A stretch of 64,000 bases of DNA, taken from positions 1 through 64,000 of the forward strand of contig NZ_JAAAPM020000009.1 in assembly GCF_009909155.2 (NCBI RefSeq), written 5' to 3'. The stretch comes from Flavobacterium undicola. GTDB taxonomy: Bacteria > Bacteroidota > Bacteroidia > Flavobacteriales > Flavobacteriaceae. The notes beneath the pieces were generated by a model. The model did no database searches. It saw only the letters and a list, made by a program, of their open reading frames with translations, and had not been told where the DNA came from. The position numbers were made by a program, and so were the translations under genes. Below, piece by piece: positions 1 through 64,000 of the stretch. Within the stretch, counting starts at the first letter, position 1. Every line of letters starts with the position of its first letter.

Positions 1-75
1 AACTAATTTTACGGGTAAGGGTACATATGCCTATAAGTGAAGGTAAACAACCTAAAACCAACCTTCAATCCACAC

Positions 76-102
76 CAAAAAAAGAGGACTAAAAATCCTC
101 TT
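76..102 (-). terminator. Rho-independent terminator
   Basis: Stem AAGAGGA (82-88) pairs with TCCTCTT (96-102). Read on the minus strand it is followed by a run of seven T. It sits about 130 bp beyond the end of the minus-strand gene at 229-903 and probably ends that transcript. Confidence 0.6.
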
Positions 103-162
103 GAAAATCTACAAATTTATTTTACGATAACTCCATAGTGTGACGGATGTGTAATCGGTTCC

Positions 163-220
163 GTTCAACACGAGTTTCATTGTTCGTGCTGCGCACGCAA
201 CGAAACTCTAACTGTTAGTA
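163..220. repeat. Imperfect palindrome, attC-like hairpin
   Basis: The arms are GAGTTTC-A-TTG-TT-CGTGC (172-189) and its near complement ending in GAAACTC (193-208). There is one mismatch and a two-base bulge. Outside them are GTTCAAC (163-169), which fits the integron RYYYAAC box, and GTTAGTA (214-220), which only approximates GTTRRRY. It lies just past the 3' end of the orphan minus-strand gene, where an attC site would sit in a gene cassette. No integrase is in the window. It could equally be an ordinary dispersed hairpin repeat. Confidence 0.35.
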
Positions 221-228
221 GCTGGCAT

Positions 229-903
229 TTAATGTCTGTTTTCATATTCCTTTAAAATTTTGGCTTTATCGATTTCATCTCTTAAACTAATTCGTCCATC
301 AAGTAAATATTCATAAAGTGGAATTTTATTGTAGTCAATCCCTTTCCAATAATTTTCTATAGCTTTAATGTCTTTTGTTTCAATATAATAATCAAACCAT
401 TGTGAGTCAGCTTTATGAAATAATAATTGAATATCTATATTTATAGGAACAATAAAAAAATCTTTTTTATTTGGAAACATATTTTTTAGCATAGTTCTTC
501 CATCAAAATCATCATTAGCTAAATAGATGGATATTAATCGGCTAGGTAAATTTGGATTAACTTCTCTTCTAATTCTTTCGAATTCAAATTCTATTTTAGC
601 AATATCATTAATTCTCTGTAATTCCTTACTATCGAATATTCTGGTATTTTCAATTCCCACCCCTAAAACCAAACCATTTTTTGACATATTTGCCATAGTT
701 AGGAATTTTAACCTAGGACTTGTAAATGTATTTACACATTGCATATTTTTTAATTCTTCAATTTCCAATGTATAAACAGGGTGTAGTTCTTTAGATGTTC
801 CGTAATGAGCGAGTGTAGATGTAGAAATACAGTTTGTAATACCAAAATTATGGCACACTAAAAAATCCTCAAGATCTACAAAATAAATATAATTGGAATT
901 CAT
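229..903 (-). CDS. Hypothetical protein, possibly DUF2441-like
   Basis: This is a 224-residue protein I cannot assign with confidence. It has no signal peptide or membrane segment and looks soluble and cytoplasmic. The C-terminal third has a pattern ENYWKG, then a proline, then YEYLLDGRISL (about residues 184-207). This resembles the end of DUF2441-type proteins, but that is a tentative impression. It stands alone, bounded downstream by an attC-like hairpin and a terminator. Upstream is a 275-bp AT-rich spacer with no recognisable gene. Its isolation next to a hairpin suggests a recently acquired cassette-like gene. The ATG at 903 is the first in frame. Confidence 0.6.
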   Translation of the reverse strand: MNSNYIYFVDLEDFLVCHNFGITNCISTSTLAHYGTSKELHPVYTLEIEELKNMQCVNTFTSPRLKFLTMANMSKNGLVLGVGIENTRIFDSKELQRINDIAKIEFEFERIRREVNPNLPSRLISIYLANDDFDGRTMLKNMFPNKKDFFIVPINIDIQLLFHKADSQWFDYYIETKDIKAIENYWKGIDYNKIPLYEYLLDGRISLRDEIDKAKILKEYENRH

Positions 904-1096
904 TTTACGTTTTTCTGTGATGCTTATTACTGCTAACTTGTTTATATACTCAGTTTTTACTCATTTAGTTGAACCTATACAACAAAACAGTGCTGTATTG
1001 GCTGAACTTTAAATTAAGTTTTTTTCAAAACCAAATATATAAAATATTCTTACAAATATTTATAACTCTCCTTATCAAAACCTTAAATAATTCCCA

Positions 1097-1132
1097 TAAA
1101 AAAACTACGACCTTAAAATTAGAGCCGTAGTT
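1097..1132 (-). terminator. Terminator of phoH
   Basis: AACTACG (1103-1109) pairs with CGTAGTT (1126-1132). On the minus strand the hairpin runs into seven T. It lies about 45 bp past the phoH stop codon. Confidence 0.65.
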
Positions 1133-1178
1133 CTTTTGTTATTTGCTATTGCAAATTGTTATTGCTATTGATTTTTAT

Positions 1179-2129
1179 TTAATCAACGTTTTCAGTGTAC
1201 TTATAAGCATCAATTACCTTTTTAACTAATCGGTGTCTTACAATGTCTTTATCATCAAGGTAGATAATTCCAATGCCTTCAATGTCTTTTAAAACCAATA
1301 ACGCTTCTTTTAATCCCGAAATGGTTCTTCGAGGCAAATCGACTTGGCCAGGATCGCCTGTAATCATGAATTTTGCATTTTTCCCCATACGGGTTAAAAA
1401 CATTTTCATTTGCGAATGTGTCGTATTTTGCGCTTCGTCCAGAATTACAAACGCATGATCTAAAGTTCGTCCACGCATGAAAGCTAATGGTGCAATTTGG
1501 ATAATTCCTTTGGTAATATATTCCTCTAATTTTTCATTCGGAATCATATCACGCAATGCATCATAAAGCGGTTGCATGTAAGGATCTAATTTTTCTTTCA
1601 TGTCTCCTGGAAGAAAACCTAAATTCTCCCCTGCTTCTACCGCCGGACGTGTCAAAATAATTCGTTTTACCTGCTTTTCTTTCAATGCTTTTACCGCCAT
1701 TGCCACACCCGTATAGGTTTTACCCGTTCCGGCTGGTCCAACTGCAAAAACCATGTCGTTTTTATTGATTGTATCTACTAATAATTGCTGGTTAGGTGTC
1801 ATGGCTTTTACAATTTTGCCTCCTACTCCATGCACTAAAATTTTGTCATTCGGACTCATTTTTTTGTCGTCTTGAACATCTCCTAAAATTACGCGCTCAA
1901 TTACATTGTCATCAATGTTGTTGTAGCGGGTAAAATGAAGCATTAATCTTTGAAAACGCCTTTCGAACTCGTCCAGTATGTCTTTTTCTCCAAATGCTTT
2001 TAAAGTTGTCCCTCTGGCAACTATTTTTAATTTTGGATAGTACTTTTTAATGGTTTCAAGATGAGTGTCTTGAGCACCCCAAAACTCTTTTGGAGCGATG
2101 TCTATGAGCTCGATGATTCTTTCGTTCAA
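1179..2129 (-). CDS. phoH: PhoH family ATPase
   Basis: PhoH-like cytoplasmic P-loop ATPase of 316 residues, a normal length for the family. The N-terminal ~110 residues carry the usual PhoH-type nucleic-acid-binding region. The ATPase domain follows, with Walker A GPAGTGKT at 131-138 and Walker B VILDEAQN at 228-235. PhoH proteins are linked to RNA metabolism and phosphate or general stress, but the precise role is unsettled. It is transcribed alone, has its own terminator, and diverges from the SAM hydrolase gene. Confidence 0.93.
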   Translation of the reverse strand: MNERIIELIDIAPKEFWGAQDTHLETIKKYYPKLKIVARGTTLKAFGEKDILDEFERRFQRLMLHFTRYNNIDDNVIERVILGDVQDDKKMSPNDKILVHGVGGKIVKAMTPNQQLLVDTINKNDMVFAVGPAGTGKTYTGVAMAVKALKEKQVKRIILTRPAVEAGENLGFLPGDMKEKLDPYMQPLYDALRDMIPNEKLEEYITKGIIQIAPLAFMRGRTLDHAFVILDEAQNTTHSQMKMFLTRMGKNAKFMITGDPGQVDLPRRTISGLKEALLVLKDIEGIGIIYLDDKDIVRHRLVKKVIDAYKYTENVD

Positions 2130-2238
2130 AGGGTATAGTTTTTTAGTATTACTAAATCGATTAAAAATCTAATCCATAGTGTGAGTACACCTAGGTTTTA
2201 TTTGGTTAATATTTAGAATTTGTTTTTGCTTTTTTGCT

Positions 2239-2267
2239 TTGTATGAATTTACTAATTATTAGCTTTG
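2239..2267 (+). promoter_or_regulatory. Bacteroidota-type promoter for the SAM hydrolase gene
   Basis: TTG (2239-2241), an 18-bp spacer, then TAGCTTTG (2260-2267) exactly match the TTG / TAnnTTTG consensus of this phylum. The predicted transcript starts near 2274 and has a leader of about 50 nt before the ATG at 2327. Confidence 0.6.
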
Positions 2268-2326
2268 CATTTCTCAAATTTAATGAAAATTAAGTTTAGA
2301 TTTCACCAATAGTTATAAACAAAAAT

Positions 2327-3157
2327 ATGTCAATAATTACCCTTACTACCGATTACGGCTTGAAAGATCACTTTGTAGGTGCGCTGAAGGGTAAAATTCT
2401 ATCTGAATACTCAGAAGCTCAAATTATTGATATTTCGCATGATATAGATCCTTTTAACACCGTAGAAGCCAGCTACATCATTAGTGCTGCTTATGCCAGT
2501 TTTCCTAAAGGAACCGTTCACCTCATTGGGGTTGACATGGAATTAAATAAAGAAAATTTACACATTGTAATGCAATGGAACGATTCTTATTTTATTGCTG
2601 CCGATAACGGTATTCTAAGCATGCTTTCGCAAAAAATAGTTCCGCAAAAAATTGTAGCCATCAACATTCACGACCGTTTGCCTAGTGATGCTTCGGGATT
2701 GGATGTTTTTGTAACCGTGGCTTGTCATATTGCCAAAGGTGGTTTGCTCAATGTAATTGGCAAAGAAATCAATGCGGTGAAAGAAGTGACCGAAATGAAG
2801 GCCGTAACCGCAAACGATAACAACAGCTTAAAAGGTCATGTTATTTACATTGATCATTTTGGGAATGTGGTGACTAATATTACCAAAAAACAATTCCTGG
2901 AAGTGTCTAAAGGCCGACCGTATGAAATCCAGATGAAGACGAAAAACATCAAAACCATATTACCTAATTATTCGGCGATTGCTATTTCAGAAAAATACCC
3001 CATTAAGAATTACGAAGGCGAAAAACTCGCTATTTTCAATGAAGCGGGTTATCTCGAAATTGCCATTTTTAGAAGCAATCCGTCCAAAATTGGTTCCGCA
3101 AGCAGCTTATTAGGACTCAATTATCGCGATGCCGTAACCATAGAATTTAAGAATTAA
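2327..3157 (+). CDS. S-adenosylmethionine hydrolase (DUF62 / SAM hydroxide adenosyltransferase)
   Basis: This 276-residue protein belongs to the fluorinase/chlorinase superfamily. Most chromosomal members are SAM hydrolases that use hydroxide to yield adenosine and methionine. The N-terminal motif TTDYGLKDHFVG (residues 7-18) carries the active-site Asp. The C-terminal domain shows the usual DHFGNVVTN segment that binds adenosine. No halogenase-type loop was recognised, so hydrolysis is the likely reaction. It precedes gldF by about 100 bp. A perfect palindromic repeat immediately follows its stop. Confidence 0.88.
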   Translation: MSIITLTTDYGLKDHFVGALKGKILSEYSEAQIIDISHDIDPFNTVEASYIISAAYASFPKGTVHLIGVDMELNKENLHIVMQWNDSYFIAADNGILSMLSQKIVPQKIVAINIHDRLPSDASGLDVFVTVACHIAKGGLLNVIGKEINAVKEVTEMKAVTANDNNSLKGHVIYIDHFGNVVTNITKKQFLEVSKGRPYEIQMKTKNIKTILPNYSAIAISEKYPIKNYEGEKLAIFNEAGYLEIAIFRSNPSKIGSASSLLGLNYRDAVTIEFKN

Positions 3158-3158
3158 G

Positions 3159-3176
3159 TCCCGATAGCTATCGGGA
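3159..3176. repeat. 18-bp perfect palindrome
   Basis: TCCCGATAGCTATCGGGA begins one base after the SAM hydrolase stop codon. It is perfectly self-complementary and unrelated to the other repeat families in this window. It has no T-tract, so it is not an obvious terminator. Confidence 0.7.
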
Positions 3177-3262
3177 TAGATTGCTGATTAACGATTTAAG
3201 ATTTTTGAAGTAGAAAAAAATGTTTACAAAGCTTATAACTCATAACTATTAACTCATAAAGA

Positions 3263-3988
3263 ATGAAAGCCCTATTATTACGTGAAATTAAATCCTTTTT
3301 TGGTTCGCCCATAGGTTATTTAGTTATCGCCATTTTTCTAATCATCAACGGATTATTCCTTTGGGTTTTTGAAGGCGATTACAACATCCTGAATTCGGGT
3401 TTTGCCGATATGACTCCGTTTTTCAGCTTAGCTCCATGGATTTTAATTTTCTTAATTCCTGCCGTAACCATGCGCTCTTTCTCTGACGAAAGAAAACAAG
3501 GAACACTTGAATTACTGTTAACTAAACCATTGTCAATTTGGCAAATAGCAAACGGAAAATTTCTTGGAGCTGTATTACTAATTGTCATCGCTATCATTCC
3601 AACATTTATTTACGTTGAAGTAATTTCGAATTTAGGAATGCCCGAAGGCAATATCGATATGGGAAGTACCATTGGTTCTTATTTTGGGCTTTTATTTTTA
3701 ATTGGTGCTTACACTGCTATCGGGATTTTCACTTCTACCCTTTCTGACAACCAAATTGTAGCCTTCATTCTTGCAGTGTTTCTGTGTTTCTTTTTCTATT
3801 TTGGATTCGAAGGTTTCGCCAGTATCATTCCTTCTTTTTCGTCATTTATTTCGGTTTTAGGAATGCAAAATCATTTTAAAAGTATGAGTCGCGGCGTAAT
3901 TGACACTCGAGACATTATTTACTTTGTGAGTCTTGTGGTGGCTTTTCTTTCGTTTACTGTTTACCAACTTAAATCTTTTAAATTGTAA
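3263..3988 (+). CDS. gldF: Gliding motility ABC transporter permease GldF
   Basis: Inner-membrane permease of 241 residues with about six transmembrane segments, of the ABC-2 type. The segment MRSFSDERKQGTLELLLTKPLS (about residues 70-91) is the conserved cytoplasmic loop of ABC-2 permeases. GldF with GldG and the separately encoded ATPase GldA is required for gliding in Flavobacterium. The stop codon overlaps the gldG start by one base (TAATG), indicating translational coupling. gldA is not in this window, as is usual in this genus. Confidence 0.93.
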   Translation: MKALLLREIKSFFGSPIGYLVIAIFLIINGLFLWVFEGDYNILNSGFADMTPFFSLAPWILIFLIPAVTMRSFSDERKQGTLELLLTKPLSIWQIANGKFLGAVLLIVIAIIPTFIYVEVISNLGMPEGNIDMGSTIGSYFGLLFLIGAYTAIGIFTSTLSDNQIVAFILAVFLCFFFYFGFEGFASIIPSFSSFISVLGMQNHFKSMSRGVIDTRDIIYFVSLVVAFLSFTVYQLKSFKL

Positions 3989-5673
3989 TGATAGCTGCTA
4001 AAAAAAGAAAACTACAATCAGTATTGATTACAATTGCAATTCTGTTATTGATAAACCTAATCGGGAATTCGTTTTTTCACCGATTTGATTTAACTAAAGA
4101 TCATCGCTATACCTTATCGCAAACTTCATTAAATATTATCAAGCAGGTAAAAGAACCGCTTTCGATAAAAATTTATATGGAAGGCGATTTGCCTGCCGAA
4201 TTCAAAAGATTACAACAGGAAACCAGAGAGTTACTAGAAGAATTCCAAGCGTATAATTCGAATATTATTTTCGAATTTGTGAATCCTTTAGAGAACGAAG
4301 ACGAAAGCATAGACAACATCAAATCGTTGTACATGAAAGGATTAACACCTGTAAACATAACGGTTGACGACAAAGGAAAACAATCGCAAGCTATGGTTTT
4401 TCCTTGGGCAATTGCAGTGTATCACAACAAAGAAGTCAATATTCCGCTATTGAAAAACATCATGGGCGCTTCCACTACCGAAAAAGTAATTGGCTCCGTT
4501 CAGCATTTAGAATATTCTATTGCCGATGCTTTGAATAAAATCACCAAAGAGAAACAAAAAAAGATTGCCGTAATTAAAGGAAATGGAGAAATCCAAGATG
4601 TTTTAATTGCTAAGTTTCTATTACAAATAAGAGAAAGTTACCACATTGGTCCTTTTACCTTAGATTCAGTTGCTAAAAATCCTGTTCCTAGCTTAGAAGC
4701 CTTAAAAAAGTATGATCTGGCTATTATTGCCAAACCAACTGAAACCTTCTCTGATGCCGAAAAACAAGTCTTAGACCAATTCATCATCAACGGTGGAAAA
4801 ACCATCTGGTTAGTAGATCAGGTAACAGTGGAAATGGATAGTTTGTACAACGATGCCGGAGCTACTCTGGCTTTTCCAAGAGATTTGAATCTAAACGATA
4901 TGTTTTTTAAGTACGGTATTCGAATCAATCCTGATATTGTAAAAGACGAACAAGGAAGTCCTATAAAACTGGCCACTGGCGAACAAGGAAGTGCGACGCA
5001 ATACCAAGCTTTCAACTGGAAATTTGCACCTTTGGTTTATCCAGAAAGCCAACACCCTATTGTAAAAAACCTTGGCGGAATCAAATTTGATTTTGCTAAT
5101 CCAATTGATACTTTAAAAAACGGAATCAAGAAAACCGTTTTATTGCAATCGTCCAAATATTCTAAAAAAGTAGGAACCCCTGCCGAAATTAATTTGAATA
5201 TTGTAACCGAAGAAACCAGTCCAAATCATTACATCAATACCGGAAATATTCCAATGGCGGTTTTACTCGAAGGCAACTTCCGTTCGGTTTTTCAAAACCG
5301 GGTTTTAGCTTTCGACCAAAACAATTTTGAAGCCACAGGAAAAGCCAGCAAAATGATTGTTATTTCGGATGGTGATATCATCAAAAATCAATTGGATAAA
5401 AATTACGCACCGGTTGAATTGGGCTTTGATCAACGCTCCGGGAATTTATATGATAATAAAGATTTTCTGCTCAACTGCGTCAATTACCTGTTGGATGATA
5501 CCGGACTTATTAACATTCGATCTAAGGATTTAGATTTACCATTACTGGATAAAGAAAAAGTATACGAAAATTATACACAGACGCAAGTCATAACTATCGG
5601 GCTTCCAATTCTAATTTTAGCAATTTTTGGAGTTGTATTTGGCTTTTTAAGAAAGCGCAAATACAGCAAATAG
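3988..5673 (+). CDS. gldG: Gliding motility ABC transporter substrate-binding protein GldG
   Basis: This 561-residue membrane-anchored protein has an N-terminal transmembrane helix (about residues 12-30), a large periplasmic region of the GldG/ABC auxiliary type, and a C-terminal helix (about 536-556) followed by basic residues (RKRKYSK). It is the partner of GldF in the gliding-associated ABC complex. Full length is preserved and no frame disruption is seen. It is co-transcribed with gldF through a one-base overlap. Confidence 0.93.
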   Translation: MIAAKKRKLQSVLITIAILLLINLIGNSFFHRFDLTKDHRYTLSQTSLNIIKQVKEPLSIKIYMEGDLPAEFKRLQQETRELLEEFQAYNSNIIFEFVNPLENEDESIDNIKSLYMKGLTPVNITVDDKGKQSQAMVFPWAIAVYHNKEVNIPLLKNIMGASTTEKVIGSVQHLEYSIADALNKITKEKQKKIAVIKGNGEIQDVLIAKFLLQIRESYHIGPFTLDSVAKNPVPSLEALKKYDLAIIAKPTETFSDAEKQVLDQFIINGGKTIWLVDQVTVEMDSLYNDAGATLAFPRDLNLNDMFFKYGIRINPDIVKDEQGSPIKLATGEQGSATQYQAFNWKFAPLVYPESQHPIVKNLGGIKFDFANPIDTLKNGIKKTVLLQSSKYSKKVGTPAEINLNIVTEETSPNHYINTGNIPMAVLLEGNFRSVFQNRVLAFDQNNFEATGKASKMIVISDGDIIKNQLDKNYAPVELGFDQRSGNLYDNKDFLLNCVNYLLDDTGLINIRSKDLDLPLLDKEKVYENYTQTQVITIGLPILILAIFGVVFGFLRKRKYSK

Positions 5674-5712
5674 ATGTTAATAAAAATTTTTCAATACTAG
5701 ATTTGTTTACGA

Positions 5713-5720
5713 TATATTTG
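5713..5720 (+). promoter_or_regulatory. -7 element upstream of dnaN
   Basis: TATATTTG matches the TAnnTTTG -7 consensus. No TTG was found at proper distance for the -33 box, so this is a partial match. It would give a leader of about 65 nt to the dnaN ATG at 5791. Confidence 0.4.
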
Positions 5721-5790
5721 TAAAAGTGTATCATTTGCAAATTCTAGAAAAAGATACCCTATTCCAATAAAAATAAAATATAATCTTCAT

Positions 5791-6909
5791 ATGAAATTTA
5801 TAGTATCGAGTTCGTACTTATTAAAGCAATTACAAGTTTTAGGAAGCGTTATCAACAGTAGCAATACTTTGCCTATTTTAGATAACTTCTTATTTGAATT
5901 AGACAATAACGAATTAACTGTTTCTTCCTCTGATTTAGAAACAACTATGTCAGCTACTTTAGCAATCGATTCTACTAGTAAAGGAAGTGTTGCTGTACCT
6001 GCTAAATTGCTTTTGGAAATCTTAAAAACTTTCCCGGAACAGCCCTTAACTTTTACGGTTGAAGAAAACAACACTATAGAAATCAGTTCTAATTCAGGAA
6101 AATATGCCTTAGCTTATGCTCCAGGAGAAGAATTCCCTAAAGCAATAAACTTAGACGAACCTTCGGTAACTTTAGTTCCTGCCGATGTGTTAGCTACTGC
6201 GGTAAGCAAAACCATTTTTGCTGCCGGAAACGACGATTTACGTCCAGTGATGTCAGGAGTATTCTTTCAGTTTTCTCCACAAGGTTTGACTTTTGTTGCT
6301 ACAGATGCTCATAAATTAGTAAAATATGCTCGTACAGATGTTACTGCTTCTCAAGTAGCCGATTTTATTATGCCTAAAAAACCATTGACTATTTTAAAAA
6401 ATATTCTGGGTTCTTCTGATGCAGAAGTTAAAATTGAATACAACGATTCGAATGCTACTTTTTCTTTTGACAACTACGTGTTAATGTGTCGTTTGATTGA
6501 TGGAAAATATCCAAATTACGAAGCCGTAATTCCGAAAGAAAACCCAAATAAATTAATGATTGACCGTTCTCAATTTTTGAGTTCTGTACGTCGTGTGGCT
6601 ATCTTTTCGAATAAAACAACTCACCAAATTCGTTTAAAAATTGCCGGTGCCGAATTAAATGTTTCTGCTGAAGATATTGACTATTCAAATAAGGCCGAAG
6701 AAAGATTGACTTGTGATTATCAAGGAGATGATATGCAAATAGGTTACAACTCTCGTTTCCTTACAGAAATGTTAACTAACTTACAATCAGACATGATTAT
6801 GCTGGAAATGTCATTACCTAATCGTGCTGGAATTTTAACTCCGGTAGATGGATTAGAAGACGGCGAAACAGTGACTATGCTTGTTATGCCAGTAATGCTA
6901 AATAGTTAA
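5791..6909 (+). CDS. dnaN: DNA polymerase III beta subunit (sliding clamp)
   Basis: This is the cytoplasmic sliding clamp that tethers DNA polymerase III to DNA. The length of 372 residues is standard for three beta-clamp domains. The N-terminus MKFIVSSSYLLKQLQ and the C-terminal run LVMPVMLNS, ending in the VMPV type of sequence that closes domain III, are typical. It is monocistronic, with its own -7 element and a strong terminator. No dnaA or origin is nearby, which is usual in Flavobacterium. Confidence 0.97.
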   Translation: MKFIVSSSYLLKQLQVLGSVINSSNTLPILDNFLFELDNNELTVSSSDLETTMSATLAIDSTSKGSVAVPAKLLLEILKTFPEQPLTFTVEENNTIEISSNSGKYALAYAPGEEFPKAINLDEPSVTLVPADVLATAVSKTIFAAGNDDLRPVMSGVFFQFSPQGLTFVATDAHKLVKYARTDVTASQVADFIMPKKPLTILKNILGSSDAEVKIEYNDSNATFSFDNYVLMCRLIDGKYPNYEAVIPKENPNKLMIDRSQFLSSVRRVAIFSNKTTHQIRLKIAGAELNVSAEDIDYSNKAEERLTCDYQGDDMQIGYNSRFLTEMLTNLQSDMIMLEMSLPNRAGILTPVDGLEDGETVTMLVMPVMLNS

Positions 6910-7002
6910 ATAAAAATTAAGAAAATATTAAGTTTTATTTTTGATATTCAAATATAATACTTATCATTGCGAACTATTAACCAACCATTTTTTATATTTA
7001 AA

Positions 7003-7038
7003 AAACCGCGATTCCTCCTAGAAAAGCGGTTTTTTTTT
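7003..7038 (+). terminator. Terminator of dnaN
   Basis: AAACCGC (7003-7009) pairs with GCGGTTT (7026-7032) and runs into a T9 tract. It lies about 95 bp after the dnaN stop and between convergent genes. The A-run on the other side could let it serve both strands. Confidence 0.75.
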
Positions 7039-7060
7039 GCTTTAAACTTTCCTTCCAGAA

Positions 7061-8833
7061 TTAAATAATTTCCATTTTTTTCATCAAAAAAGTAGCGCTT
7101 TTATTTTGACAGATTCCTTTTCGAAGTTTATAATCAAAATGTAAATCGTTGTCTTTTATTTCAACTTCAAAACAATTATTACTTAATATTTCGGGATATT
7201 GATTAGTCGTTAAACAAACTTCAATATCGTGCGTTGCAATAACTCCAATGGCTTTTTTAGCAATTACCTTTTTAAGCACTTCGATTGTTCCGCTGCGTTT
7301 ATCGTCTGAATTGGTTCCTCTCAAAATTTCGTCCAGTAATACAAAAGCAGGTTGAACTTCTAAAGCATCCATAATCTGTTTCAAACGCTTTATTTCGGCA
7401 AAGAAATACGATTCGCTATCCGACAGAGAATCCGATAATCGCATAGAAACTAAAACAGGCAAAGGATGCACCTGAGCTTCACTAGCGCAAACTACAGAAC
7501 CTGTTCCTGCCAAAACCATATTGATTCCTAAACTTCTCAAAAAAGTACTTTTCCCCGACATATTTGAACCCGTCAAAATCACAAATGATTGAGGATAAAA
7601 AATACTATCATTCCCTACTCTAGTTTCCGGATTCAATAATGGATGGCCTAGATTTGAAAAATTAATTTTAAAATCGGTATTCAATTCCGGATAAGCAAAT
7701 TCAGGATTGTTATATGAAAAATTAGCTAAGCTATTGAGTTTTTCAAATTCCCCAATTACTATCAACCAATCTTCAAGAGCTTCGGAATGTTCTTTTTTCC
7801 AATTTAACAATGCTTTCAAAACATGAAAATTAAATAGAAATGTACCATTGAAAACTGTGGCTGTAACTAAATTTGCAATAGTATCCATTCTCGAAAACAA
7901 CTCTGATAATTTTTTCAAATGTGTACTAGCATTGGCTGATTTGAATTGCAGTCTTTTTTGCAAATCAATTAACTTTTGAGAATGAAATTTTTCATCTTCA
8001 ATTTTTTTTACCAACAAACCATATTGAGCAATAATCTTATCGATATTTTCGGCATTTGCAATTTCGCTTTGAATTCGTTTGAAAAATTTGCCTAGAAACA
8101 TTAAATTAATAACAAACACATACGATGAACAACTCAAAAAAATAGTGTTGTCAGTAATCAAATAAGCTATAAAAGTCCCTAAAAACAAAGCAGGAAAAAC
8201 ATAAGAAAGAAAGATAGCCGTTTTTGATAAATCTGAACCAGAACTTTTATTCCATTTCAACAAAGCCTCATAACTATTTTGATTATCCTGACTTACTTTG
8301 GCGAAAGCCAAAAACTCCTGACGCCAATCTATTTTTTCATTCAATTCTTTAACTGACTGTTGATTATCTATAATCTCCTGATTAGAAACTTTATACAATA
8401 AAGTAGTAGCCAATGTCTTTTTTCCAATAAAAGTAGCGGTTCTATTAAGGTATTGAAACAACGAATGCTCACCAAAAATATCTAAATCGTAAGCATACGG
8501 ATGATGAAAATCCTGAAACTCACCACCATTTTCAAAAGGGATTTTTTCTCTTTTTAGAAACGAAATTTCATCTTCATTAATTTTCACCAACGCCTTCGTT
8601 AAGAGTCTTTGAAAAGACAAACGAGAATGAATTCGCATTAAAACCAAAAAAGTACCGAAAAACAACACAGCCAGAATAACCCAAAAACCTTCCGATTTTT
8701 GAATGTAAAAATAGATTGAAGTTAAAAACAGAAAAATACTCAACAACCGAAACAAACTAATTGAATTGTATTTGGTGTTGATTTTGCTTAATTCACTGGT
8801 AAAAAAAGCAACCTTAGATTTATAAATGTCCAT
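7061..8833 (-). CDS. MutS-like ATPase with N-terminal membrane segments
   Basis: This 590-residue protein carries a MutS family C-terminal ATPase domain. Walker A is GSNMSGKST and the Walker B region is FVLLDEILRGTNSDD, followed by the usual ATHD switch motif. It lacks the mismatch-recognition domain of MutS and the Smr domain of MutS2. Hydrophobic segments lie at about residues 29-66 and again around 205-250, so it is probably anchored in the inner membrane. Such membrane MutS-related proteins are widespread in Bacteroidota but their function is unknown. It should not be read as a mismatch-repair enzyme. It is transcribed toward dnaN. Confidence 0.85.
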   Translation of the reverse strand: MDIYKSKVAFFTSELSKINTKYNSISLFRLLSIFLFLTSIYFYIQKSEGFWVILAVLFFGTFLVLMRIHSRLSFQRLLTKALVKINEDEISFLKREKIPFENGGEFQDFHHPYAYDLDIFGEHSLFQYLNRTATFIGKKTLATTLLYKVSNQEIIDNQQSVKELNEKIDWRQEFLAFAKVSQDNQNSYEALLKWNKSSGSDLSKTAIFLSYVFPALFLGTFIAYLITDNTIFLSCSSYVFVINLMFLGKFFKRIQSEIANAENIDKIIAQYGLLVKKIEDEKFHSQKLIDLQKRLQFKSANASTHLKKLSELFSRMDTIANLVTATVFNGTFLFNFHVLKALLNWKKEHSEALEDWLIVIGEFEKLNSLANFSYNNPEFAYPELNTDFKINFSNLGHPLLNPETRVGNDSIFYPQSFVILTGSNMSGKSTFLRSLGINMVLAGTGSVVCASEAQVHPLPVLVSMRLSDSLSDSESYFFAEIKRLKQIMDALEVQPAFVLLDEILRGTNSDDKRSGTIEVLKKVIAKKAIGVIATHDIEVCLTTNQYPEILSNNCFEVEIKDNDLHFDYKLRKGICQNKSATFLMKKMEII

Positions 8834-8901
8834 AATATATCAAATGAAAGACAAATATAAACTAGCCTAGTAAATAAGTGAGAAAAATTAGGTAAAAAAA
8901 A

Positions 8902-9735
8902 CTATTTAATTGGAATGGCTAAAACCGGAATATCCAAATGTGATGCACAATCATTAGTCAGGCTATGATGAAATAAGTTTTCGAAAAAATTGCGTTTATA
9001 AGTTAACATAACCAAAACATCTACTTTTTTAAACATAATAAAATCCAGAATACTCTCTTTGACCTCTTCACTAAAAATAACATTGAATTCAACAGGCTCA
9101 TTAGCAAATTCATGTTCCCATTCTTTAATGGTTTCTTTTGTCACATCAGAACTGTCTTTTTTAACATAAAGACATTTGATTTTTGCGCCCATCTTTTTAG
9201 CCAATTTTAAAACTTTCTTCAATGCTGGTTTGTCTTTATCTCTAAAACGGGTGGTAAAAACAATGTTTTTTACAGGTTTAAATTCTGTATTCGCAGGAAT
9301 ACTAAAAACGGGAATACTTACATCTGAAATAACGGCTGTAGCATGCGTTCCCAGCAATACTTCTGACCATCCTGTTGCACCTTCCGTCCCCATAATTACA
9401 TAATCAATATTGTCTTCTTTGATGGCTCTTTCTATTGTGCTCAATAAATTGCCATCCATTAATCGATGTGTCATTTTAATTCCATCCAAATTGCGTTTTT
9501 GGGCAATAGCATGCAGTTTAGGCAGCTCGTCCTTAAAAATTTCAAATTGAGTCAATTCGACTGATTCATAAATCAGCATGTAATTTTCCGGGAAATACTG
9601 ACTATCAAAAACAGGCAAATCAAAGGCATGCAATAACACTAACTCACCGTCAATACTATTAGCAAACTCTAAAGCATGTACAAAAGCATTGGTTGCAGCT
9701 TCAGAAAAATCGGTAGGAAATAAGATGCGTTTCAT
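8902..9735 (-). CDS. Universal stress protein, tandem UspA domains
   Basis: Cytoplasmic protein of 277 residues with two UspA-type alpha/beta domains in tandem, about residues 1-145 and 150-277. The N-terminus MKRILFPTDFSEAA is the classic UspA start. The first domain ends in the nucleotide-binding type motif MGTEGATGWSEVLLGTHATAV (G-x2-G-x9-G-S/T type). The second ends with LTNDCASHLDIPVLAIP. I chose the ATG at 9735 over a TTG three codons upstream because MKRILFPTD is the conserved start. It is transcribed alone, upstream of the mutS-like gene. Confidence 0.88.
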   Translation of the reverse strand: MKRILFPTDFSEAATNAFVHALEFANSIDGELVLLHAFDLPVFDSQYFPENYMLIYESVELTQFEIFKDELPKLHAIAQKRNLDGIKMTHRLMDGNLLSTIERAIKEDNIDYVIMGTEGATGWSEVLLGTHATAVISDVSIPVFSIPANTEFKPVKNIVFTTRFRDKDKPALKKVLKLAKKMGAKIKCLYVKKDSSDVTKETIKEWEHEFANEPVEFNVIFSEEVKESILDFIMFKKVDVLVMLTYKRNFFENLFHHSLTNDCASHLDIPVLAIPIK

Positions 9736-9855
9736 TTTAAACAACTTAAAAAATTAGACATCAACTAGTAGAATAAAGATACAATTTTAACGCTTTAATT
9801 CCCAACAAATTGTGGTTTTATATTCACACGCTAAACAATACTTCATTAGATTTAG

Positions 9856-9863
9856 TACCTTTG
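9856..9863 (+). promoter_or_regulatory. -7 element upstream of mnmE
   Basis: TACCTTTG fits TAnnTTTG exactly. It lies about 18 bp before the ATG at 9882 and inside any longer reading frame, supporting 9882 as the true start. No clear -33 TTG was seen. Confidence 0.45.
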
Positions 9864-9881
9864 CAACCAATAATTAAGAAA

Positions 9882-11285
9882 ATGCTAAACAACGATTCTA
9901 TAGTAGCACTAGCCACAGCTTCAGGTGCCGGAGCCATTGCAATTATCCGTATTTCTGGCCAAGATGCCATCAGTATTGCTAATGCAGTTTTTAAATCGAT
10001 TAAAAACAAAGATTTAACCCAGCAAAAAACACATACATTGCATTTAGGACATATTGTTGATGGTGCTAAAACCTTAGATCAGGTATTAGTTTCTATTTTC
10101 AAAGGACCTAATTCTTATACAGGTGAAAATACTGTTGAAATTTCCTGTCACGGTTCTACTTACATTCAGCAGCAAATTATCCAATTATTGCTTCGAAATG
10201 GCTGTCGAATGGCCGATGCGGGTGAATTTACGCTGCGTGCTTTCTTGAACGGAAAATTGGATTTATCCCAAGCCGAAGCAGTTGCCGATTTAATTGCGTC
10301 AGACAATGAAGCTTCACACCAAATTGCAATGCAGCAAATGCGTGGTGGTTTTTCGAATGAAATTGCTAAACTGCGTGAGGAATTATTGAATTTTGCTTCT
10401 TTAATCGAACTCGAATTAGACTTTGCCGAAGAAGACGTAGAATTTGCCGACAGAAGTCAGTTTAACGAATTATTGAACCGAATCGAATTTGTTTTAAAAC
10501 GATTGATTGATTCATTTGCCGTTGGAAATGTCATCAAAAACGGAATTCCCGTAGCTATTGTGGGGGAACCCAATGTTGGAAAATCAACACTTCTAAATGC
10601 TTTATTGAATGAAGAACGCGCCATTGTTTCAGACATTGCCGGAACCACTCGTGATACGATTGAAGACGAATTAGTCATTGGCGGAATCGGTTTCCGATTC
10701 ATAGATACTGCAGGAATTCGTGAAACCCAAGATTATGTAGAAAGTATCGGAATCAAGAAAACTTTCGAAAAAATAGAACAAGCACAGGTGGTTTTACTTT
10801 TAGTTGACAGCTCTCAATTGACAGCGGAAAGTTTGCCAAATGTCAAAATTGAAATTGAAAAAATAAAAAATCAATTTCCATTAAAACCACTACTTATTAT
10901 TGCCAATAAATCCGATTTATTATCCAACGAAGTCCTAACTTTTATTGAGTCAGAACTCAAAACAGAAAACTCTAAACTTATAGCTATTTCAGCTAAAAAC
11001 AAAGTTGGAATCGATGATTTAAAAAATGAGCTGCTATCGTTTGTCAATACAGGTGCTTTACGCAATAACGAAACAATTATAACCAATACAAGACATTACG
11101 ATTCTTTATTAAAAGCTTTAAATGAAATCCAAAAAGTAAAATACGGACTAGAAACGAATCTTTCCAGCGATCTTATAGCACTAGACATTAAAGAAGCTTT
11201 ATACCAATTCGGAACCATAACAGGTCAGGTCACAAATGACGAATTGCTGGGGAACATCTTCGCTAATTTTTGCATCGGGAAATAA
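9882..11285 (+). CDS. mnmE: tRNA modification GTPase MnmE
   Basis: GTPase of 467 residues. With MnmG it forms the 5-carboxymethylaminomethyl group at U34 of several tRNAs, in the cytoplasm. Domains in order are the N-terminal folate-binding domain (starting NNDSIVALATASGAGAIAIIRISG), a helical domain, the inserted G domain with GEPNVGKST, DTAG and NKSD motifs, and the C-terminal helical end closing with the invariant CIGK. The start at 9882 matches the family N-terminus; an upstream GTG would add 24 unrelated residues and overlap the promoter. Confidence 0.96.
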   Translation: MLNNDSIVALATASGAGAIAIIRISGQDAISIANAVFKSIKNKDLTQQKTHTLHLGHIVDGAKTLDQVLVSIFKGPNSYTGENTVEISCHGSTYIQQQIIQLLLRNGCRMADAGEFTLRAFLNGKLDLSQAEAVADLIASDNEASHQIAMQQMRGGFSNEIAKLREELLNFASLIELELDFAEEDVEFADRSQFNELLNRIEFVLKRLIDSFAVGNVIKNGIPVAIVGEPNVGKSTLLNALLNEERAIVSDIAGTTRDTIEDELVIGGIGFRFIDTAGIRETQDYVESIGIKKTFEKIEQAQVVLLLVDSSQLTAESLPNVKIEIEKIKNQFPLKPLLIIANKSDLLSNEVLTFIESELKTENSKLIAISAKNKVGIDDLKNELLSFVNTGALRNNETIITNTRHYDSLLKALNEIQKVKYGLETNLSSDLIALDIKEALYQFGTITGQVTNDELLGNIFANFCIGK

Positions 11286-11313
11286 CAGAACAAAACATCG
11301 CAAAACAACAACA

Positions 11314-11352
11314 AACGAGTTAAATACAATGAAAAATTTAACTCGTTTTTTT
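11314..11352 (+). terminator. Terminator of mnmE
   Basis: AACGAGTTAAAT (11314-11325) pairs perfectly with ATTTAACTCGTT (11336-11347), followed by T7. Confidence 0.8.
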
Positions 11353-11422
11353 ATTTATCCCTTTTTATATTCCAAGACAGAAACATCAAAAAATCAAAGA
11401 ACAAATGTATAAGTCTAAAACT

Positions 11423-11457
11423 TGCGGTGAATAATCAACTTAATCACCGCATTTTTT
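11423..11457. terminator. Hairpin between convergent mnmE and hipT
   Basis: TGCGGTGA (11423-11430) pairs with TCACCGCA (11444-11451). A T6 tract follows on the plus strand; the minus-strand T run is weaker. It lies just beyond the hipT-like stop and may terminate in both directions. Confidence 0.55.
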
Positions 11458-11466
11458 AAACCTAGA

Positions 11467-12393
11467 TTATTGGAACATTTGCGTTTTGTTTTCCAATAAA
11501 TTCAAATACTTTTCTTTCATATCGACTGACAGAAAAGAAATTTCAAGTAGTTCTTTCCATTTTGGAATTAGTTGTTGCATTTGTTGCAGGATTGTAGCAA
11601 TTGTTTTTTCATTGAGTTGTAATCTATCTTTAGCATAATAATCAACAAAATCAGCCGCTTTTAAATTACTTTTTTTTCCTTTCAAGGTCAGTGCAATTTC
11701 TTCTTCAGGATTTTTAATTGCTATGGTAGAACTTAAAAAATCATATACAGGAGTAAGCGTTGTTTTACCATTTTTGGTAATCAAGGAAAAATTTTTTAAA
11801 TGCATATCTTCATTTCCAGTAACATAACAAAAAAGAATTCTTTTAAAAAAGTCTGCTTTTTCAATAGCTGGAAAAGAACAATATTCGTCAAGTACAGGAA
11901 TCAATTTTTCCATCGTAAAACGGTATTTTGTATCTCTTGTATTTCCTGTTAATTGAGCAAAATCTTCTGTAGCCAGTTTTTTTCCTTTACCGTAACGATC
12001 AAAACGCTTAATAAAATAAGACAAACTACCATCCTTAGCATACACCATACCGTGAAATGGCACTTCTAAACCAAACACTTTAGCCATTCGCATGGTTACA
12101 TCTTCATTTTCTGGCAATTGTGGAAATAAGTCATTTTGTGGTTTTATGATATAGGTTCCAAATTGGTCAACAATTTTAAATTCTTGATCCACTATTGATA
12201 TAGCTGCGCTAAGCTTTGGTTGCACACCCTGTATGGATAGCTTTTTGGCTCTATTAGCCGCCTCCTGACGAAGTTCAACTGCAGTATAGGGTAAATCGTT
12301 TAAATAAGTTAGTTTGGGAGCAATCATTCGAAGTCCTTTTTCACTGTACTTATTCGTACCACACAATTCATACGTAATTGGGCATCTATTCAT
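11467..12393 (-). CDS. hipT: HipT/HipA-type serine-threonine kinase toxin
   Basis: This 308-residue protein matches the catalytic core and C-terminal lobe of HipA kinases but lacks the N-terminal subdomain 1, which is encoded by the preceding gene. That split arrangement is the hallmark of HipBST systems. The Gly-rich loop region reads KLSIQGVQPKLS (residues 51-62). The catalytic loop is GNEDMHLKNFSLI, and the metal-binding Asp is in PVYDFLSS. Known HipT kinases phosphorylate tryptophanyl-tRNA synthetase and HipA phosphorylates glutamyl-tRNA synthetase. The target here cannot be read from sequence. It overlaps the hipS-like gene by 8 bp. Confidence 0.85.
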   Translation of the reverse strand: MNRCPITYELCGTNKYSEKGLRMIAPKLTYLNDLPYTAVELRQEAANRAKKLSIQGVQPKLSAAISIVDQEFKIVDQFGTYIIKPQNDLFPQLPENEDVTMRMAKVFGLEVPFHGMVYAKDGSLSYFIKRFDRYGKGKKLATEDFAQLTGNTRDTKYRFTMEKLIPVLDEYCSFPAIEKADFFKRILFCYVTGNEDMHLKNFSLITKNGKTTLTPVYDFLSSTIAIKNPEEEIALTLKGKKSNLKAADFVDYYAKDRLQLNEKTIATILQQMQQLIPKWKELLEISFLSVDMKEKYLNLLENKTQMFQ

Positions 12394-12700
12394 CTTCCAT
12401 CAATTTAACCGTTACTGCTCCTACTAGATCGTTTCCTGTTGCTATTAGTTGAGAGAAATAATCTTTTTTGTCAATTTTCACAATACGCAACAATCCCTCT
12501 AACATTACGCCTTCAGGTAATAAACCTTCAAAAAATGGAGGAAAGGATTTATAAGCATATTTTTTGTGACTTGTAGGCATGGTCAATGAAACAGCTTCGC
12601 CTTCATAATTTTCATCATACTCAAAATTATAATCATTTGAAGCTATTTCGGTTAAAATACCAGCACTTTTTCCATGCACTAATATGATTGCTTTTCTCAT
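12386..12700 (-). CDS. hipS: HipS-like antitoxin / HipA N-terminal subdomain protein
   Basis: This small protein of 104 residues corresponds to the N-terminal subdomain 1 of HipA (Couple_hipA type). The segment YKSFPPFFEGLLPEGVMLEGLLR (about residues 50-72) is the characteristic core, with FFEGLLPEG strongly conserved. In the characterised E. coli HipBST system the equivalent protein HipS neutralises the HipT kinase. By analogy this is probably the antitoxin, with HipB acting on DNA. It sits 2 bp after hipB and overlaps hipT. Confidence 0.8.
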   Translation of the reverse strand: MRKAIILVHGKSAGILTEIASNDYNFEYDENYEGEAVSLTMPTSHKKYAYKSFPPFFEGLLPEGVMLEGLLRIVKIDKKDYFSQLIATGNDLVGAVTVKLMEDE

Positions 12701-12702
12701 GT

Positions 12703-12912
12703 TTATTTAGTTAACGGACTTTTGAATTCTACTTTAATATTCAGCACTCGGAGTACCGCAAATAGATTGTTCAAACGAACTGTTTCTTTATTTTTTTCAA
12801 TATCAAAAACAGTTGTTTTACCTACACCTGCCAAGTTGGCTAACTCAAGTTGAGTAAGTCCGGCTTTTTTTCGATGGTCTTTAATTAAAGCACCTAAATC
12901 TAAATTATTCAT
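12703..12912 (-). CDS. hipB: HipB-like XRE-family regulator
   Basis: DNA-binding protein of 69 residues with a single helix-turn-helix XRE domain (LGALIKDHRKKAGLTQLELANLAGVGKTTVFDIEKNKET, about residues 6-44). It is the first gene of the three-gene hipBST-like operon. It should bind the three inverted repeats found immediately upstream, autoregulating the operon. It may also help neutralise the toxin. The length is short for the family but complete. The start ATG abuts operator 1. Confidence 0.85.
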   Translation of the reverse strand: MNNLDLGALIKDHRKKAGLTQLELANLAGVGKTTVFDIEKNKETVRLNNLFAVLRVLNIKVEFKSPLTK

Positions 12913-12914
12913 TT

Positions 12915-13076
12915 TTTACTGTTTTTACGGTAAAAATAAGTAATTTTAAAACACAAAGAGAATAAAACAGGAAGAATTTAATATTTTTACTGCTATACCA
13001 GTAAAAAACATCATATAATCATGATTTTCTGTATATTTAAAGTAATTCTGGAATTAATTACTGCTAAAACGGTAAA
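12915..13076 (-). promoter_or_regulatory. Three HipB operators at 71-bp spacing
   Basis: Three inverted repeats with consensus TTACTG-N6-C(A/G)GTAAA lie upstream of hipB: 12915-12934 (TTTACTG/CGGTAAA), 12986-13005 (TTTACTG/CAGTAAA) and 13057-13076 (ATTACTG/CGGTAAA). Start-to-start distances are exactly 71 bp both times. The motif was not found elsewhere in the neighbourhood. Assignment to HipB is inferred from position. The first site touches the hipB start codon, so bound protein would block transcription. Confidence 0.7.
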
Positions 13077-13122
13077 ACTTAATCAAAGAATCTGTTTTAG
13101 AATTGACTGATAAACGTACATT

Positions 13123-14478
13123 TCAAATAATTTGATTTATATCCAATAAAAAATCAGCTATAAAACTAGAATCTCCCCAATAAAAATGGATATAGGAAGC
13201 CATTACGTTTTTTAATTTATAAATTGGAGTTTGCATTTCTATGCCTTTGGCATTAAAAACTGTCCCTACAGTAGGCAGTTTTTCTTTTTCTATAGCCACA
13301 GAATAATGAAACTCATGTCCTCTTATAATTGTATCATTCAATTGGACTTCCCGATATCCTAAAGAAAGTTTAGCTTTTTCCATCGAAGTCCCAACAGCTA
13401 AAAAACCTACCATTGGATATTCTCCACCTTCTGAATTGATAATCATATTTCCCAAATACATCATTCCCCCGCATTCGGCAATTACTTTTCCTCCATTCGA
13501 ACAAAAATCAAAAATAGATTTACGCATAGATGTATTGGAGCTTAATTCCTCCAAAAACAATTCCGGATAACCTCCCGCTAAATATAGCATATCCGCTTCG
13601 GGCATTAACTTATCTTTCAGCGGACTGAAATAAATTACTTCACCCAAATCCTCCAATGTTTTAATATTTTCAAAATAGGTAAAATTAAAAGCATCGTCCT
13701 GCGCTACTGCTATTTTATAATCATTGGGATACTTTTTATTTTTAAAATCAACTTCTTTTGCTCCTTTTTCTTCAATAAAATCTGCATACTGCTTACTATT
13801 TTCGTCTGATTTGCAAATTCTTAGCAAACGATCTGTATCAATAAATTTAGCTAAATGTTGGGCTGCATTTTCGATTATGGTTTCATAATCATTCTCAGAT
13901 GAAATGGCCAATCCCAAATGTCGGGAAGGAATTGAAATACCCACATTATTAGGAATATAACCTAAAGCCTCGATACCAACGTCATCGCAGGCATCTTTCA
14001 AAAAAGAATAATGACTCTCTGTATTGACAAAATTGAAGATTACACCCACAATTTTAATATTCGGATTAAAATTTTTCAATCCAAACAACAATGGCGCCAC
14101 GCTATAAGCCATTGCCTTTGCATTCACCACCAAAATAACAGGGACATCTAACAGCATTGCAATTTCAGCACTACTCCCCTGCATTCTATTTGCCCCATCA
14201 AAAAGCCCCATTACTCCTTCTATTATCGAAATATCGGCTTCCTCACTATATTGGTTATACAAATCTTTTACATGACTTTCACTCATCATATAGGTATCCA
14301 AATTGATACTCACCTGATGGGCGGCTCTCGTATGGTGTTTAGTATCAATATAATCGGGTCCACATTTGAAAGGCTGTACTTTATGCCCTTGATTTTTCAA
14401 CAACCGAAGCAACCCCAACGTGATGGTAGTCTTGCCAGAATTACTGGATGGTGCTGCTATAAGGAATTTTGGTTTCAT
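13123..14478 (-). CDS. cobB: Cobyrinate a,c-diamide synthase
   Basis: CobB/CbiA amidates the a and c side chains of the corrin ring using glutamine and ATP, in the cytoplasm. The 451-residue protein starts KPKFLIAAPSSNSGKTTITLGLL, carrying the dethiobiotin-synthetase-like P-loop. It has a C-terminal class I glutamine amidotransferase domain with the nucleophile Cys in AECGGMMYLG and a His in HEFHYSV. I chose the ATG at 14478. A longer frame exists to 14529, but its 17 extra residues (starting MAEPVEAP) come from a palindromic repeat copy. It diverges from the pduX-cobQ operon. A -7 match TATATTTG on this strand at 14484-14491 would give an almost leaderless mRNA. Confidence 0.93.
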   Translation of the reverse strand: MKPKFLIAAPSSNSGKTTITLGLLRLLKNQGHKVQPFKCGPDYIDTKHHTRAAHQVSINLDTYMMSESHVKDLYNQYSEEADISIIEGVMGLFDGANRMQGSSAEIAMLLDVPVILVVNAKAMAYSVAPLLFGLKNFNPNIKIVGVIFNFVNTESHYSFLKDACDDVGIEALGYIPNNVGISIPSRHLGLAISSENDYETIIENAAQHLAKFIDTDRLLRICKSDENSKQYADFIEEKGAKEVDFKNKKYPNDYKIAVAQDDAFNFTYFENIKTLEDLGEVIYFSPLKDKLMPEADMLYLAGGYPELFLEELSSNTSMRKSIFDFCSNGGKVIAECGGMMYLGNMIINSEGGEYPMVGFLAVGTSMEKAKLSLGYREVQLNDTIIRGHEFHYSVAIEKEKLPTVGTVFNAKGIEMQTPIYKLKNVMASYIHFYWGDSSFIADFLLDINQII

Positions 14479-14508
14479 GACTACAAATATAATATAAATT
14501 GTCATCGG

Positions 14509-14773
14509 GGCTTCGACAGGCTCAGCCACCGATTAAATAAGACAAACTTAACTATCTAAAAAAATATGAGAAGCTCAGCTATCGAGTAAAACTATTTACC
14601 CGTTGACTGAGCTTACATTATTTCCCTGGTGGCTGAGCCTGTCGAAGCCAAGTAGTGAAATTCACTTCTCTTTTTTCAATAACTGAGCTTCCATTATTTC
14701 CCAGGTAGCTGAGCCTGTCATTTTCGGTGGCTATTCTTCTCCTATTTATCCGGTAGCTGAGCCTGTTGAAGCC
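14509..14773. repeat. Array of CTGAGCCTGTCGAAG palindromic repeats
   Basis: The spacer between divergent cobB and pduX holds one copy in inverted orientation at 14509-14530. Three direct copies follow at 14628-14649, 14704-14719 (truncated) and 14752-14773, plus degenerate fragments such as CTGAGCTT near 14608 and 14684. A longer unit of about 40 bp (14604-14643 and 14680-14719) is repeated with few changes, spaced 76 bp. The reference form is GGTGGCTGAGCCTGTCGAAGCC split over its two halves. Confidence 0.85.
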
Positions 14774-14792
14774 AGGGATTATTCTATCTTTG
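14766..14792 (+). promoter_or_regulatory. Candidate promoter of the pduX-cobQ-cobD-cbiB operon
   Basis: TTG (14766-14768), 16 bp, then TATCTTTG (14785-14792), a perfect -7 match. The transcript would start near 14799, giving a leader of about 15 nt. The TTG lies inside the fourth palindromic repeat, created by a C-to-T change from the usual GTCGAAG to GTTGAAG. Confidence 0.45.
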
Positions 14793-14814
14793 CACTATAA
14801 CCCAGAAATAAAAA

Positions 14815-15663
14815 ATGACTATCCAGATTACCACTTATGCTAAAATTGGTGAACTCCTACAAGGAGCATTTGGTATAAACGAACCCTTTTTAGTAAGTAA
14901 TAAGTCTTCTAAACTATTCAAAACCCTTACTCTCGCAAGTACAAATCCAATAAATCAAAACGTAAAACCCGGAGATAAAGCGATGAAAGCTATGGAGTTA
15001 TTTTATTCATTGGATAATGAAAAAATAAAAAAACAATCTGTTCCAAAAATCTATTTTAGCCAAGAAAGAAATTTCAAAATGGGTAAAGGACTATCATCTA
15101 GTTCTACCGATATCTTAGGAATCTTATCGGCTATGAATAAAATTTATAACACACAATATTCCAAGCATTTTTTATACCAACTTGCCGCTCAAATAGAACC
15201 AACTGATCCCTGTTTAGATTCAGATTCTGTATTATTCAATCAAAAATCTGGTGAAATTATAGATTCGCTTTCCCCAATTCCTTATTCGATACTTTATTTT
15301 GATTCGGATCCTAAAATAAAAATTGACACCGTAGAACTCTCACAAAGCAGGCACTATTCTGAAAATCAGATTTTAGAATTTCAAACACTATATTCAAACC
15401 TAAAAAAAAGTACCGAGAGCAAGGATTATGCAAGCTTTTTTGAATGTATCACAAAAAGTGCCATTATCAACGAAAGTATTTTGTCAAAGAAAAACTTTCC
15501 CTTACTACTTGATTTTGCCACCAAAAATAATTGTGGTTTATTTGTAGCCCATAGCGGTACCTACATGGGATTGCTAATTGAACCTGATCGCTTGCCTTTA
15601 ATCGACTTAAATGCCAAAAATTTCGTGGCAAAACATTGGGAAACGCCACTTTATATTGAATAA
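14815..15663 (+). CDS. pduX: GHMP-family kinase, probable L-threonine kinase PduX
   Basis: GHMP kinase of 282 residues. The N-terminus YAKIGELLQGAFG and the glycine/serine-rich ATP loop GKGLSSSSTDILG (about residues 92-104) match PduX-type kinases. PduX makes L-threonine O-3-phosphate, the precursor of the aminopropanol arm. Its position immediately before cobQ and the threonine-phosphate decarboxylase gene fits that role. It is separated from cobQ by 5 bp. Sequence alone cannot exclude another small-molecule substrate. Confidence 0.8.
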   Translation: MTIQITTYAKIGELLQGAFGINEPFLVSNKSSKLFKTLTLASTNPINQNVKPGDKAMKAMELFYSLDNEKIKKQSVPKIYFSQERNFKMGKGLSSSSTDILGILSAMNKIYNTQYSKHFLYQLAAQIEPTDPCLDSDSVLFNQKSGEIIDSLSPIPYSILYFDSDPKIKIDTVELSQSRHYSENQILEFQTLYSNLKKSTESKDYASFFECITKSAIINESILSKKNFPLLLDFATKNNCGLFVAHSGTYMGLLIEPDRLPLIDLNAKNFVAKHWETPLYIE

Positions 15664-15668
15664 ACACT

Positions 15669-17150
15669 ATGCAAAAATTAAAACCCATCATGTTTGTTGG
15701 TACTGCTTCTGATGTAGGTAAAAGCATCATCAACACTGGATTTTGCCGCATTTTTAAACAGGATGGTTATGCACCTGCTCCTTTTAAATCGCAAAATATG
15801 TCGCTTAACAGTTTTGCTACGCCCGAAGGACTCGAAATAGGCCGTGCGCAAGCCGTACAGGCAGAAGCTTGCGGTATCTCATGCAGCACTGATATGAATC
15901 CTGTTTTATTAAAACCAACAAGTGATAAAAGTTCACAAGTGGTTTTAAACGGGAAGCCTATTGGAGACCAATCGGCTTATGATTATTTTATGGGGAACAA
16001 CAAAATGGGGCTCCTCAAAGAAGCTCAGGAAGCCTATAACCGATTATCCGAAAAATACAATCCTGTTGTGTTGGAAGGCGCAGGAAGTATTTCTGAATTG
16101 AATCTGAAACATCGCGACATTACCAATATGCGCATGGCAAAATATGCCAATGCAGCCACTTTTTTAATTGCCGACATTGACCGGGGAGGTGTTTTTGCAA
16201 GTGTTTACGGAAGCATTATTTTATTAACTCCCGAAGAAAAATCACTAATCAAAGGGATCATTATTAATAAATTTCGAGGAGATGCACAACTTTTTGAAGA
16301 CGGAAAAAAAATCATAGAAGACCTCTGTGGCATTCCTGTTGTGGGGGTAGTTCCGTTTGCTAAGGATATTTATATTGAGGAAGAGGATTCTGTTGGACTT
16401 CAAAATAAAAATTCACAATCTGCAGAAAATAAAATTAACATTGCCGTTATTTTACTCAATCGTCTTTCCAACTACACCGATTTTAATGTATTGGAACGTC
16501 ACGAAAATGTAAATTTATTTTACACCAAAAATCCTTTGGAAATTGAAAAAGCCGACATCATTATTCTTCCGGGAAGTAAAAACACTATTGCCGATTTAAT
16601 TGAAATCAAGAATAACGGAGCTGCCAAAGCCATTGTCAATGCCCATAAAAACAATAAAACCGTTATCGGAATTTGTGGTGGTTATCAAATGATGGGACAA
16701 ATTGTTGAAGACCCACATCAAATGGAAGGAACTGTTGAAAAAATGTCGGGATTAGATTTGCTACCTATAAAAACAGTACTCACAAAAGAAAAAATCACGA
16801 GACAAGTACAATTTCAATTTAAAAAATATCAGGAGACCTGTGAAGGCTACGAAATACATATGGGAGTTTCATCTTCTGTAGAAAAAAACACCCAACTGAA
16901 CCATTTTTCAGATGACACAACTGATGGTTTTTTGTTGGCTGACAATTGCTGGGGAACTTACATTCATGGAATATTGGATAACGAAATTGTCATAAACGAT
17001 TTGCTTTCTCAAACCAAAAAAGAAATGACCGCAACAGCTTTTGATTACAAAGCTTTTAAAGAAGAACAATATGATTTACTGGCACAACACTTACGGGAAC
17101 ATTTAGACTTGGAGTATATTTATTCTGTTCTTAAAGAAAAACAATTATGA
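15669..17150 (+). CDS. cobQ: Cobyric acid synthase
   Basis: CobQ/CbiP amidates the b, d, e and g side chains of adenosylcobyrinic acid diamide. The 493-residue cytoplasmic enzyme has an N-terminal P-loop domain (MFVGTASDVGKSIINTGFCRIFKQ) and a C-terminal type I glutamine amidotransferase domain. The latter has its nucleophile Cys in GICGGYQMMG and a His in WGTYIHGILDN. Length and motifs are complete. It overlaps the next gene by 4 bp (ATGA). Confidence 0.96.
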   Translation: MQKLKPIMFVGTASDVGKSIINTGFCRIFKQDGYAPAPFKSQNMSLNSFATPEGLEIGRAQAVQAEACGISCSTDMNPVLLKPTSDKSSQVVLNGKPIGDQSAYDYFMGNNKMGLLKEAQEAYNRLSEKYNPVVLEGAGSISELNLKHRDITNMRMAKYANAATFLIADIDRGGVFASVYGSIILLTPEEKSLIKGIIINKFRGDAQLFEDGKKIIEDLCGIPVVGVVPFAKDIYIEEEDSVGLQNKNSQSAENKINIAVILLNRLSNYTDFNVLERHENVNLFYTKNPLEIEKADIIILPGSKNTIADLIEIKNNGAAKAIVNAHKNNKTVIGICGGYQMMGQIVEDPHQMEGTVEKMSGLDLLPIKTVLTKEKITRQVQFQFKKYQETCEGYEIHMGVSSSVEKNTQLNHFSDDTTDGFLLADNCWGTYIHGILDNEIVINDLLSQTKKEMTATAFDYKAFKEEQYDLLAQHLREHLDLEYIYSVLKEKQL

Positions 17151-18169
17151 TTTTAGGACACGGAGACGACGGTTATTTACATCACGAAACAATTAAAGCG
17201 AATTTCAGTTCGAATGTTTTTTACGAAGGCCTTCCCAAAGGTTTAAAAGAATTCCTTTCCCTTCATTGGGAAAAGCTTACCCGCTATCCTGAGGCAAATG
17301 CCGAATCGCTTCAAGAAGCAGTAGCCCATTGGCACCAACTGGAATCCCAACAAATACTCATTACAAACGGGGCTACCGAAGCTTTTTATTTAATTGCACA
17401 TTATTTACAAAAGAAATCGGCGACCATAATTATACCTTCATTTGCTGAATATGAAGACGCCTGCCGTGTACACAATGTACCTACCGAATTTATGGAATGG
17501 TCTGCTGTAAACGAGACAAGCCGTTTCAATACAAAAGCCGTTTTCTTTGGTAATCCAAACAATCCTACGGGGTTGATTTTTCCTAAAAAAATGCTGCATT
17601 CCCTATTGGAAAACAATCCCAATACGCTGTTTGTAATTGATGAAGCCTATGTCGATTTTACCTCGAATGTGATAACCATGGTAAACGAAATCAATAATTT
17701 TACAAATCTCCTGCTCGTAAAATCATTAACTAAAACCTATTCTATTCCTGGTTTACGTTTGGGATACATCATCAGCCAAAAACAAAATATTCAAGCCATA
17801 CAATTGGCTAAAATGCCTTGGTCTGTAAACACTATGGCTATCGAAGCCGGTAAGTTTATTGTCGAAAACGCTGCCGATATTACATTACCGCTAAAAAGAC
17901 TGTTAGCAGACACTACTGAATTGATGAGTTCCTTACAGCAAATTGAAAATATCGAAGTGTATCCCACAACAACTAATTTTTTCTTGTGCCAAACGAAAGT
18001 CAAAACAGCGGCAGAACTAAAAAAACAGCTCTTGAATGAGCATCAATTACTTATTAGGGATGCCAGTAATTTTAAAGGGCTTTCCCCTTATCATTTTAGA
18101 ATTGCGACACAGACTCCCGAGCAAAATCAACTTTTAATTGATGCAATAAGCCAATGGACAACACTTTAA
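17147..18169 (+). CDS. cobD: Threonine-phosphate decarboxylase (class I/II aminotransferase fold)
   Basis: PLP enzyme of 340 residues that decarboxylates L-threonine-O-3-phosphate to (R)-1-amino-2-propanol phosphate for the nucleotide-loop arm. The N-terminal HGDDGY and NFSSNV segment is typical of CobD/CobC. The PLP lysine lies in SLTKTYSIPGLRLGY, with NPNNPTG and DEAYVDF motifs upstream. It could be confused with histidinol-phosphate aminotransferase, but the setting between cobQ and cbiB decides for CobD. It overlaps cobQ by 4 bp and cbiB by 16 bp. Confidence 0.9.
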   Translation: MILGHGDDGYLHHETIKANFSSNVFYEGLPKGLKEFLSLHWEKLTRYPEANAESLQEAVAHWHQLESQQILITNGATEAFYLIAHYLQKKSATIIIPSFAEYEDACRVHNVPTEFMEWSAVNETSRFNTKAVFFGNPNNPTGLIFPKKMLHSLLENNPNTLFVIDEAYVDFTSNVITMVNEINNFTNLLLVKSLTKTYSIPGLRLGYIISQKQNIQAIQLAKMPWSVNTMAIEAGKFIVENAADITLPLKRLLADTTELMSSLQQIENIEVYPTTTNFFLCQTKVKTAAELKKQLLNEHQLLIRDASNFKGLSPYHFRIATQTPEQNQLLIDAISQWTTL

Positions 18170-19095
18170 TTCTTTTTTCAATCCCTTTACTTTTAGGTTA
18201 TCTACTTGACTTAGTCTTGGGAGATCCAAGAAGATTACCCCATCCAATTCGTCTTTTTGGAAACGCAATCTATTTTGGAGAAAACCTGTTAAACAAAGGT
18301 AAATTCCGGTTTATAAAAGGAATGTTACTTACGCTTCTATTATGCAATTTGGTTTTTGTGTTTTTTTATTTTCTGTCCAATTTTTTACTCAAAACCAATA
18401 CTGTCCTTTATATCCTTTTTACAGCTCTTTTTGTTTTTTATGGTCTGGCCAATAAAAGTCTGATACAGGAAGGGACAGCCGTTTTTGATGCGCTACAAAA
18501 CAACGGATTGGAAGCGGGTCGAAAACGACTTTCCTGGATAGTGGGACGTGATACCACTGCCCTATCTGAAAACCAGATACGGACAGCCGTTTTCGAAACT
18601 TTGTCCGAAAACTTAAGTGACGGTGTAATTGCTCCGCTGTTTTATTATGCCATTGGCGGTTTGCCGGCGATGATGGTTTATAAAATGATTAATACTCTTG
18701 ACTCCATGATTGGTTATAAGAGTGACAAGTATTTTTATTTTGGGAAATTTGCTGCCCTGTTAGATGATGCTGCCAATTTTATTCCCGCCCGATTAACTGC
18801 ATTCCTGATGGTTTTAGTGAGCGGAAAATGGAATCTTTTTTCATTTATTTATCAATTTGGTAATCAGCATGCTAGTCCTAATTCAGGTTATCCAGAGTCG
18901 GCACTTGCAGGAATTATGAATTGTCGTTTTGGAGGTCCTAACAGCTATCATGGAAAAATTGTTCAGAAACCTTATATTGGAGTAAATAACCGAATAATTG
19001 AACATAAAGAGATCATTGAAGTTTCTAAAATCAACCACAAAGTTACTTTGCTGGCAGTCATTATTATTACTGCTATAAAATATTACTTTTTATAA
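18154..19095 (+). CDS. cbiB: Adenosylcobinamide-phosphate synthase CbiB
   Basis: Integral inner-membrane protein of 313 residues that condenses adenosylcobyric acid with aminopropanol (phosphate). The N-terminal LLLGYLLDLVLGDPRRLPHPIRLFG and the motifs IVGRDTTAL, GGPNSYHGKI and the final transmembrane helix are family hallmarks. It is the last gene of the pduX-cobQ-cobD-cbiB operon, ending about 100 bp before the B12 riboswitch. Confidence 0.95.
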   Translation: MDNTLILFSIPLLLGYLLDLVLGDPRRLPHPIRLFGNAIYFGENLLNKGKFRFIKGMLLTLLLCNLVFVFFYFLSNFLLKTNTVLYILFTALFVFYGLANKSLIQEGTAVFDALQNNGLEAGRKRLSWIVGRDTTALSENQIRTAVFETLSENLSDGVIAPLFYYAIGGLPAMMVYKMINTLDSMIGYKSDKYFYFGKFAALLDDAANFIPARLTAFLMVLVSGKWNLFSFIYQFGNQHASPNSGYPESALAGIMNCRFGGPNSYHGKIVQKPYIGVNNRIIEHKEIIEVSKINHKVTLLAVIIITAIKYYFL

Positions 19096-19193
19096 ACTTA
19101 GACCTCCTAATAAATCAACTGCAAAATCCTTAATTATAAAAGGTAATAAAGACTCTGCCTTAAAGTTTCTAAAAATAATCCATAAGCATTTTG

Positions 19194-19201
19194 TACTTTC
19201 G
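19194..19201 (+). promoter_or_regulatory. Candidate -7 element for the riboswitch transcript
   Basis: TACTTTCG is one mismatch from TAnnTTTG. It lies just in front of the B12 aptamer, so transcription would begin at the aptamer edge. No good -33 TTG was found. Confidence 0.35.
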
Positions 19202-19204
19202 CCG

Positions 19205-19385
19205 CCGTAATGGTTTTCTTTTTGAATTATTGAAAAGAAATTAAAAGGGAATTCGGTGTAAATCCGAGACAGTACCCGCTGCTGTAAGTTTTATCAAGGT
19301 TATAACATTATGTCACTGTCTCGTTCTAAAACGAGATGGGAAGGCGTTATCTACTGAAACGAGTCAGAATACCTGCCTTTACATC
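19205..19385 (+). ncRNA. Cobalamin (B12) riboswitch
   Basis: The leader shows the conserved cobalamin aptamer core: AAAAGGGAAT, then CGGTGTAAATCCG, ACAGTACCCGCTGCTGTAA, a B12-box-like TGTCACTG segment, GATGGGAAGGCG and AGTCAGAATACCTGCC in the canonical order. It controls the downstream receptor gene and probably the long biosynthetic run behind it. Binding of adenosylcobalamin or another corrinoid should lower expression. Boundaries are estimated from the core motifs. Confidence 0.95.
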
Positions 19386-19410
19386 GATTTGCAGCTTTCG
19401 GAGTAAAGGC
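19375..19410 (+). promoter_or_regulatory. Candidate riboswitch expression-platform hairpin
   Basis: GCCTTTAC (19375-19382) is perfectly complementary to GTAAAGGC (19403-19410). Its 5' arm overlaps the terminal CCTGCC of the aptamer, so forming this stem may compete with ligand-bound folding. No T-tract follows, so it is not a classical terminator. About 100 nt remain to the start codon. Confidence 0.45.
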
Positions 19411-19509
19411 CAAACGGGTGAAAATAATTCTTCTCCTTATCTTCACACGTCCTTTTTCTATTGTTGCAAATAATCGGTTAACGGGATTATTAACGCACAA
19501 AAACCTAAA

Positions 19510-22131
19510 ATGGAAAAGGATTTATCCAAAATTAAAAAAATTATTTACCTCTGTAATGGTACTTCATGTACCAACAAAGGCGCTGAAGAAAACATTACCG
19601 CCCTTCGTAACAGCTTAACTGAACAAGAATTAAACGACGAAATTCATACCATTCGCACTAAATGCAGTGGTTTTTGCAAAAAAGGTCCCATCATTAGCAT
19701 TCAACCCGAAAACACCTGGTACCAGGAAATGAATGTAAACACATCAAATGCTGTAGTTACCACTCATATTTTACAAAACACAATTCTCCAAGACCAATTA
19801 TTATTTACTTTAAGCAATACAACCGAGAAATTTACACCTCAAAAAAGAAAAAAAAATTTCTTTACAAAGTATTTTAAATTAAGCATTTTTTTATTCTTAT
19901 TATTATCGTTTTCTACTGCAAAAGCACAAAGCAATCTTAGTGGATTTATTACAGATGCCAACAATCACAGCAAAATTGAGGGAGCTACAATTCAGATAAA
20001 AGAGTCTAGTGAGAACAGCATTTCAGATGAAAATGGAGATTATCAATTACACTTCGCTTCCGAAGGGCTGAAAACAATTATTGTTTCTTGTGTAGGTTAC
20101 AATACTTTTAGTCTAAAAACAAACCTAAAAAAAGACGAACAAAGAAAACTAAATATTGCTCTGCAAAGTAATGCCATGAATTTAGCCGAAGTTGTTATTT
20201 CAACTTCATTTAACAGAAAACAAGAAAGCAAAATAGATCTGTTAAGCCTGCAATTACAACCCATAAAATCGGCTCAGGACTTGTTACGTGCCGTTCCCGG
20301 ATTATTTATTGCACAACATGCTGGCGGAGGAAAAGCCGAGCAAATTTTTGTTAGAGGAGCTGACAACGATCACGGAACCGATTTTAACATCCAGATGGAT
20401 GGAATTCCGATAAACATGCCTTCACACGCACACGGCCAAGGTTATGCTGACATGCATTTTATGATTCCCGAAATTATTGGTTCGGCTAATTTTTATAAAG
20501 GTCCTTACGAAGCAAAATTAGGTGATTTTTCGGTGGCGGGTGCTGCTCAATTCAGCTCGAAATACCGTTTAGAAAAAAATGTTATCAAGCTGGAATTGGG
20601 TTTATTCAATACCCAAAGAATCCTGACAATGATACAACTTTTAGACCAAAAGCATTTGGTGCCAAAATGGAAGGACAATGCTTATTTGGCTTCAGAATAC
20701 AACTATACCGATGGTTTTTTTGATAGTAAACTAAAATTTAAACGTTTTAATATTTTCGGGAAATACAATGCACAACTCTCTAACAAAACAACCGCAACTT
20801 TCTCGGGTTCTTATTTTTCCAGCACTTGGAACGCTTCGGGACAATTGCCTTTGCGTGCAATCGAAGATGGTTCGCTTTCCAGATATGGTTCTATAGATGA
20901 TTCCGAAGGTGGAATCGCTTCGAGATTAAACGCAAACTTAGTCTTTGAAACCAAATACAGCGAAACTGCATTTTGGAAAAACCAATTGTACTACTCAAAA
21001 AATATCTTCGATTTATATTCCAATTTCACCTTTTTCATGAACGATCCCGTCAACGGAGATGAAATATTACAATGGGAAAAACGTGATTTATTCGGATTAA
21101 AAAGTACTTATAATAGACTCGACAACATCGGATCAACCCAATTATCATCTGAAGTAGGATTGGTTACCCGTACCGATATTTTATCACGTGGCAGAGATCA
21201 TGTTTTACGCAGGGCTTTATTATCTAATGATGCAATAAACGATGTTAACATTACTAATTATAGTTTGTATTTTGATGAAAATTGGCAGTTTGCACCCAAA
21301 TGGACTTTGAAATTAGGAGCTAGAAATGAAGTCTTCGATTTTTATTTGAAAGACAAATTAGATGACTCAAATTCAGGGCAAAAAACCGTATATCGCTTTA
21401 ATCCGAAAGCACAATTAAACTTTAATGCAACATCAAATTTCACTGTTTTTACCAAATGGGGAGTTGGATTTCACTCTAATTACGCTCAAACTGCAGTAAG
21501 TAAAGCCCCAACAGCAGGTAATCCTGTACCTCAATCTGAAGGAGCCGATTTGGGTTTTATAATGAAATTGCAAAAGAAATCAATCTTTAATTTCACGGCA
21601 TGGTGGCTCGATACGGGTTCCGAATTTAGATTTGTATCCGATGACGGTAGCTTTGAAAACTTGGGACCAACCAGAAAATATGGTTTTGATGCAGCAATAA
21701 AAATTCAATTTACCAATTATTTATGGGCTGACAGCAATTTAAATTATGCCTATAGCATTCTGAAAGATGCACCAAAAGGCGAAAACTTTGCGCCATTGTG
21801 TCCTAAATGGAACTCTACAGGCGGATTGACCTTAAAACTGGAAAACGGAATTAATGCCAGTTTGCGTTACCGTTTTATGGGAGAACGCCCTGCTACCGAA
21901 GACGGATCAGTGTTTTCTAAACCCTACACCATAGTAGATGCCGTTATCCGATACACCAAACCCCGTTATGAAGTATGCCTTTTTACCGAAAACATATTCA
22001 ATGTCAAATGGGCAGAAGCACAATTTTATGACGAATCACAATTAAAAAATGAAACAGCTCCAGTAATGGATTTTCACAATACTCCAGGAACACCTTTCTT
22101 TATTAAGACTAGCGTTTCTTATTTTTTTTAA
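19510..22131 (+). CDS. TonB-dependent outer-membrane receptor with N-terminal [2Fe-2S] ferredoxin domain
   Basis: An 873-residue frame in which two proteins are joined. Residues 1-~100 are a thioredoxin-like [2Fe-2S] ferredoxin with cysteines C15/C20 (CX4C) and C52/C56 (CX3C), followed by GPIISI and WY. Residues 112-139 form a classical signal peptide (KRKK, hydrophobic core, AKA before Q140). Then come a CarboxypepD_reg-like domain (about 141-220), a plug (about 225-345) with a His-rich stretch SHAHGQGYADMHF, and a beta-barrel ending in aromatic residues (SVSYFF). The receptor probably imports corrinoid or cobalt given the riboswitch. There is no ATG, GTG, TTG or CTG in frame between residues 80 and 140, so a separate receptor start is not apparent. 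An A9 run at 19848-19856 is a possible slippage or sequencing-error site. Confidence 0.88.
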   Translation: MEKDLSKIKKIIYLCNGTSCTNKGAEENITALRNSLTEQELNDEIHTIRTKCSGFCKKGPIISIQPENTWYQEMNVNTSNAVVTTHILQNTILQDQLLFTLSNTTEKFTPQKRKKNFFTKYFKLSIFLFLLLSFSTAKAQSNLSGFITDANNHSKIEGATIQIKESSENSISDENGDYQLHFASEGLKTIIVSCVGYNTFSLKTNLKKDEQRKLNIALQSNAMNLAEVVISTSFNRKQESKIDLLSLQLQPIKSAQDLLRAVPGLFIAQHAGGGKAEQIFVRGADNDHGTDFNIQMDGIPINMPSHAHGQGYADMHFMIPEIIGSANFYKGPYEAKLGDFSVAGAAQFSSKYRLEKNVIKLELGLFNTQRILTMIQLLDQKHLVPKWKDNAYLASEYNYTDGFFDSKLKFKRFNIFGKYNAQLSNKTTATFSGSYFSSTWNASGQLPLRAIEDGSLSRYGSIDDSEGGIASRLNANLVFETKYSETAFWKNQLYYSKNIFDLYSNFTFFMNDPVNGDEILQWEKRDLFGLKSTYNRLDNIGSTQLSSEVGLVTRTDILSRGRDHVLRRALLSNDAINDVNITNYSLYFDENWQFAPKWTLKLGARNEVFDFYLKDKLDDSNSGQKTVYRFNPKAQLNFNATSNFTVFTKWGVGFHSNYAQTAVSKAPTAGNPVPQSEGADLGFIMKLQKKSIFNFTAWWLDTGSEFRFVSDDGSFENLGPTRKYGFDAAIKIQFTNYLWADSNLNYAYSILKDAPKGENFAPLCPKWNSTGGLTLKLENGINASLRYRFMGERPATEDGSVFSKPYTIVDAVIRYTKPRYEVCLFTENIFNVKWAEAQFYDESQLKNETAPVMDFHNTPGTPFFIKTSVSYFF

Positions 22132-22149
22132 CTTAAAGACTATCCCAAA

Positions 22150-22950
22150 ATGGAACTTCTAAATAACAATTTATCAGCATTGCTCATTCTATTTATTTTA
22201 GGTTTGCGTCACGGCTTAGACCCAGATCACATTACTGTAATAGATAATTATACCTATCGTTTGCACGAAAACAAAAACGCATGGTCAAGATGGGTTGGAA
22301 CGTTATTTACTTTCGGGCATGGTGTGATGGTTACCTTAATCGCATTAACGCTGAGCTATCTGAAAAATCATTTTGAAGTTCCATTGTGGGTTGATTTTTT
22401 ACTCAATTGGCTGCCAATGGTTTTACTTCTTGTGATGGGAATTGGAAACATCATTTCTTTATCCCAAGCTAAAAGTAGCAATTCGTTAAGTATCAAAAAA
22501 CACTTTATTCCTAAATTATTAGACAAAAATCTGAACCCATTTACGGTATTCTTAACGGGAATTATTTTTGGATTCATCTTTGATACTTCTTCGCAAATTG
22601 CAGCTTTCGGGCTGGCTGTTTCAGGAACGCATCACTGGCTGTTTTCGGTTATAGGCGGTCTTATTTTCTCTATAGGCTTGATATTCACAGGAACAATAGA
22701 TTCCTTTTTATTGAGCAAACTATTAAAAACATTCGACCGAAGTAAAATTCAAAAACATCGATTTAAACTAAATGTACTTATAACGGTAATGTGTTTCATT
22801 ATCCCCATTTATAAAATAGGAACCGTATTCAATGCCGATTTAGAACTGACTGATTTACAAAATAACCTGGTTGGTCTAGGTTTTCTCGGAACAATTCTTT
22901 TTCTCTATTTTGATTTGTATCTTCGTTCCCGAATAAAAACAATCCAATAA
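22150..22950 (+). CDS. NicO/NiCoT-type nickel/cobalt permease
   Basis: Inner-membrane transporter of 266 residues with about seven helices. The signature LGLRHGLDPDHITVID near the N-terminus (residues 18-33) is the H-x4-D-H metal motif of NiCoT permeases. FTFGHG in a later helix is the second family motif. Substrate is inferred as cobalt because it lies 18 bp behind the riboswitch-controlled receptor and ahead of the cobalt chelatase. The family also moves nickel. Confidence 0.85.
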   Translation: MELLNNNLSALLILFILGLRHGLDPDHITVIDNYTYRLHENKNAWSRWVGTLFTFGHGVMVTLIALTLSYLKNHFEVPLWVDFLLNWLPMVLLLVMGIGNIISLSQAKSSNSLSIKKHFIPKLLDKNLNPFTVFLTGIIFGFIFDTSSQIAAFGLAVSGTHHWLFSVIGGLIFSIGLIFTGTIDSFLLSKLLKTFDRSKIQKHRFKLNVLITVMCFIIPIYKIGTVFNADLELTDLQNNLVGLGFLGTILFLYFDLYLRSRIKTIQ

Positions 22951-23028
22951 GAAACAAAAAAGGTTGTTTTATAGTAGGAAAACATACATTTCCCATTGGT
23001 ACTAATCCAAATAATTTTTTAGAAAAAA

Positions 23029-23967
23029 ATGAATCGTAAAAAAGGAATTTTAATTTGCGGACATGGCAGCAAGGATCCGGAGGGCGTTAACGGATTCAAG
23101 GAATTGGTGCGTCTCTTAAAAATACGCTATCCCGATTACGAAGTCGATTATGGTTTTTTGGAATTCTCACATCCCGTTTATGCAGCTGCAGTAGAGCGTT
23201 TGTATACCAATGGCATCCGTGAAATTATTGCTATTCCTGCCATTCTGTTTGCTGGAGGACACGCCAAGAATGACATTCCATACGAAATGAATGCGCTCCA
23301 GAGTCAGTATCCTGATTTAAAGATTACTTTAGGAAAACACTTTGGTATCACACCGTCGATATTACAACTTTCTAAAAAACTAATAGAAGCTACGGAATCT
23401 AAACTAACTCCTTTAGACCGAAAAGAAAGCTGTTTATTGGTTGTTGGCCGTGGTACGTCTGATCCGGATGCTAATTCTGACATTGCAAAAATGACTCGAA
23501 TGCTTTGGGAAGGAATGGGTTTTGGCTTTGCCACAACAACCTATATTGGAGTTACGCAACCTTTATTAAAAGATACTTTACCATTGGTAAACCAACTACC
23601 CTACAAACGTGTGGTAGTATTGCCTGTCTTTTTATTCACAGGTGTTTTACTAAAAAAAATATATACCCAGGTTCAAGAATTTGCGATAAACTCAGATACC
23701 GAATTTTGTTATACCGCCTCTTTCGAATGTGATGAGCTGTTGCTGCAAACCATAGACGAACGTATAGCCGAAGTAGAACAAGGCAATCCTAATATGAATT
23801 GCCAATTGTGCAAATACCGTACGCAAATTATCGGTTTCGAGAACGAAGTTGGTAAAGAACAAAAAGGGCATCACTTGGCCGTAAAAGGAATTTTATTTGA
23901 AGAAGAAGAAAAAATAGCCGTTAAAAAAGTACCCTTTTCAGGTTTAAAAAAACTATTAGGAATTTAG
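23029..23967 (+). CDS. cbiX: Sirohydrochlorin cobaltochelatase (CbiX)
   Basis: Cytoplasmic chelatase of 312 residues that would insert cobalt into sirohydrochlorin early in corrin synthesis. It has two CbiX repeats, the first starting KKGILICGHGSKDPEG and the second LLVVGRGTSDPDAN, each with the H/R-G-S/T core. The C-terminal part has NCQLCKYRTQI, a CX2C motif typical of long CbiX proteins, then a short GHH metal-rich segment. No overlap with its neighbours; 78 bp separate it from the transporter. Confidence 0.9.
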   Translation: MNRKKGILICGHGSKDPEGVNGFKELVRLLKIRYPDYEVDYGFLEFSHPVYAAAVERLYTNGIREIIAIPAILFAGGHAKNDIPYEMNALQSQYPDLKITLGKHFGITPSILQLSKKLIEATESKLTPLDRKESCLLVVGRGTSDPDANSDIAKMTRMLWEGMGFGFATTTYIGVTQPLLKDTLPLVNQLPYKRVVVLPVFLFTGVLLKKIYTQVQEFAINSDTEFCYTASFECDELLLQTIDERIAEVEQGNPNMNCQLCKYRTQIIGFENEVGKEQKGHHLAVKGILFEEEEKIAVKKVPFSGLKKLLGI

Positions 23968-23978
23968 AAAATGGTAAA

Positions 23979-24032
23979 GTGTTAGTTATTACATACTAAC
24001 ACCAACTGGCTGCTGAGCTTGTCGAAGCAAGC
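23979..24032. repeat. Short hairpin plus one palindromic repeat copy
   Basis: GTGTTAGT (23979-23986) pairs with ACTAACAC (23995-24002). A CTGAGCTTGTCGAAGC copy of the main repeat follows at 24008-24032. Together they fill most of the 83-bp gap between cbiX and cobI. Confidence 0.65.
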
Positions 24033-24050
24033 CATAATTAAAAACAAGAA

Positions 24051-24761
24051 ATGGTCAAAACAGGAAAAATATACGGTATCTCTTTAGGCCCTGGTGATCC
24101 GGATTTAATCACCATAAAAGGACTTAAAGCACTCCAAAAATCGGATAAAATATATTATCCTGGTTCCTTATTGCCTAATGGAAAAACAAGCAGTTTCTCC
24201 CTGCCTATTTTACAGCACTATCAACTGGATGAAGAAAAATTGGTCGGAATGTTTCTTGATATGTCTGATGACAGAACACAAGCCACAACTACCTATGCCG
24301 CTACTTTTCAATCCATGCTAAAAGATTACAATAACGGCTTAACAATTGTTTTTGTCAGCGAAGGGGACAGTTTGTTTTACAGCACCTTTGCCTATTTATT
24401 AGAACACATACAGCAACACCAACTCGATGTTGAAATTATAGCCGGCGTTCCTTCTTTTATATTGGGAGCGGCACAACATCAGTTACCGCTAGCCATACTA
24501 AATGAAAAAATCGCAATCATACCAAGGGTCAAGAACAGTCTGGAACTGGAAACAGCCTTAAATGATTTTGACACAATCGTGTTGATAAAAGTTCGAAGTG
24601 TACTTAAAGACATTTCACTTTTTTTGACAACAACTGATTTGACAATCATGTATTGCGAACGATTGGGAACAGCACAACAATACATTACAACCAATATAGA
24701 AGACATTAAAAACAGAGAGATCCCCTATTTTTCTTTGTTAATTATAAAAAAACGAAAATGA
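24051..24761 (+). CDS. cobI: Precorrin-2 / cobalt-factor II C20-methyltransferase
   Basis: SAM-dependent methyltransferase of 236 residues in the tetrapyrrole methylase fold, acting at C20 of the ring. The N-terminus GKIYGISLGPGDPDLITIKGLKALQKSD is diagnostic of CobI/CbiL. VSEGDSLFYSTFAYLL and GVPSFILGAAQHQLPLA follow at the expected places. The stop codon overlaps the next start by 4 bp (ATGA). Confidence 0.94.
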   Translation: MVKTGKIYGISLGPGDPDLITIKGLKALQKSDKIYYPGSLLPNGKTSSFSLPILQHYQLDEEKLVGMFLDMSDDRTQATTTYAATFQSMLKDYNNGLTIVFVSEGDSLFYSTFAYLLEHIQQHQLDVEIIAGVPSFILGAAQHQLPLAILNEKIAIIPRVKNSLELETALNDFDTIVLIKVRSVLKDISLFLTTTDLTIMYCERLGTAQQYITTNIEDIKNREIPYFSLLIIKKRK

Positions 24762-26524
24762 AAGGATACATGTATTTACTAGAATGTGCCGATGGGAGTT
24801 ATTATACAGGTAGCACCATAAACCTTGAATTGCGTTTAAAACAACACCAAAACGGAGAAGGCGCAAATCACACTAAAAAACATCTTCCTGTAAAGCTAGT
24901 CTATTTTGAAGAATTTGATAGAATAGACGCTGCTTTCAATAGAGAAAAACAAGTTCAAGGCTGGAGTAGAGCCAAAAAAGAAGCTTTAATTAATCACGAA
25001 TTTAATAAATTACCTGAATTGTCACGAAATTATACAGAATACCCTTTGGCTTCGACAGGCTCAGCCAACGATAAAAAAGACTCACCCCAAAATAATTCTA
25101 TACCGGTGGCTGAGCTTGTCGAAGCCAATTCTGTGGACGACTCGCTGGCTGAGCCTGCCGAAGCCAGGCTTTCTGTAGTAGGCATTGGCCCCGGCGGACA
25201 GGAATATATTTTACCAATTGCACAATCGGTTTTAGCAGATGCCGATGTGGTTATCGGTTACCATTATTATTTTCAATTTATCGAACATTTGCTAAAAGAA
25301 AACTGCGAGTGCATCGGAAAAGAATTAACCGAGGAAGAAGCACGTGCCATATTAGCGGTAGACCGTTGCGAGAAAGGCAAACACGTAGTGGTAATCAGCT
25401 CCGGCGATGCCGGAATTTATGCGATGGCATCTTTGGTTTACCAATATGCCAGCACCCAAACCGATAAAGACATCGACTTACAAACCATTCCTGGAATAAG
25501 TGCTTTTATTGCCTCAGCCGGAAAACTGGGCGCACCTCTGGGACATGACTTTTGCTGTATCTCGCTATCCGATTTAATGACCCCTTGGACAACGATAGAA
25601 AAAAGAATTCACGCCGCGGCTACAGGTGATTTTGTAACTTCTTTATACAACCCAAGAAGTAAAAAACGCTTTTGGCAACTCAACCGGCTCAAAGAAATTT
25701 TCTTAAAACACCGCAGTCCTGCTACTCCGGTAGCCGTCATTCGTCAAGTTACAAGACCAGAAGAACACATTACTATCACCACTTTGGGCGAGTTCGATAC
25801 CGAAATTGTCGATATGTTCTCATTAGTCATGATTGGAAATTCACAAACGTATCAGTTCAAGAACTTTCTTGTTACCCCGCGTGGCTATTTGGCTCGAAAA
25901 CCCCATACAGGACAAGAAATTCAAGAGGAAAGCTTTCGCCAAATTGCCGAAAGTTTACAACGTACTGATCTTCCCGAAGCAGACAAATGGGCAGTAATGC
26001 GCTGTGTACACACCACAGCCGATTTTGAATACGAAAATCTCTATTTATCGAGCAATAATGCCATCGAAAAATGGAATGATTACCTGATAAATGGTGGCAC
26101 AATCATCACCGATGTCACGATGGTGCAATCCGGAATTACCAAAGAATTTACATCCAAATACCAAAACCAAGTGCTTTGTTATTTGAATGATCCCGAAGCT
26201 ACGGCACTCGCACAAAGCGAAAACATTACCCGTAGTCAGGCAGGAATCCGATTGGCATTAACAAAACATCCAACAGCATTATACGTAATTGGTAATGCTC
26301 CAACTGCCCTATTCGAATTATGCGAACAAATATTAGACAAAAAATGTAACCCTGTGGGTGTAGTTGGTGCCCCTGTAGGATTTGTAAATGTTGTGGAATC
26401 AAAACTAAAATTACAAGCAATAAACGCTATCCCTTATGTAATTATCAGAGAACGTAAAGGAGGTAGTAACGTTGCTGCAAGTATTGTAAATGCTGCATTT
26501 ACTTTTAAAACAGCAGCTAACTAA
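24758..26524 (+). CDS. Triple fusion: GIY-YIG nuclease :: CobJ :: CobH
   Basis: A 588-residue open frame with three units. Residues 1-~85 are a complete GIY-YIG domain of the UPF0213/YhbQ type, with YLLEC, YYTGST, R26, H30 and E63 in REKQVQGW. Residues ~95-136 are a linker encoded mostly by three palindromic repeat copies. Residues 138-~372 are precorrin-3B C17-methyltransferase (CobJ/CbiH; SVVGIGPGG, VISSGDAGIYAMA, LYNPRSKKR). Residues ~380-588 are precorrin-8X methylmutase (CobH/CbiC) with the catalytic His at about 418 in MRCVHTTADFE. CobJ-CobH fusions are plausible for the pathway; the nuclease has no obvious role in it. No internal stop separates the nuclease from CobJ. An internal start for a free CobJ-CobH cannot be excluded, but no good ATG lies in the linker. 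Confidence 0.92.
   Translation: MKGYMYLLECADGSYYTGSTINLELRLKQHQNGEGANHTKKHLPVKLVYFEEFDRIDAAFNREKQVQGWSRAKKEALINHEFNKLPELSRNYTEYPLASTGSANDKKDSPQNNSIPVAELVEANSVDDSLAEPAEARLSVVGIGPGGQEYILPIAQSVLADADVVIGYHYYFQFIEHLLKENCECIGKELTEEEARAILAVDRCEKGKHVVVISSGDAGIYAMASLVYQYASTQTDKDIDLQTIPGISAFIASAGKLGAPLGHDFCCISLSDLMTPWTTIEKRIHAAATGDFVTSLYNPRSKKRFWQLNRLKEIFLKHRSPATPVAVIRQVTRPEEHITITTLGEFDTEIVDMFSLVMIGNSQTYQFKNFLVTPRGYLARKPHTGQEIQEESFRQIAESLQRTDLPEADKWAVMRCVHTTADFEYENLYLSSNNAIEKWNDYLINGGTIITDVTMVQSGITKEFTSKYQNQVLCYLNDPEATALAQSENITRSQAGIRLALTKHPTALYVIGNAPTALFELCEQILDKKCNPVGVVGAPVGFVNVVESKLKLQAINAIPYVIIRERKGGSNVAASIVNAAFTFKTAAN
25048..25165. repeat. Three in-frame palindromic repeats inside the cobJ-cobH fusion
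   Basis: Inverted copy at 25048-25069 is translated as LASTGSAN. Direct copies at 25105-25126 and 25144-25165 are translated as VAELVEA and LAEPAEA. The two direct copies are 39 bp (13 codons) apart. All preserve the reading frame. Confidence 0.9.
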
Positions 26525-26555
26525 CCCTTTCAGGGTTTGAAACCCTGAAAGGGTT
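26523..26555. repeat. Perfect 33-bp palindrome, second repeat family
   Basis: Arm AACCCTTTCAGGGTTT (26523-26538), one central base, then its exact complement (26540-26555). It overlaps the last two bases of the cobJ-cobH stop codon. A degenerate relative is at 34656-34687. Confidence 0.85.
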
Positions 26556-26571
26556 GTTAAATAAATATCAA

Positions 26572-27756
26572 ATGAACTACCTTGTAATTGGCATATCCGA
26601 TAACCCAAATTTCGTTTTTTCAAACGAAACACAACAACTGTTGCAATCGCATCAGCTGTTTTCGGGTGGAAAGCGTCATTATGAATTGGTACAAAAACAC
26701 CTTCCCAAAAATCATCAATGGATTACTATTTCGGGAGAAATGAATTCCTTATTTGACACCTATAAGCAACAAAATCAAACCCTGATTGTTTTTGCTTCGG
26801 GTGATCCTTTATTCTATGGATTTACAAATACTATTCAAAAATTTCATCCTGAAGCAACCGTAAAAACAATACCGTATTTCAACAGCATTCAATTGCTTTG
26901 TCACAAAGCTGGCATTACGTATTCAAACATTACGTATGCTTCCGTTCATGGGCGCAGTTGGAAAGAACTGGATGTCGCTTTGATGCAACAAAAAGAATGC
27001 ATTGGTATATTGACTGATGCTCAAAAATCGCCTCAGGCTATTGCTAAAAGAGCATTGGATTATGGTTATAAAAACTACCAAATGATAGTGGGAGAATCTT
27101 TGGAAGGCAGTGACGAAAAGATAAGCCATCTCACTTTAACGGAAGCAATTCAACAGGAATATCAACCACTCAATTGCGTTTTATTAATCAAGAAAGAACA
27201 AAAAGAAAGACCTTTTGGCATTCCGGACACCGAATTCGAAGGATTGCCCAACCGTCCCAATATGATTACCAAAATGCCTATTAGATTACTGAGTTTATCC
27301 CAATTGGATTTACACAACCGAAAAACACTCTGGGATATTGGTTTTTGTACTGGTTCCATTTCAATCGAAGCCCAATTGCAGTTTCCTCATTTAGAAGTTT
27401 TGGCTTTTGAAATCCGCCCTGAATGCGAAGCGATTTTAGATAACAATGCCCGAAAATTTGGTGCTTTGGGCATTCAAACTCTTGTGGGCGATTTCTTTTT
27501 GCAAAATCTGGCCGAATTAAAACAACCCGATACCGTTTTCATTGGAGGACACGGCAACCGATTGGCGGCACTGATTTCTAAAATCGATTCTTATTTGTTA
27601 CCTAAAGGACGTATCGTAATCAATGCCGTAAAACAAGAAAGCAAAACCGAATTTATACAAAGCATTCAGCAACTCGATTACGAACTGCTCATAACAACAA
27701 CTATAAAAATAGAACAACACAACGAAGTAACTATCTTAACCGCCCAAAAGCGATAG
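26572..27756 (+). CDS. cobL: Precorrin-6Y C5,15-methyltransferase, decarboxylating (CbiE-CbiT fusion)
   Basis: A 394-residue fusion of two activities. The N-terminal CbiE methylase half (to about residue 200) contains YLVIGISDNPNF and FASGDPLFYGFT. The C-terminal CbiT half has the SAM site LWDIGFCTGSISIEA and AFEIRPECEAILDNNARKFG. Together they methylate C5 and C15 and remove the C12 acetate carboxyl. I chose the ATG at 26572 because an upstream ATG in frame lies in the repeat palindrome's flank and adds six residues not seen in the family. Confidence 0.92.
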   Translation: MNYLVIGISDNPNFVFSNETQQLLQSHQLFSGGKRHYELVQKHLPKNHQWITISGEMNSLFDTYKQQNQTLIVFASGDPLFYGFTNTIQKFHPEATVKTIPYFNSIQLLCHKAGITYSNITYASVHGRSWKELDVALMQQKECIGILTDAQKSPQAIAKRALDYGYKNYQMIVGESLEGSDEKISHLTLTEAIQQEYQPLNCVLLIKKEQKERPFGIPDTEFEGLPNRPNMITKMPIRLLSLSQLDLHNRKTLWDIGFCTGSISIEAQLQFPHLEVLAFEIRPECEAILDNNARKFGALGIQTLVGDFFLQNLAELKQPDTVFIGGHGNRLAALISKIDSYLLPKGRIVINAVKQESKTEFIQSIQQLDYELLITTTIKIEQHNEVTILTAQKR

Positions 27757-27780
27757 TTAGTACAATTTATATTTAAAAAA

Positions 27781-29649
27781 ATGAAAAAAATAGCTTTACT
27801 GGCCAGCACTGACAAAGGAGTACTTTTGGGAAAAACACTTCAAAAGGAATTTCAAAAATCAGTTTTGGTATCTACCCGAAAACACGAAGGCGTAACCGAA
27901 ATTGAATCGATTGCTTTATTCCTGGAATCTAATTTCAATGCTTTTGACGGTTTTATTTTTATTGGAGCTTTGGGAATTTGCGTGAGGAGTATTGCGCCAC
28001 ACTTAGAAAACAAAACCAAAGACCCAGCCATTATCAATATCGACGATGCCGGAAAATTTGTGCAATCGGTGCTTTCAGGACATTTGGGCGGTGCCAATGA
28101 ATTGGCTCAGAATTTAGCCAAAGTAATTGGAGCACAAGCTGTAATTACAACTGCCAGTGACGGGCAGGATATTTGGGCTTTGGATACTTTGGCAAAAACT
28201 TTCAATTGGAAAACTCAAAGTACCATTGAAATGAATCAAATCATTTCGTTGTTTGTCAACAATAAACCAACCGCTTTATTATTGGACATCAAAGACAAAG
28301 GCTGTACATTTTTAGAAAAAAACAAACCCGATTTTGTTACTGTTTATTATAGTTATGAAGCTATTGACTTTTCTAAATATGAACTTTTTTTAGCAGTAAC
28401 TTATACTGTTTATACTGCTCCAATTCCTGCATTATATTATTATGCCCCCGTAATCACTATGGGAATGGGATGTTCAAGAGACATCGAATCTGATTTGTTG
28501 GAAATTTCATTTAGGGAACAATTACAGCAAAATAATATTGCCGTAGAATCAATAAAATCTCTTGGTTCTTTGGATGTAAAACACGATGAAGTGGCTTTTA
28601 TAGCTTTAGCAAATACCTTAGCCATTCCGTTTATCACTTTTACTGCCGACGAATTAAACTCTAAAACAGCCGCAAATCCGTCAGAGGTTGTAATGGGTAA
28701 ATTAGGCGTTCACAGCGTTGCGGAGGCTTCGGCAATGCTATTGGCTCAAACTGATGATTTGATTTTAGAAAAACAAAAATTACATTTATCCTCCGGAAAA
28801 AAACACACCATCGCTTTGTCATTGGACAAAAAAGCAAAACGTAAAGCCGAAATCGTAATTGTGGGTGCAGGTCCGGGTGCTGCCGATTTGATTTGTGTAA
28901 AAGGAAAAGAACTGCTGGAAGATGCCGATTTGATTTTGTACGCGGGAAGCCTTATACCTGTTGAGTTAACACATTATGCCAAACCCAATGCTATCGTTCG
29001 CAACTCGGCGAGTATGACTCTTGAAGAGCAAATAGAAATTATGGACGAACATTATGCTCAAGGACATCTGATAGTGCGTTTACAATCGGGAGACCCTTCT
29101 ATATATGGAGCTATTCAGGAGCAAATGACCATTTTTGACGAGAAAGGAATGGATTATTCTATCGTTCCGGGTATATCGTCTTTTCAGGCTGCAGCCGCTT
29201 ATTTGAAATCCGAATTTACTATTCCGGAAGTTGTACAAAGTATTATCCTGACCCGTGGAGAAGGAAAAACACCTCTTCCTGAAAAAGAGAAACTGAACGA
29301 AATGGCAAAACACCAAGCCACAATGTGCATCTTTTTAAGTGCCACAATTGCCAAATCGGTTCAGGAACAATTACTGGAACATTATCCCAAAGACACTCCT
29401 GTTGCTGTTTTATATAGAGTAACCTGGAAAGACGAAAGAGTATTTGTGGGCAAACTATCTGAATTGGCACAAATAATTCGTGATAATAAACTAACGTTAA
29501 CGACTTTAGTAATCGTTGGAGCTGCCATTGGCGCTCGAAAAAACCGTTCTTATCTATACAGTCCCGAGTGGAAACATATTTTCAGGACTGGGAAAGAAAT
29601 GAAGGTTATCCTTCGACAAGCTCAGGAACCTTTAGCAGGATCAAAATAG
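27781..29649 (+). CDS. Fusion of CbiG and precorrin-4 C11-methyltransferase (CobM/CbiF)
   Basis: A 622-residue protein. Residues 1-~345 are CbiG, cobalt-precorrin-5A hydrolase, which opens the delta-lactone and removes C20 as acetaldehyde; GALGICVRSIAPHLENKTKDPA and LSGHLGGANELA are its motifs and MGMGCSRDIE starts its C-terminal CobE-like part. Residues ~356-610 are CobM/CbiF (IVIVGAGPGAADLICVKG, LQSGDPSIYGAI, PGISSFQAAAA). The last 12 residues (from VILRQAQE) are encoded by a palindromic repeat and are not part of the family. It follows cobL by 24 bp. Confidence 0.93.
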   Translation: MKKIALLASTDKGVLLGKTLQKEFQKSVLVSTRKHEGVTEIESIALFLESNFNAFDGFIFIGALGICVRSIAPHLENKTKDPAIINIDDAGKFVQSVLSGHLGGANELAQNLAKVIGAQAVITTASDGQDIWALDTLAKTFNWKTQSTIEMNQIISLFVNNKPTALLLDIKDKGCTFLEKNKPDFVTVYYSYEAIDFSKYELFLAVTYTVYTAPIPALYYYAPVITMGMGCSRDIESDLLEISFREQLQQNNIAVESIKSLGSLDVKHDEVAFIALANTLAIPFITFTADELNSKTAANPSEVVMGKLGVHSVAEASAMLLAQTDDLILEKQKLHLSSGKKHTIALSLDKKAKRKAEIVIVGAGPGAADLICVKGKELLEDADLILYAGSLIPVELTHYAKPNAIVRNSASMTLEEQIEIMDEHYAQGHLIVRLQSGDPSIYGAIQEQMTIFDEKGMDYSIVPGISSFQAAAAYLKSEFTIPEVVQSIILTRGEGKTPLPEKEKLNEMAKHQATMCIFLSATIAKSVQEQLLEHYPKDTPVAVLYRVTWKDERVFVGKLSELAQIIRDNKLTLTTLVIVGAAIGARKNRSYLYSPEWKHIFRTGKEMKVILRQAQEPLAGSK

Positions 29650-29665
29650 ATTTCGACAAGCTCAG
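29610..29665. repeat. Two repeat copies at the cbiG-cobM / cobK junction
   Basis: CCTTCGACAAGCTCAGGA (29610-29627) lies within the end of cbiG-cobM. TTTCGACAAGCTCAG (29651-29665) lies just past its stop and upstream of cobK. The two halves are about 40 bp apart. Confidence 0.8.
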
Positions 29666-29681
29666 TATAAAATATTTTTTT

Positions 29682-30437
29682 ATGATATTAGTATTTGGTG
29701 GCACAACAGAAGGAAAAAAAGTAGCGAAGTTTCTCGAAAAAGAAGCCTTGCCCTACTTCTATTCTACTAAAACGGAAATCGAATTTGACAAGGGAGAATT
29801 TGGAAATTATCGTTTTGGGGCATTCTCTGTTGCAGAATTAATTGCATTTTGTCAAGAAAAAAAAATTGACACCATCATACATGCCAGTCATCCTTTTGCG
29901 GAAATATTGCATCAAACCATAGCCGAAGCCAGTAGCTTTTTATCGATTCCGGTTATCCGTTTTGAAAGACAATATCCTGCAAAAAACAGTTCAAAAGAGG
30001 TAATTTATGTCAAAAATTATAAGGAAGCCATTGCCTATCTGAATGCGGAGAAAATAGAAAAATTATTGGCTTTAACAGGGGTACAAACCATCGAAAAGTT
30101 GGAATCCTATTGGAAAAAAAACAATACCTACTTTCGGATTTTACCAAGAGAAAGTTCATTGGCTATAGCCGAAAAAGCTGGGTTCCCGAAAGAAAATTTG
30201 ATTTTAGAATTTCCAAGCGATGATTTGAACCATGAAATTGAGATTTTAAAAAAACACAATTGTCAAGCAGTGATTACCAAAGAAAGCGGTGAATCTGGTT
30301 TTTTATCAACAAAAATTGAAGCTGCCAAAATTTGTAAAATCCCAATCGTGATTATCGAAAGAGTTCTGTTGTCCAATAGTTTTTTATTAGCGTCTAATGA
30401 AGCTGATTTGTTTAACTTTATGGCTTTAAAAAAATAA
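29682..30437 (+). CDS. cobK: Precorrin-6A / cobalt-precorrin-6A reductase
   Basis: CobK/CbiJ of 251 residues reduces the macrocycle with NAD(P)H before CobL. The N-terminus MILVFGGTTEGKKVAKFLEKE is the family's nucleotide-binding start. HASHPFAEILHQTI and VITKESGESGF are also family motifs. I place the start at 29682; a longer frame begins at 29568 but its first 38 residues overlap cbiG-cobM and include repeat sequence. The end lies 2 bp from the cbiD start. Confidence 0.92.
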   Translation: MILVFGGTTEGKKVAKFLEKEALPYFYSTKTEIEFDKGEFGNYRFGAFSVAELIAFCQEKKIDTIIHASHPFAEILHQTIAEASSFLSIPVIRFERQYPAKNSSKEVIYVKNYKEAIAYLNAEKIEKLLALTGVQTIEKLESYWKKNNTYFRILPRESSLAIAEKAGFPKENLILEFPSDDLNHEIEILKKHNCQAVITKESGESGFLSTKIEAAKICKIPIVIIERVLLSNSFLLASNEADLFNFMALKK

Positions 30438-30439
30438 AA

Positions 30440-31516
30440 ATGGCATTGCTTCCAATTCCAGACGGTCCTTTACGCAACGGCTACACCACAGGAGCCTGTG
30501 CAACTGCATGTGCAAAAGCGGCATTGATGAGTTTATTGGAACAAAAAGAAATAAAAGAAGTAACAATAACTTTACCTTTTGGTGAAAAAGTAAATTTTAC
30601 AATCACTACCTGCTTTTTTGATAAAAAACAGGCCACTTGTACTACCATAAAAGATGCGGGAGACGACCCCGATGTAACTCATGGCGCAACAATTGGTTGT
30701 ACAATTTCCCTAAATGAAGTCGAAGGAATTCAATTTCTACAAGGTAAAGGTGTGGGTATTGTAACCTTACCCGGATTGGCAATTGCTGTGGGCGAACCTG
30801 CCATTAATCCCGTCCCAAGAAAGATGATTACTGATGCTGTAAATTTTATAAAACACCAATTTCAGTGTAATAAAGGGGTAAATGTGGAGGTTTTTGTCGA
30901 AAATGGGGAAGAAATTGCAAAAAAAACATTGAATTCCCGCATCGGGATTCTAAACGGAATTTCGATTTTAGGGACAACTGGCATTGTTAAAGCTTTTAGT
31001 TCTTCGGCCTATATTGCCAGTATTACACAAGGTATCGATGTCTCGATTGCAAATGGCTGTAACGAAATCATTATCAATTCCGGAGGGCGATCAGAAAATT
31101 TATTGAAAGCCAGATTTCCAGATTTGCCTGATTTTGCTTTTATACAATACGGCAATTGGATTGGAGATACTTTAGAAAAAATAAAATCGGTTCCTTTAAA
31201 GAAAGTAACCATTGGAATAATGATAGGTAAAGCGGCCAAACTGGCGCAAGGCGAACTTGATACCCACAGCGGAAAATCAACTTGGGATAAAGCATTCATA
31301 CATCAAATGGCAAAAGATTGTGGGTATAGAGAAGAACAATGTTTACCGATTTTAGATTTAAATATGGCAAGGAGACTCACAGAAATATTCAATTTTACTG
31401 AAGATGAACCTTTCTTTCAATCCTTGCGACAACATTGTTATGATGTTTGTAAACAGCAAATTCCAAACGTTGAGTTAACTGTTTTATTGATTGATGCGAA
31501 TGATAAGATAATATAG
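30440..31516 (+). CDS. cbiD: Cobalt-precorrin-5B C1-methyltransferase CbiD
   Basis: CbiD of 358 residues methylates C1 of the corrin precursor in the early-cobalt (anaerobic) pathway. It is a marker of that route. NGYTTGACATACAKAA (residues 13-28) is its diagnostic glycine/alanine-rich start, followed by IKDAGDDPDVTHGA and the later GTTGIVKAFSS. Full length, with no frame problem. Confidence 0.95.
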   Translation: MALLPIPDGPLRNGYTTGACATACAKAALMSLLEQKEIKEVTITLPFGEKVNFTITTCFFDKKQATCTTIKDAGDDPDVTHGATIGCTISLNEVEGIQFLQGKGVGIVTLPGLAIAVGEPAINPVPRKMITDAVNFIKHQFQCNKGVNVEVFVENGEEIAKKTLNSRIGILNGISILGTTGIVKAFSSSAYIASITQGIDVSIANGCNEIIINSGGRSENLLKARFPDLPDFAFIQYGNWIGDTLEKIKSVPLKKVTIGIMIGKAAKLAQGELDTHSGKSTWDKAFIHQMAKDCGYREEQCLPILDLNMARRLTEIFNFTEDEPFFQSLRQHCYDVCKQQIPNVELTVLLIDANDKII

Positions 31517-31520
31517 AACA

Positions 31521-31566
31521 GTTCTCTGAGCCTGTCGAAGGGATTCCTTCGACAGGCTCAGAGAAC
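31521..31566. repeat. Perfect 46-bp hairpin of the main repeat family
   Basis: Two inverted copies, each 21 bp and containing CTGAGCCTGTCGAAGG, face each other over a 4-nt loop GATT (31542-31545). All 21 positions pair. It sits 5 bp after cbiD and 14 bp before the next start codon. Confidence 0.95.
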
Positions 31567-31580
31567 ATTAAAATTAAAAA

Positions 31581-32279
31581 ATGATAGGTTATTTATTTAC
31601 AGATTCGCTTTTATTAGGCATTCAGCATTCCTTTGAACCGGATCACATGGCTGCGGTTTCAGTATTGGCATCCGAGCGAAAAGACAACAAAATAGGTTTA
31701 TCAAAACTCTTATGGCGTTCTTCTCAATGGGCTATGGGACATTCGGTAACCTTGTTGCTTTTTAGTGTATTTGCCTTATTATTAAAATCAGCTATCCCCT
31801 TAAATCTTTCTACTTATGCCGAAATTATAGTTGGTCCGGTAATGATTTGGTTGGGAATATCTGCAATCAGACGCAATCATAAACTCAAAAAAATAATGGC
31901 TGTACACCGTACCATAGCCGAGCACGAGCATACTACAAATGTGTTACACATACACGGAAAACAAGGTGAAGAAATTACGATGAATGTTTTGAGCCGTACC
32001 TTCTGGGTGGGGATGTTGCATGGTTTAGCCGGTACCGGAGGAGCTTGTTCGATTGCATTGGTCATGGCATCAAAGGATACCTATACAGCTGTCGGGATTA
32101 TTGCTTTGCAAAGTATTGGGATTATTATTGCAATGACCACTTACAGTTGTGTCCTGACTTTTTCGGTTTCCCGATTTATCGAACGAAACCAAATTGCTTT
32201 CAAAATGATGAATGCCGTTGTTGGTGTTTTTTCAATTTTTATTGGGTTACTTTGGATTTTTAATGCTATAAACGAATAA
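31581..32279 (+). CDS. Second NicO-type nickel/cobalt permease
   Basis: Inner-membrane protein of 232 residues with about six helices. The metal motif is GIQHSFEPDHMAAVSVL (H-x4-D-H), with WAMGHSVTLLLF as second motif. A cytoplasmic loop is His-rich (HRTIAEHEHTTNVLHIHGK, about residues 110-128) and may gather metal. It is only distantly similar to the first permease of the locus. The stop overlaps the next start by one base. Confidence 0.82.
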   Translation: MIGYLFTDSLLLGIQHSFEPDHMAAVSVLASERKDNKIGLSKLLWRSSQWAMGHSVTLLLFSVFALLLKSAIPLNLSTYAEIIVGPVMIWLGISAIRRNHKLKKIMAVHRTIAEHEHTTNVLHIHGKQGEEITMNVLSRTFWVGMLHGLAGTGGACSIALVMASKDTYTAVGIIALQSIGIIIAMTTYSCVLTFSVSRFIERNQIAFKMMNAVVGVFSIFIGLLWIFNAINE

Positions 32280-33961
32280 TGATGCACAAAAATTTTCCTT
32301 TCAGTGCCATTTATGGACAAGACGATTTTAAGTTGGCTTTACTTTTATGCATGATCGATCCATCGCTGGGTGGCGTTTTAGCTCTTGGTGACAAAGGAAC
32401 GGGAAAAACCACAACAGTTCGGGCGCTCCAAAGCCTGATGAAGAATATCGAGACCGATTTTCCGTTTGTCAATTTGCCTATAGGAGCTACCGAAGATCGG
32501 GTTTTAGGATCCATTCACTTGGAAACTTTAATCAACGAAAAGAAACTGGAAGTCCAAAAAGGATTGTTATCCAAAGCGCATCATGGTATTTTATACATCG
32601 ATGAAATCAATCTGTTGAATGATTACCTGATGGATATTTTACTCGACGCATCTTCAAGTGGAGGTTACTTTCTGGAACGAGATACGATTTCGCAATGGCT
32701 CGACAGCCGATTTTGTTTGGTAGGAACCATGAATCCTGAAGAAGGCGATTTACGTCCACAGTTACTGGATCGTTTTGGATTGAGTGTCACCATAAAAACT
32801 CCAATGAACAAGAAAACCCGAATGGAAATTGTAAATCGCCGATTGAATTTTGATATGGAGCCAAATGCTTTTTGTCTTCGATTTGAAAATGATGAAAAGA
32901 AGTTGTCTAAAATGATTGCGTCAGCAAAAGAGCAACTTTCCGGTATTTCCATTTCGGAAGAAATTAAGGAAAGTATTGCCGACAAATGCATTTCACACCA
33001 AGTAGAAGGCCTGCGAGCCGATATTTTACTGATGAAAACAAGCCGTGCTTATGCTGCTTTAGACAATTGTACCGAAGTAACACCAATGCACTTAGAAAAA
33101 GTAGCTCCTTTGGTCTTGAACCATCGGGCAAAACATTTTCCAAAAAGCAATGACAATGGCAATGAAAATGAAAATGGGAATAGCAATGGGAATGAGAATC
33201 AAAATGAAAATGAAAATATAGGAAATAGCGGGTTGAGTGACTATTTACTACAAACTACAGCAACAGAGCAGTTTTTAAAAATACAAACACCAAAGATTGA
33301 ATCGAAGAAAGGCTTTTTATTCAAAAATGAGTCACAACCAAAAAACAGTAAGCATTCTTTTGGAACTCTCACAACTGGAATCGATGTTTTGTCCTCGGTA
33401 AAAGAATATCTGACAACCCAAAAGTTTACCGTTCATTATAAAAAAGCCGTTTCCCAATCAAAAATTCACTTAGTTTTCCTGATTGATTCGAGTAGTTCCA
33501 TGGTGCAAAACCAGCAAATTTCTTTTATAAAAGGATTGATTTCGGAAACCCTTCTTAAATTTAAAAACAAAAAAATACTACTTTCGGCTGTGGCACTTCA
33601 AAACGGTACGGCAACCGTTATTTTGAAGCTGACGCAAAATATAGAAAATTTTATATCAGAAATACAACAGTTGCGTTCTGGTGGAAAAACAAATTTAAAA
33701 GCTGGTTTGTCCTTAGTACACCAACTTTTAAAATCTAAAACGCCACAGGAAGAAACGGTTTTATATGTCTTGACTGATGGCAAAATAAATCAGGGAGAAA
33801 CCGAAAATCCTTTTGCGGAAGCGGTTTCCTACTTTAAAACCTATCTGAGAATATCCAAAAACACGACAATAATAGATACCGAAAAAGGTTTTGTGAAATT
33901 AGCTTTAGCCAAAAAATTAGCTGCTGAAATAAATGTAAACTACCGAGTTATTACTTATTAA
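32279..33961 (+). CDS. ChlI/ChlD-like ATPase subunit of a cobalt (magnesium-type) chelatase
   Basis: A 560-residue protein uniting an AAA+ domain and a von Willebrand A domain, like fused BchI-BchD. Walker A is GDKGTGKT (37-44), Walker B GILYIDEINLL. The MIDAS DxSxS is D403/S405/S407 in LIDSSSSM. An Asn/Glu/Gly low-complexity linker (about residues 290-317) separates the domains; chelatase D subunits often carry an acidic or proline-rich linker here. It should power CobN, the large subunit encoded nearby on the other strand. Magnesium chelation is unlikely since no bacteriochlorophyll genes are present. Confidence 0.88.
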   Translation: MMHKNFPFSAIYGQDDFKLALLLCMIDPSLGGVLALGDKGTGKTTTVRALQSLMKNIETDFPFVNLPIGATEDRVLGSIHLETLINEKKLEVQKGLLSKAHHGILYIDEINLLNDYLMDILLDASSSGGYFLERDTISQWLDSRFCLVGTMNPEEGDLRPQLLDRFGLSVTIKTPMNKKTRMEIVNRRLNFDMEPNAFCLRFENDEKKLSKMIASAKEQLSGISISEEIKESIADKCISHQVEGLRADILLMKTSRAYAALDNCTEVTPMHLEKVAPLVLNHRAKHFPKSNDNGNENENGNSNGNENQNENENIGNSGLSDYLLQTTATEQFLKIQTPKIESKKGFLFKNESQPKNSKHSFGTLTTGIDVLSSVKEYLTTQKFTVHYKKAVSQSKIHLVFLIDSSSSMVQNQQISFIKGLISETLLKFKNKKILLSAVALQNGTATVILKLTQNIENFISEIQQLRSGGKTNLKAGLSLVHQLLKSKTPQEETVLYVLTDGKINQGETENPFAEAVSYFKTYLRISKNTTIIDTEKGFVKLALAKKLAAEINVNYRVITY

Positions 33962-33972
33962 AATCAAAAAAA

Positions 33973-34557
33973 ATGAAAATATATACCAAAAAAGGAGATA
34001 CAGGAAAAACGGGATTATTTGGCGGAAGCCGAGTTTATAAAGATGATGTCCGTGTCAATTGCTACGGCACATTAGACGAAGTTAATTCGACCATTGGTTT
34101 GTTGCGTGCCAAGTTAGGGACAGAACACGAATGGCAACAAAACCTGCATAAAATTCAGAAAGATATGATGGATATGATGTCGCATTTGGCACGACCATCA
34201 AACTGTAAAAAGGTAAATCCAAACCCGAAACCTGAAGATGGGGCGGAATTTTGCGAAGCTTGGATAGACGAACTGGAAGCTGCCATGACTACCAAATCAG
34301 ATTATTTTTTACTTCCGGGAGGCAATGAAATCTCGGCTTTATGTCATGTCGTGCGTACACAAATGCGTCGAGGCGAGCGCTTATTGGTGAGTTTGATGAA
34401 AGAAGATGAAGTCGATGACTACATTCCTGCCTACATCAACAGAATGTCTGATTTATTCTTTATTTTAGGCCGTGCCGAAATGGATAAAGCAGGTGTAGCC
34501 GAAGAAAAATGGCAATTATTTTTGTATAAAAGAAAAAAACAACCAGAGAATCAGTAG
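33973..34557 (+). CDS. pduO: Cob(I)yrinic acid a,c-diamide adenosyltransferase, PduO type
   Basis: ATP:cob(I)alamin adenosyltransferase of 194 residues attaching the 5'-deoxyadenosyl group to cobalt. The start YTKKGDTGKTGLFGGSRVYKDD and the segment YGTLDEVNSTIGLLRAK are PduO hallmarks. VRTQMRRGERLLV and INRMSDLFFILGR later hold the active-site Arg residues. It is the last gene of the rightward cobalamin run; cobN follows convergently. Confidence 0.94.
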   Translation: MKIYTKKGDTGKTGLFGGSRVYKDDVRVNCYGTLDEVNSTIGLLRAKLGTEHEWQQNLHKIQKDMMDMMSHLARPSNCKKVNPNPKPEDGAEFCEAWIDELEAAMTTKSDYFLLPGGNEISALCHVVRTQMRRGERLLVSLMKEDEVDDYIPAYINRMSDLFFILGRAEMDKAGVAEEKWQLFLYKRKKQPENQ

Positions 34558-34565
34558 GCAGTTTT

Positions 34566-34725
34566 AAGTGGTCAGTGTTCAGTTTTTTAGTAATCAGTGA
34601 TCGGTTTGGGGTTTATATCAAAAAAATATTTGAAAACTGATTTCCAAATATAGGAAACCTTTCAGAATTCAAAACTCTGAAAGGGTTGAAAATCTGAATA
34701 CTAAAAAACTGACCACTGAACACTT
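34566..34725. repeat. Nested inverted repeat between convergent pduO and cobN
   Basis: Outer arms of 27 nt (34566-34592 and 34699-34725) match at 25 of 27 positions and contain CAGTTTTTTAGTA. Within them is a degenerate AACCTTTCAG / CTGAAAGGGTT palindrome (34656-34687), the second repeat family. The right arm touches the cobN stop codon. It may act as a bidirectional terminator, but no long T-tract follows the outer stem. Confidence 0.75.
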
Positions 34726-37700
34726 TACTCTGAGTCAATCAACAATTGCTGCAATCTCTCAACCGTTTCAGGTTTTGGTTCTTTCCACATGCCACGTTGA
34801 ATAGCTTCCAGCATTCGTTCGGACATGTCTTTTAATGCCCACGGATTTACTTTTTCAATAAATTCCTTGTTTTCGGGTTTAAACAAATATTCTTCTGTGA
34901 TGCCTTCGTACATAAAATCGTCAATCAGATCAGTGGTTGCATCATAGGCAAAAAGATAGTCCATAGTAGCTGCCATTTCAAAGGCTCCTTTGTAACCATG
35001 CCTTTTTACTCCCTCAATCCATTTTGGATTTACCACACGGGAGCGATAAACTTTGAGCAATTCTTCTTTTAACGTTTTTACTTTCGGATTATCAGGTCGG
35101 GAATGATCTCCAAAATAAACTTTGGGCTGCGTGCCACTTACGGTTTGTACAGCATTGGTCAAACCACCCTGAAACTGATAATAATCATCAGAATCCAGAA
35201 TATCGTGTTCCCTATTGTCTTGGTTATGCATCACAATTTGAATATCGGATAACCGTTGTTCAAAAACTTCATGAGCCGACTCCCCTATCCTATCGCTGCC
35301 ATAGGCGTAGCCACTCCATTGCATATATACGCGTGCCAAATCTTCTTTGGTTTGCCAATTTTTCTCGTCAATTACAGCTTGAAGTCCTGCTCCATACGCT
35401 CCCGGCTTCGAACCAAAAACACGAAATAAGGCTCTTTTATGCGCCTTGTCCTCGTTAATTCCTTTGGCTTTCCAATCGCCTTTTTCTTTTAGAAAACGTT
35501 TCCTGATGGGATTATCTTCCGGATCTTCTTCCAATTGTGCCAAACGCTCTACCACCTTATTAAACAGCGAAATTACATCTGGAAAAGCATCCCTAAAGAA
35601 ACCCGAAATACGCAACATCACATCAACCCGTGGACGTTTGAGCATGAGCATGGAGATAATTTCAAAATCAGTCACTCTCCGATTAGCGCCTTCCCAAACG
35701 GGTTTTACGCCCATCAAAGCAAAGGCCTGAGCAATGTCATCGCCACCTGTTCGCATAGTAGACGTTCCCCAAACCGAGAGTCCAACAGTCTCAGGGTATT
35801 CCCCGTTTTCTTGTAAATAACGTTCTATAATCAGGTTTGCACTTTTTACACCTAATGCATAAGCGGTTGGCGTGGGAATAGTACGTACATCTACCGAATA
35901 AAAATTCCTGCCTGTGGGCAACACATCCAAACGACCACGTGTAGGAGCACCAGAGCTTCCCGAGGAAACATATTTCCCGTTCAACCCTGCCATTAAATTA
36001 GTAATTTCGTCTGTGGTTTGCTGTACTTTTGGGTAAGTGTCTTTTGCAATAAAATTAAGAACGGCATCAAAATTTAGATAACCCGTTTCTTTTCTATCTA
36101 ATAAAAATTGGGATAAATAGACTCTCGAAATCAATTCGAGCTGTTCGACAGCATCGCCAATCGTTCTACAATAAACCTGTTGGATTTTTTTCTCAAAAGG
36201 AGTGGAATAATCACATTGCAATGGATTAAAATCCAGTTCCAAATCAAGTGCCAATGCATGTGTAATTCCTTTTATTGCTCCCGATGGAACACGGTGCAAG
36301 GCAATGAGTAAATCAAGTAATTGATCATTTTCTGGCGCCTGTCCAAAAATATGTAAGCCGTCCCGAATTTGTGCTTCTTTCAAATCACACAAATAACCGT
36401 CTAATTTCACTAATAATTCGTCAATATCCTCTACCGAAGCCCTCAAATCAGTATCTAAATGAGCTTCCTGAACCAAAGCTTTGATTTGCTTTTTTAATAA
36501 TGTGGCTCTTTTTATATCCAACGTAAAAGCCTCGTAATATTCGTCTATCAGATGCTCCAATTGTGTCAAAATACCATAATTTTCGGCACGGGTCATCGGT
36601 GGAATCAGATGATCCAAAATCACAGCCTGATTGCGACGCTTGGCTTGGGTACCTTCTCCCGGGTCGTTTACAATAAAGGGATAAAAATGCGGAATGGCCT
36701 CCATCAATAACCTCGGATAACAACTTTCTTTGCTCAACGCAACACTTTTTCCCGGTAACCATTCTAAGTTTCCATGCTTGCCTACGTGAACAACGGCATC
36801 GGCTTGAAAAACATGATTAACCCAAAAATAATAGGCCAAATAATTGAAAGTTGGCGGTAAATCCGGGGAATGATAAATTGCTTTTTCGTCTTGATTGTAC
36901 CCTCGAGAAGGCTGAATACTCACGAAAACAGTTCCCAATAAAAAACCTGCAATAGCAAATTTTCCATCGCTATAAAATGGAGAATCTTCGGGCTTTCCCC
37001 ATTGATTTTCCAGTTGCTCCCTCAGATTTGACGAAATGTTATTATATTGCTCATAAAACTCATTAAGCAATAATGAAACCTGAAAAGGACGAAACTGGGT
37101 AGTATCAACATCATTGGTAATATAATGAGTGACCAATTCTATCAATTCCTGGCTCGAATTGGGTATAAAATTCCCTAAATCATATCCATTCTCTTTGAGA
37201 GCCTTGATGATATTGACCATGCTTTCCGGAGTGTCAAGCCCAACGCCATTGGCCAAACGGCTGTCTTTATTAGGATAATTAGGCATTATCAAAGCAATAC
37301 ATTTTTCTGAATTCTTTTTGGTTTGCAATCGATGCCAGCGCACTGCAAAATCCACCACAAAATCGACTCCTTCTTGGTGTGTCTCGTATTTTAAAATATC
37401 CGAATCGGTTATGGCATCTTTGCCCAAAGCCACTTTGAAAGATACTGCGGTGGTAATAATGCGCCCGTCCAATTCGGGTAGCGCAATATTGATGGCAACA
37501 TCGGTAGGAGTTAATCCGAATAAATTATCCTGCCAAATGGCTTTGGTACACGAAGCAAAAATAGCCTGAATAACAGGAATATTGAGTTTATAAAAAATAA
37601 AATCGGACTCGTTCTCCGTTAATGCTTTTATCGAAAAACTAGTCGTATTGATGATTGTACTCAATTGACGGTTGTTACCTTTGGTCAGTAAGTCATACAA

Positions 37701-38600
37701 CTCATCGGCTGTGTTTTTGTCCCGAAGATTATTGACAAAAGCCATAATCGGGCGCGTCTTTTTCTCTTGTAATTGTTCACAGATAGCATAAACAGGTTCT
37801 AAATTATCTGCCAAATAATGCGATTGATATACCAAAACCACGGTATCGAATTCCTTATGATAAGCCTGTTCCTTGGTCAAAATTCCGTTTTCCAAATCGC
37901 ATAAAAACAAATCAGGTATGCGTTGCGGGGCATTATAGGTCAATTCTTTTTTATCAAAAAAATGATTCAATATGAAACGCAATGCTTCTGTTAAATTTTG
38001 TTTTCCGCCTGCGCAAAAGTATTTCCAAACCAAGTCCGAAACCGATAAATCGACTGTTGAAAGATTCATCAACTCTACATCTGGTGCATCATAACCCGGC
38101 AAAAAAAGTACTGGAATGTTTTTTTGCCTGCACTCTAATTCAATCGATTCAACCAGATAAGGGTAATAACTAATCCCGCCCAATAGCCTGCAAATAACAA
38201 GCTTTGCTTCACCAATTACTTCTTCAACATATTTATCAATGGTTAATTCCTGCTTTAAATAGGTAAGATTGGCCATTCTTAAAGACGGCGCTTCGACTAC
38301 GCACCCTTCGACTTCGCTCAGGAGTGCTCCGCTCAGCGACCGGAATTCTTCGACTTCGCTCAGTGGTACTCTGCTCAGCGACTGGAAATCGGTTTTCACA
38401 TCAACTTCTTCTCTTGTTTCTCCGTTCACTGAGCCCTGTCGAAGTGAGCCTTGTCGAAATGCCGCATATGCTTTATTTAGCGAATGGATTTCGGTATCGG
38501 CAGCCGACAGAAAAATAATATCGCCTTTGGACTGCTCGATATGAAAAACGCCGTCCTCATTAGGATTCCAGCCTCCGGGAATGGTAGGTATTAAGTGCAT
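34725..38600 (-). CDS. cobN: Cobaltochelatase subunit CobN
   Basis: Large cytoplasmic subunit of 1291 residues that inserts cobalt into hydrogenobyrinic acid a,c-diamide or a related ring in the late-cobalt pathway. Motifs HVGKHGNLEWLPGKSVALSKE, NDPGEGTQAKRRNQAVILDHLIPPMTRA and VWGTSTMRTGGDDIAQA are typical. Residues ~47-104 are not conserved-looking and are encoded by a cluster of palindromic repeats, with a 14-residue tandem duplication (SLSRVPLSEVEEFR / SLSGALLSEVEGCV). The frame is intact. It is convergent with pduO and follows cobW, separated by a strong terminator. Confidence 0.94.
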   Translation of the reverse strand: MHLIPTIPGGWNPNEDGVFHIEQSKGDIIFLSAADTEIHSLNKAYAAFRQGSLRQGSVNGETREEVDVKTDFQSLSRVPLSEVEEFRSLSGALLSEVEGCVVEAPSLRMANLTYLKQELTIDKYVEEVIGEAKLVICRLLGGISYYPYLVESIELECRQKNIPVLFLPGYDAPDVELMNLSTVDLSVSDLVWKYFCAGGKQNLTEALRFILNHFFDKKELTYNAPQRIPDLFLCDLENGILTKEQAYHKEFDTVVLVYQSHYLADNLEPVYAICEQLQEKKTRPIMAFVNNLRDKNTADELYDLLTKGNNRQLSTIINTTSFSIKALTENESDFIFYKLNIPVIQAIFASCTKAIWQDNLFGLTPTDVAINIALPELDGRIITTAVSFKVALGKDAITDSDILKYETHQEGVDFVVDFAVRWHRLQTKKNSEKCIALIMPNYPNKDSRLANGVGLDTPESMVNIIKALKENGYDLGNFIPNSSQELIELVTHYITNDVDTTQFRPFQVSLLLNEFYEQYNNISSNLREQLENQWGKPEDSPFYSDGKFAIAGFLLGTVFVSIQPSRGYNQDEKAIYHSPDLPPTFNYLAYYFWVNHVFQADAVVHVGKHGNLEWLPGKSVALSKESCYPRLLMEAIPHFYPFIVNDPGEGTQAKRRNQAVILDHLIPPMTRAENYGILTQLEHLIDEYYEAFTLDIKRATLLKKQIKALVQEAHLDTDLRASVEDIDELLVKLDGYLCDLKEAQIRDGLHIFGQAPENDQLLDLLIALHRVPSGAIKGITHALALDLELDFNPLQCDYSTPFEKKIQQVYCRTIGDAVEQLELISRVYLSQFLLDRKETGYLNFDAVLNFIAKDTYPKVQQTTDEITNLMAGLNGKYVSSGSSGAPTRGRLDVLPTGRNFYSVDVRTIPTPTAYALGVKSANLIIERYLQENGEYPETVGLSVWGTSTMRTGGDDIAQAFALMGVKPVWEGANRRVTDFEIISMLMLKRPRVDVMLRISGFFRDAFPDVISLFNKVVERLAQLEEDPEDNPIRKRFLKEKGDWKAKGINEDKAHKRALFRVFGSKPGAYGAGLQAVIDEKNWQTKEDLARVYMQWSGYAYGSDRIGESAHEVFEQRLSDIQIVMHNQDNREHDILDSDDYYQFQGGLTNAVQTVSGTQPKVYFGDHSRPDNPKVKTLKEELLKVYRSRVVNPKWIEGVKRHGYKGAFEMAATMDYLFAYDATTDLIDDFMYEGITEEYLFKPENKEFIEKVNPWALKDMSERMLEAIQRGMWKEPKPETVERLQQLLIDSE
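38290..38460. repeat. In-frame repeat cluster inside cobN
   Basis: CTTCGACTTCGCTCAG occurs at 38306-38321 and 38348-38363, a period of 42 bp, each followed by a GCTCAGCGAC partner. Further fragments CTTCGACTACGC (38291-38302), GAGCCCTGTCGAAG and GAGCCTTGTCGAAA (38431-38459) flank them. All are read through without a stop. Confidence 0.9.
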
Positions 38601-38617
38601 TTGTACTATTCTAATTT

Positions 38618-38656
38618 TAAAAAAAATGGATAATCAACAACTGTCGATTATCCATT
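38618..38656 (-). terminator. Terminator between cobW and cobN
   Basis: On the minus strand ATGGATAATC and GATTATCCAT (38626-38635 and 38646-38655) form a perfect 10-bp stem followed by T6 or more. It should end cobW transcription before cobN. Confidence 0.75.
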
Positions 38657-38664
38657 CAAATATA
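38657..38664 (-). promoter_or_regulatory. Candidate -7 element for cobN
   Basis: TATATTTG on the minus strand fits TAnnTTTG. It would start cobN transcription near 38650, inside the cobW terminator stem. No clear -33 TTG was found. Confidence 0.35.
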
Positions 38665-38678
38665 CCTTCTATTTGCTT

Positions 38679-39716
38679 TTAATTCAATCTTTCGTTGATA
38701 ATTTGTTGCAAGTTTTTATGTTCTAATTCGTCTCCAATAATGACTAAACTTGTTTTTCGGGTTTCATTATCTTTCCATTTACGGTCAAAATAACTTTCAA
38801 AACGGGTCGATACTCCTTGTAGTACCATACGCATCGCTTTTTCAGGAACATTTATAAATCCTTTTATTCGATAAATCTCGTGTTCTTCGATAATTTGTTT
38901 TAAAGTTGCAACTAATGTTTCTGGAGTATGAACCGCAGTAATTTCGACAACTACAGAATCAATATGATCGTCATGTTCGTGCTCATGACCATTGGCATGA
39001 TCCTCTTCATGGTGCGAATGACGGCTTGCCAAATCGTTTTCGGCTTGAGCTCCGATTCCCAGCAAAATATCAGCGGCAATAGTACCTTTATTAGCACTTA
39101 CTATTTTTACATTCGACCTGATTTTATCAGCGATAATAGCTTGTACCTCTTCAAATTGTGTTGGATCTAGTAAATCTTTTTTGGTCATTACAATCAAATC
39201 AGCGCAAGACAATTGGTCTTCAAACAATTCTTCAATTGGCGTTTCATGATCTAAGGATTCATCAGCCTGACGTTGTGCTTCAACTCTGGCACGGTCACAG
39301 ATTTCACCAGTTGCCTGACCCACCGCGTCAACTACGGTAATCACTGCATCTACAGTGATTTGCGGTTTTAATTCCGGCCAGTTAAAAGCGTGCAATAACG
39401 GTTTTGGCAACGCAAGCCCCGAAGTTTCAATGATGATATGATCAATAGTATCTTTGCGTTCCATCAATTGCAACATAATAGGCAAAAACTCGTCCTGTAC
39501 CGTACAACAAACACAGCCATTACTCAACTCCATGATGTCTTCTTCATTGGTACAACAGGATTTTAGCAATTCGCCATCGATGCCCATTTCGCCAAACTCG
39601 TTTACAATAACAGCCAATCGTTTACCATTGTTGTTTTCTAATAAATTACGAATAATTGTGGTTTTCCCAGATCCAAGGAAACCGGTTATAATAGTTACTG
39701 GAATTTTAGATGTCAT
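38679..39716 (-). CDS. cobW: CobW-type G3E GTPase / metallochaperone
   Basis: G3E-family GTPase of 345 residues. Walker A is GFLGSGKT (12-19). The metal-binding CxCC motif is in NGCVCCTVQ, and the nucleotide-specificity motif is TKKD. A histidine-rich loop at about residues 230-255 (with HSHHEEDH and HEHEHDDH) is typical of zinc or cobalt chaperones of this family. CobW members in B12 loci are thought to deliver cobalt to CobN. The position upstream of cobN supports that, though other G3E members handle zinc. Confidence 0.9.
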   Translation of the reverse strand: MTSKIPVTIITGFLGSGKTTIIRNLLENNNGKRLAVIVNEFGEMGIDGELLKSCCTNEEDIMELSNGCVCCTVQDEFLPIMLQLMERKDTIDHIIIETSGLALPKPLLHAFNWPELKPQITVDAVITVVDAVGQATGEICDRARVEAQRQADESLDHETPIEELFEDQLSCADLIVMTKKDLLDPTQFEEVQAIIADKIRSNVKIVSANKGTIAADILLGIGAQAENDLASRHSHHEEDHANGHEHEHDDHIDSVVVEITAVHTPETLVATLKQIIEEHEIYRIKGFINVPEKAMRMVLQGVSTRFESYFDRKWKDNETRKTSLVIIGDELEHKNLQQIINERLN

Positions 39717-39936
39717 AGCTGTTTTAAAGTATTATTTATTAATGGTTAAAAATAGTCTATCCATCAGAAAACTTCCAAATAATTTAAGCTTTATTATTTA
39801 CAGATTTGTTAAATTAAGAAAACATAAATAGTAAGCTGTTACAGCTTAAGCGTTTTCGAGTTTAAAAAAACATTAAGGTAAATTTAAATTATTTGATTTT
39901 TACTATACAAACATTTTATTTATTTAAAAAAACATT

Positions 39937-39944
39937 TAGTTTTG
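39937..39944 (+). promoter_or_regulatory. -7 element for the cytochrome-YceI-DUF5777 genes
   Basis: TAGTTTTG fits TAnnTTTG and lies 29 bp before the ATG at 39974. A good -33 TTG was not seen. Confidence 0.4.
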
Positions 39945-39973
39945 CCTAAAAATAAATTTACTGTAATATAAAA

Positions 39974-40339
39974 ATGAATACGAATTATCCTATACCCTTT
40001 CTACTGCTACTATTTTTGGCTTCTTGCTCAAAAGAAGGTGATTATATTGATGATAGAAAAGTATTTGCATCTCCTGAAATTACAACAGAAAATGTAAGCT
40101 ATCAAAATTATGTTAAACCTCTTTTAACAAAAAACTGCGCCACCTGTCATGGCGTTAACGGCTCTGCTGAAGTATGGTGGTTAAACTCTCATAATTATGA
40201 AAATGCTGTTAGATATGCTAATCCAATAGCAGCCACAATTATTAATGGCACAATGCCTCCTCCTCCAAAATTTCCTTTTACCCAACGCGACCGCGATTTA
40301 ATAGCTGCATGGATTGCAAAGGGAATGCCTGAAAATTAA
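39974..40339 (+). CDS. Cytochrome c-like lipoprotein
   Basis: Small envelope protein of 121 residues. A lipoprotein signal ends at C18 (LLFLASC). The single haem c site is C55-A-T-C58-H59, and the Met in NGTMPPPPKF (about residue 95) is a candidate distal ligand. It probably carries electrons at the periplasmic face. It heads a three-gene set with YceI and a DUF5777 protein, separated by 27 bp from the former. Confidence 0.85.
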   Translation: MNTNYPIPFLLLLFLASCSKEGDYIDDRKVFASPEITTENVSYQNYVKPLLTKNCATCHGVNGSAEVWWLNSHNYENAVRYANPIAATIINGTMPPPPKFPFTQRDRDLIAAWIAKGMPEN

Positions 40340-40366
40340 TCAATTACTTATTTTAATATCTACACA

Positions 40367-40921
40367 ATGACATCAAAATTATTTTTCGTTGCACTGGCAG
40401 CGTTGTCTTTTACTTCTATGTTTTCACAAGACATTTTTACCACTTCAAACGCAAAAGTGAGTTTCTATTCTAAAACTCCCATGCAAGATATAGACGCAAC
40501 CAGCAGCAAAGTAGCTACTGTTTTAAATAAAGCGACTAAACAAGTCTATTTTAAAATTCAAAATACCACTTTTCAGTTTAGAGAAAAATTAATGCAAGAG
40601 CATTTCAATGAAAACTATATGGAAAGTGACAAATTTCCGGTATCTGATTTTAATGGTAAAATTTTAGAAGATATTGATTTTACAAAAACAGGAAATCAGA
40701 AGGTAACCATCGTGGGAATATTAAATATACACGGAAAAAAGAAAGAATATAAAATAGCAGGAACATTATCGAATAATGAAAACGGCTTGGTTTTAACTTC
40801 CGATTTTAAAATTAAACTGGCTGATCATGGCGTGGAAGTTCCAACAGTGGTATTTGCAAAAATTGCAGAACAATTAGATATCAAAATTACAGCAAATTAT
40901 AAGCCTTACAAAAAAGTATAA
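40367..40921 (+). CDS. YceI family periplasmic protein
   Basis: A 184-residue secreted protein with a signal peptide (residues 1-~20, ending MFSQ). The YceI lipocalin-like barrel follows. YceI proteins bind isoprenoid or other amphiphilic lipids, but the ligand here is unknown. The stop overlaps the start of the next gene by one base, so the two are probably translated together. Confidence 0.85.
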   Translation: MTSKLFFVALAALSFTSMFSQDIFTTSNAKVSFYSKTPMQDIDATSSKVATVLNKATKQVYFKIQNTTFQFREKLMQEHFNENYMESDKFPVSDFNGKILEDIDFTKTGNQKVTIVGILNIHGKKKEYKIAGTLSNNENGLVLTSDFKIKLADHGVEVPTVVFAKIAEQLDIKITANYKPYKKV

Positions 40922-41874
40922 TGAAAATGAATCAAATATTTAGAATCGCTTTGGTTGTGATGTTACCTGTTTTTAGTCTTACGGCCCAAGAAAACATGGA
41001 AAGTTATTTACCTTCTGAAACGACAACTGAAAAAGACACTATTCCGGTTTATGCCACTTTTAAATCCTCCAGAATTATCAATGCCCGATCCAATGAACTG
41101 GTTCATAAAGGAGAGCTTGAATTGATAGTTTCCCATCGATTTGGTGACGCTGGTGGTCATAATGGCGGATTTAAAACTTTCTATGGAACCGATAACGCTT
41201 CAGATATTAAAGTTGCTTTTGATTACGGACTAACAGACCGTTTAGCTATTGGAGTTTCCAGAACAAAAGGAGCAACCGCTATCCGTCAATTATTTGAATC
41301 AAATGTTAAATATAAGCTACTTGAACAAACTGAAAAAGACCGCATTCCATTGGGAATTACATTCTTTGGGAATGCTGTTATTTCCACAATGAGTTCTAAT
41401 ATCAATCCTAAAGTTCCCGATCATTTTGATTCGTTTTCTGATCGTTGGTCGTTTGTGGCTCAGATGATTTTGACAAGGAAATTCAGTAGTAATTTTTCAT
41501 TGGCATTGCTCCCAACCTACACTCATTATAACCGTGTGGGCTATGGAGACAGTAATGATATTTTTGCTATGGGAATTGGAGCAAGAGCTAAATTAACCAA
41601 AAGAATGGCACTAATAGCCGATTACTTTTATACATTCGATAGCGAAAATCGTAAAGCTTATTTTGAAAAAAACGGACTGCCTTTTTATAACCCTTTGTCG
41701 GCTGGTCTCGAAATTGAAACTGGAGGCCATGTTTTTCAATTGACTTTTATGAACAACACTGCTCTTTTAGAAAATCAATTTATTCCTTATACCACAACTT
41801 CCTGGAGAAAAGGTCAATTCCGATGGGGATTCAGTATCTCAAGACCATTTTCATTCAAAAAGAAAAACAAGTAA
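40921..41874 (+). CDS. DUF5777-family beta-barrel protein
   Basis: A 317-residue exported protein with signal peptide (to about residue 22, SLTAQ). Repeated amphipathic strands and a C-terminal GQFRWGFSISRPFSF end suggest an outer-membrane barrel. The early segment ARSNELVHKGELELIVSHRFGDAGG is characteristic of DUF5777. Its function is unknown. The recurring neighbour types (haem lipoprotein, YceI) suggest a joint redox or lipid-linked envelope role. Confidence 0.78.
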   Translation: MKMNQIFRIALVVMLPVFSLTAQENMESYLPSETTTEKDTIPVYATFKSSRIINARSNELVHKGELELIVSHRFGDAGGHNGGFKTFYGTDNASDIKVAFDYGLTDRLAIGVSRTKGATAIRQLFESNVKYKLLEQTEKDRIPLGITFFGNAVISTMSSNINPKVPDHFDSFSDRWSFVAQMILTRKFSSNFSLALLPTYTHYNRVGYGDSNDIFAMGIGARAKLTKRMALIADYFYTFDSENRKAYFEKNGLPFYNPLSAGLEIETGGHVFQLTFMNNTALLENQFIPYTTTSWRKGQFRWGFSISRPFSFKKKNK

Positions 41875-41882
41875 TACAAAGC

Positions 41883-41928
41883 AAAGAGGCTGTCTCAAAA
41901 TAATAGAGACAGCCTCTTTCGTTTTTTT
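41883..41928 (+). terminator. Terminator of the cytochrome-YceI-DUF5777 genes
   Basis: AAAGAGGCTGTCTC (41883-41896) pairs perfectly with GAGACAGCCTCTTT (41906-41919), followed by CG and T7. Confidence 0.88.
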
Positions 41929-42055
41929 ATGAATTCAGATATAATTAGAACAGGACTTTACTTATGTCATTATCAATGGTTATTACTACACATTAATATT
42001 TATTACTAAAATTAATTGAGAATTAAATTGCGCCATTTTAATCTTAGTTCTTAAA

Positions 42056-43348
42056 CTAATTTGCCTTTACCCGCCAGATTGTTTTTGCAGCATCATCGGT
42101 TACCAATAATGAACCATCTGGGAGAACAGCAACAGCAACTGGCCGTCCGTGTACTTCATTCTTTTCGGAATTTGCTATAAAACCAGTTAAAAAATCTTCT
42201 GGTTTCCCCGAAGGATGTCCATTTTTAAACGGTACAAAAACTACCTTGTAACCTGATAATATAGCTCTGTTCCATGATCCATGCTGACCAATAAACATTC
42301 CGTTGCGGTACTTTTTAGGAAAAGATTTACCTCGGTAAAATGTCAGTCCAAGTGATGCTGTATGTGATCCAAGGGCAATATCCGGAACGATGGCTTTGCT
42401 TACCAAATCAGGTCGTTCATTTTTATGACGTGGATCTACGTTTTGTCCAAAATAAGAATAAGGCCAGCCATAAAATCCGCCATCCTTAACACTGGTTGCA
42501 TAATCTGGAACAAGATCATCGCCAAGATCATCGCGTTCGTTTACAGCAGTCCATAAGGTTTTTGTTCCTGGTACCCAATCCATTCCATTAGGATTACGTA
42601 AGCCACTGGCATAAATACGCTCCCCGCTTCCATCGGGATTTATTTCAAGAATGTTGGCGCGTTTAAATTCCGATTCAATACCATGTTCTGCCACATTACT
42701 TTCTGAACCTACAGTAATGTATATCTTAGAACCTTTGGGACTAGAAATTATATTTCTCGTCCAGTGATTGTTGTATCCTCCAGAAGGAAGGTCTATAATT
42801 TTTTCATATTTTCCGTGATTGATACTGTCTTTCTCGTGATAAGGAAAACGTAAAACCTCATCGGTATTGGCTACATAAAAATAATCGTTAAGTACCAACA
42901 TACCAAAAGGTTGATTAAGGTTAGTTAAATAAGAATATTTACTTTCATAAACCCCATCTTTATCCTTATCCCTAAACATCGTAATACGGTTAGCACTGCC
43001 AAAATTCTGTGATTTCGACGCAAAAAATTCATCTTTTTCATCGCTGCGTTTCGTTTTTGGTATTCTAGTGCCTGCTTCTGCCACAAACACATCGCCATTT
43101 TTTGCAACATACAGCCACCTTGGATTTTCTAAACTACTGGCAAATTTACTTACGGCGAAACCTTTTGGAGCAACAGGTGCCTGATTCCCCTTCCAGCCTA
43201 TTACTTTAGAAAACACCTTACTCGATTTTGTTGCATAAGGTTCGGGTAATACTACATGATCTTTGTACTCTTGTGCCTGTACTGAAATATTGAATGTTGA
43301 TATAACTGCTAGTGTACAGCCTAATGTTATGTACTTATAAAATATCAT
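42056..43348 (-). CDS. PQQ-type glucose/sorbosone dehydrogenase-like protein
   Basis: A 430-residue secreted protein with signal peptide (to about residue 25, ISVQAQ). It has the six-bladed beta-propeller pattern of soluble aldose sugar dehydrogenases: ENPRWLYVAKNGDVFVAEAG, ASGLRNPNGMDWVPGTKTLWTAVNERDDLGDDLVPDYATSVKDGGFYGWPYSYFG and IGQHGSWNRAILSGYKVVFVPF. Substrate cannot be told. It lies 22 bp behind a glycosidase gene and should be co-transcribed with it, which suggests oxidation of a released sugar. Confidence 0.85.
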   Translation of the reverse strand: MIFYKYITLGCTLAVISTFNISVQAQEYKDHVVLPEPYATKSSKVFSKVIGWKGNQAPVAPKGFAVSKFASSLENPRWLYVAKNGDVFVAEAGTRIPKTKRSDEKDEFFASKSQNFGSANRITMFRDKDKDGVYESKYSYLTNLNQPFGMLVLNDYFYVANTDEVLRFPYHEKDSINHGKYEKIIDLPSGGYNNHWTRNIISSPKGSKIYITVGSESNVAEHGIESEFKRANILEINPDGSGERIYASGLRNPNGMDWVPGTKTLWTAVNERDDLGDDLVPDYATSVKDGGFYGWPYSYFGQNVDPRHKNERPDLVSKAIVPDIALGSHTASLGLTFYRGKSFPKKYRNGMFIGQHGSWNRAILSGYKVVFVPFKNGHPSGKPEDFLTGFIANSEKNEVHGRPVAVAVLPDGSLLVTDDAAKTIWRVKAN

Positions 43349-43370
43349 TGTTTATGTTTTAAATTAATGA

Positions 43371-45053
43371 TTACCAATCCAGTTTTACCAAAGCTACACC
43401 TTGACGTTCTAATTTTAAAGGCAATACCGTTTTGGCTAAATTAATTTTTATTTTTTTAGTTAAGATACATTTTAGTTTTCCTGATTTTTCGAGTGTATCT
43501 ATTTGTTGCTGAGTAGGATTTTGAGGCGAACCCATTTTTTTCCATACTTCATAAGAATTACTGTTTTCTTTGTCAATTAAGTAAATATTTAAAGTAACCT
43601 TCTTAACGGGAATATTTTCGATAGTTATGTTTACCGTTTCAACAGGGCCAGATTTATCATCATCATGATAATTCCACACCATAACTGCTGCAGATTTTAA
43701 ATCTTTTGTTGCCAATGCACCAATATCTGACTGTGTACCTCGAACACTTGATTTTAGAACTTCGGCAATAGGATACATACGATTGCTTTTAACAGCTAAA
43801 CGTTTTCCTGACATCATACCAAACATTCTGAAAACATTCAGCACCGGTTTATCAACTCCATTGGTTGCAAGATCGCGAAAGCCATAGAACCAGGGTTGGT
43901 TTTCAAACTCAAAAGACCATGAAACCGCACCCAAAAAATTTGCTTTTGTCTGATCTGCCAATATATATTTACGGGCAAAAGATGCCGCTGTATAACTGGA
44001 ATACATGGTGCCATTTCGATAAGCATTCTCTGGATTGGTAGCCATACCGCAGGCTGCACAGCCTTCAGGATCTGATTCACCAATTATGATTGGGAGATTT
44101 TTTGTTTCTGGATACAACATAGTAAGCTTAAAACCAGTTTCTATATCGTTTAACTGTGGTGCCATATTCATTCGGACAGCACCATCTACTAATTTAGGAC
44201 TGCCTTTAGCATGAAAAAGAATCGCATCCATAGGCGAACCTTTTTTTCCTGTAGCATAGTTGATCCCATTGATACAATGTTTAATGAAATCATTGGTCCA
44301 CTCCTGAGCTCCCTTCCCTTTTGTACCAGCAATATTAATCCCTCCTATTTTTGCTGTAGGCAAGGCTTGCTTAAGCCCATCGGCTGCATAATCATACATC
44401 TTAAAGAATTCTTCTCGTGTGCCTTTCCAATAGTGTCCATTTGGTTCATTCCAAACTTCCCAATACCAGCTTTCTACTTCTTTTTTCCCATAGCGTTCCA
44501 CCGAATGTTTAACCCATTCGTACACCAAATTTCTCCATTTGTCATAATCTTTTGGCGGATAAGCCCATCCAGTAATAATATCAGTATAAGGATCTCCAGG
44601 TTTCCAATAATGTCTATAGGGTGTAGGATGTGTTGATAAAGCTTCAGGCATAAAACCTATTTGCGCCAAGGGTTTCATGCCTCGGGAAACATAGGTATCA
44701 AAAATACTGTCTACTATTCTCCAGTTGTATATTGGATTCCCGTTAGTGTCTTCTGTATAAGCATTTGTAGATCCCCACTTCAAGGCCGCAACACCATCAC
44801 CACTAACAAGCATACTGTGCGTGCGTACATATACAGGAACCGGACTCAAAGCTGCAATTTCGCTAAGAAGCTTTTTACCATCTTTCATATACGTATAATT
44901 GGGTTCATCATAACCAAACCATGCCCATACTGGAATCATCGGAGCTATCTCTTGTTTAAGATCTACCGTAATTTCAGGACTTTGAGCATAGAGGCCTTGG
45001 GTTAAAAATTGGAATATAAAGACAGCCAGGCAATACTTGAATAGTTTTAGCAT
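43371..45053 (-). CDS. GH39-like glycoside hydrolase (clan GH-A)
   Basis: A secreted 560-residue enzyme with signal peptide (to about residue 23, GLYAQS). The catalytic acid/base is in YWEVWNEPNGHYWKG, the NEP motif of clan GH-A. The candidate nucleophile Glu is in PIIIGESDPEG. The TIM-barrel is followed by a small beta domain. It resembles GH39 xylosidase-like proteins, but family assignment by eye is not certain. It heads a two-gene transcript with the PQQ-type dehydrogenase. Confidence 0.75.
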   Translation of the reverse strand: MLKLFKYCLAVFIFQFLTQGLYAQSPEITVDLKQEIAPMIPVWAWFGYDEPNYTYMKDGKKLLSEIAALSPVPVYVRTHSMLVSGDGVAALKWGSTNAYTEDTNGNPIYNWRIVDSIFDTYVSRGMKPLAQIGFMPEALSTHPTPYRHYWKPGDPYTDIITGWAYPPKDYDKWRNLVYEWVKHSVERYGKKEVESWYWEVWNEPNGHYWKGTREEFFKMYDYAADGLKQALPTAKIGGINIAGTKGKGAQEWTNDFIKHCINGINYATGKKGSPMDAILFHAKGSPKLVDGAVRMNMAPQLNDIETGFKLTMLYPETKNLPIIIGESDPEGCAACGMATNPENAYRNGTMYSSYTAASFARKYILADQTKANFLGAVSWSFEFENQPWFYGFRDLATNGVDKPVLNVFRMFGMMSGKRLAVKSNRMYPIAEVLKSSVRGTQSDIGALATKDLKSAAVMVWNYHDDDKSGPVETVNITIENIPVKKVTLNIYLIDKENSNSYEVWKKMGSPQNPTQQQIDTLEKSGKLKCILTKKIKINLAKTVLPLKLERQGVALVKLDW

Positions 45054-45122
45054 AGTTTGGTTTGTTTTATACGGAATTACCGCAATAGTTAGTTATATTT
45101 AAAAATAATGTTTACTTTTATT

Positions 45123-45142
45123 CAACAATGTTGACAAATGTA
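45123..45142 (-). promoter_or_regulatory. Promoter and palindromic operator of the glycosidase operon
   Basis: TACATTTG on the minus strand (45135-45142) is a perfect -7 match. CAACAATGTTG (45123-45133) is an 11-bp perfect palindrome that would overlap the transcription start. This is a natural repressor site, possibly for the divergent XRE-cupin protein. No -33 TTG was found. Confidence 0.45.
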
Positions 45143-45268
45143 ATTATATATTATTAAAATTAGTATCTTTAATTCGTATTTTAATTTCAGAATATTGATT
45201 AGCTGAATAATTGCAATAATTATCTAATATTAAGCAAAAAATTAATTTAAACAATTGACTACTGTATT

Positions 45269-45838
45269 TTGGAAAAAGAAAATAGTACCGTTACACCAGC
45301 AAATACACTTGAGGTTGGCGCAAGAATAAAGTTATTGCGTATTAACCAAAAACGCACATTGCAAGAAGTTGCCGATAGCTGTGGATTATCTAAAAGCATG
45401 ATTTCCAAAATAGAGAATGATAAAACAATTCCTTCTGTTGCCACACTGGTAAAAATTGCGGCAGCATTAGGTACTTCTGTTTCAGGTCTTTTGGAACAGG
45501 ACGGATGGAATAAAGCCATTGTTACGAGTAGGAATACCGCAATGGAAAAAATGGTGAAGACCGAGAAAGGATACATGATATTTCCTTATGCCTCAGAGTA
45601 TCATGACAAAAAAATGCAGCCATTTTTATTTGTAGCCCGCAAGGGAGAAGTTGTACCACACCAGCTATCACACGAAGGTGAAGAGTTTGTTTTTATAGTC
45701 GAAGGCAGTATGAAAATGCAAATAGGTGACACAGAATACATACTTAAAACTGGAGACAGCCTGTATTTTAATGCACTTCAAAAACATGGAATTATCCCCA
45801 TATCAAATGAGGTTACCTATATTGATATTTTTGTTTAA
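45269..45838 (+). CDS. XRE-family transcriptional regulator with cupin domain
   Basis: A 189-residue regulator with an N-terminal helix-turn-helix (KLLRINQKRTLQEVADSCGLSKSMISKIENDKTIPS, about 21-56) and a C-terminal cupin fold (HEGEEFVFIVEGSMKMQIGDTEYILKTGDSLYF, about 132-164). Cupins in such regulators usually bind a small-molecule ligand. It diverges from the glycosidase-dehydrogenase pair and probably controls it in response to a sugar or its oxidation product. The start is a TTG at 45269; no ATG is available upstream of the HTH. Confidence 0.85.
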   Translation: MEKENSTVTPANTLEVGARIKLLRINQKRTLQEVADSCGLSKSMISKIENDKTIPSVATLVKIAAALGTSVSGLLEQDGWNKAIVTSRNTAMEKMVKTEKGYMIFPYASEYHDKKMQPFLFVARKGEVVPHQLSHEGEEFVFIVEGSMKMQIGDTEYILKTGDSLYFNALQKHGIIPISNEVTYIDIFV

Positions 45839-46109
45839 CAACATATAAAAGTTGAATTTTCTGCTTGCAGATAAAGATTTTTAAATGAACTATTTCTATA
45901 GGCTTTTATTGAATGTCTAATAAATTTAATTCTTCAACCAATAAAGTGGTTCTTATTGCGAAATCAAACCATAAAAAATTGGACTATTTTAGAGTTTATT
46001 AATATGCGAATTATATAAAAGAATATCTATTATTTGTAATGCTGTTCTGAACTTTTTATGTCAATTTTGTATACGAGTGGTTACTAATGGCATGAATTCC
46101 AAATAAAAA

Positions 46110-49100
46110 GTGATAGTACATAAATACGTAACGAAAAGCCTTAAAATAGTAGGCTGGATAATAGCTTCTATTATCTGCCTGTTTTTGCTTATAGTATTAT
46201 TAATTCAGATACCCTCTGTTCAGAATGCTGTAAAAAACAAAGCGGTAAGCTATTTGGAAGGAAAAATTCATACTCCTGTTCAGATTGGACATGTAGCAAT
46301 CGGCTTACCTAAAAAAATTGTATTGGAAGAGGTGTATTTCCAAAGCCAGTCAGGTGACACCTTGCTTGCCGGTAAGAAACTAGCAATTGATATCAGCCTG
46401 TTCAAATTATTGGATGATGAAGTTGAAATCAATTCTGTTAACCTGAATGGCATCACGGCAAATATTAAACGTGATAAAGATTCCATTTTCAATTTTGATT
46501 ATATTATCAAAGCCTTTGCTTCCAAAAAGACCGAAAGCAATACAAAGGAAACCAAATTTTCCCTCCACGATATCATTCTTTCCCATATCCGGTTGTATTT
46601 TGATGATGCCATTACCAAAAACAATCTCAATATATCGTTGAAAGACTTTGATATGCGTATAAAAACATTTGACCTTAATCAGATGAATTTTGATGTGCCA
46701 AAAATCAGTCTTGATGGTCTGACCGTAAAATTAAAACAGGGCGAACTGGTACGTGAAATTGCCACAACAACGGTTGTAACAGCTGATTCTATAATTAAAA
46801 AACGCCCCGACCTGAAAATCAAATTAGGTATAATTGACCTTAGCAGGATAAAAGTGGATTATGACAACACTGGTACCCAGCTCAATAGCGGCATAGCATT
46901 GCAAAAACTATTTATCGATTTTGAAGAAACCAATTTGCCAAAGCAGAATATAGCCATTAAAAAATTAGAACTTGAAGGGATAAAAGGTGGCTTAACTTTA
47001 GGTAAATTCAATCAGAAGCTTAATATTCAAACTCTTCCAGAAAAAAGTATACCCAATTGGAAACTTAGCATTGCAAACACTAGTATAAAAGACGTCAATT
47101 TCCGTTTTGATGATGAAAATGCGGCACATATTATGCGCGGTATTAACTACAAGCATTTTAATGTTCGTCAGCTTCAGTTGAAGGCAAGCGAATTTAAGTA
47201 CGCTGCATCAACCTACTCCGGAAAAATAAAATCATTTGCCGTAAAAGATCAAAGTGGACTGAACATTCAAATGTTGAGTACGGATATTGTATATAACGAT
47301 CAAGGCTTTCAATTAAAGAAACTATATCTAAAAACGCCACATACTTTATTGCGTAATGAAATTATGTTGCACTACCCTTCTTTGACTGTATTGAAATCGA
47401 CTCCTGGACTGTTGGAAATTAATGCTAAGCTGCAACAGAGTCATATTGGATTTAAAGACATTTTATTATTTACCCCTGATTTATATCAAATACCTTTTTT
47501 CAATAATCATAAAAATGCTATTGCTCCCGTAGATGGTATTATTAGTGGGCAACTTAAAGATATTCGTTTTCCTAGAATTCAAATCAGCGGTATAGGAGGT
47601 TTGCGTCTAACTGGAAGTGGCAGGATTGTTGGTTTACCTGATTCGAAAAAAGCCTGGTATAACTTGAACATTAAACATTTGCAACTGGGTGCTAAAGACA
47701 TTCAGCAATCTATAGATCCGGGAATCTTGCCAAATACTATTCAGCTTCCGGAACAAATGGCTGTCAAAGGTACTTTCACTGGGACACTGAATAACTTCAA
47801 AACTAATTTAGCAGTAAATAGCAGTTTTGGAATAGCCAAAATCAATACCATTTTTGATTATCGTGTAAAAAACAAGGAGCATTACAAGGGTGTTGCTCAA
47901 CTGATCGATTTTAATCTTGGTAAACTAATTAAAAACACTTCTCTTGGAAAAATCACCCTAAATGCTAAGGTTAACGGCCACGGACTGAATCCAAAAACTG
48001 CTGTAGCAACCATAAACGGAACCATGTCTAAGGGAAGTTTTAGTGGTTATACTTACCACAATCTGGCGTTGAATGGTACGATTGCGAATAGTCATTACCA
48101 AGCCAAAGTGGGTATGAAAGACCCCAATTTAAATTTTAACTTAGTTTCAAAAGGCAGCTTTGCTGATATTTACCCACAGATCAATTTAAAAATGAACGTA
48201 GATATTGCCGATCTGGAAAAACTAAACCTCCATGCCGGCCCCTTAAAAATTAGAGGGCAGCTTGATGCTGTTATCCCTACAGCCGATTTAGATTACCTTA
48301 ACGGAACCGTTACAGCACATCATATTCTTATTTCGAATGACAAACAACAAATCCTTCCTGATTCGATTCAGGTAGTTGCAACTGCCACAGCTAAAAATAA
48401 TTCTTTACAAGTAAAATCGCAATTCTTAAAAGCCAGTGTTGAAGGCAAATATCAGTTGAGCCAAATAACCACTGCCTTTACAAATTCAATAGCAAAATAT
48501 TATGATTTACATCCCAGAGCAATAAAAAAAATTACAAAACCTCAACAATTGGTCTTTTCTGTAAACATCAATAATGACCCAATAATTGGCCAACTGTTTC
48601 CAGAAATTAAACAGCTCGACCCTATCAGTATTAATGGACGCTATAACAGTGTTAATGATAGTATTATATTGAATGCTGCTTTACCTAAAATTATTTACGA
48701 TACCAATTCTATCAGTACTATTTTCTTAAATATAAACACAGTCGATGGTGGTTTAGTGTACAAAGGCGGTACTGGTCAATTGAAAAATCCTCAATTCCTA
48801 GTACCGAAGTCTCTCATCGAAGGGAATCTGAAAAACAATACGCTAAGCTATAAACTACAGCTTCCAGACATAAAAAACAAAGACCGATATGTGCTTTCTG
48901 GAACCGTTAAAGCGGCGAATGGAAAGACCGAAATTCATTTATTACCTAAAGATTTACTGTTGAATTATGAGCAATGGAATATAGCCGATAATAATCTTAT
49001 TCGCTTGGGTAATAAATCCATTTATGCCCAAAACTTTGAACTCAATCATGCCCAAAGCATCATGAGGCTACAATCGCGTTCTGAGTCGCCTAACTCCCCT

Positions 49101-51134
49101 TTGGCAATTGATTTTACTAATTTTGATATTGCCACATTCTCACAAATGATTCAGCAGGAATCACTAGCTTTTGAAGGACTCTTGAATGGAAATGTGACAT
49201 TGGAAAATCTCACTACCCAGCCTATTTTTACTTCTGACCTGACAATCGGGAATTTTACCTTCAAAAAAATTGTCATTGGCGATATCAGTTTAAAAGTAGA
49301 CAATCGTATAGCCGATACTTATTCGGTTCAGGGGACATTGACGGGGCAGGAAAACCAGCTGACTCTTGATGGAAAATACAGGAATAATGAGAAAGCCTTT
49401 AATCTAAATCTTGACATACAACACCTCAATATGTTAAGCATAGAACCGTTTACTTTTGATCAGCTGACTAAAAGCAGTGGATTTGTTTCGGGAAAATTCA
49501 ATATCCATGGAACAGCTGAGCAGCCTAAAGTAATTGGGAATCTGCAGTTTCATAACGGGGCTTTTACTGTAAAAACACTCAATTCGGCCTTTGAATTACT
49601 TAATGACAGTGTCGCTTTTACCGAAGAAGGCCTAGTCTTTGAAAAATTCAGTATGTCTGATGCCGAAAAAAACAACCTGAACATCAGAGGAAAAATAGAT
49701 ACACCTAATTACCGTGATTTTGCTTTCAACCTTAGGGTGAATTCAGATAATTTCAGAGTAACCAATTCCACTGCAAAAGATAACGACCTCTATTATGGAA
49801 AATTATTTGTGGATAGCCGTTTGCGTATAAAAGGAGACATGAATAAACCAGTAGTTGATGGCAGTATCAAAGTAAATGAAAATACACAATTTACAGTTGT
49901 CCTTCCACAGTCTGACCCTTCTATAGCTGAAAGAGAAGGTATCGTCGAATTTATTGATCAGGATGCCCCATTGATTGACGAGCGATTTAAAGTAGCGATG
50001 GACACCCTCAATAAATCAAAATTCAAAGGCATGAATGTTTCGGTAGCCATTGAAGTTGATAAAAAAGCGGAACTAAGCATGATTATTGACAAAGGGAATG
50101 GTGATTATTTAAAAGTAAAAGGCGAAGCCCAGCTTATTGGCGGTATTGATGAATCGGGAAAAACCACCCTAACAGGACGTTATGAATTAAAGGAAGGAAC
50201 TTATGAAATGACTTTTAATTTTCTGAAAAGAAAATTTGAAATACAAGACGGCAGTTATATACTCTGGACAGGAGAACCTACTACTGCCGATATTAATATT
50301 ACGGCAGTCTATAAAACCTTGACCTCTCCCCTTGATTTGGTTGCGAATCAATTAGGGGATGTTTCTCCAACAGTTAGGAACACCTACAAACAACGTATTC
50401 CGTTCGAAACGATATTAAAAATGAAAGGTGAATTGTTGAAACCGGAAATTTCATTTGATATCACACTACCCGAAGGCAATTACAATGTGTCCTCTGAAAT
50501 AGTTACCAATACTAGAACCAAACTGGTACAATTGCGTCAACAACCTAATGAGTTAAACAAACAGGTTTTTGCCCTCTTGCTTTTGAACCGTTTCATAGGC
50601 GAAAATCCTTTTGCCAGTGAAGCAGGTACCGGAAGTGAATCACTTGCCCGTCAAAGTGTGAGCAAAATCCTTTCGCAACAATTAAATAATCTGGCGGCCG
50701 ATTTAATAAAAGGAGTTCAACTTGATTTGGATTTGGAATCTTCAGATGATTATACTACCGGAAACCGTGAAAACCGCACCGATTTAAATGTCGGTTTATC
50801 AAAACAATTATTGAATGACCGCTTGAAGGTAACAATAGGTAGTAGTTTTGGTATCGAAGGACCAGAACAAATCAATCGCGATGCCACAAACATTGCCGGT
50901 GATGTTTCACTGAATTACCAATTATCTAAAGATGGTCGCTATATGCTAAGAGCCTACCGCAAAAACGAATATCAGGTGGCATTGCAAGGGCAGGTAATTG
51001 AAACGGGCTTAGCTTTTACCATTACGATGGATTATAATAAATTCAGCGAACTCTTTCATCGTTCTGAAGAAGACAAAGAAATCCGTAGGGACATGAAAAA
51101 AAGAAAAGAGGAAGAGAAACAAAAAGCCAAATAA
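46110..51134 (+). CDS. tamB: TamB-like translocation/assembly module protein
   Basis: A 1674-residue protein with one N-terminal transmembrane helix (about residues 14-36) and a long beta-rich periplasmic region. It ends with the DUF490/TamB domain (about 1200-1640; LKMKGELLKPEISFDITLP, VFALLLLNRFIGENPF and EQINRDATNIAGDVSLNYQLSKDGRYMLRAY). TamB-type proteins bridge inner and outer membrane and are linked to outer-membrane protein assembly or phospholipid transfer. The length is large even for the family. The start is a GTG at 46110. It precedes tamL by 21 bp. Confidence 0.9.
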   Translation: MIVHKYVTKSLKIVGWIIASIICLFLLIVLLIQIPSVQNAVKNKAVSYLEGKIHTPVQIGHVAIGLPKKIVLEEVYFQSQSGDTLLAGKKLAIDISLFKLLDDEVEINSVNLNGITANIKRDKDSIFNFDYIIKAFASKKTESNTKETKFSLHDIILSHIRLYFDDAITKNNLNISLKDFDMRIKTFDLNQMNFDVPKISLDGLTVKLKQGELVREIATTTVVTADSIIKKRPDLKIKLGIIDLSRIKVDYDNTGTQLNSGIALQKLFIDFEETNLPKQNIAIKKLELEGIKGGLTLGKFNQKLNIQTLPEKSIPNWKLSIANTSIKDVNFRFDDENAAHIMRGINYKHFNVRQLQLKASEFKYAASTYSGKIKSFAVKDQSGLNIQMLSTDIVYNDQGFQLKKLYLKTPHTLLRNEIMLHYPSLTVLKSTPGLLEINAKLQQSHIGFKDILLFTPDLYQIPFFNNHKNAIAPVDGIISGQLKDIRFPRIQISGIGGLRLTGSGRIVGLPDSKKAWYNLNIKHLQLGAKDIQQSIDPGILPNTIQLPEQMAVKGTFTGTLNNFKTNLAVNSSFGIAKINTIFDYRVKNKEHYKGVAQLIDFNLGKLIKNTSLGKITLNAKVNGHGLNPKTAVATINGTMSKGSFSGYTYHNLALNGTIANSHYQAKVGMKDPNLNFNLVSKGSFADIYPQINLKMNVDIADLEKLNLHAGPLKIRGQLDAVIPTADLDYLNGTVTAHHILISNDKQQILPDSIQVVATATAKNNSLQVKSQFLKASVEGKYQLSQITTAFTNSIAKYYDLHPRAIKKITKPQQLVFSVNINNDPIIGQLFPEIKQLDPISINGRYNSVNDSIILNAALPKIIYDTNSISTIFLNINTVDGGLVYKGGTGQLKNPQFLVPKSLIEGNLKNNTLSYKLQLPDIKNKDRYVLSGTVKAANGKTEIHLLPKDLLLNYEQWNIADNNLIRLGNKSIYAQNFELNHAQSIMRLQSRSESPNSPLAIDFTNFDIATFSQMIQQESLAFEGLLNGNVTLENLTTQPIFTSDLTIGNFTFKKIVIGDISLKVDNRIADTYSVQGTLTGQENQLTLDGKYRNNEKAFNLNLDIQHLNMLSIEPFTFDQLTKSSGFVSGKFNIHGTAEQPKVIGNLQFHNGAFTVKTLNSAFELLNDSVAFTEEGLVFEKFSMSDAEKNNLNIRGKIDTPNYRDFAFNLRVNSDNFRVTNSTAKDNDLYYGKLFVDSRLRIKGDMNKPVVDGSIKVNENTQFTVVLPQSDPSIAEREGIVEFIDQDAPLIDERFKVAMDTLNKSKFKGMNVSVAIEVDKKAELSMIIDKGNGDYLKVKGEAQLIGGIDESGKTTLTGRYELKEGTYEMTFNFLKRKFEIQDGSYILWTGEPTTADINITAVYKTLTSPLDLVANQLGDVSPTVRNTYKQRIPFETILKMKGELLKPEISFDITLPEGNYNVSSEIVTNTRTKLVQLRQQPNELNKQVFALLLLNRFIGENPFASEAGTGSESLARQSVSKILSQQLNNLAADLIKGVQLDLDLESSDDYTTGNRENRTDLNVGLSKQLLNDRLKVTIGSSFGIEGPEQINRDATNIAGDVSLNYQLSKDGRYMLRAYRKNEYQVALQGQVIETGLAFTITMDYNKFSELFHRSEEDKEIRRDMKKRKEEEKQKAK

Positions 51135-51155
51135 CAGCAGTAAAAAAAGTATAGT

Positions 51156-53462
51156 ATGAAAACGCTAAATCATTATTTATTATTTTTTTCAGTGCTACTA
51201 ATGGCCTCTTCCTGCAGTAATACCAGGCAGCTACCCGAAGGAGAACTATTATATGTGGGAGGAAAAGTCAAAGTGATTGACACCGCTATTTCCCGACACG
51301 AACGCAAATTGCTACAAAAAGAATTGAAGCCCCTCCTCCGCCCTAAGCCAAATTCTAAGATAGCTGGTATGCGCATAAAGTTATTTTTATACAATCTCGC
51401 TGGTGAGCCTAAAAAGACAAAGGGATTCCGTCATTGGCTGCGTACTAAGGCGGGAGAACCTCCTGTATTGTTCAGTCAGGTAGATTTGGATTATAATACC
51501 CGGCTGTTGCAAAATTATTCCCAGAATCGTGGTTACTTTAAGGCCACCGCTTCGGCAGATTCTACCCGAAGAAATAAACGTGCCACAGCAGAGTATATTA
51601 CTAAGCCCGGAAAACAATACCATATAAAAGAAATTAAATTCCCCACAGATTCCTCAGCTCTTGGAAAAGCTATAGCGGCTACCCGTGATAAAACGCTTTT
51701 TAAAGAAGGAGATGGTTATAGTCTTGATGTTGTTAAAGCAGAACGGATTCGCATTGACGGCCAACTTAAGGAACAGGGATACTACTATTTTGGTCCCGAT
51801 TACCTAAAAGTACAAATAGATAGTACTATCGGTAAATATCAAACCGACCTGATTGTAAAAGTAAAGGAGGAAACGCCAAAACAGGCCAAACAAGTCTTTA
51901 CTATCAATAAAATAATGGTTTACCCTAATTATTCGATAAAAGACAATAACCGCTATCTGAAAAAAATGGAAAAAGATACTACTGCGGTACTATCTTACCA
52001 TGATTTTACAATTGTAGATAAGGATAAACTCTTTAATCCCCGCATCTTTGACCATACGCTCTATTTCTATAAAGGCGATTTGTATAACCGTACTGCCCAC
52101 AATCTTTCGCTAAACCGCTTGGTGAACCTTGGTACATTTAAGTTTGTTAAGAACCAGTTTGTGCTTTCAGATTCCTTGGGTACGGCTTTGGACGCCTATT
52201 ATTACCTTACTCCGCTGAAAAAGAAATCCATTCGAGTGGAAGTTTTAGGCAAAACCAATTCTGCGAATTATACTGGAACTGAACTGAATGTGAACTGGAG
52301 TAACCGCAATACTTTTAAGGGAGCTGAATTATTTACGGTTTCTATTTTTAGCGGGCTGGAAGTTCAAATGTCGGGTCAAAATAACGGATTCAATGTTTAC
52401 CGTGTGGGTTCAGAAGTCAATATGATATGGCCTCGTTTTATTGCCCCGTTCCGATTGCATTCTTCCAGTGGCTTCATGCCAAAAACCAAAGCCACTTTGG
52501 GCTATGAATTCCAAAAAAGAGTACACTTGTATGCCTTGAATTCTTTCAAAGGTTCCTTTGGTTATCTGTGGAAAGAAAATATAAGGAAAGAACACCAACT
52601 GAATATTACGGATATCAATTATGTGAGTCCCAACAATGTGACCGCATTATATAGAGAACAAATGGCAGCTGATCCTACATTGGCAAAAGTCATTGAAAAA
52701 CAACTCGTTTTTGGACCAACTTATTCTTATACGTATACGAATACAATGGAAACAAACCGAAAACATACGCTTTACTATAAAGCTTCGGTATATTTAGCAG
52801 GAACACTGGCAGGTATACTATCCAGTGCTAATGTTAAACAAGGTGATACCACTAAAGTATTTGGAGTGGCTTTCAGTCAATATGTCAAGATAGAAAACGA
52901 TTTTAGACATTATATGAAACTTGGCATCGATTCTCAGCTGGCGAGTCGTATTATGTTTGGAGTTGGTTATGGCTACGGGAATTCAACAGAACTTCCTTAT
53001 ATCAAGCAGTTTTTTATTGGTGGTACCAATAGCATCCGGGCTTTCCGAGCACGCTCTATTGGGCCTGGATCATTTTTAAATGAAACAGAAAGTTCCTTTT
53101 TACCTGATCAATCGGGAGATATCAAACTGGAACTGAATACTGAATATCGGGTTAAACTTTTCAATATTGTCAAAGGAGCAGTCTTTGTAGATGCGGGTAA
53201 TATTTGGTTGATGCATAAAAATCCAAATAAACCCGGTGCTGAATTCTCGAAAAAATTCTTGGATCAAATGGCAGTAGGTACCGGAATGGGACTCCGATTT
53301 GATTTTTCCTTTTTATTACTTAGAACTGATTTGGCTTTCCCTCTCAGAAAACCTTATCTGGAAGAAGGCCAACGCTGGGTGATTGACCAAATCAATTTCG
53401 GCAGTGGATCATGGCGCAAGGAAAACCTTATATTCAACCTGGCTATTGGTTATCCTTTTTAA
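51156..53462 (+). CDS. tamL: TamL, BamA/TamA-family outer-membrane lipoprotein
   Basis: A 768-residue member of the Omp85 family. A lipoprotein signal ends at C20 (LLMASSC). POTRA domains occupy roughly residues 30-350 and a C-terminal 16-strand-type barrel follows. The conserved barrel motif is GGTNSIRAFRARSIGPGSF (the VRGF/Y-type L6 loop). In Bacteroidota the TamA partner of TamB is lipidated and called TamL; gene order and lipobox match that. It ends with the aromatic-terminated LAIGYPF. Confidence 0.92.
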   Translation: MKTLNHYLLFFSVLLMASSCSNTRQLPEGELLYVGGKVKVIDTAISRHERKLLQKELKPLLRPKPNSKIAGMRIKLFLYNLAGEPKKTKGFRHWLRTKAGEPPVLFSQVDLDYNTRLLQNYSQNRGYFKATASADSTRRNKRATAEYITKPGKQYHIKEIKFPTDSSALGKAIAATRDKTLFKEGDGYSLDVVKAERIRIDGQLKEQGYYYFGPDYLKVQIDSTIGKYQTDLIVKVKEETPKQAKQVFTINKIMVYPNYSIKDNNRYLKKMEKDTTAVLSYHDFTIVDKDKLFNPRIFDHTLYFYKGDLYNRTAHNLSLNRLVNLGTFKFVKNQFVLSDSLGTALDAYYYLTPLKKKSIRVEVLGKTNSANYTGTELNVNWSNRNTFKGAELFTVSIFSGLEVQMSGQNNGFNVYRVGSEVNMIWPRFIAPFRLHSSSGFMPKTKATLGYEFQKRVHLYALNSFKGSFGYLWKENIRKEHQLNITDINYVSPNNVTALYREQMAADPTLAKVIEKQLVFGPTYSYTYTNTMETNRKHTLYYKASVYLAGTLAGILSSANVKQGDTTKVFGVAFSQYVKIENDFRHYMKLGIDSQLASRIMFGVGYGYGNSTELPYIKQFFIGGTNSIRAFRARSIGPGSFLNETESSFLPDQSGDIKLELNTEYRVKLFNIVKGAVFVDAGNIWLMHKNPNKPGAEFSKKFLDQMAVGTGMGLRFDFSFLLLRTDLAFPLRKPYLEEGQRWVIDQINFGSGSWRKENLIFNLAIGYPF

Positions 53463-53720
53463 ATTCCTACTAACTTTTAATTGTATAAAAAATCAATTAA
53501 ATTATACAACTATTTTTAAATTAAAAAATGTATATTTAATATATTCATCTGATAGTTAGTAAAATAATCGTTTTAAAGTTCCCTCGATTGGAATCATTGA
53601 AACACTCTCAATGGAATTAAGATTCACTTGATAGAGTTTCTGACACCCATTCTTTTTGCTATTAACTTCATTTGAAAGAATATTACTGAATTTAATTTTA
53701 AAATTATTTTAATTCAGTTT

Positions 53721-53786
53721 AAGGAGGTTTTTTAAAATATGGGAATATTGAAATTTCTTTTAAAAATCATGAAACTTTTTTTGTAA
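53721..53786 (+). CDS. Possible 15-residue amphipathic peptide with strong SD
   Basis: AAGGAGG (53721-53727) precedes ATG at 53739 by 11 nt. The frame MGILKFLLKIMKLFL ends at TAA (53784-53786). Lysines at 5, 9 and 12 fall on one helix face with hydrophobic residues elsewhere. Strong SD sequences are rare in this phylum, which makes it notable. It is very short and may be chance. Confidence 0.2.
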
Positions 53787-53872
53787 TAATGCTTTTAATT
53801 TTACTAAATATCAAATTTGATTTTCAAACGACAAAAGTACAATAACACAATTTGGATAAAAAAAATAATTTC

Positions 53873-53946
<74 letters not shown>

Positions 53947-53973
53947 TTCATAAACAATTTAAAAACTAAAATT

Positions 53974-54213
53974 ATGAGTACAGCTAAAGTAGTATCAGGA
54001 GTATTGGCAGGTCTTGCCGTTGGAACGGTTTTAGGAATTCTTTTTGCACCTGAAAAAGGTTCAGAAACACGTAACAAGATTATTGATAAACGAAATGATT
54101 TAATGGATAAACTAAAATCAAAATACGGTGATTTAGAAAATTCATTAAAAAACGAATTTAAAAACGTTAAAGACGAAGTAACTAATTTAGCCGAAAAAGG
54201 AAATACATATTAA
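53974..54213 (+). CDS. YtxH domain-containing small protein
   Basis: A 79-residue protein. Residues ~8-24 form a glycine/alanine-rich hydrophobic segment ending LGILFAPEKGSETRNKI, the YtxH hallmark. A charged helical or coiled region follows (to residue 75). Such proteins are general-stress associated in other bacteria. Here it heads a set with two small envelope genes. A trinucleotide microsatellite just upstream may tune its expression. Confidence 0.82.
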   Translation: MSTAKVVSGVLAGLAVGTVLGILFAPEKGSETRNKIIDKRNDLMDKLKSKYGDLENSLKNEFKNVKDEVTNLAEKGNTY

Positions 54214-54290
54214 AAAGCGACCAGAATAATAACTGATCGTAAGTGTATTAGTTTCTTATAAAATTTTTAGTTAACTAAAACTTTAAAGCT

Positions 54291-54650
54291 ATGACTGACA
54301 ATGCAACACCACTTGCCACACTTTTAGAAAGAGCGGAAGATTACAGCAAAACAACTTTGGAGCTGTTTAAATTAAATACAATAGACAAATCAGCGGATGT
54401 AGTCTCATCACTAGTTTCGCGACTTGCTATTTTTATAATAGTTGCGTTGTCAGTCATAATTATTAGTATTGGACTGGCATTGTGGATTGGCAAACTGCTG
54501 GGTGATTCTTTTTACGGTTTTTTTGTAATTGGCGGTTTCTATGCTCTATCGGCATTCGTTCTTCACATTTTCCGTCATCAATGGATAAAATATCCAATTA
54601 GCAATTCTATTATCAAACAATTGTTAAAACAGAAACAACATGAAAACTAA
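54291..54650 (+). CDS. Phage-holin-superfamily-like small membrane protein
   Basis: A 119-residue protein with two transmembrane helices (about 42-66 and 76-97) after a charged N-terminus. The pattern fits the Phage_holin_3_6 (actinobacterial holin-X-like) family, which is common as a chromosomal stress-linked membrane protein rather than a true phage holin. No phage genes are nearby. Its end overlaps the next gene by 11 bp. Confidence 0.65.
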   Translation: MTDNATPLATLLERAEDYSKTTLELFKLNTIDKSADVVSSLVSRLAIFIIVALSVIIISIGLALWIGKLLGDSFYGFFVIGGFYALSAFVLHIFRHQWIKYPISNSIIKQLLKQKQHEN

Positions 54651-55011
54651 AAATGAAACCGATTCGTTAAATGATTTAATCATTTTGGTGGAGCAAAAAC
54701 GTGCTTATGAATTAGAATTATTAAAAGAACAGCTTCATATGGTAGCAGAAAGCTTAGACCCTTTGAACTTAATTAAGAGCGTATTTCACGAAGTAGTTGA
54801 TTCTCCTGAAATAAAACACAATCTAGTTAATAGCGCAATAGGCTTATTTACAGGATTTATTTCAAAAAAACTGCTAACGGGCAATTCCCATAGTTCCTTT
54901 AAAAAAGTGTTGGGAACATTAATTCAATTTGGTGTGACTAATGTAGTTTCAAAACATTCTGATGATGTAAAAACAATAGTAAAAAATCTATTCAGTCGTT
55001 TTTCAAAATAA
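54640..55011 (+). CDS. Hypothetical protein downstream of YtxH and holin-like genes
   Basis: A 123-residue protein I do not recognise. The N-terminus is helical and charged (about 1-45). A glycine-containing moderately hydrophobic stretch (NLVNSAIGLFTGFISKKLL, about 65-85) may touch the membrane. It overlaps the holin-like gene by 11 bp and clearly belongs to the same transcript. The three genes resemble YtxH-holin-hypothetical stress clusters found in Flavobacteriia. Confidence 0.6.
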   Translation: MKTKNETDSLNDLIILVEQKRAYELELLKEQLHMVAESLDPLNLIKSVFHEVVDSPEIKHNLVNSAIGLFTGFISKKLLTGNSHSSFKKVLGTLIQFGVTNVVSKHSDDVKTIVKNLFSRFSK

Positions 55012-55230
55012 CAAAGGACTATCATTGCTTACCCTGTCCTAATATTTATTATCAGAATCGTTGATGATTATCAATTCTTGATTGCCCAAACCATAAAAAC
55101 ATCTTATAAAAAATTCTAAAAAAGGGGATTCAAATACCTTTGAAAAATTTGCTACTCATGTCAGCAAAATGACCGGTAGTACTCCGGCATTTCTCATTGC
55201 TTTTTCGGTAGTAATTTTCTTTTTCAATTT

Positions 55231-56703
55231 TTATTTCCATATATATGTTCCAACAGATCCTGCTGCTAAAGATGTTGTTATCCATTTATCATTAAATTTA
55301 ATATTGAAGCTCTCATTTACCAATCCATCATTTTCAACAATTAAAACTTTTGAACCCGAAGGCGTAATGAAAGCAACATTTTGCAAATTTCCGCTTGAAT
55401 TACTTGCAATTCTAATAGAACCAGCTGGAACAAATTTTGAAGCATGTGCAATAATGTAATAGGCTACATTACGTTGAAAACTTTCGCTTGAAGTTATCGT
55501 TAAGGCGCCTTTACATGTTGTACATCCACCTGGTGTGTGAGGGCCAAAAGAGTCGTTGTTAGCTAAATTCCATTCTAAGGCATTCTTACTATAATTTCTC
55601 ATAGAACCAATTATTACATTTCGAACATGCCATTTTAAATCTCCACCAAAATCAGTTGTTGAAGCGGTATATTGTTCTGTGAAATAAATATTTTTAGTCG
55701 GGTAAGAATTGTAAACATTAGTAAGAGCATTGATGTCCCCAGCATATAAATGGAAAGCAGATCCGTCCACAAAAGCAAATGCATCGGCATCTGCCAAAAT
55801 AGCTTTTGGATAATTTGGATTATCGCAATTATGATCGTAAGCGATGATTTTTGCTGCAATATTGGCAGCCTTGAATGCTGGGCCTAAATTATTTTTTATA
55901 AAATTAGTTTGTTCTAAAGCCGACATTTCCATACTTGGATTATTTCCTCCGTTCAAAGGTTCGTTTTGAGGGGTAATAGCATCAATGACAACACCTTCAG
56001 CTTTCATTTGTTGAATGTATTTTACAAAATACTTAGCGTACACATCGTAATATTGAGTCTGTAATTTCCCTCCAATAAAACTGTCTTTGTCTTTCATCCA
56101 GAGCGGTGCTGACCACGGCGTTGCCAGAATTAAAATTTTTGGATTAATTGCCAAGATTTCTTTTAGAAGTGCAATCACACCATTTTTATCCTTTTCTAAG
56201 CTAAATTTCGCAAGGCCTAAATCGGTTTCTCCTGTCGGAAGATCATTGTAAGTGAACGGTGCAGCATTTAAATCAGAAGCACCAATACTGATTCGGATAT
56301 AACTAACTCCAATTGAATTTTCACCAGAACCAAATAATTCTTGCAATAGTGCACTCTTTTTTAATGCAGTCAATTGATTAATCACATCAGCACTACCACC
56401 AGTTAAAGTGTATCCAAAACCATCAACCGTTTGATATTTTTGAGAAGCATTAACTTCAATATTTGTATATGCATTAACTGATGTACCAAATCCCAATGTT
56501 CCGGTTTGTTTTGCTAATAATACACTTTGATCTCCTTTTGTTAACCAAAAATCGACATCGTTTGTTACGACAACTGGAGGGTTTACCACAGGTGGATTAA
56601 CCTCAGAATCTGCAACATCGTTTGAAGACGAGCAGTTTACCTGAGCAAATACTGTCATTGTAAAGAATAACGCTTTTATAGTATTTTTAAAATTTAGTTC
56701 CAT
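55231..56703 (-). CDS. GH30-family glycosidase, surface lipoprotein
   Basis: A 490-residue GH30 enzyme. A lipoprotein signal ends at about C24, followed by SSSND, an acidic export-type signal seen on surface lipoproteins of this phylum. The catalytic acid/base lies in DAITPQNEPLNGGN and the nucleophile in IYFTEQYTAS. The C-terminal beta domain is present. It is the last gene of the locus, 25 bp behind another GH30. Likely substrate is a beta-1,6-containing glucan; the precise linkage is inferred from family and setting. Confidence 0.88.
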   Translation of the reverse strand: MELNFKNTIKALFFTMTVFAQVNCSSSNDVADSEVNPPVVNPPVVVTNDVDFWLTKGDQSVLLAKQTGTLGFGTSVNAYTNIEVNASQKYQTVDGFGYTLTGGSADVINQLTALKKSALLQELFGSGENSIGVSYIRISIGASDLNAAPFTYNDLPTGETDLGLAKFSLEKDKNGVIALLKEILAINPKILILATPWSAPLWMKDKDSFIGGKLQTQYYDVYAKYFVKYIQQMKAEGVVIDAITPQNEPLNGGNNPSMEMSALEQTNFIKNNLGPAFKAANIAAKIIAYDHNCDNPNYPKAILADADAFAFVDGSAFHLYAGDINALTNVYNSYPTKNIYFTEQYTASTTDFGGDLKWHVRNVIIGSMRNYSKNALEWNLANNDSFGPHTPGGCTTCKGALTITSSESFQRNVAYYIIAHASKFVPAGSIRIASNSSGNLQNVAFITPSGSKVLIVENDGLVNESFNIKFNDKWITTSLAAGSVGTYIWK

Positions 56704-56727
56704 TTTGACATTTTTTTAGTGGAGCAA

Positions 56728-58182
56728 CTAGTATACAATAGTTTGGATAGCATGTGCAGGTATCCTAATTACTGTTTTTTCAGCAGCTATAATTAAATTA
56801 TAAATAACCTCTTTATCAGATTGATTCATGACAATTGTTGCCATTGTACCATCAGTATTCAAAAATGAAGTACTTAATAATGCGCTTCTGCTCACGGCAG
56901 AACTCACTCTTACTGCATTCAAACGAATGAATTTTGAAAAATGACCAATATAATAATAAGACGGCGTATAAATTAATTCTCCCGTATTAGTATCAGCATG
57001 GATGGGCGCAAAGCAAAAATTGCCAACATGATTAGGTCCTCCATTTTGATCCAAAAGAATATTCCAGTCTGTCCAACCAGCTGTTCCGTTATTAAAATCA
57101 TTAATCATAGAAATTCCATACCTTTCTCCGTTACCCCAAAATTGATATTTTTTGGTATCAAATTTCTCCACACAACCTTCTGTAAACAAAAGTCCTTTAT
57201 CAGGATATGCCTCTTTTACTTTGGCAACATTATCAAACATTGATGAACCTCCCGACCAGTTTTCGTACCAATGAAAACCCAATCCCCAAACATATTTTGA
57301 AGCTTCCGGATCAGAATAAATTACGTTAGCTCTATAGTTCATCAAATCGCGGTTGTGATCCCATGCAATAATTTTTACTTTACCAAGTTTTTCTTTTTTT
57401 AGAGTTGGTCCAAGAAAATTTTTAATAAAATCTCTTTCGGCTTCGGCAGTATAAATACAAGATTCCCAAGTTTGAACAGCCATTGGCTCATTTTGAGTAG
57501 AAGTTCCCCAAATCGGAATTCCTTCTTTTTCATATGCTTTTATAAATTTAACATAGAAATTGGCCCATGTCTGGTAGTATTCAGGCAACAATGTTCCGCC
57601 TTTAAGAACATCCTTATTGCTTTTCATAAAAGCATTTGGCGACCATGGTGCTGCATAGGTGGTTAATTTTCCGCCAGCGGTCTGGATGGCCTGCTTTATT
57701 AATGGAATACGATATTGCTTATCATGATCAATAGAAAACGTTTTTAAAGCTGTATCTCCTTCTTCGATATAAGAATAGCTTTCACTGCTAAAATCAGAAC
57801 TTTGTATTGTTGTTCTTAGCAATGAATAGCCTATTCCTTTTTGCTTATTATAATAAGCATTTAAGAATTCTGTTTGTTTTTCTTTTGAAAGTTTAGCAAA
57901 AATTTCAGCACTCGCATCTGTAATAGCACCTCCAATTCCCATAAAGGTTTGAAACTTTTTAGAGGGTTCTACAAAAACAGAGGTTTCAGTTTCAAGAGGT
58001 TGTTTGGCTGCTGAAAAAATTAAATTATCTGTAGATGTTAATCTTAAATTTGAATTTTCAGCGGTCGTATAAACCCTTATCTTTTTTCCATTGGTTGTAA
58101 AATCTTTTTTTGTTTTCGGTTGTTGGGCGAAAGCCACTAACGAAAACAAAAAACACAGAGCTTTAAAACTATTTTTTTTCAT
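56728..58182 (-). CDS. GH30-family glycosidase, secreted
   Basis: A 484-residue GH30 enzyme with a signal peptide (to about residue 20, LVAFAQ). The acid/base is in WGTSTQNEPMAVQTW and the nucleophile in LLFTEGCVE. SLLRTTIQSSDFSSESYSY and the C-terminal beta-sandwich are standard GH30_1 or GH30_3-like features. It is only moderately similar to the neighbouring GH30, so the pair may differ in linkage or chain-end preference. Confidence 0.9.
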   Translation of the reverse strand: MKKNSFKALCFLFSLVAFAQQPKTKKDFTTNGKKIRVYTTAENSNLRLTSTDNLIFSAAKQPLETETSVFVEPSKKFQTFMGIGGAITDASAEIFAKLSKEKQTEFLNAYYNKQKGIGYSLLRTTIQSSDFSSESYSYIEEGDTALKTFSIDHDKQYRIPLIKQAIQTAGGKLTTYAAPWSPNAFMKSNKDVLKGGTLLPEYYQTWANFYVKFIKAYEKEGIPIWGTSTQNEPMAVQTWESCIYTAEAERDFIKNFLGPTLKKEKLGKVKIIAWDHNRDLMNYRANVIYSDPEASKYVWGLGFHWYENWSGGSSMFDNVAKVKEAYPDKGLLFTEGCVEKFDTKKYQFWGNGERYGISMINDFNNGTAGWTDWNILLDQNGGPNHVGNFCFAPIHADTNTGELIYTPSYYYIGHFSKFIRLNAVRVSSAVSRSALLSTSFLNTDGTMATIVMNQSDKEVIYNLIIAAEKTVIRIPAHAIQTIVY

Positions 58183-58258
58183 TCTTCCCTTTTTTAATTT
58201 AGACTTTTAAATGAGGTTGTCAAATCTTTTCACATAAAAAAATGCTATCAGATTTAAA

Positions 58259-58291
58259 AATAGCCCATACTCATAATGATTATGGGCTATT
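58259..58291 (-). terminator. Terminator or attenuator inside the polysaccharide locus
   Basis: AATAGCCCATA (58259-58269) pairs with TATGGGCTATT (58281-58291). On the minus strand a short T run follows. It lies between the surface lipoprotein gene and the first GH30 gene and may reduce readthrough into the enzymes. Confidence 0.6.
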
Positions 58292-58315
58292 CTGCAACAA
58301 CCAAACTAAATTTAT

Positions 58316-59185
58316 TTATATTCCTCTTAACTCAATATTATCAACGGAGATTCCATCTTTAAGATTTTCGCCACCACATTTAATAACCAAATAAACTGTT
58401 TCTGTAGCAGTAGCGGTATAAGTCCCAGCATTACTCGCGCCATCACATCCAACGCTTGATATTTTTCCAGAAAATGCAGATGTACCACAACCTGCCCAAG
58501 TATTTATCGTGCGTATTTTTCCTCCGGCAGAATAATCGCTGTTTTGTGTTGGAATTATTGGAGATACAAAAACTTCAAACCAAGTGTTTGATACACCACT
58601 TGTAGAAGAGCACACCATATCAACTTTATAGGTGCGACCAGAAACTACACTAATAGCCTGATAGAATCCTTGCTGATTCCAACCGCCACCTGTAACTGTT
58701 GCTTTACCATTTGCAAAAGCCCAAGAGGTTCCTGATGCAGTTATGTTTAAAACTGTCCATTTGCTTATATCTGAAGCCGTGTCTAATTTACCCCCTTGAA
58801 CCAGGTTTCCTTTAAGTGGATCAGAGGTATTAACTACAATTTGCTGTGTTGTTTTAGCTGTAGCTCCACCAATTCCTACTGCGTTATGTGATATGGTATA
58901 GGTTCCTGCATCTGGTAAAGAAATTTTTTCAGCAAATTTTCCAGTATATTCTCCATCACCAATATTCCATTTAGATAAAACCACTCCTTTAGTTTGAGCT
59001 GATAAGAGATAGGTGTTAATCTCACCATTTACTGGAGCTACAGTAAATGAAGCATCAATACTTGCAGCTGTTAAACCATTTCCGTTGCCTGTACCGACTT
59101 CGTCAGGTTGGCAACTTACTAGTGTACCTAATGATAAAGCAAACATTAGAAAAACACTTCTTTTTAAAATTATATTTAGGTTCAT
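58316..59185 (-). CDS. PKD-domain surface glycan-binding lipoprotein
   Basis: A 289-residue lipoprotein (lipobox LGTLVSC, C25). Residues ~40-120 form a PKD-like domain (SKWNIGDGEYTGKFAEKISLPDAGTYTISHNAVGIGG). Residues ~130-289 form a CBM4/9-like jelly-roll that starts NLVQGGKLD and ends DGISVDNIELRGI. Third-position lipoproteins after SusCD usually bind the target glycan at the cell surface. It follows susD by 12 bp. Confidence 0.83.
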   Translation of the reverse strand: MNLNIILKRSVFLMFALSLGTLVSCQPDEVGTGNGNGLTAASIDASFTVAPVNGEINTYLLSAQTKGVVLSKWNIGDGEYTGKFAEKISLPDAGTYTISHNAVGIGGATAKTTQQIVVNTSDPLKGNLVQGGKLDTASDISKWTVLNITASGTSWAFANGKATVTGGGWNQQGFYQAISVVSGRTYKVDMVCSSTSGVSNTWFEVFVSPIIPTQNSDYSAGGKIRTINTWAGCGTSAFSGKISSVGCDGASNAGTYTATATETVYLVIKCGGENLKDGISVDNIELRGI

Positions 59186-59197
59186 ATGTTTTAATAA

Positions 59198-60715
59198 TTA
59201 GTTGTTATAATTTGGATTTTGAATAATTTTAGTGTTTTCTAATTCTTTTAAAGGGATTGGCCAGATTTCATTTTTTCCAGCTGTAAAACCTCTACTGGCT
59301 AAAGCGGTAGCCGCTTTACCTGTTCTCACTAAATCGAACCAACGATGTCCTTCTCCTGCTAATTCTAATCTACGCTCTAACATGATTGCATTAATAGAAA
59401 CCGGTACAGATCCTAATCCTACTCTGGCTCTAACAGCATCTAATAATGCTTGAGCTCTGGCTCCTGTTCCTCCTAATGCCTCTGCTTCCATCAAATAAGT
59501 ATCTGCTAAACGAATTGAATAAACATTTTGTTTGTAATTTAAAGCCGTAGTACCACCACCAGTTGAAGCATCTGAATTTAATGGCATGAATTTTTTTAAG
59601 AAATAACCTGTATCTCCAAAAGAAGGAGCCCAATCAGCAACACCAGCTGCTTTAAGAGCTTTCATATCTAAAATAGTAGATTCAAAACGAGGATCTCCTT
59701 TTAAAACATCATATAAACTTTGAGTTACAGTATTAAAACTCCATCCTGAAACATAATCAGGAGCTGGTGAATTAGCTGGTCTCGTATACCCTCTGGGGCC
59801 AACCATAATGTTGATAGTATTTCCTTCGTCACTTCCACTACCCCAGAATCCCCAGTCGGCATTACTTTTATCTGTGTGAACAATTTCTATAATTGCCTCA
59901 GAATTAAATTTGTTGCTTATTTTCCATAAATCAGCATAACTGGCAACTAGTTTATATCCATAAATACTTGTTCCTCCAGGAGTTCCATTTACTTCAGCTA
60001 ATTGAACTGCAGCTTCACTGTTTTTTCCTTCATATAATAAAACTTTACCTAATAATGCTTTTACAGCACCTTTTGAAAAACGGCCTCCTTCGGTACTAAC
60101 CACAATGGTATTGGGTAAACTTGGAATTGCTTCTTTAAGATCTTTTTCAATTTGAGCATAAACTTCTTCTGGTTTTGCTTGCAAAACATTATAAAATTCG
60201 TTTGCTGGAAGTGGCTCTAATATTAATGGTATATTTCTAAATGTACGCAACAATTCAAAATAATAATAAGCACGTAAAGCTTTAGTCTCAGCAGTGAATC
60301 TAGCTTTTTTGTTTTCATCCATAGGAACATTTGGAAGTTTTTGAAGCAAGGTATTGGCTCTAAAAATTCCTTGATAGAAATCATTCCAGAAACTTCCTGG
60401 AATTGTTACTTGACTGATTGTATAATCAGAAAAAGCATGAATTCCGATACCATCAGTAGCTCCACCACCGCCAGCATAAAAATCATCAGATCCTGAGTTT
60501 AGCATACACACCATATTCTCAAATCCTCTTGATTGTTTTCCTAAAACATCATAAACAGCAATAAGTCCAGAATAAGCTTGCGTTTCATCTTTATAATAAT
60601 TATTCTCTAATTCTGTTCCTTTTGGCTCAACAGTTAAAAAGTCTTCACTACATGACGCTGCTGTTAAAAGCACTCCAAATGCGAGAAGTGAATATCTTAT
60701 ATTTTTTATTTTCAT
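59198..60715 (-). CDS. susD: SusD/RagB-family nutrient-binding lipoprotein
   Basis: A 505-residue SusD-like lipoprotein (lipobox LLTAASC, C22). The tetratricopeptide-like helices begin FLTVEPKGTELENNYYKDETQAYSG. The C-terminus carries the conserved LERRLELAGEGHRWFDLVRTGKA and WPIPLKELENTKIIQNPNY. It forms the lid of the SusC transporter and captures glycan at the surface. It is 17 bp behind susC. Confidence 0.94.
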   Translation of the reverse strand: MKIKNIRYSLLAFGVLLTAASCSEDFLTVEPKGTELENNYYKDETQAYSGLIAVYDVLGKQSRGFENMVCMLNSGSDDFYAGGGGATDGIGIHAFSDYTISQVTIPGSFWNDFYQGIFRANTLLQKLPNVPMDENKKARFTAETKALRAYYYFELLRTFRNIPLILEPLPANEFYNVLQAKPEEVYAQIEKDLKEAIPSLPNTIVVSTEGGRFSKGAVKALLGKVLLYEGKNSEAAVQLAEVNGTPGGTSIYGYKLVASYADLWKISNKFNSEAIIEIVHTDKSNADWGFWGSGSDEGNTINIMVGPRGYTRPANSPAPDYVSGWSFNTVTQSLYDVLKGDPRFESTILDMKALKAAGVADWAPSFGDTGYFLKKFMPLNSDASTGGGTTALNYKQNVYSIRLADTYLMEAEALGGTGARAQALLDAVRARVGLGSVPVSINAIMLERRLELAGEGHRWFDLVRTGKAATALASRGFTAGKNEIWPIPLKELENTKIIQNPNYNN

Positions 60716-60732
60716 GATACTTATTTTTTATA

Positions 60733-63700
60733 TTAAAATTGTAAATTAACCCCTAACATAAATGTTTTGGCTTGTGGATAAAATCCTCTATCAATCCCCA
60801 TTACACTTCCACCAATTTCCGGATCATATCCTGTGTATTTTGTGAATGTAAATAAGTTCTCCCCCGTTAAATAAATTCTTGTTCTGCTTAATCCCGCTTT
60901 TTTGATAATATCGGTTGGTAAGCTATAACCAAATTGAATGGTTTTAATTCTGAAATAATCTCCATCTTCCAGATAAAAATCTGAGGGGTTATTGAAGTTT
61001 TTATTCGTATCGTTACTTGTTAATCTAGGATAAGCAGTAGAACTTCCTTCTCCTGTCCAACGACCTAAAGCTGCTGTTTGATAATTTGCATTTGCAATAT
61101 CAAGTCTTCTTAATCCTTGGTAGATTTGATTTCCGGCTGCTCCTTGTCCAAAAACTAATAAATCGAAGTTTTTGTAATCTAAATTAACGGTAAGTCCGTA
61201 AGTATATTTAGGGATTGGAGTTCCAATGTATGTTCTGTCATCAGCAGTAATAGAACCATCTCCATTTGTATCTTGCCAACGAAAATCTCCAGGTTTAGCA
61301 TTTGGCTGAATTAAACCTCCGGAAGTATTTGTATAAGCTGCGATTTCAGCCTCATTTTGAAAAATCCCTTGTGTTTTAAATCCATAAAAAGCATTATAAG
61401 CTTGTCCTACTTCAACTCTTGTTATTGGGTAAGTACTTGATTGTACCGTTTGTCCTCCTGATAAAAACTGGATACCATTTCCCAAATTAGTAACCTCATT
61501 TTCTAAGTAAGAAAGATTTGCATTTACAGCAATATTTAATCCACCTACTTTTTTACGGTAACCTAATTCAAAATCTAAACCTCTGTTTTCCATATCAGCA
61601 ACGTTTCCAACAGGGTTCCCTGTAGAACCTATATATCCTGGCAAAACAACATCTTGCAAAATTCCTGTTGTTTTTTTAAGATACCAATCCATTGAGAAAT
61701 TGAAATCTTTAAAGAATGTAGCATCAAAACCAATGTTTGTTTGGCTAGTTTCTTCCCATCTTAAATCAGGATTTGATGGAGCATTAGGACTGTTACCAAT
61801 TGTCACCGAACCAGTATTACCAATAGTGTAGTTTCTACCACCACCTACAGTAGCTAAATATCTAAAATCTCCGATAGCGTCATTTCCAGTAACTCCATAA
61901 CCTCCCCTAAATTTCAATTGAGTAACTATGTTATTCTCTTTCCAGAAACCTTCTTTAGAAGCTACCCATCCTAAAGAGAATGATGGGAAAGTTCCGTATT
62001 TGTTGTTAGATCCAAAACGAGAAGATCCATCTCTACGAATAATAGCTGTTAAAAGATATTTTTCTTTAAAATCATAGTTTAATCTGGAAAATAAAGAGGT
62101 AACGATGTGTTCTGCACCTGTATAAGCTGATGCAATAATTTGCTCTGATGGTATATTAAAATTAAAAGAAGCGTCTTTGTAACTAGATACCGGTAAATTA
62201 TTGTAAGTAACATTAGTTCCACTATTAATATTATCTACATAAGAACCTTGGCCAATTAAAATACTAAAATTGTGATCACTAATTTGTTTAGTATACAATA
62301 CCGTATTTTCAATATTCCAACCAAATCCTTTATTTGTACCTCTGGAAAGATTATTTTGTTGAATGATAAAAGTTGAGTTTAAATAAGCAACTGGTGTAAA
62401 ACTTTCATATCCCCAATATGCTAATTTACCACCTAGAGTACTTCTAAATTTCAAACCTGTAATTGGCTCAATTTCTAAATAAGCATTACCAACAAAGTTA
62501 TCTGACCATCCGTAGTTCCCTAAACGAGTTTGTGTATAAGCTAACGGGTTAGACATTTCCTGAGTAACCCATGGAGAAATTCCGTAAGGATTACCGTTTG
62601 CATCTCTAAAAATTCCATTTTGATTGCTATATGGTGATCCATTAATACGAACTGGGTCAGTTTCAACAATTGGAGTAATAGGATCTAAATTGATAGCTGA
62701 ACTTAATGGTCCTCCAAATTCACTATTAGTATTTCCTAAACCAACATTCTTCTCTCTGGAAAATCCTAAAGTTTGTCCAAAAGTCACACCTTTAATAATT
62801 TTATGAGTAGAGTTTAAACGAATGTTTTTTCTTGTATAATTAGAAATATCAGTAGTTACGATACCTTCCTGATCTAAAAGACCGAAAGAAGCATAAAAAG
62901 TTGAAACATCATTTCCTCCGCTTAAACTTAATTCATGTCCAATTCTGCGAGCACGATCATTAAAAATAGCATCTTGCCAATTACTTCCTTTGCCAAATGA
63001 TTTTGGATCAGCAAATCTCACGCTTCCTCCACCAGCAACTAACGACTCGTTAATCAAAGTAGCGTATTGCTCTCCATTTAATAAATCAAGTTTTCTAGCA
63101 GCTTGAGAAACTCCTGAATAGCCATTATAGTTAACACTTAATTTGCCTGATTTACCTTTTTTTGTAGTTACAAGGATAACGCCAGTTGCTGCTCTTGCTC
63201 CATAAATAGCTTGGGAAGCAGCATCTTTTAAAACCTCAATAGAAGCAATATCAGATTGATTCAAATATCCAATACCACCCGCATCAACAACAACTCCATC
63301 CACAACCCATAACGGTTCGTTATTACCAAATGTAGTAATACCACGAACTCTAATCGTTGCCGAAGAACCTGGTTGTCCAGAGTTTGCAGCAATTGTAAGT
63401 CCCGAAACTCTACCTTGTAAAGATTGTTCAACTCTTGTTATTGGTAAATCTTTTAAATCTGAAGCCTTAATACTGGAAATTGCTCCGGTAACAACTGATT
63501 TTTTTTGAGTTCCATATCCAACTACGACAACTTCATTTAATGATTGAGATTCCGGTTTTAATTGAATGGTAATTTTTGTTCTTCCACTTACAGCTTCAGC
63601 AACTGTAGTATATCCTATAAAAGTAACTGTCAAAACACCATTTGAAGGTACTTCCATTTGGAATTTCCCATCAAAATCTGATGTAGTTGACTTCACTGTG

Positions 63701-63843
63701 CCTTTTAATAGTATAGTAGCACCTGGAATTGGCATTCCGCTTTCATCTGAAACATTTCCCTTAACGATAACATCCTGTGCTTGTCCGTAAACTGAGAATA
63801 GAATAGATGAAAAACAAAAAATAATTAATTTGGTTAATTTCAT
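60733..63843 (-). CDS. susC: SusC/RagA-family TonB-linked outer-membrane transporter
   Basis: A 1036-residue outer-membrane importer. It has a signal peptide (to about residue 22, YGQAQ), a CarboxypepD_reg-like domain (~25-100), the SusC box LNEVVVVGYGTQKKSVVTGAI, a plug with RVRGITTFGNNEPLWVVDGVVV, and a long barrel ending TFMLGVNLQF. It moves oligosaccharides into the periplasm powered by TonB. It is the first gene of the polysaccharide locus, under the promoter described at 63883-63911. Confidence 0.95.
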   Translation of the reverse strand: MKLTKLIIFCFSSILFSVYGQAQDVIVKGNVSDESGMPIPGATILLKGTVKSTTSDFDGKFQMEVPSNGVLTVTFIGYTTVAEAVSGRTKITIQLKPESQSLNEVVVVGYGTQKKSVVTGAISSIKASDLKDLPITRVEQSLQGRVSGLTIAANSGQPGSSATIRVRGITTFGNNEPLWVVDGVVVDAGGIGYLNQSDIASIEVLKDAASQAIYGARAATGVILVTTKKGKSGKLSVNYNGYSGVSQAARKLDLLNGEQYATLINESLVAGGGSVRFADPKSFGKGSNWQDAIFNDRARRIGHELSLSGGNDVSTFYASFGLLDQEGIVTTDISNYTRKNIRLNSTHKIIKGVTFGQTLGFSREKNVGLGNTNSEFGGPLSSAINLDPITPIVETDPVRINGSPYSNQNGIFRDANGNPYGISPWVTQEMSNPLAYTQTRLGNYGWSDNFVGNAYLEIEPITGLKFRSTLGGKLAYWGYESFTPVAYLNSTFIIQQNNLSRGTNKGFGWNIENTVLYTKQISDHNFSILIGQGSYVDNINSGTNVTYNNLPVSSYKDASFNFNIPSEQIIASAYTGAEHIVTSLFSRLNYDFKEKYLLTAIIRRDGSSRFGSNNKYGTFPSFSLGWVASKEGFWKENNIVTQLKFRGGYGVTGNDAIGDFRYLATVGGGRNYTIGNTGSVTIGNSPNAPSNPDLRWEETSQTNIGFDATFFKDFNFSMDWYLKKTTGILQDVVLPGYIGSTGNPVGNVADMENRGLDFELGYRKKVGGLNIAVNANLSYLENEVTNLGNGIQFLSGGQTVQSSTYPITRVEVGQAYNAFYGFKTQGIFQNEAEIAAYTNTSGGLIQPNAKPGDFRWQDTNGDGSITADDRTYIGTPIPKYTYGLTVNLDYKNFDLLVFGQGAAGNQIYQGLRRLDIANANYQTAALGRWTGEGSSTAYPRLTSNDTNKNFNNPSDFYLEDGDYFRIKTIQFGYSLPTDIIKKAGLSRTRIYLTGENLFTFTKYTGYDPEIGGSVMGIDRGFYPQAKTFMLGVNLQF

Positions 63844-63882
63844 TTTTCAATTTTTTTTAGTTAATAGATTAGTAATATGATG

Positions 63883-63911
63883 CAATATTAGGCGTATTTT
63901 TATTTGATCAA
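63883..63911 (-). promoter_or_regulatory. Candidate susC promoter
   Basis: On the minus strand, TTG (63909-63911), an 18-bp spacer and TAATATTG (63883-63890), one mismatch from TAnnTTTG. The leader would be about 35 nt. Confidence 0.5.
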
Positions 63912-63929
63912 TAAATAACCATCCTTACA

Positions 63930-63962
63930 AAACCATATCAAACCTTAAAAAAAACCATATCA
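63930..63962 (-). promoter_or_regulatory. Tandem direct repeats upstream of susC
   Basis: TGATATGGTTT (minus strand) occurs at 63930-63940 and 63952-63962, exactly 22 bp apart, about two helical turns. They lie directly upstream of the -33 box, where an activator such as an AraC-type or hybrid two-component regulator would bind. Confidence 0.6.
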
Positions 63963-64000
63963 TTAGCTTATCAATATTTTTGTAAAATACTCATTTTTAA

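Follow-up and report, generated by a model that had tools for sequence, protein, structure and literature searches.

A palindromic repeat family linked to small GIY-YIG nuclease genes, one of which is fused to a cobalamin enzyme in Flavobacterium undicola

Members of the GIY-YIG superfamily that cut single-stranded DNA site-specifically, named Ssn, have reportedly been described (in Nature Communications, 2025); they are small GIY-YIG proteins with repeats around their gene and through the genome. In REPIN/RAYT systems a HUH tyrosine transposase gene carries flanking palindromes and is accompanied by dispersed gene-free copies, while the palindromic elements of Rickettsia (RPE), going by their description, are located in frame within conserved genes. 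Many bacteria contain REP palindromes; those of the CGTC class, which bear an unpaired CGTC, TGTC or CCTC tag, are small hairpins, some of them within genes. In the sections of the 2013 paper on this class drawn upon here (Di Nocera, De Gregorio and Rocco 2013, PMC3733652), no tyrosine transposase gene is flanked by CGTC repeats, the few associations with other transposases are regarded as fortuitous, no dedicated transposase is reported, and RPE-4 and RPE-6 of R. conorii are counted as CGTC repeats; according to these sections, the class was at that time without a known mobilising enzyme. Literature searches with the palindrome letters gave no matches, and among the matches listed for GIY-YIG together with palindromes or REPs, or for Ssn, no title dealt with a link between the two.

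The locus reported here shares features with each of these systems. It lies in the window, by which is meant the whole stretch of 64,000 nucleotides that was analysed (F. undicola, contig NZ_JAAAPM020000009.1, positions 1 to 64,000). The reading that I favour, with a probability of roughly 0.7, is that its palindromes make up a REP-like mobile module together with a small GIY-YIG nuclease gene, whose product would cut the hairpin and spread the copies. The features concerned are the following.

14511 to 14525, minus strand: repeat copy at the upstream end of a CobB/CbiA-like ORF
14633 to 14647, plus strand: repeat copy, intergenic
14757 to 14771, plus strand: repeat copy with 1 mismatch, intergenic
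24013 to 24027, plus strand: repeat copy at the start of a cobI-like gene, in an insert of about 75 bp found only in the window
24758 to 26524, plus strand: fused ORF (GIY-YIG, repeat linker, CbiH/CobJ-type TP_methylase, CbiC)
24764 to 25174, plus strand: 411-bp in-frame insert (GIY-YIG and repeats) after the ATGAAA of cbiH
25050 to 25064, minus strand: repeat copy in the GIY-YIG/CbiH linker, translated STGS
25110 to 25124, plus strand: repeat copy in the same linker, translated AELVEA
25149 to 25163, plus strand: repeat copy in the same linker, translated AEPAEA
29611 to 29625, minus strand: repeat copy that extends the CbiG-CobM ORF at its C-terminal end (LRQAQ)
29651 to 29665, minus strand: repeat copy with 2 mismatches, after the CbiG-CobM ORF
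31521 to 31566, no strand: two copies in an inverted, REPIN-like arrangement, with perfect arms of 21 bp separated by 4 bp
38292 to 38462, minus strand: in-frame repeat insert of about 47 aa net in CobN (ORF 34725 to 38600); coordinates approximate, derived manually from aligned proteins

Scanning the window with the 15-mer core at up to 3 mismatches gave 12 matches, 11 of them at 14511 to 31561 with no more than 2 mismatches; shuffled sequence gave 0.47 on average and never more than 3, and the twelfth match, at 9087 with 3 mismatches, is probably due to chance. Three more copies, with an inner spacer of 3 nt, were found at 38306, 38348 and 38429, all within the CobN insert. The family recognised by the first-pass annotation is therefore real. 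Its supposed confinement to the cobalamin locus did not survive a count over the whole 4.27-Mb genome, where CTGAGCNTGTCGAAG (the core with one base free) occurs 23 times, 8 of them in the window, and the variant spaced by 2 or 3 nt 28 times, 11 of them in the window (reversed-pattern controls for the core counts: 0). The copies are nevertheless concentrated there: the cobalamin region (23,952 bp, 0.56% of the genome) holds 8 of the 23 cores (p 4e-13) and 11 of the 28 spacer-form copies (p 3e-18).

This concentration would be expected if the repeats had arrived when the cobalamin locus was acquired horizontally and were unrelated to the GIY-YIG domain, as would the fact that the locus copies are a different, mostly tag-free subtype: a CGTC or TGTC tag accompanies 1 of 13 copies in the locus (0 of 9 in Flavobacterium sp. 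ZT3R18), against 9 of 17 elsewhere in the genome. However, the locus is collinear in five Flavobacterium (at 84-91% DNA identity with ZT3R18 and I-STPP5a, about 65-83% with three others), and all but ZT3R18 are without exact copies: in about 21 kb each of I-STPP5a, F. columnare, F. covae and F. davisii, none was found. These same four have the empty site of the 24764 to 25174 insert, which also disfavours the arrival of repeats with the locus and leaves that explanation very little credence. In ZT3R18, which has 8 copies, the site is filled, with the GIY-YIG domain and a longer linker.

The fused ORF of the window encodes a protein with GIY-YIG (aa 2-74, PF01541, E 6.5e-17), TP_methylase (aa 138-346, PF00590) and CbiC (aa 387-580, PF02570) domains. 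The GIY-YIG domain scores 66.4 bits, above the Pfam cut-off of 22.6, and is of the UPF0213 type, to which the solved relatives 1zg2 and 1ywl, both named UPF0213, also belong; an NCBIfam search with the domain and two homologues returned no family. Residues Y6, Y16, G18, R26, H30 and E63 are invariant across 16 aligned proteins, and the conserved Tyr, Gly, Arg and Glu of the GIY-YIG motif presumably have catalytic roles. No palindrome lies directly upstream of this gene.

The repeats had also been said to be translated in frame. This stands for the three linker copies, for the C-terminal end of CbiG-CobM (a copy missing from four relatives) and for the CobN insert, which is missing in all 12 aligned homologues (12 of the 120 listed); at 14511, the N-terminal VAEPVEA stretch is a doubtful case, because it lies upstream of a better start. 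The CobN insert and the cbiH fusion are in-frame insertions in conserved genes, as in the Rickettsia elements. The insert in the cobI-like gene is bordered on both sides by similar AAATGGT ends.

The GIY-YIG domain had been put forward as candidate partner of REP- or RPE-like elements by association only. Around 85 related GIY-YIG genes (the window copy set apart, G128:C6:216597 left out and two G132:C2:1118 pieces merged), exact copies occur at 0.3-1.6 per kb within 500 bp versus 0.004 at 4-8 kb, and two control patterns were found 0 times in 1.21 Mb. An exact copy lies at most 300 bp from 25 of the 85 genes and a relaxed palindrome from 42; the relaxed form also occurs close to 32 control ORFs in these loci, a number that takes in some ORFs near locus ends outside the 730 used as controls in the next comparison. 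In the family sample of 149 genomes, a 12-mer is common to both flanks of 67 of 83 related genes (2 of the 85 were dropped for short flanks), versus 22 of 730 control ORFs, and in the phylum sample this is true of 22 of 29 loci (one of 30 was too short; L334 and L339 also belong to the family sample) and of 3 of 55 nearby windows, related genomes not being independent. Palindromes are translated in the tails of 98 of 107 tested homologues, where 4.2 were expected (13 of 120, with tails shorter than 15 aa, were left out). Pairs of filled and empty sites also occur in Azospirillum and Sphingobium, and two Sphingobium relatives have a lone palindrome at the site, without the nuclease gene. Linkage to the window's GIY-YIG family is thus strong, largely class-specific and present in several phyla, which supports the suggested partnership; near the three remaining small GIY-YIG genes of the genome, this palindrome is absent. 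The first-pass annotation had named a uniform distribution without GIY-YIG linkage as the outcome that would tell against it; neither half is seen, the first because the copies cluster at the cobalamin locus, the second in view of the linkage just described.

The window contains no Y1_Tnp match, as the annotation's statement that it lacks a RAYT implied, but two such matches are found elsewhere in the genome, and 241 bp from one of these, on a different contig, lies a lone copy. The repeats might accordingly be moved by a RAYT or another HUH transposase, with the GIY-YIG protein as a passenger. At Y1_Tnp loci, however (one match each from 30 of the 59 genomes with a match), an exact copy lies within about 300 bp in 1 of 30 (2 relaxed), compared with the 25 (42 relaxed) of 85 GIY-YIG genes, and the cited sections of PMC3733652 likewise place CGTC repeats beside no tyrosine transposase gene. 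A RAYT as partner is unsupported, and the passenger explanation is improbable. The resemblance to REPIN/RAYT consists in a nuclease gene with flanking palindromes and dispersed gene-free copies; the enzyme differs, and Y1_Tnp genes are unlinked.

The correspondence between nuclease and palindrome was examined on the nuclease protein tree, which was built from few columns and leaves 44 of 82 inner branches open, with palindrome classes defined from gene flanks. Class changes 15 times, versus a shuffled mean of 55.2 (0 of 200 shuffles as low). The window's own class (9 genes) is clustered weakly, with 6 changes versus 8.7 (2 of 500 shuffles as low), which slightly lowers the odds of a nuclease-plus-palindrome module; two small classes of 5 and 3 genes show 3 changes each, versus 4.9 and 3.0. 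Paralogues with different classes occur inside one genome (G106, G138, G148, G132, G107). After removal of copies within 2 kb of a nuclease, with the own-genome deduction set by hand to 6, the TGAG-type has a median of 15.5 copies in 24 genomes with that class's nuclease and of 0 in 93 genomes without a nuclease relative at E 1e-12; the CGAG-type has a median of 13 in 16 genomes with the matching nuclease, versus 0. At least 10 copies yet no matching nuclease were found in 14 genomes for the TGAG-type and 11 for the CGAG-type. The palindrome stems retain complementarity while their letters change: two outer positions covary (79-96% paired versus 28-41% shuffled), and a third is mostly invariant. 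Hairpins that act as regulatory or terminator elements might accumulate in intergenic space, into which small genes also insert, and many copies are indeed intergenic (13 of 17 outside the locus are in no ORF of at least 120 aa). This has only the slimmest chance of being the explanation, given that palindrome class follows nuclease clade and that 12-mers are seldom common to the flanks of control ORFs in the same loci.

Since many relatives of the enzyme are found among their own palindromes in other bacteria, the window enzyme is predicted to recognise its repeats. In the mobile module favoured above, the nuclease would bind or cut its own palindrome class, extruded as a single-stranded hairpin, and this cut would be what moves the copies; cutting and mobilisation are inferred from association. 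In the window the module would have entered the B12 operon, with the shared ATGAAA start as the probable point of joining, an insertion that would have produced the GIY-YIG/linker/CbiH-CbiC fusion, and it probably seeded the nearby copies, some of them translated in frame. If so, it would account for the entry of in-frame palindromes into conserved genes, and the fusion would be a natural case of a likely mobile nuclease turned into part of a metabolic enzyme. With a nuclease-class match over most of the tree and with filled and empty sites, the question could be tested with one protein and a few oligonucleotides.

The module is likely akin to the Ssn nucleases; it differs in the fusion to a B12 enzyme and in its Bacteroidota-type palindromes, and the filled and empty sites here suggest mobility. 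Ssn is reported from Neisseria, and the homologue of N. gonorrhoeae (32% identity over 79 aa) is ringed by CGTCATTCCC-type repeats. Together with the occurrence of orphan repeats, this speaks for another possibility: that nuclease and repeats are paired so as to govern the entry of single-stranded DNA or the dynamics of the genome, as is reported for Ssn of Neisseria, and that something else spreads the repeats. Such a function would leave unexplained why the nuclease gene is itself inserted with repeats and why a lone palindrome occupies the nuclease-free Sphingobium site; it is an unlikely account, but one to be reckoned with.

Beyond this locus, small GIY-YIG genes bracketed by tagged hairpins could, in several phyla, be the autonomous elements that the CGTC-REP superfamily has been missing. 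They would give bacteria a second route of REP spreading, one without a HUH enzyme, that would also explain Rickettsia-like coding palindromes, and one such element would here have been captured by a B12 enzyme as its N-terminal domain; I give this even odds. Among 23 GIY-YIG loci of a plasmid collection, hand-picked, mostly one per species and not a random sample, CGTC-tagged hairpins lie on both sides in 12 and on one side only in 2 more. Hairpins with the CGTC features given in the cited sections of PMC3733652 thus flank related GIY-YIG genes, and genome copies outside the cobalamin locus are often tagged. Unlike these, the locus copies are mostly untagged, have no CCA tail in their right-side base counts (many plasmid-collection hairpins have one) and possibly contain a tandem G-A mismatch in the stem; a stem of 8-9 bp with a loop of 4-5 fits only if G-A positions are counted as paired. 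TGTC, the tag of the wider family, accompanies 1 of 15 copies near the nuclease genes closest to the window's, 13 of 19 near more distant ones and 84 of 96 near the most distant group.

Two properties of the DNA were dropped as evidence. Single copies fold weakly (z -1.7 to +0.5, little above shuffles), strong folding being limited to the inverted pair at 31521 to 31566. Inverted order, a feature of published REP dimers, is not preferred by neighbouring copies (37 inverted versus 35 direct pairs). A second palindrome-like string, AACCCTTTCAGGGTTT, lies at 26523; as a spaced pattern it matches a single genomic position, with 2 mismatches.

Scanning the window for the core CTGAGCCTGTCGAAG with up to two mismatches gave 11 sites, all within 14511-31561; a twelfth match, at 9087 with three mismatches, is probably fortuitous. 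At up to three mismatches, 0.47 matches would arise by chance. Permitting an inner spacer of 2 or 3 nt added three copies (38306, 38348 and 38429). In the genome (4,268,163 bases searched), CTGAGCNTGTCGAAG occurs 23 times, eight of them in the window, and the wider form with a 2- or 3-nt spacer 28 times, 11 of them in the window; reversed-pattern controls of the core and the wider form gave no match genome-wide. The first-pass annotation had the repeat confined to the cobalamin locus. The locus is indeed strongly enriched, since this interval makes up 0.56% of the genome (copy excess p 4e-13 for CTGAGCNTGTCGAAG, 3e-18 for the wider form), but copies also lie elsewhere: the rest of the genome has 17 of the wider form, 4 spanned by an ORF of at least 120 aa and 13 not.

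The locus also holds two copies of a second inverted repeat (AACCCTTTCAGGGTTT..., 26523-26562 and 34648-34687), whose spaced pattern has one genomic place, on another contig, with 2 mismatches. A 39-nt inverted repeat (34559-34597 / 34694-34732) whose arms are 85% complementary separates the cobalamin genes from cobN.

Linkage of the palindrome to GIY-YIG genes, which the annotation had proposed by association, was assessed in a family sample of 149 genomes from 148 genera, 94 of which contain the palindrome and 56 a relative of the window's GIY-YIG domain (E 1e-12). Around 85 GIY-YIG genes (80 loci, 1.21 Mb), the density of exact copies per kb was 0.85 at 0-100 bp, 1.61 at 100-200 bp, 0.42 at 200-300 bp, 0.31 at 300-500 bp and 0.004 at 4-8 kb. 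An exact copy lies within 300 bp of 25 of these genes and the looser, relaxed motif within that distance of 42, and near many others variant palindromes take the place of the exact copy. The relaxed motif is also present near 32 control ORFs. In a test that makes no use of the palindrome, a 12-mer was common to both 250-bp flanks for 67 of 83 GIY-YIG genes versus 22 of 730 ORFs from the same loci (odds ratio 135), which bears out the proposed association; in a phylum-wide, Pfam-scored sample the figures were 22/29 versus 3/55 nearby windows. Genes for the RAYT-type transposase domain Y1_Tnp showed no linkage, with a palindrome within ~300 bp in 1 of 30 loci (relaxed, 2). I give a probability of about 0.7 to the reading that the repeats and the GIY-YIG nuclease constitute a nuclease-plus-hairpin mobile module, in which the nuclease would recognise the palindrome, cut, and so mobilise copies; what the data show directly is insertion, linkage, a class match across most of the tree, a dose relation and covariation.

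Palindrome class follows nuclease clade over most of the protein tree, which was built on 89 columns and leaves many forks open. Seven classes accommodate 83 of 87 nuclease genes; counting 'none' as a label, the class changes 15 times, as compared with a shuffled mean of 55.2, and 0 of 200 shuffles reach 15. The CGAG class (18 genes) requires one change, the ATCGAG class (22 genes) two, and two other small classes three each. The window's own class, 2-nt TGAG (9 genes), is weakly clustered (6 changes versus 8.7 shuffled, 2 of 500 as low), which slightly reduces confidence in the module. Class might alternatively reflect genome composition; this is disfavoured because single genomes (for example G106, G138 and G148 of the family sample) hold several nuclease clades with differing classes. 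Copy number also goes with the nuclease: median TGAG and CGAG copies are 20.5 and 15 in genomes with a nuclease of that class, versus 0 in genomes without any relative. When only copies more than 2 kb away from any nuclease are counted, the medians are 15.5 and 13 versus 0 (p against all other genomes 2e-10 and 6e-8), and the class preference persists (p 0.004). Against this dose link, at least 10 copies occur without a nuclease of the matching class in 14 genomes for TGAG and 11 for CGAG.

Insertion is seen at the fused gene of the cobalamin locus:

24758-26524, fusion ORF: GIY-YIG domain (aa 2-74), linker with three in-frame copies, CbiH/CobJ-type methylase, CbiC

Among 70 loci found with CbiH-CbiC, the nearest are those of Flavobacterium sp. 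ZT3R18 (97% aa) and I-STPP5a (96%), which makes Flavobacterium the likely source of the window. Three of the 70 contain a GIY-YIG relative: directly 5' of cbiH in ZT3R18, and at another place in loci L185 and L207, the latter with two palindromes just past the gene. In I-STPP5a, F. columnare, F. covae and F. davisii, ATGAAA runs directly into cbiH without the 411 bp of 24764-25174, and the ~21 kb searched in each has no exact copy. Five of the 70 loci have exact copies: 8 in ZT3R18, one or two in each of the remaining four. The ZT3R18 linker is far longer than the window's, its reading frame still open. Copies at 29611 and 31526 are common to the window and ZT3R18 and absent from the other four Flavobacterium relatives. 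CobN has ~47 extra repeat residues near residues 47-103; 12 of 120 listed homologues were aligned with it, and all 12 lack them. A ~75-bp window-only insert carrying the copy at 24013 is bounded by similar AAATGGT ends, which may be a target duplication. In the ZT3R18 counterpart of window 31.5 kb (L174:16554-16742), a run of GTCGAAGGG-like units adjoins the palindromes, a local tandem expansion.

The flanks of the core covary. Complementarity between left and right extends over three positions, of which the first hardly varies. The second and third are paired in 79-96% of copies versus 28-41% in shuffles, and all four Watson-Crick types occur there; pairing falls off at the fourth. The innermost letters of the palindrome would allow a tandem G-A mismatch. 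As DNA, single copies have little folding stability (z -1.7 to +0.5) and the inverted pair 31521-31566 folds well; among neighbouring copies inverted order is not favoured (37 inverted, 35 direct). Of the CGAG copies, 72 of 78 have a TGTC/CGTC tag on the 5' side of the stem, as do 55 of 105 3-nt TGAG and 41 of 94 2-nt TGAG copies; on the opposite side the numbers are 0, 0 and 2. The tag is rare in cobalamin-locus copies (1/13 in the window, 0/9 in ZT3R18) and near the nucleases closest to the window's (1/15), and present in 9/17 copies elsewhere in the genome, 13/19 near intermediate nucleases and 84/96 near the most distant. The cobalamin-locus copies thus form a mostly tag-free subtype, paired with a nuclease group of its own. 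Tails reach at least 15 aa in 107 of the best 120 homologues from a large protein set, and 98 of these tails contain peptides encoded by the palindrome in one of its frames (4.2 expected from shuffled tails).

Beyond the phylum, 23 hand-picked GIY-YIG loci from a plasmid collection were inspected; 16 share a flank 12-mer, and 12 have CGTC/TGTC/CCTC-tagged hairpins on both sides of the gene (2.9 tagged hairpins per kb near, 0.43 far).

Tagged hairpins at plasmid-collection loci
Both sides: Azospirillum lipoferum, Neisseria gonorrhoeae, two Sinorhizobium, Rhizobium CIAT894, Neorhizobium
Both sides: two Shinella, Novosphingobium, two Sphingobium, Aeromonas
One side: Rhizobium tumorigenes, Photobacterium

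The flank 12-mers are other palindromes in two Methylobacterium, Sphingomonas parapaucimobilis and Planktothrix; neither tagged hairpins nor a flank 12-mer were found at Bacillus subtilis yazA or in Cupriavidus, Acidiphilium, Sphingomonas paeninsulae and Spirosoma. In A. lipoferum, sufB and sufC flank the module, which three relatives lack. Two Sphingobium relatives have a lone CGTC palindrome at the module site, consistent with short copies arising from the module by deletion.

Ssn, a GIY-YIG family reportedly described in Nature Communications in 2025, is said to comprise site-specific single-strand nucleases and to have repeats in Neisseria. For CGTC repeats, Di Nocera et al. 2013 (PMC3733652) describe no association with transposase genes and a seeming lack of a dedicated transposase, and name among the carriers A. 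lipoferum, S. meliloti, Neisseria, G. forsetii and Rickettsia (RPE-4/RPE-6). Among the titles listed by literature searches, none dealt with a link between GIY-YIG nucleases and palindromes. Four points seem new: a coding subtype that is tag-free, an in-frame B12 fusion for which empty sites exist, the correspondence between class and clade, and the connection with CGTC REPs.

Other small GIY-YIG genes adjoin tRNA genes, some with tRNA pieces repeated on the far side, and possibly form a tRNA-linked class within the same nuclease family. Of 30 phylum-sample loci, 25 were scanned, and in 9 of these a tRNA lies within ~500 bp of the gene; tRNA-linked loci are L323, L325, L333, L335, L342, L345, L348, L349 and L350, and also L302. 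At L335 (G276:C1:1733881-1734727), three equal-score GIY-YIG matches form a tandem array with 104-bp spacing, next to a tRNA-Pro gene. The window's own genome has two such tRNA-adjoining genes, L276 (C15:74756) and L277 (C42:13567), and at L278 (C67:148376) a small GIY-YIG gene whose flanking GTCATTGCGAGGAACGAAGCAATCTC-type repeats represent a further palindrome class.
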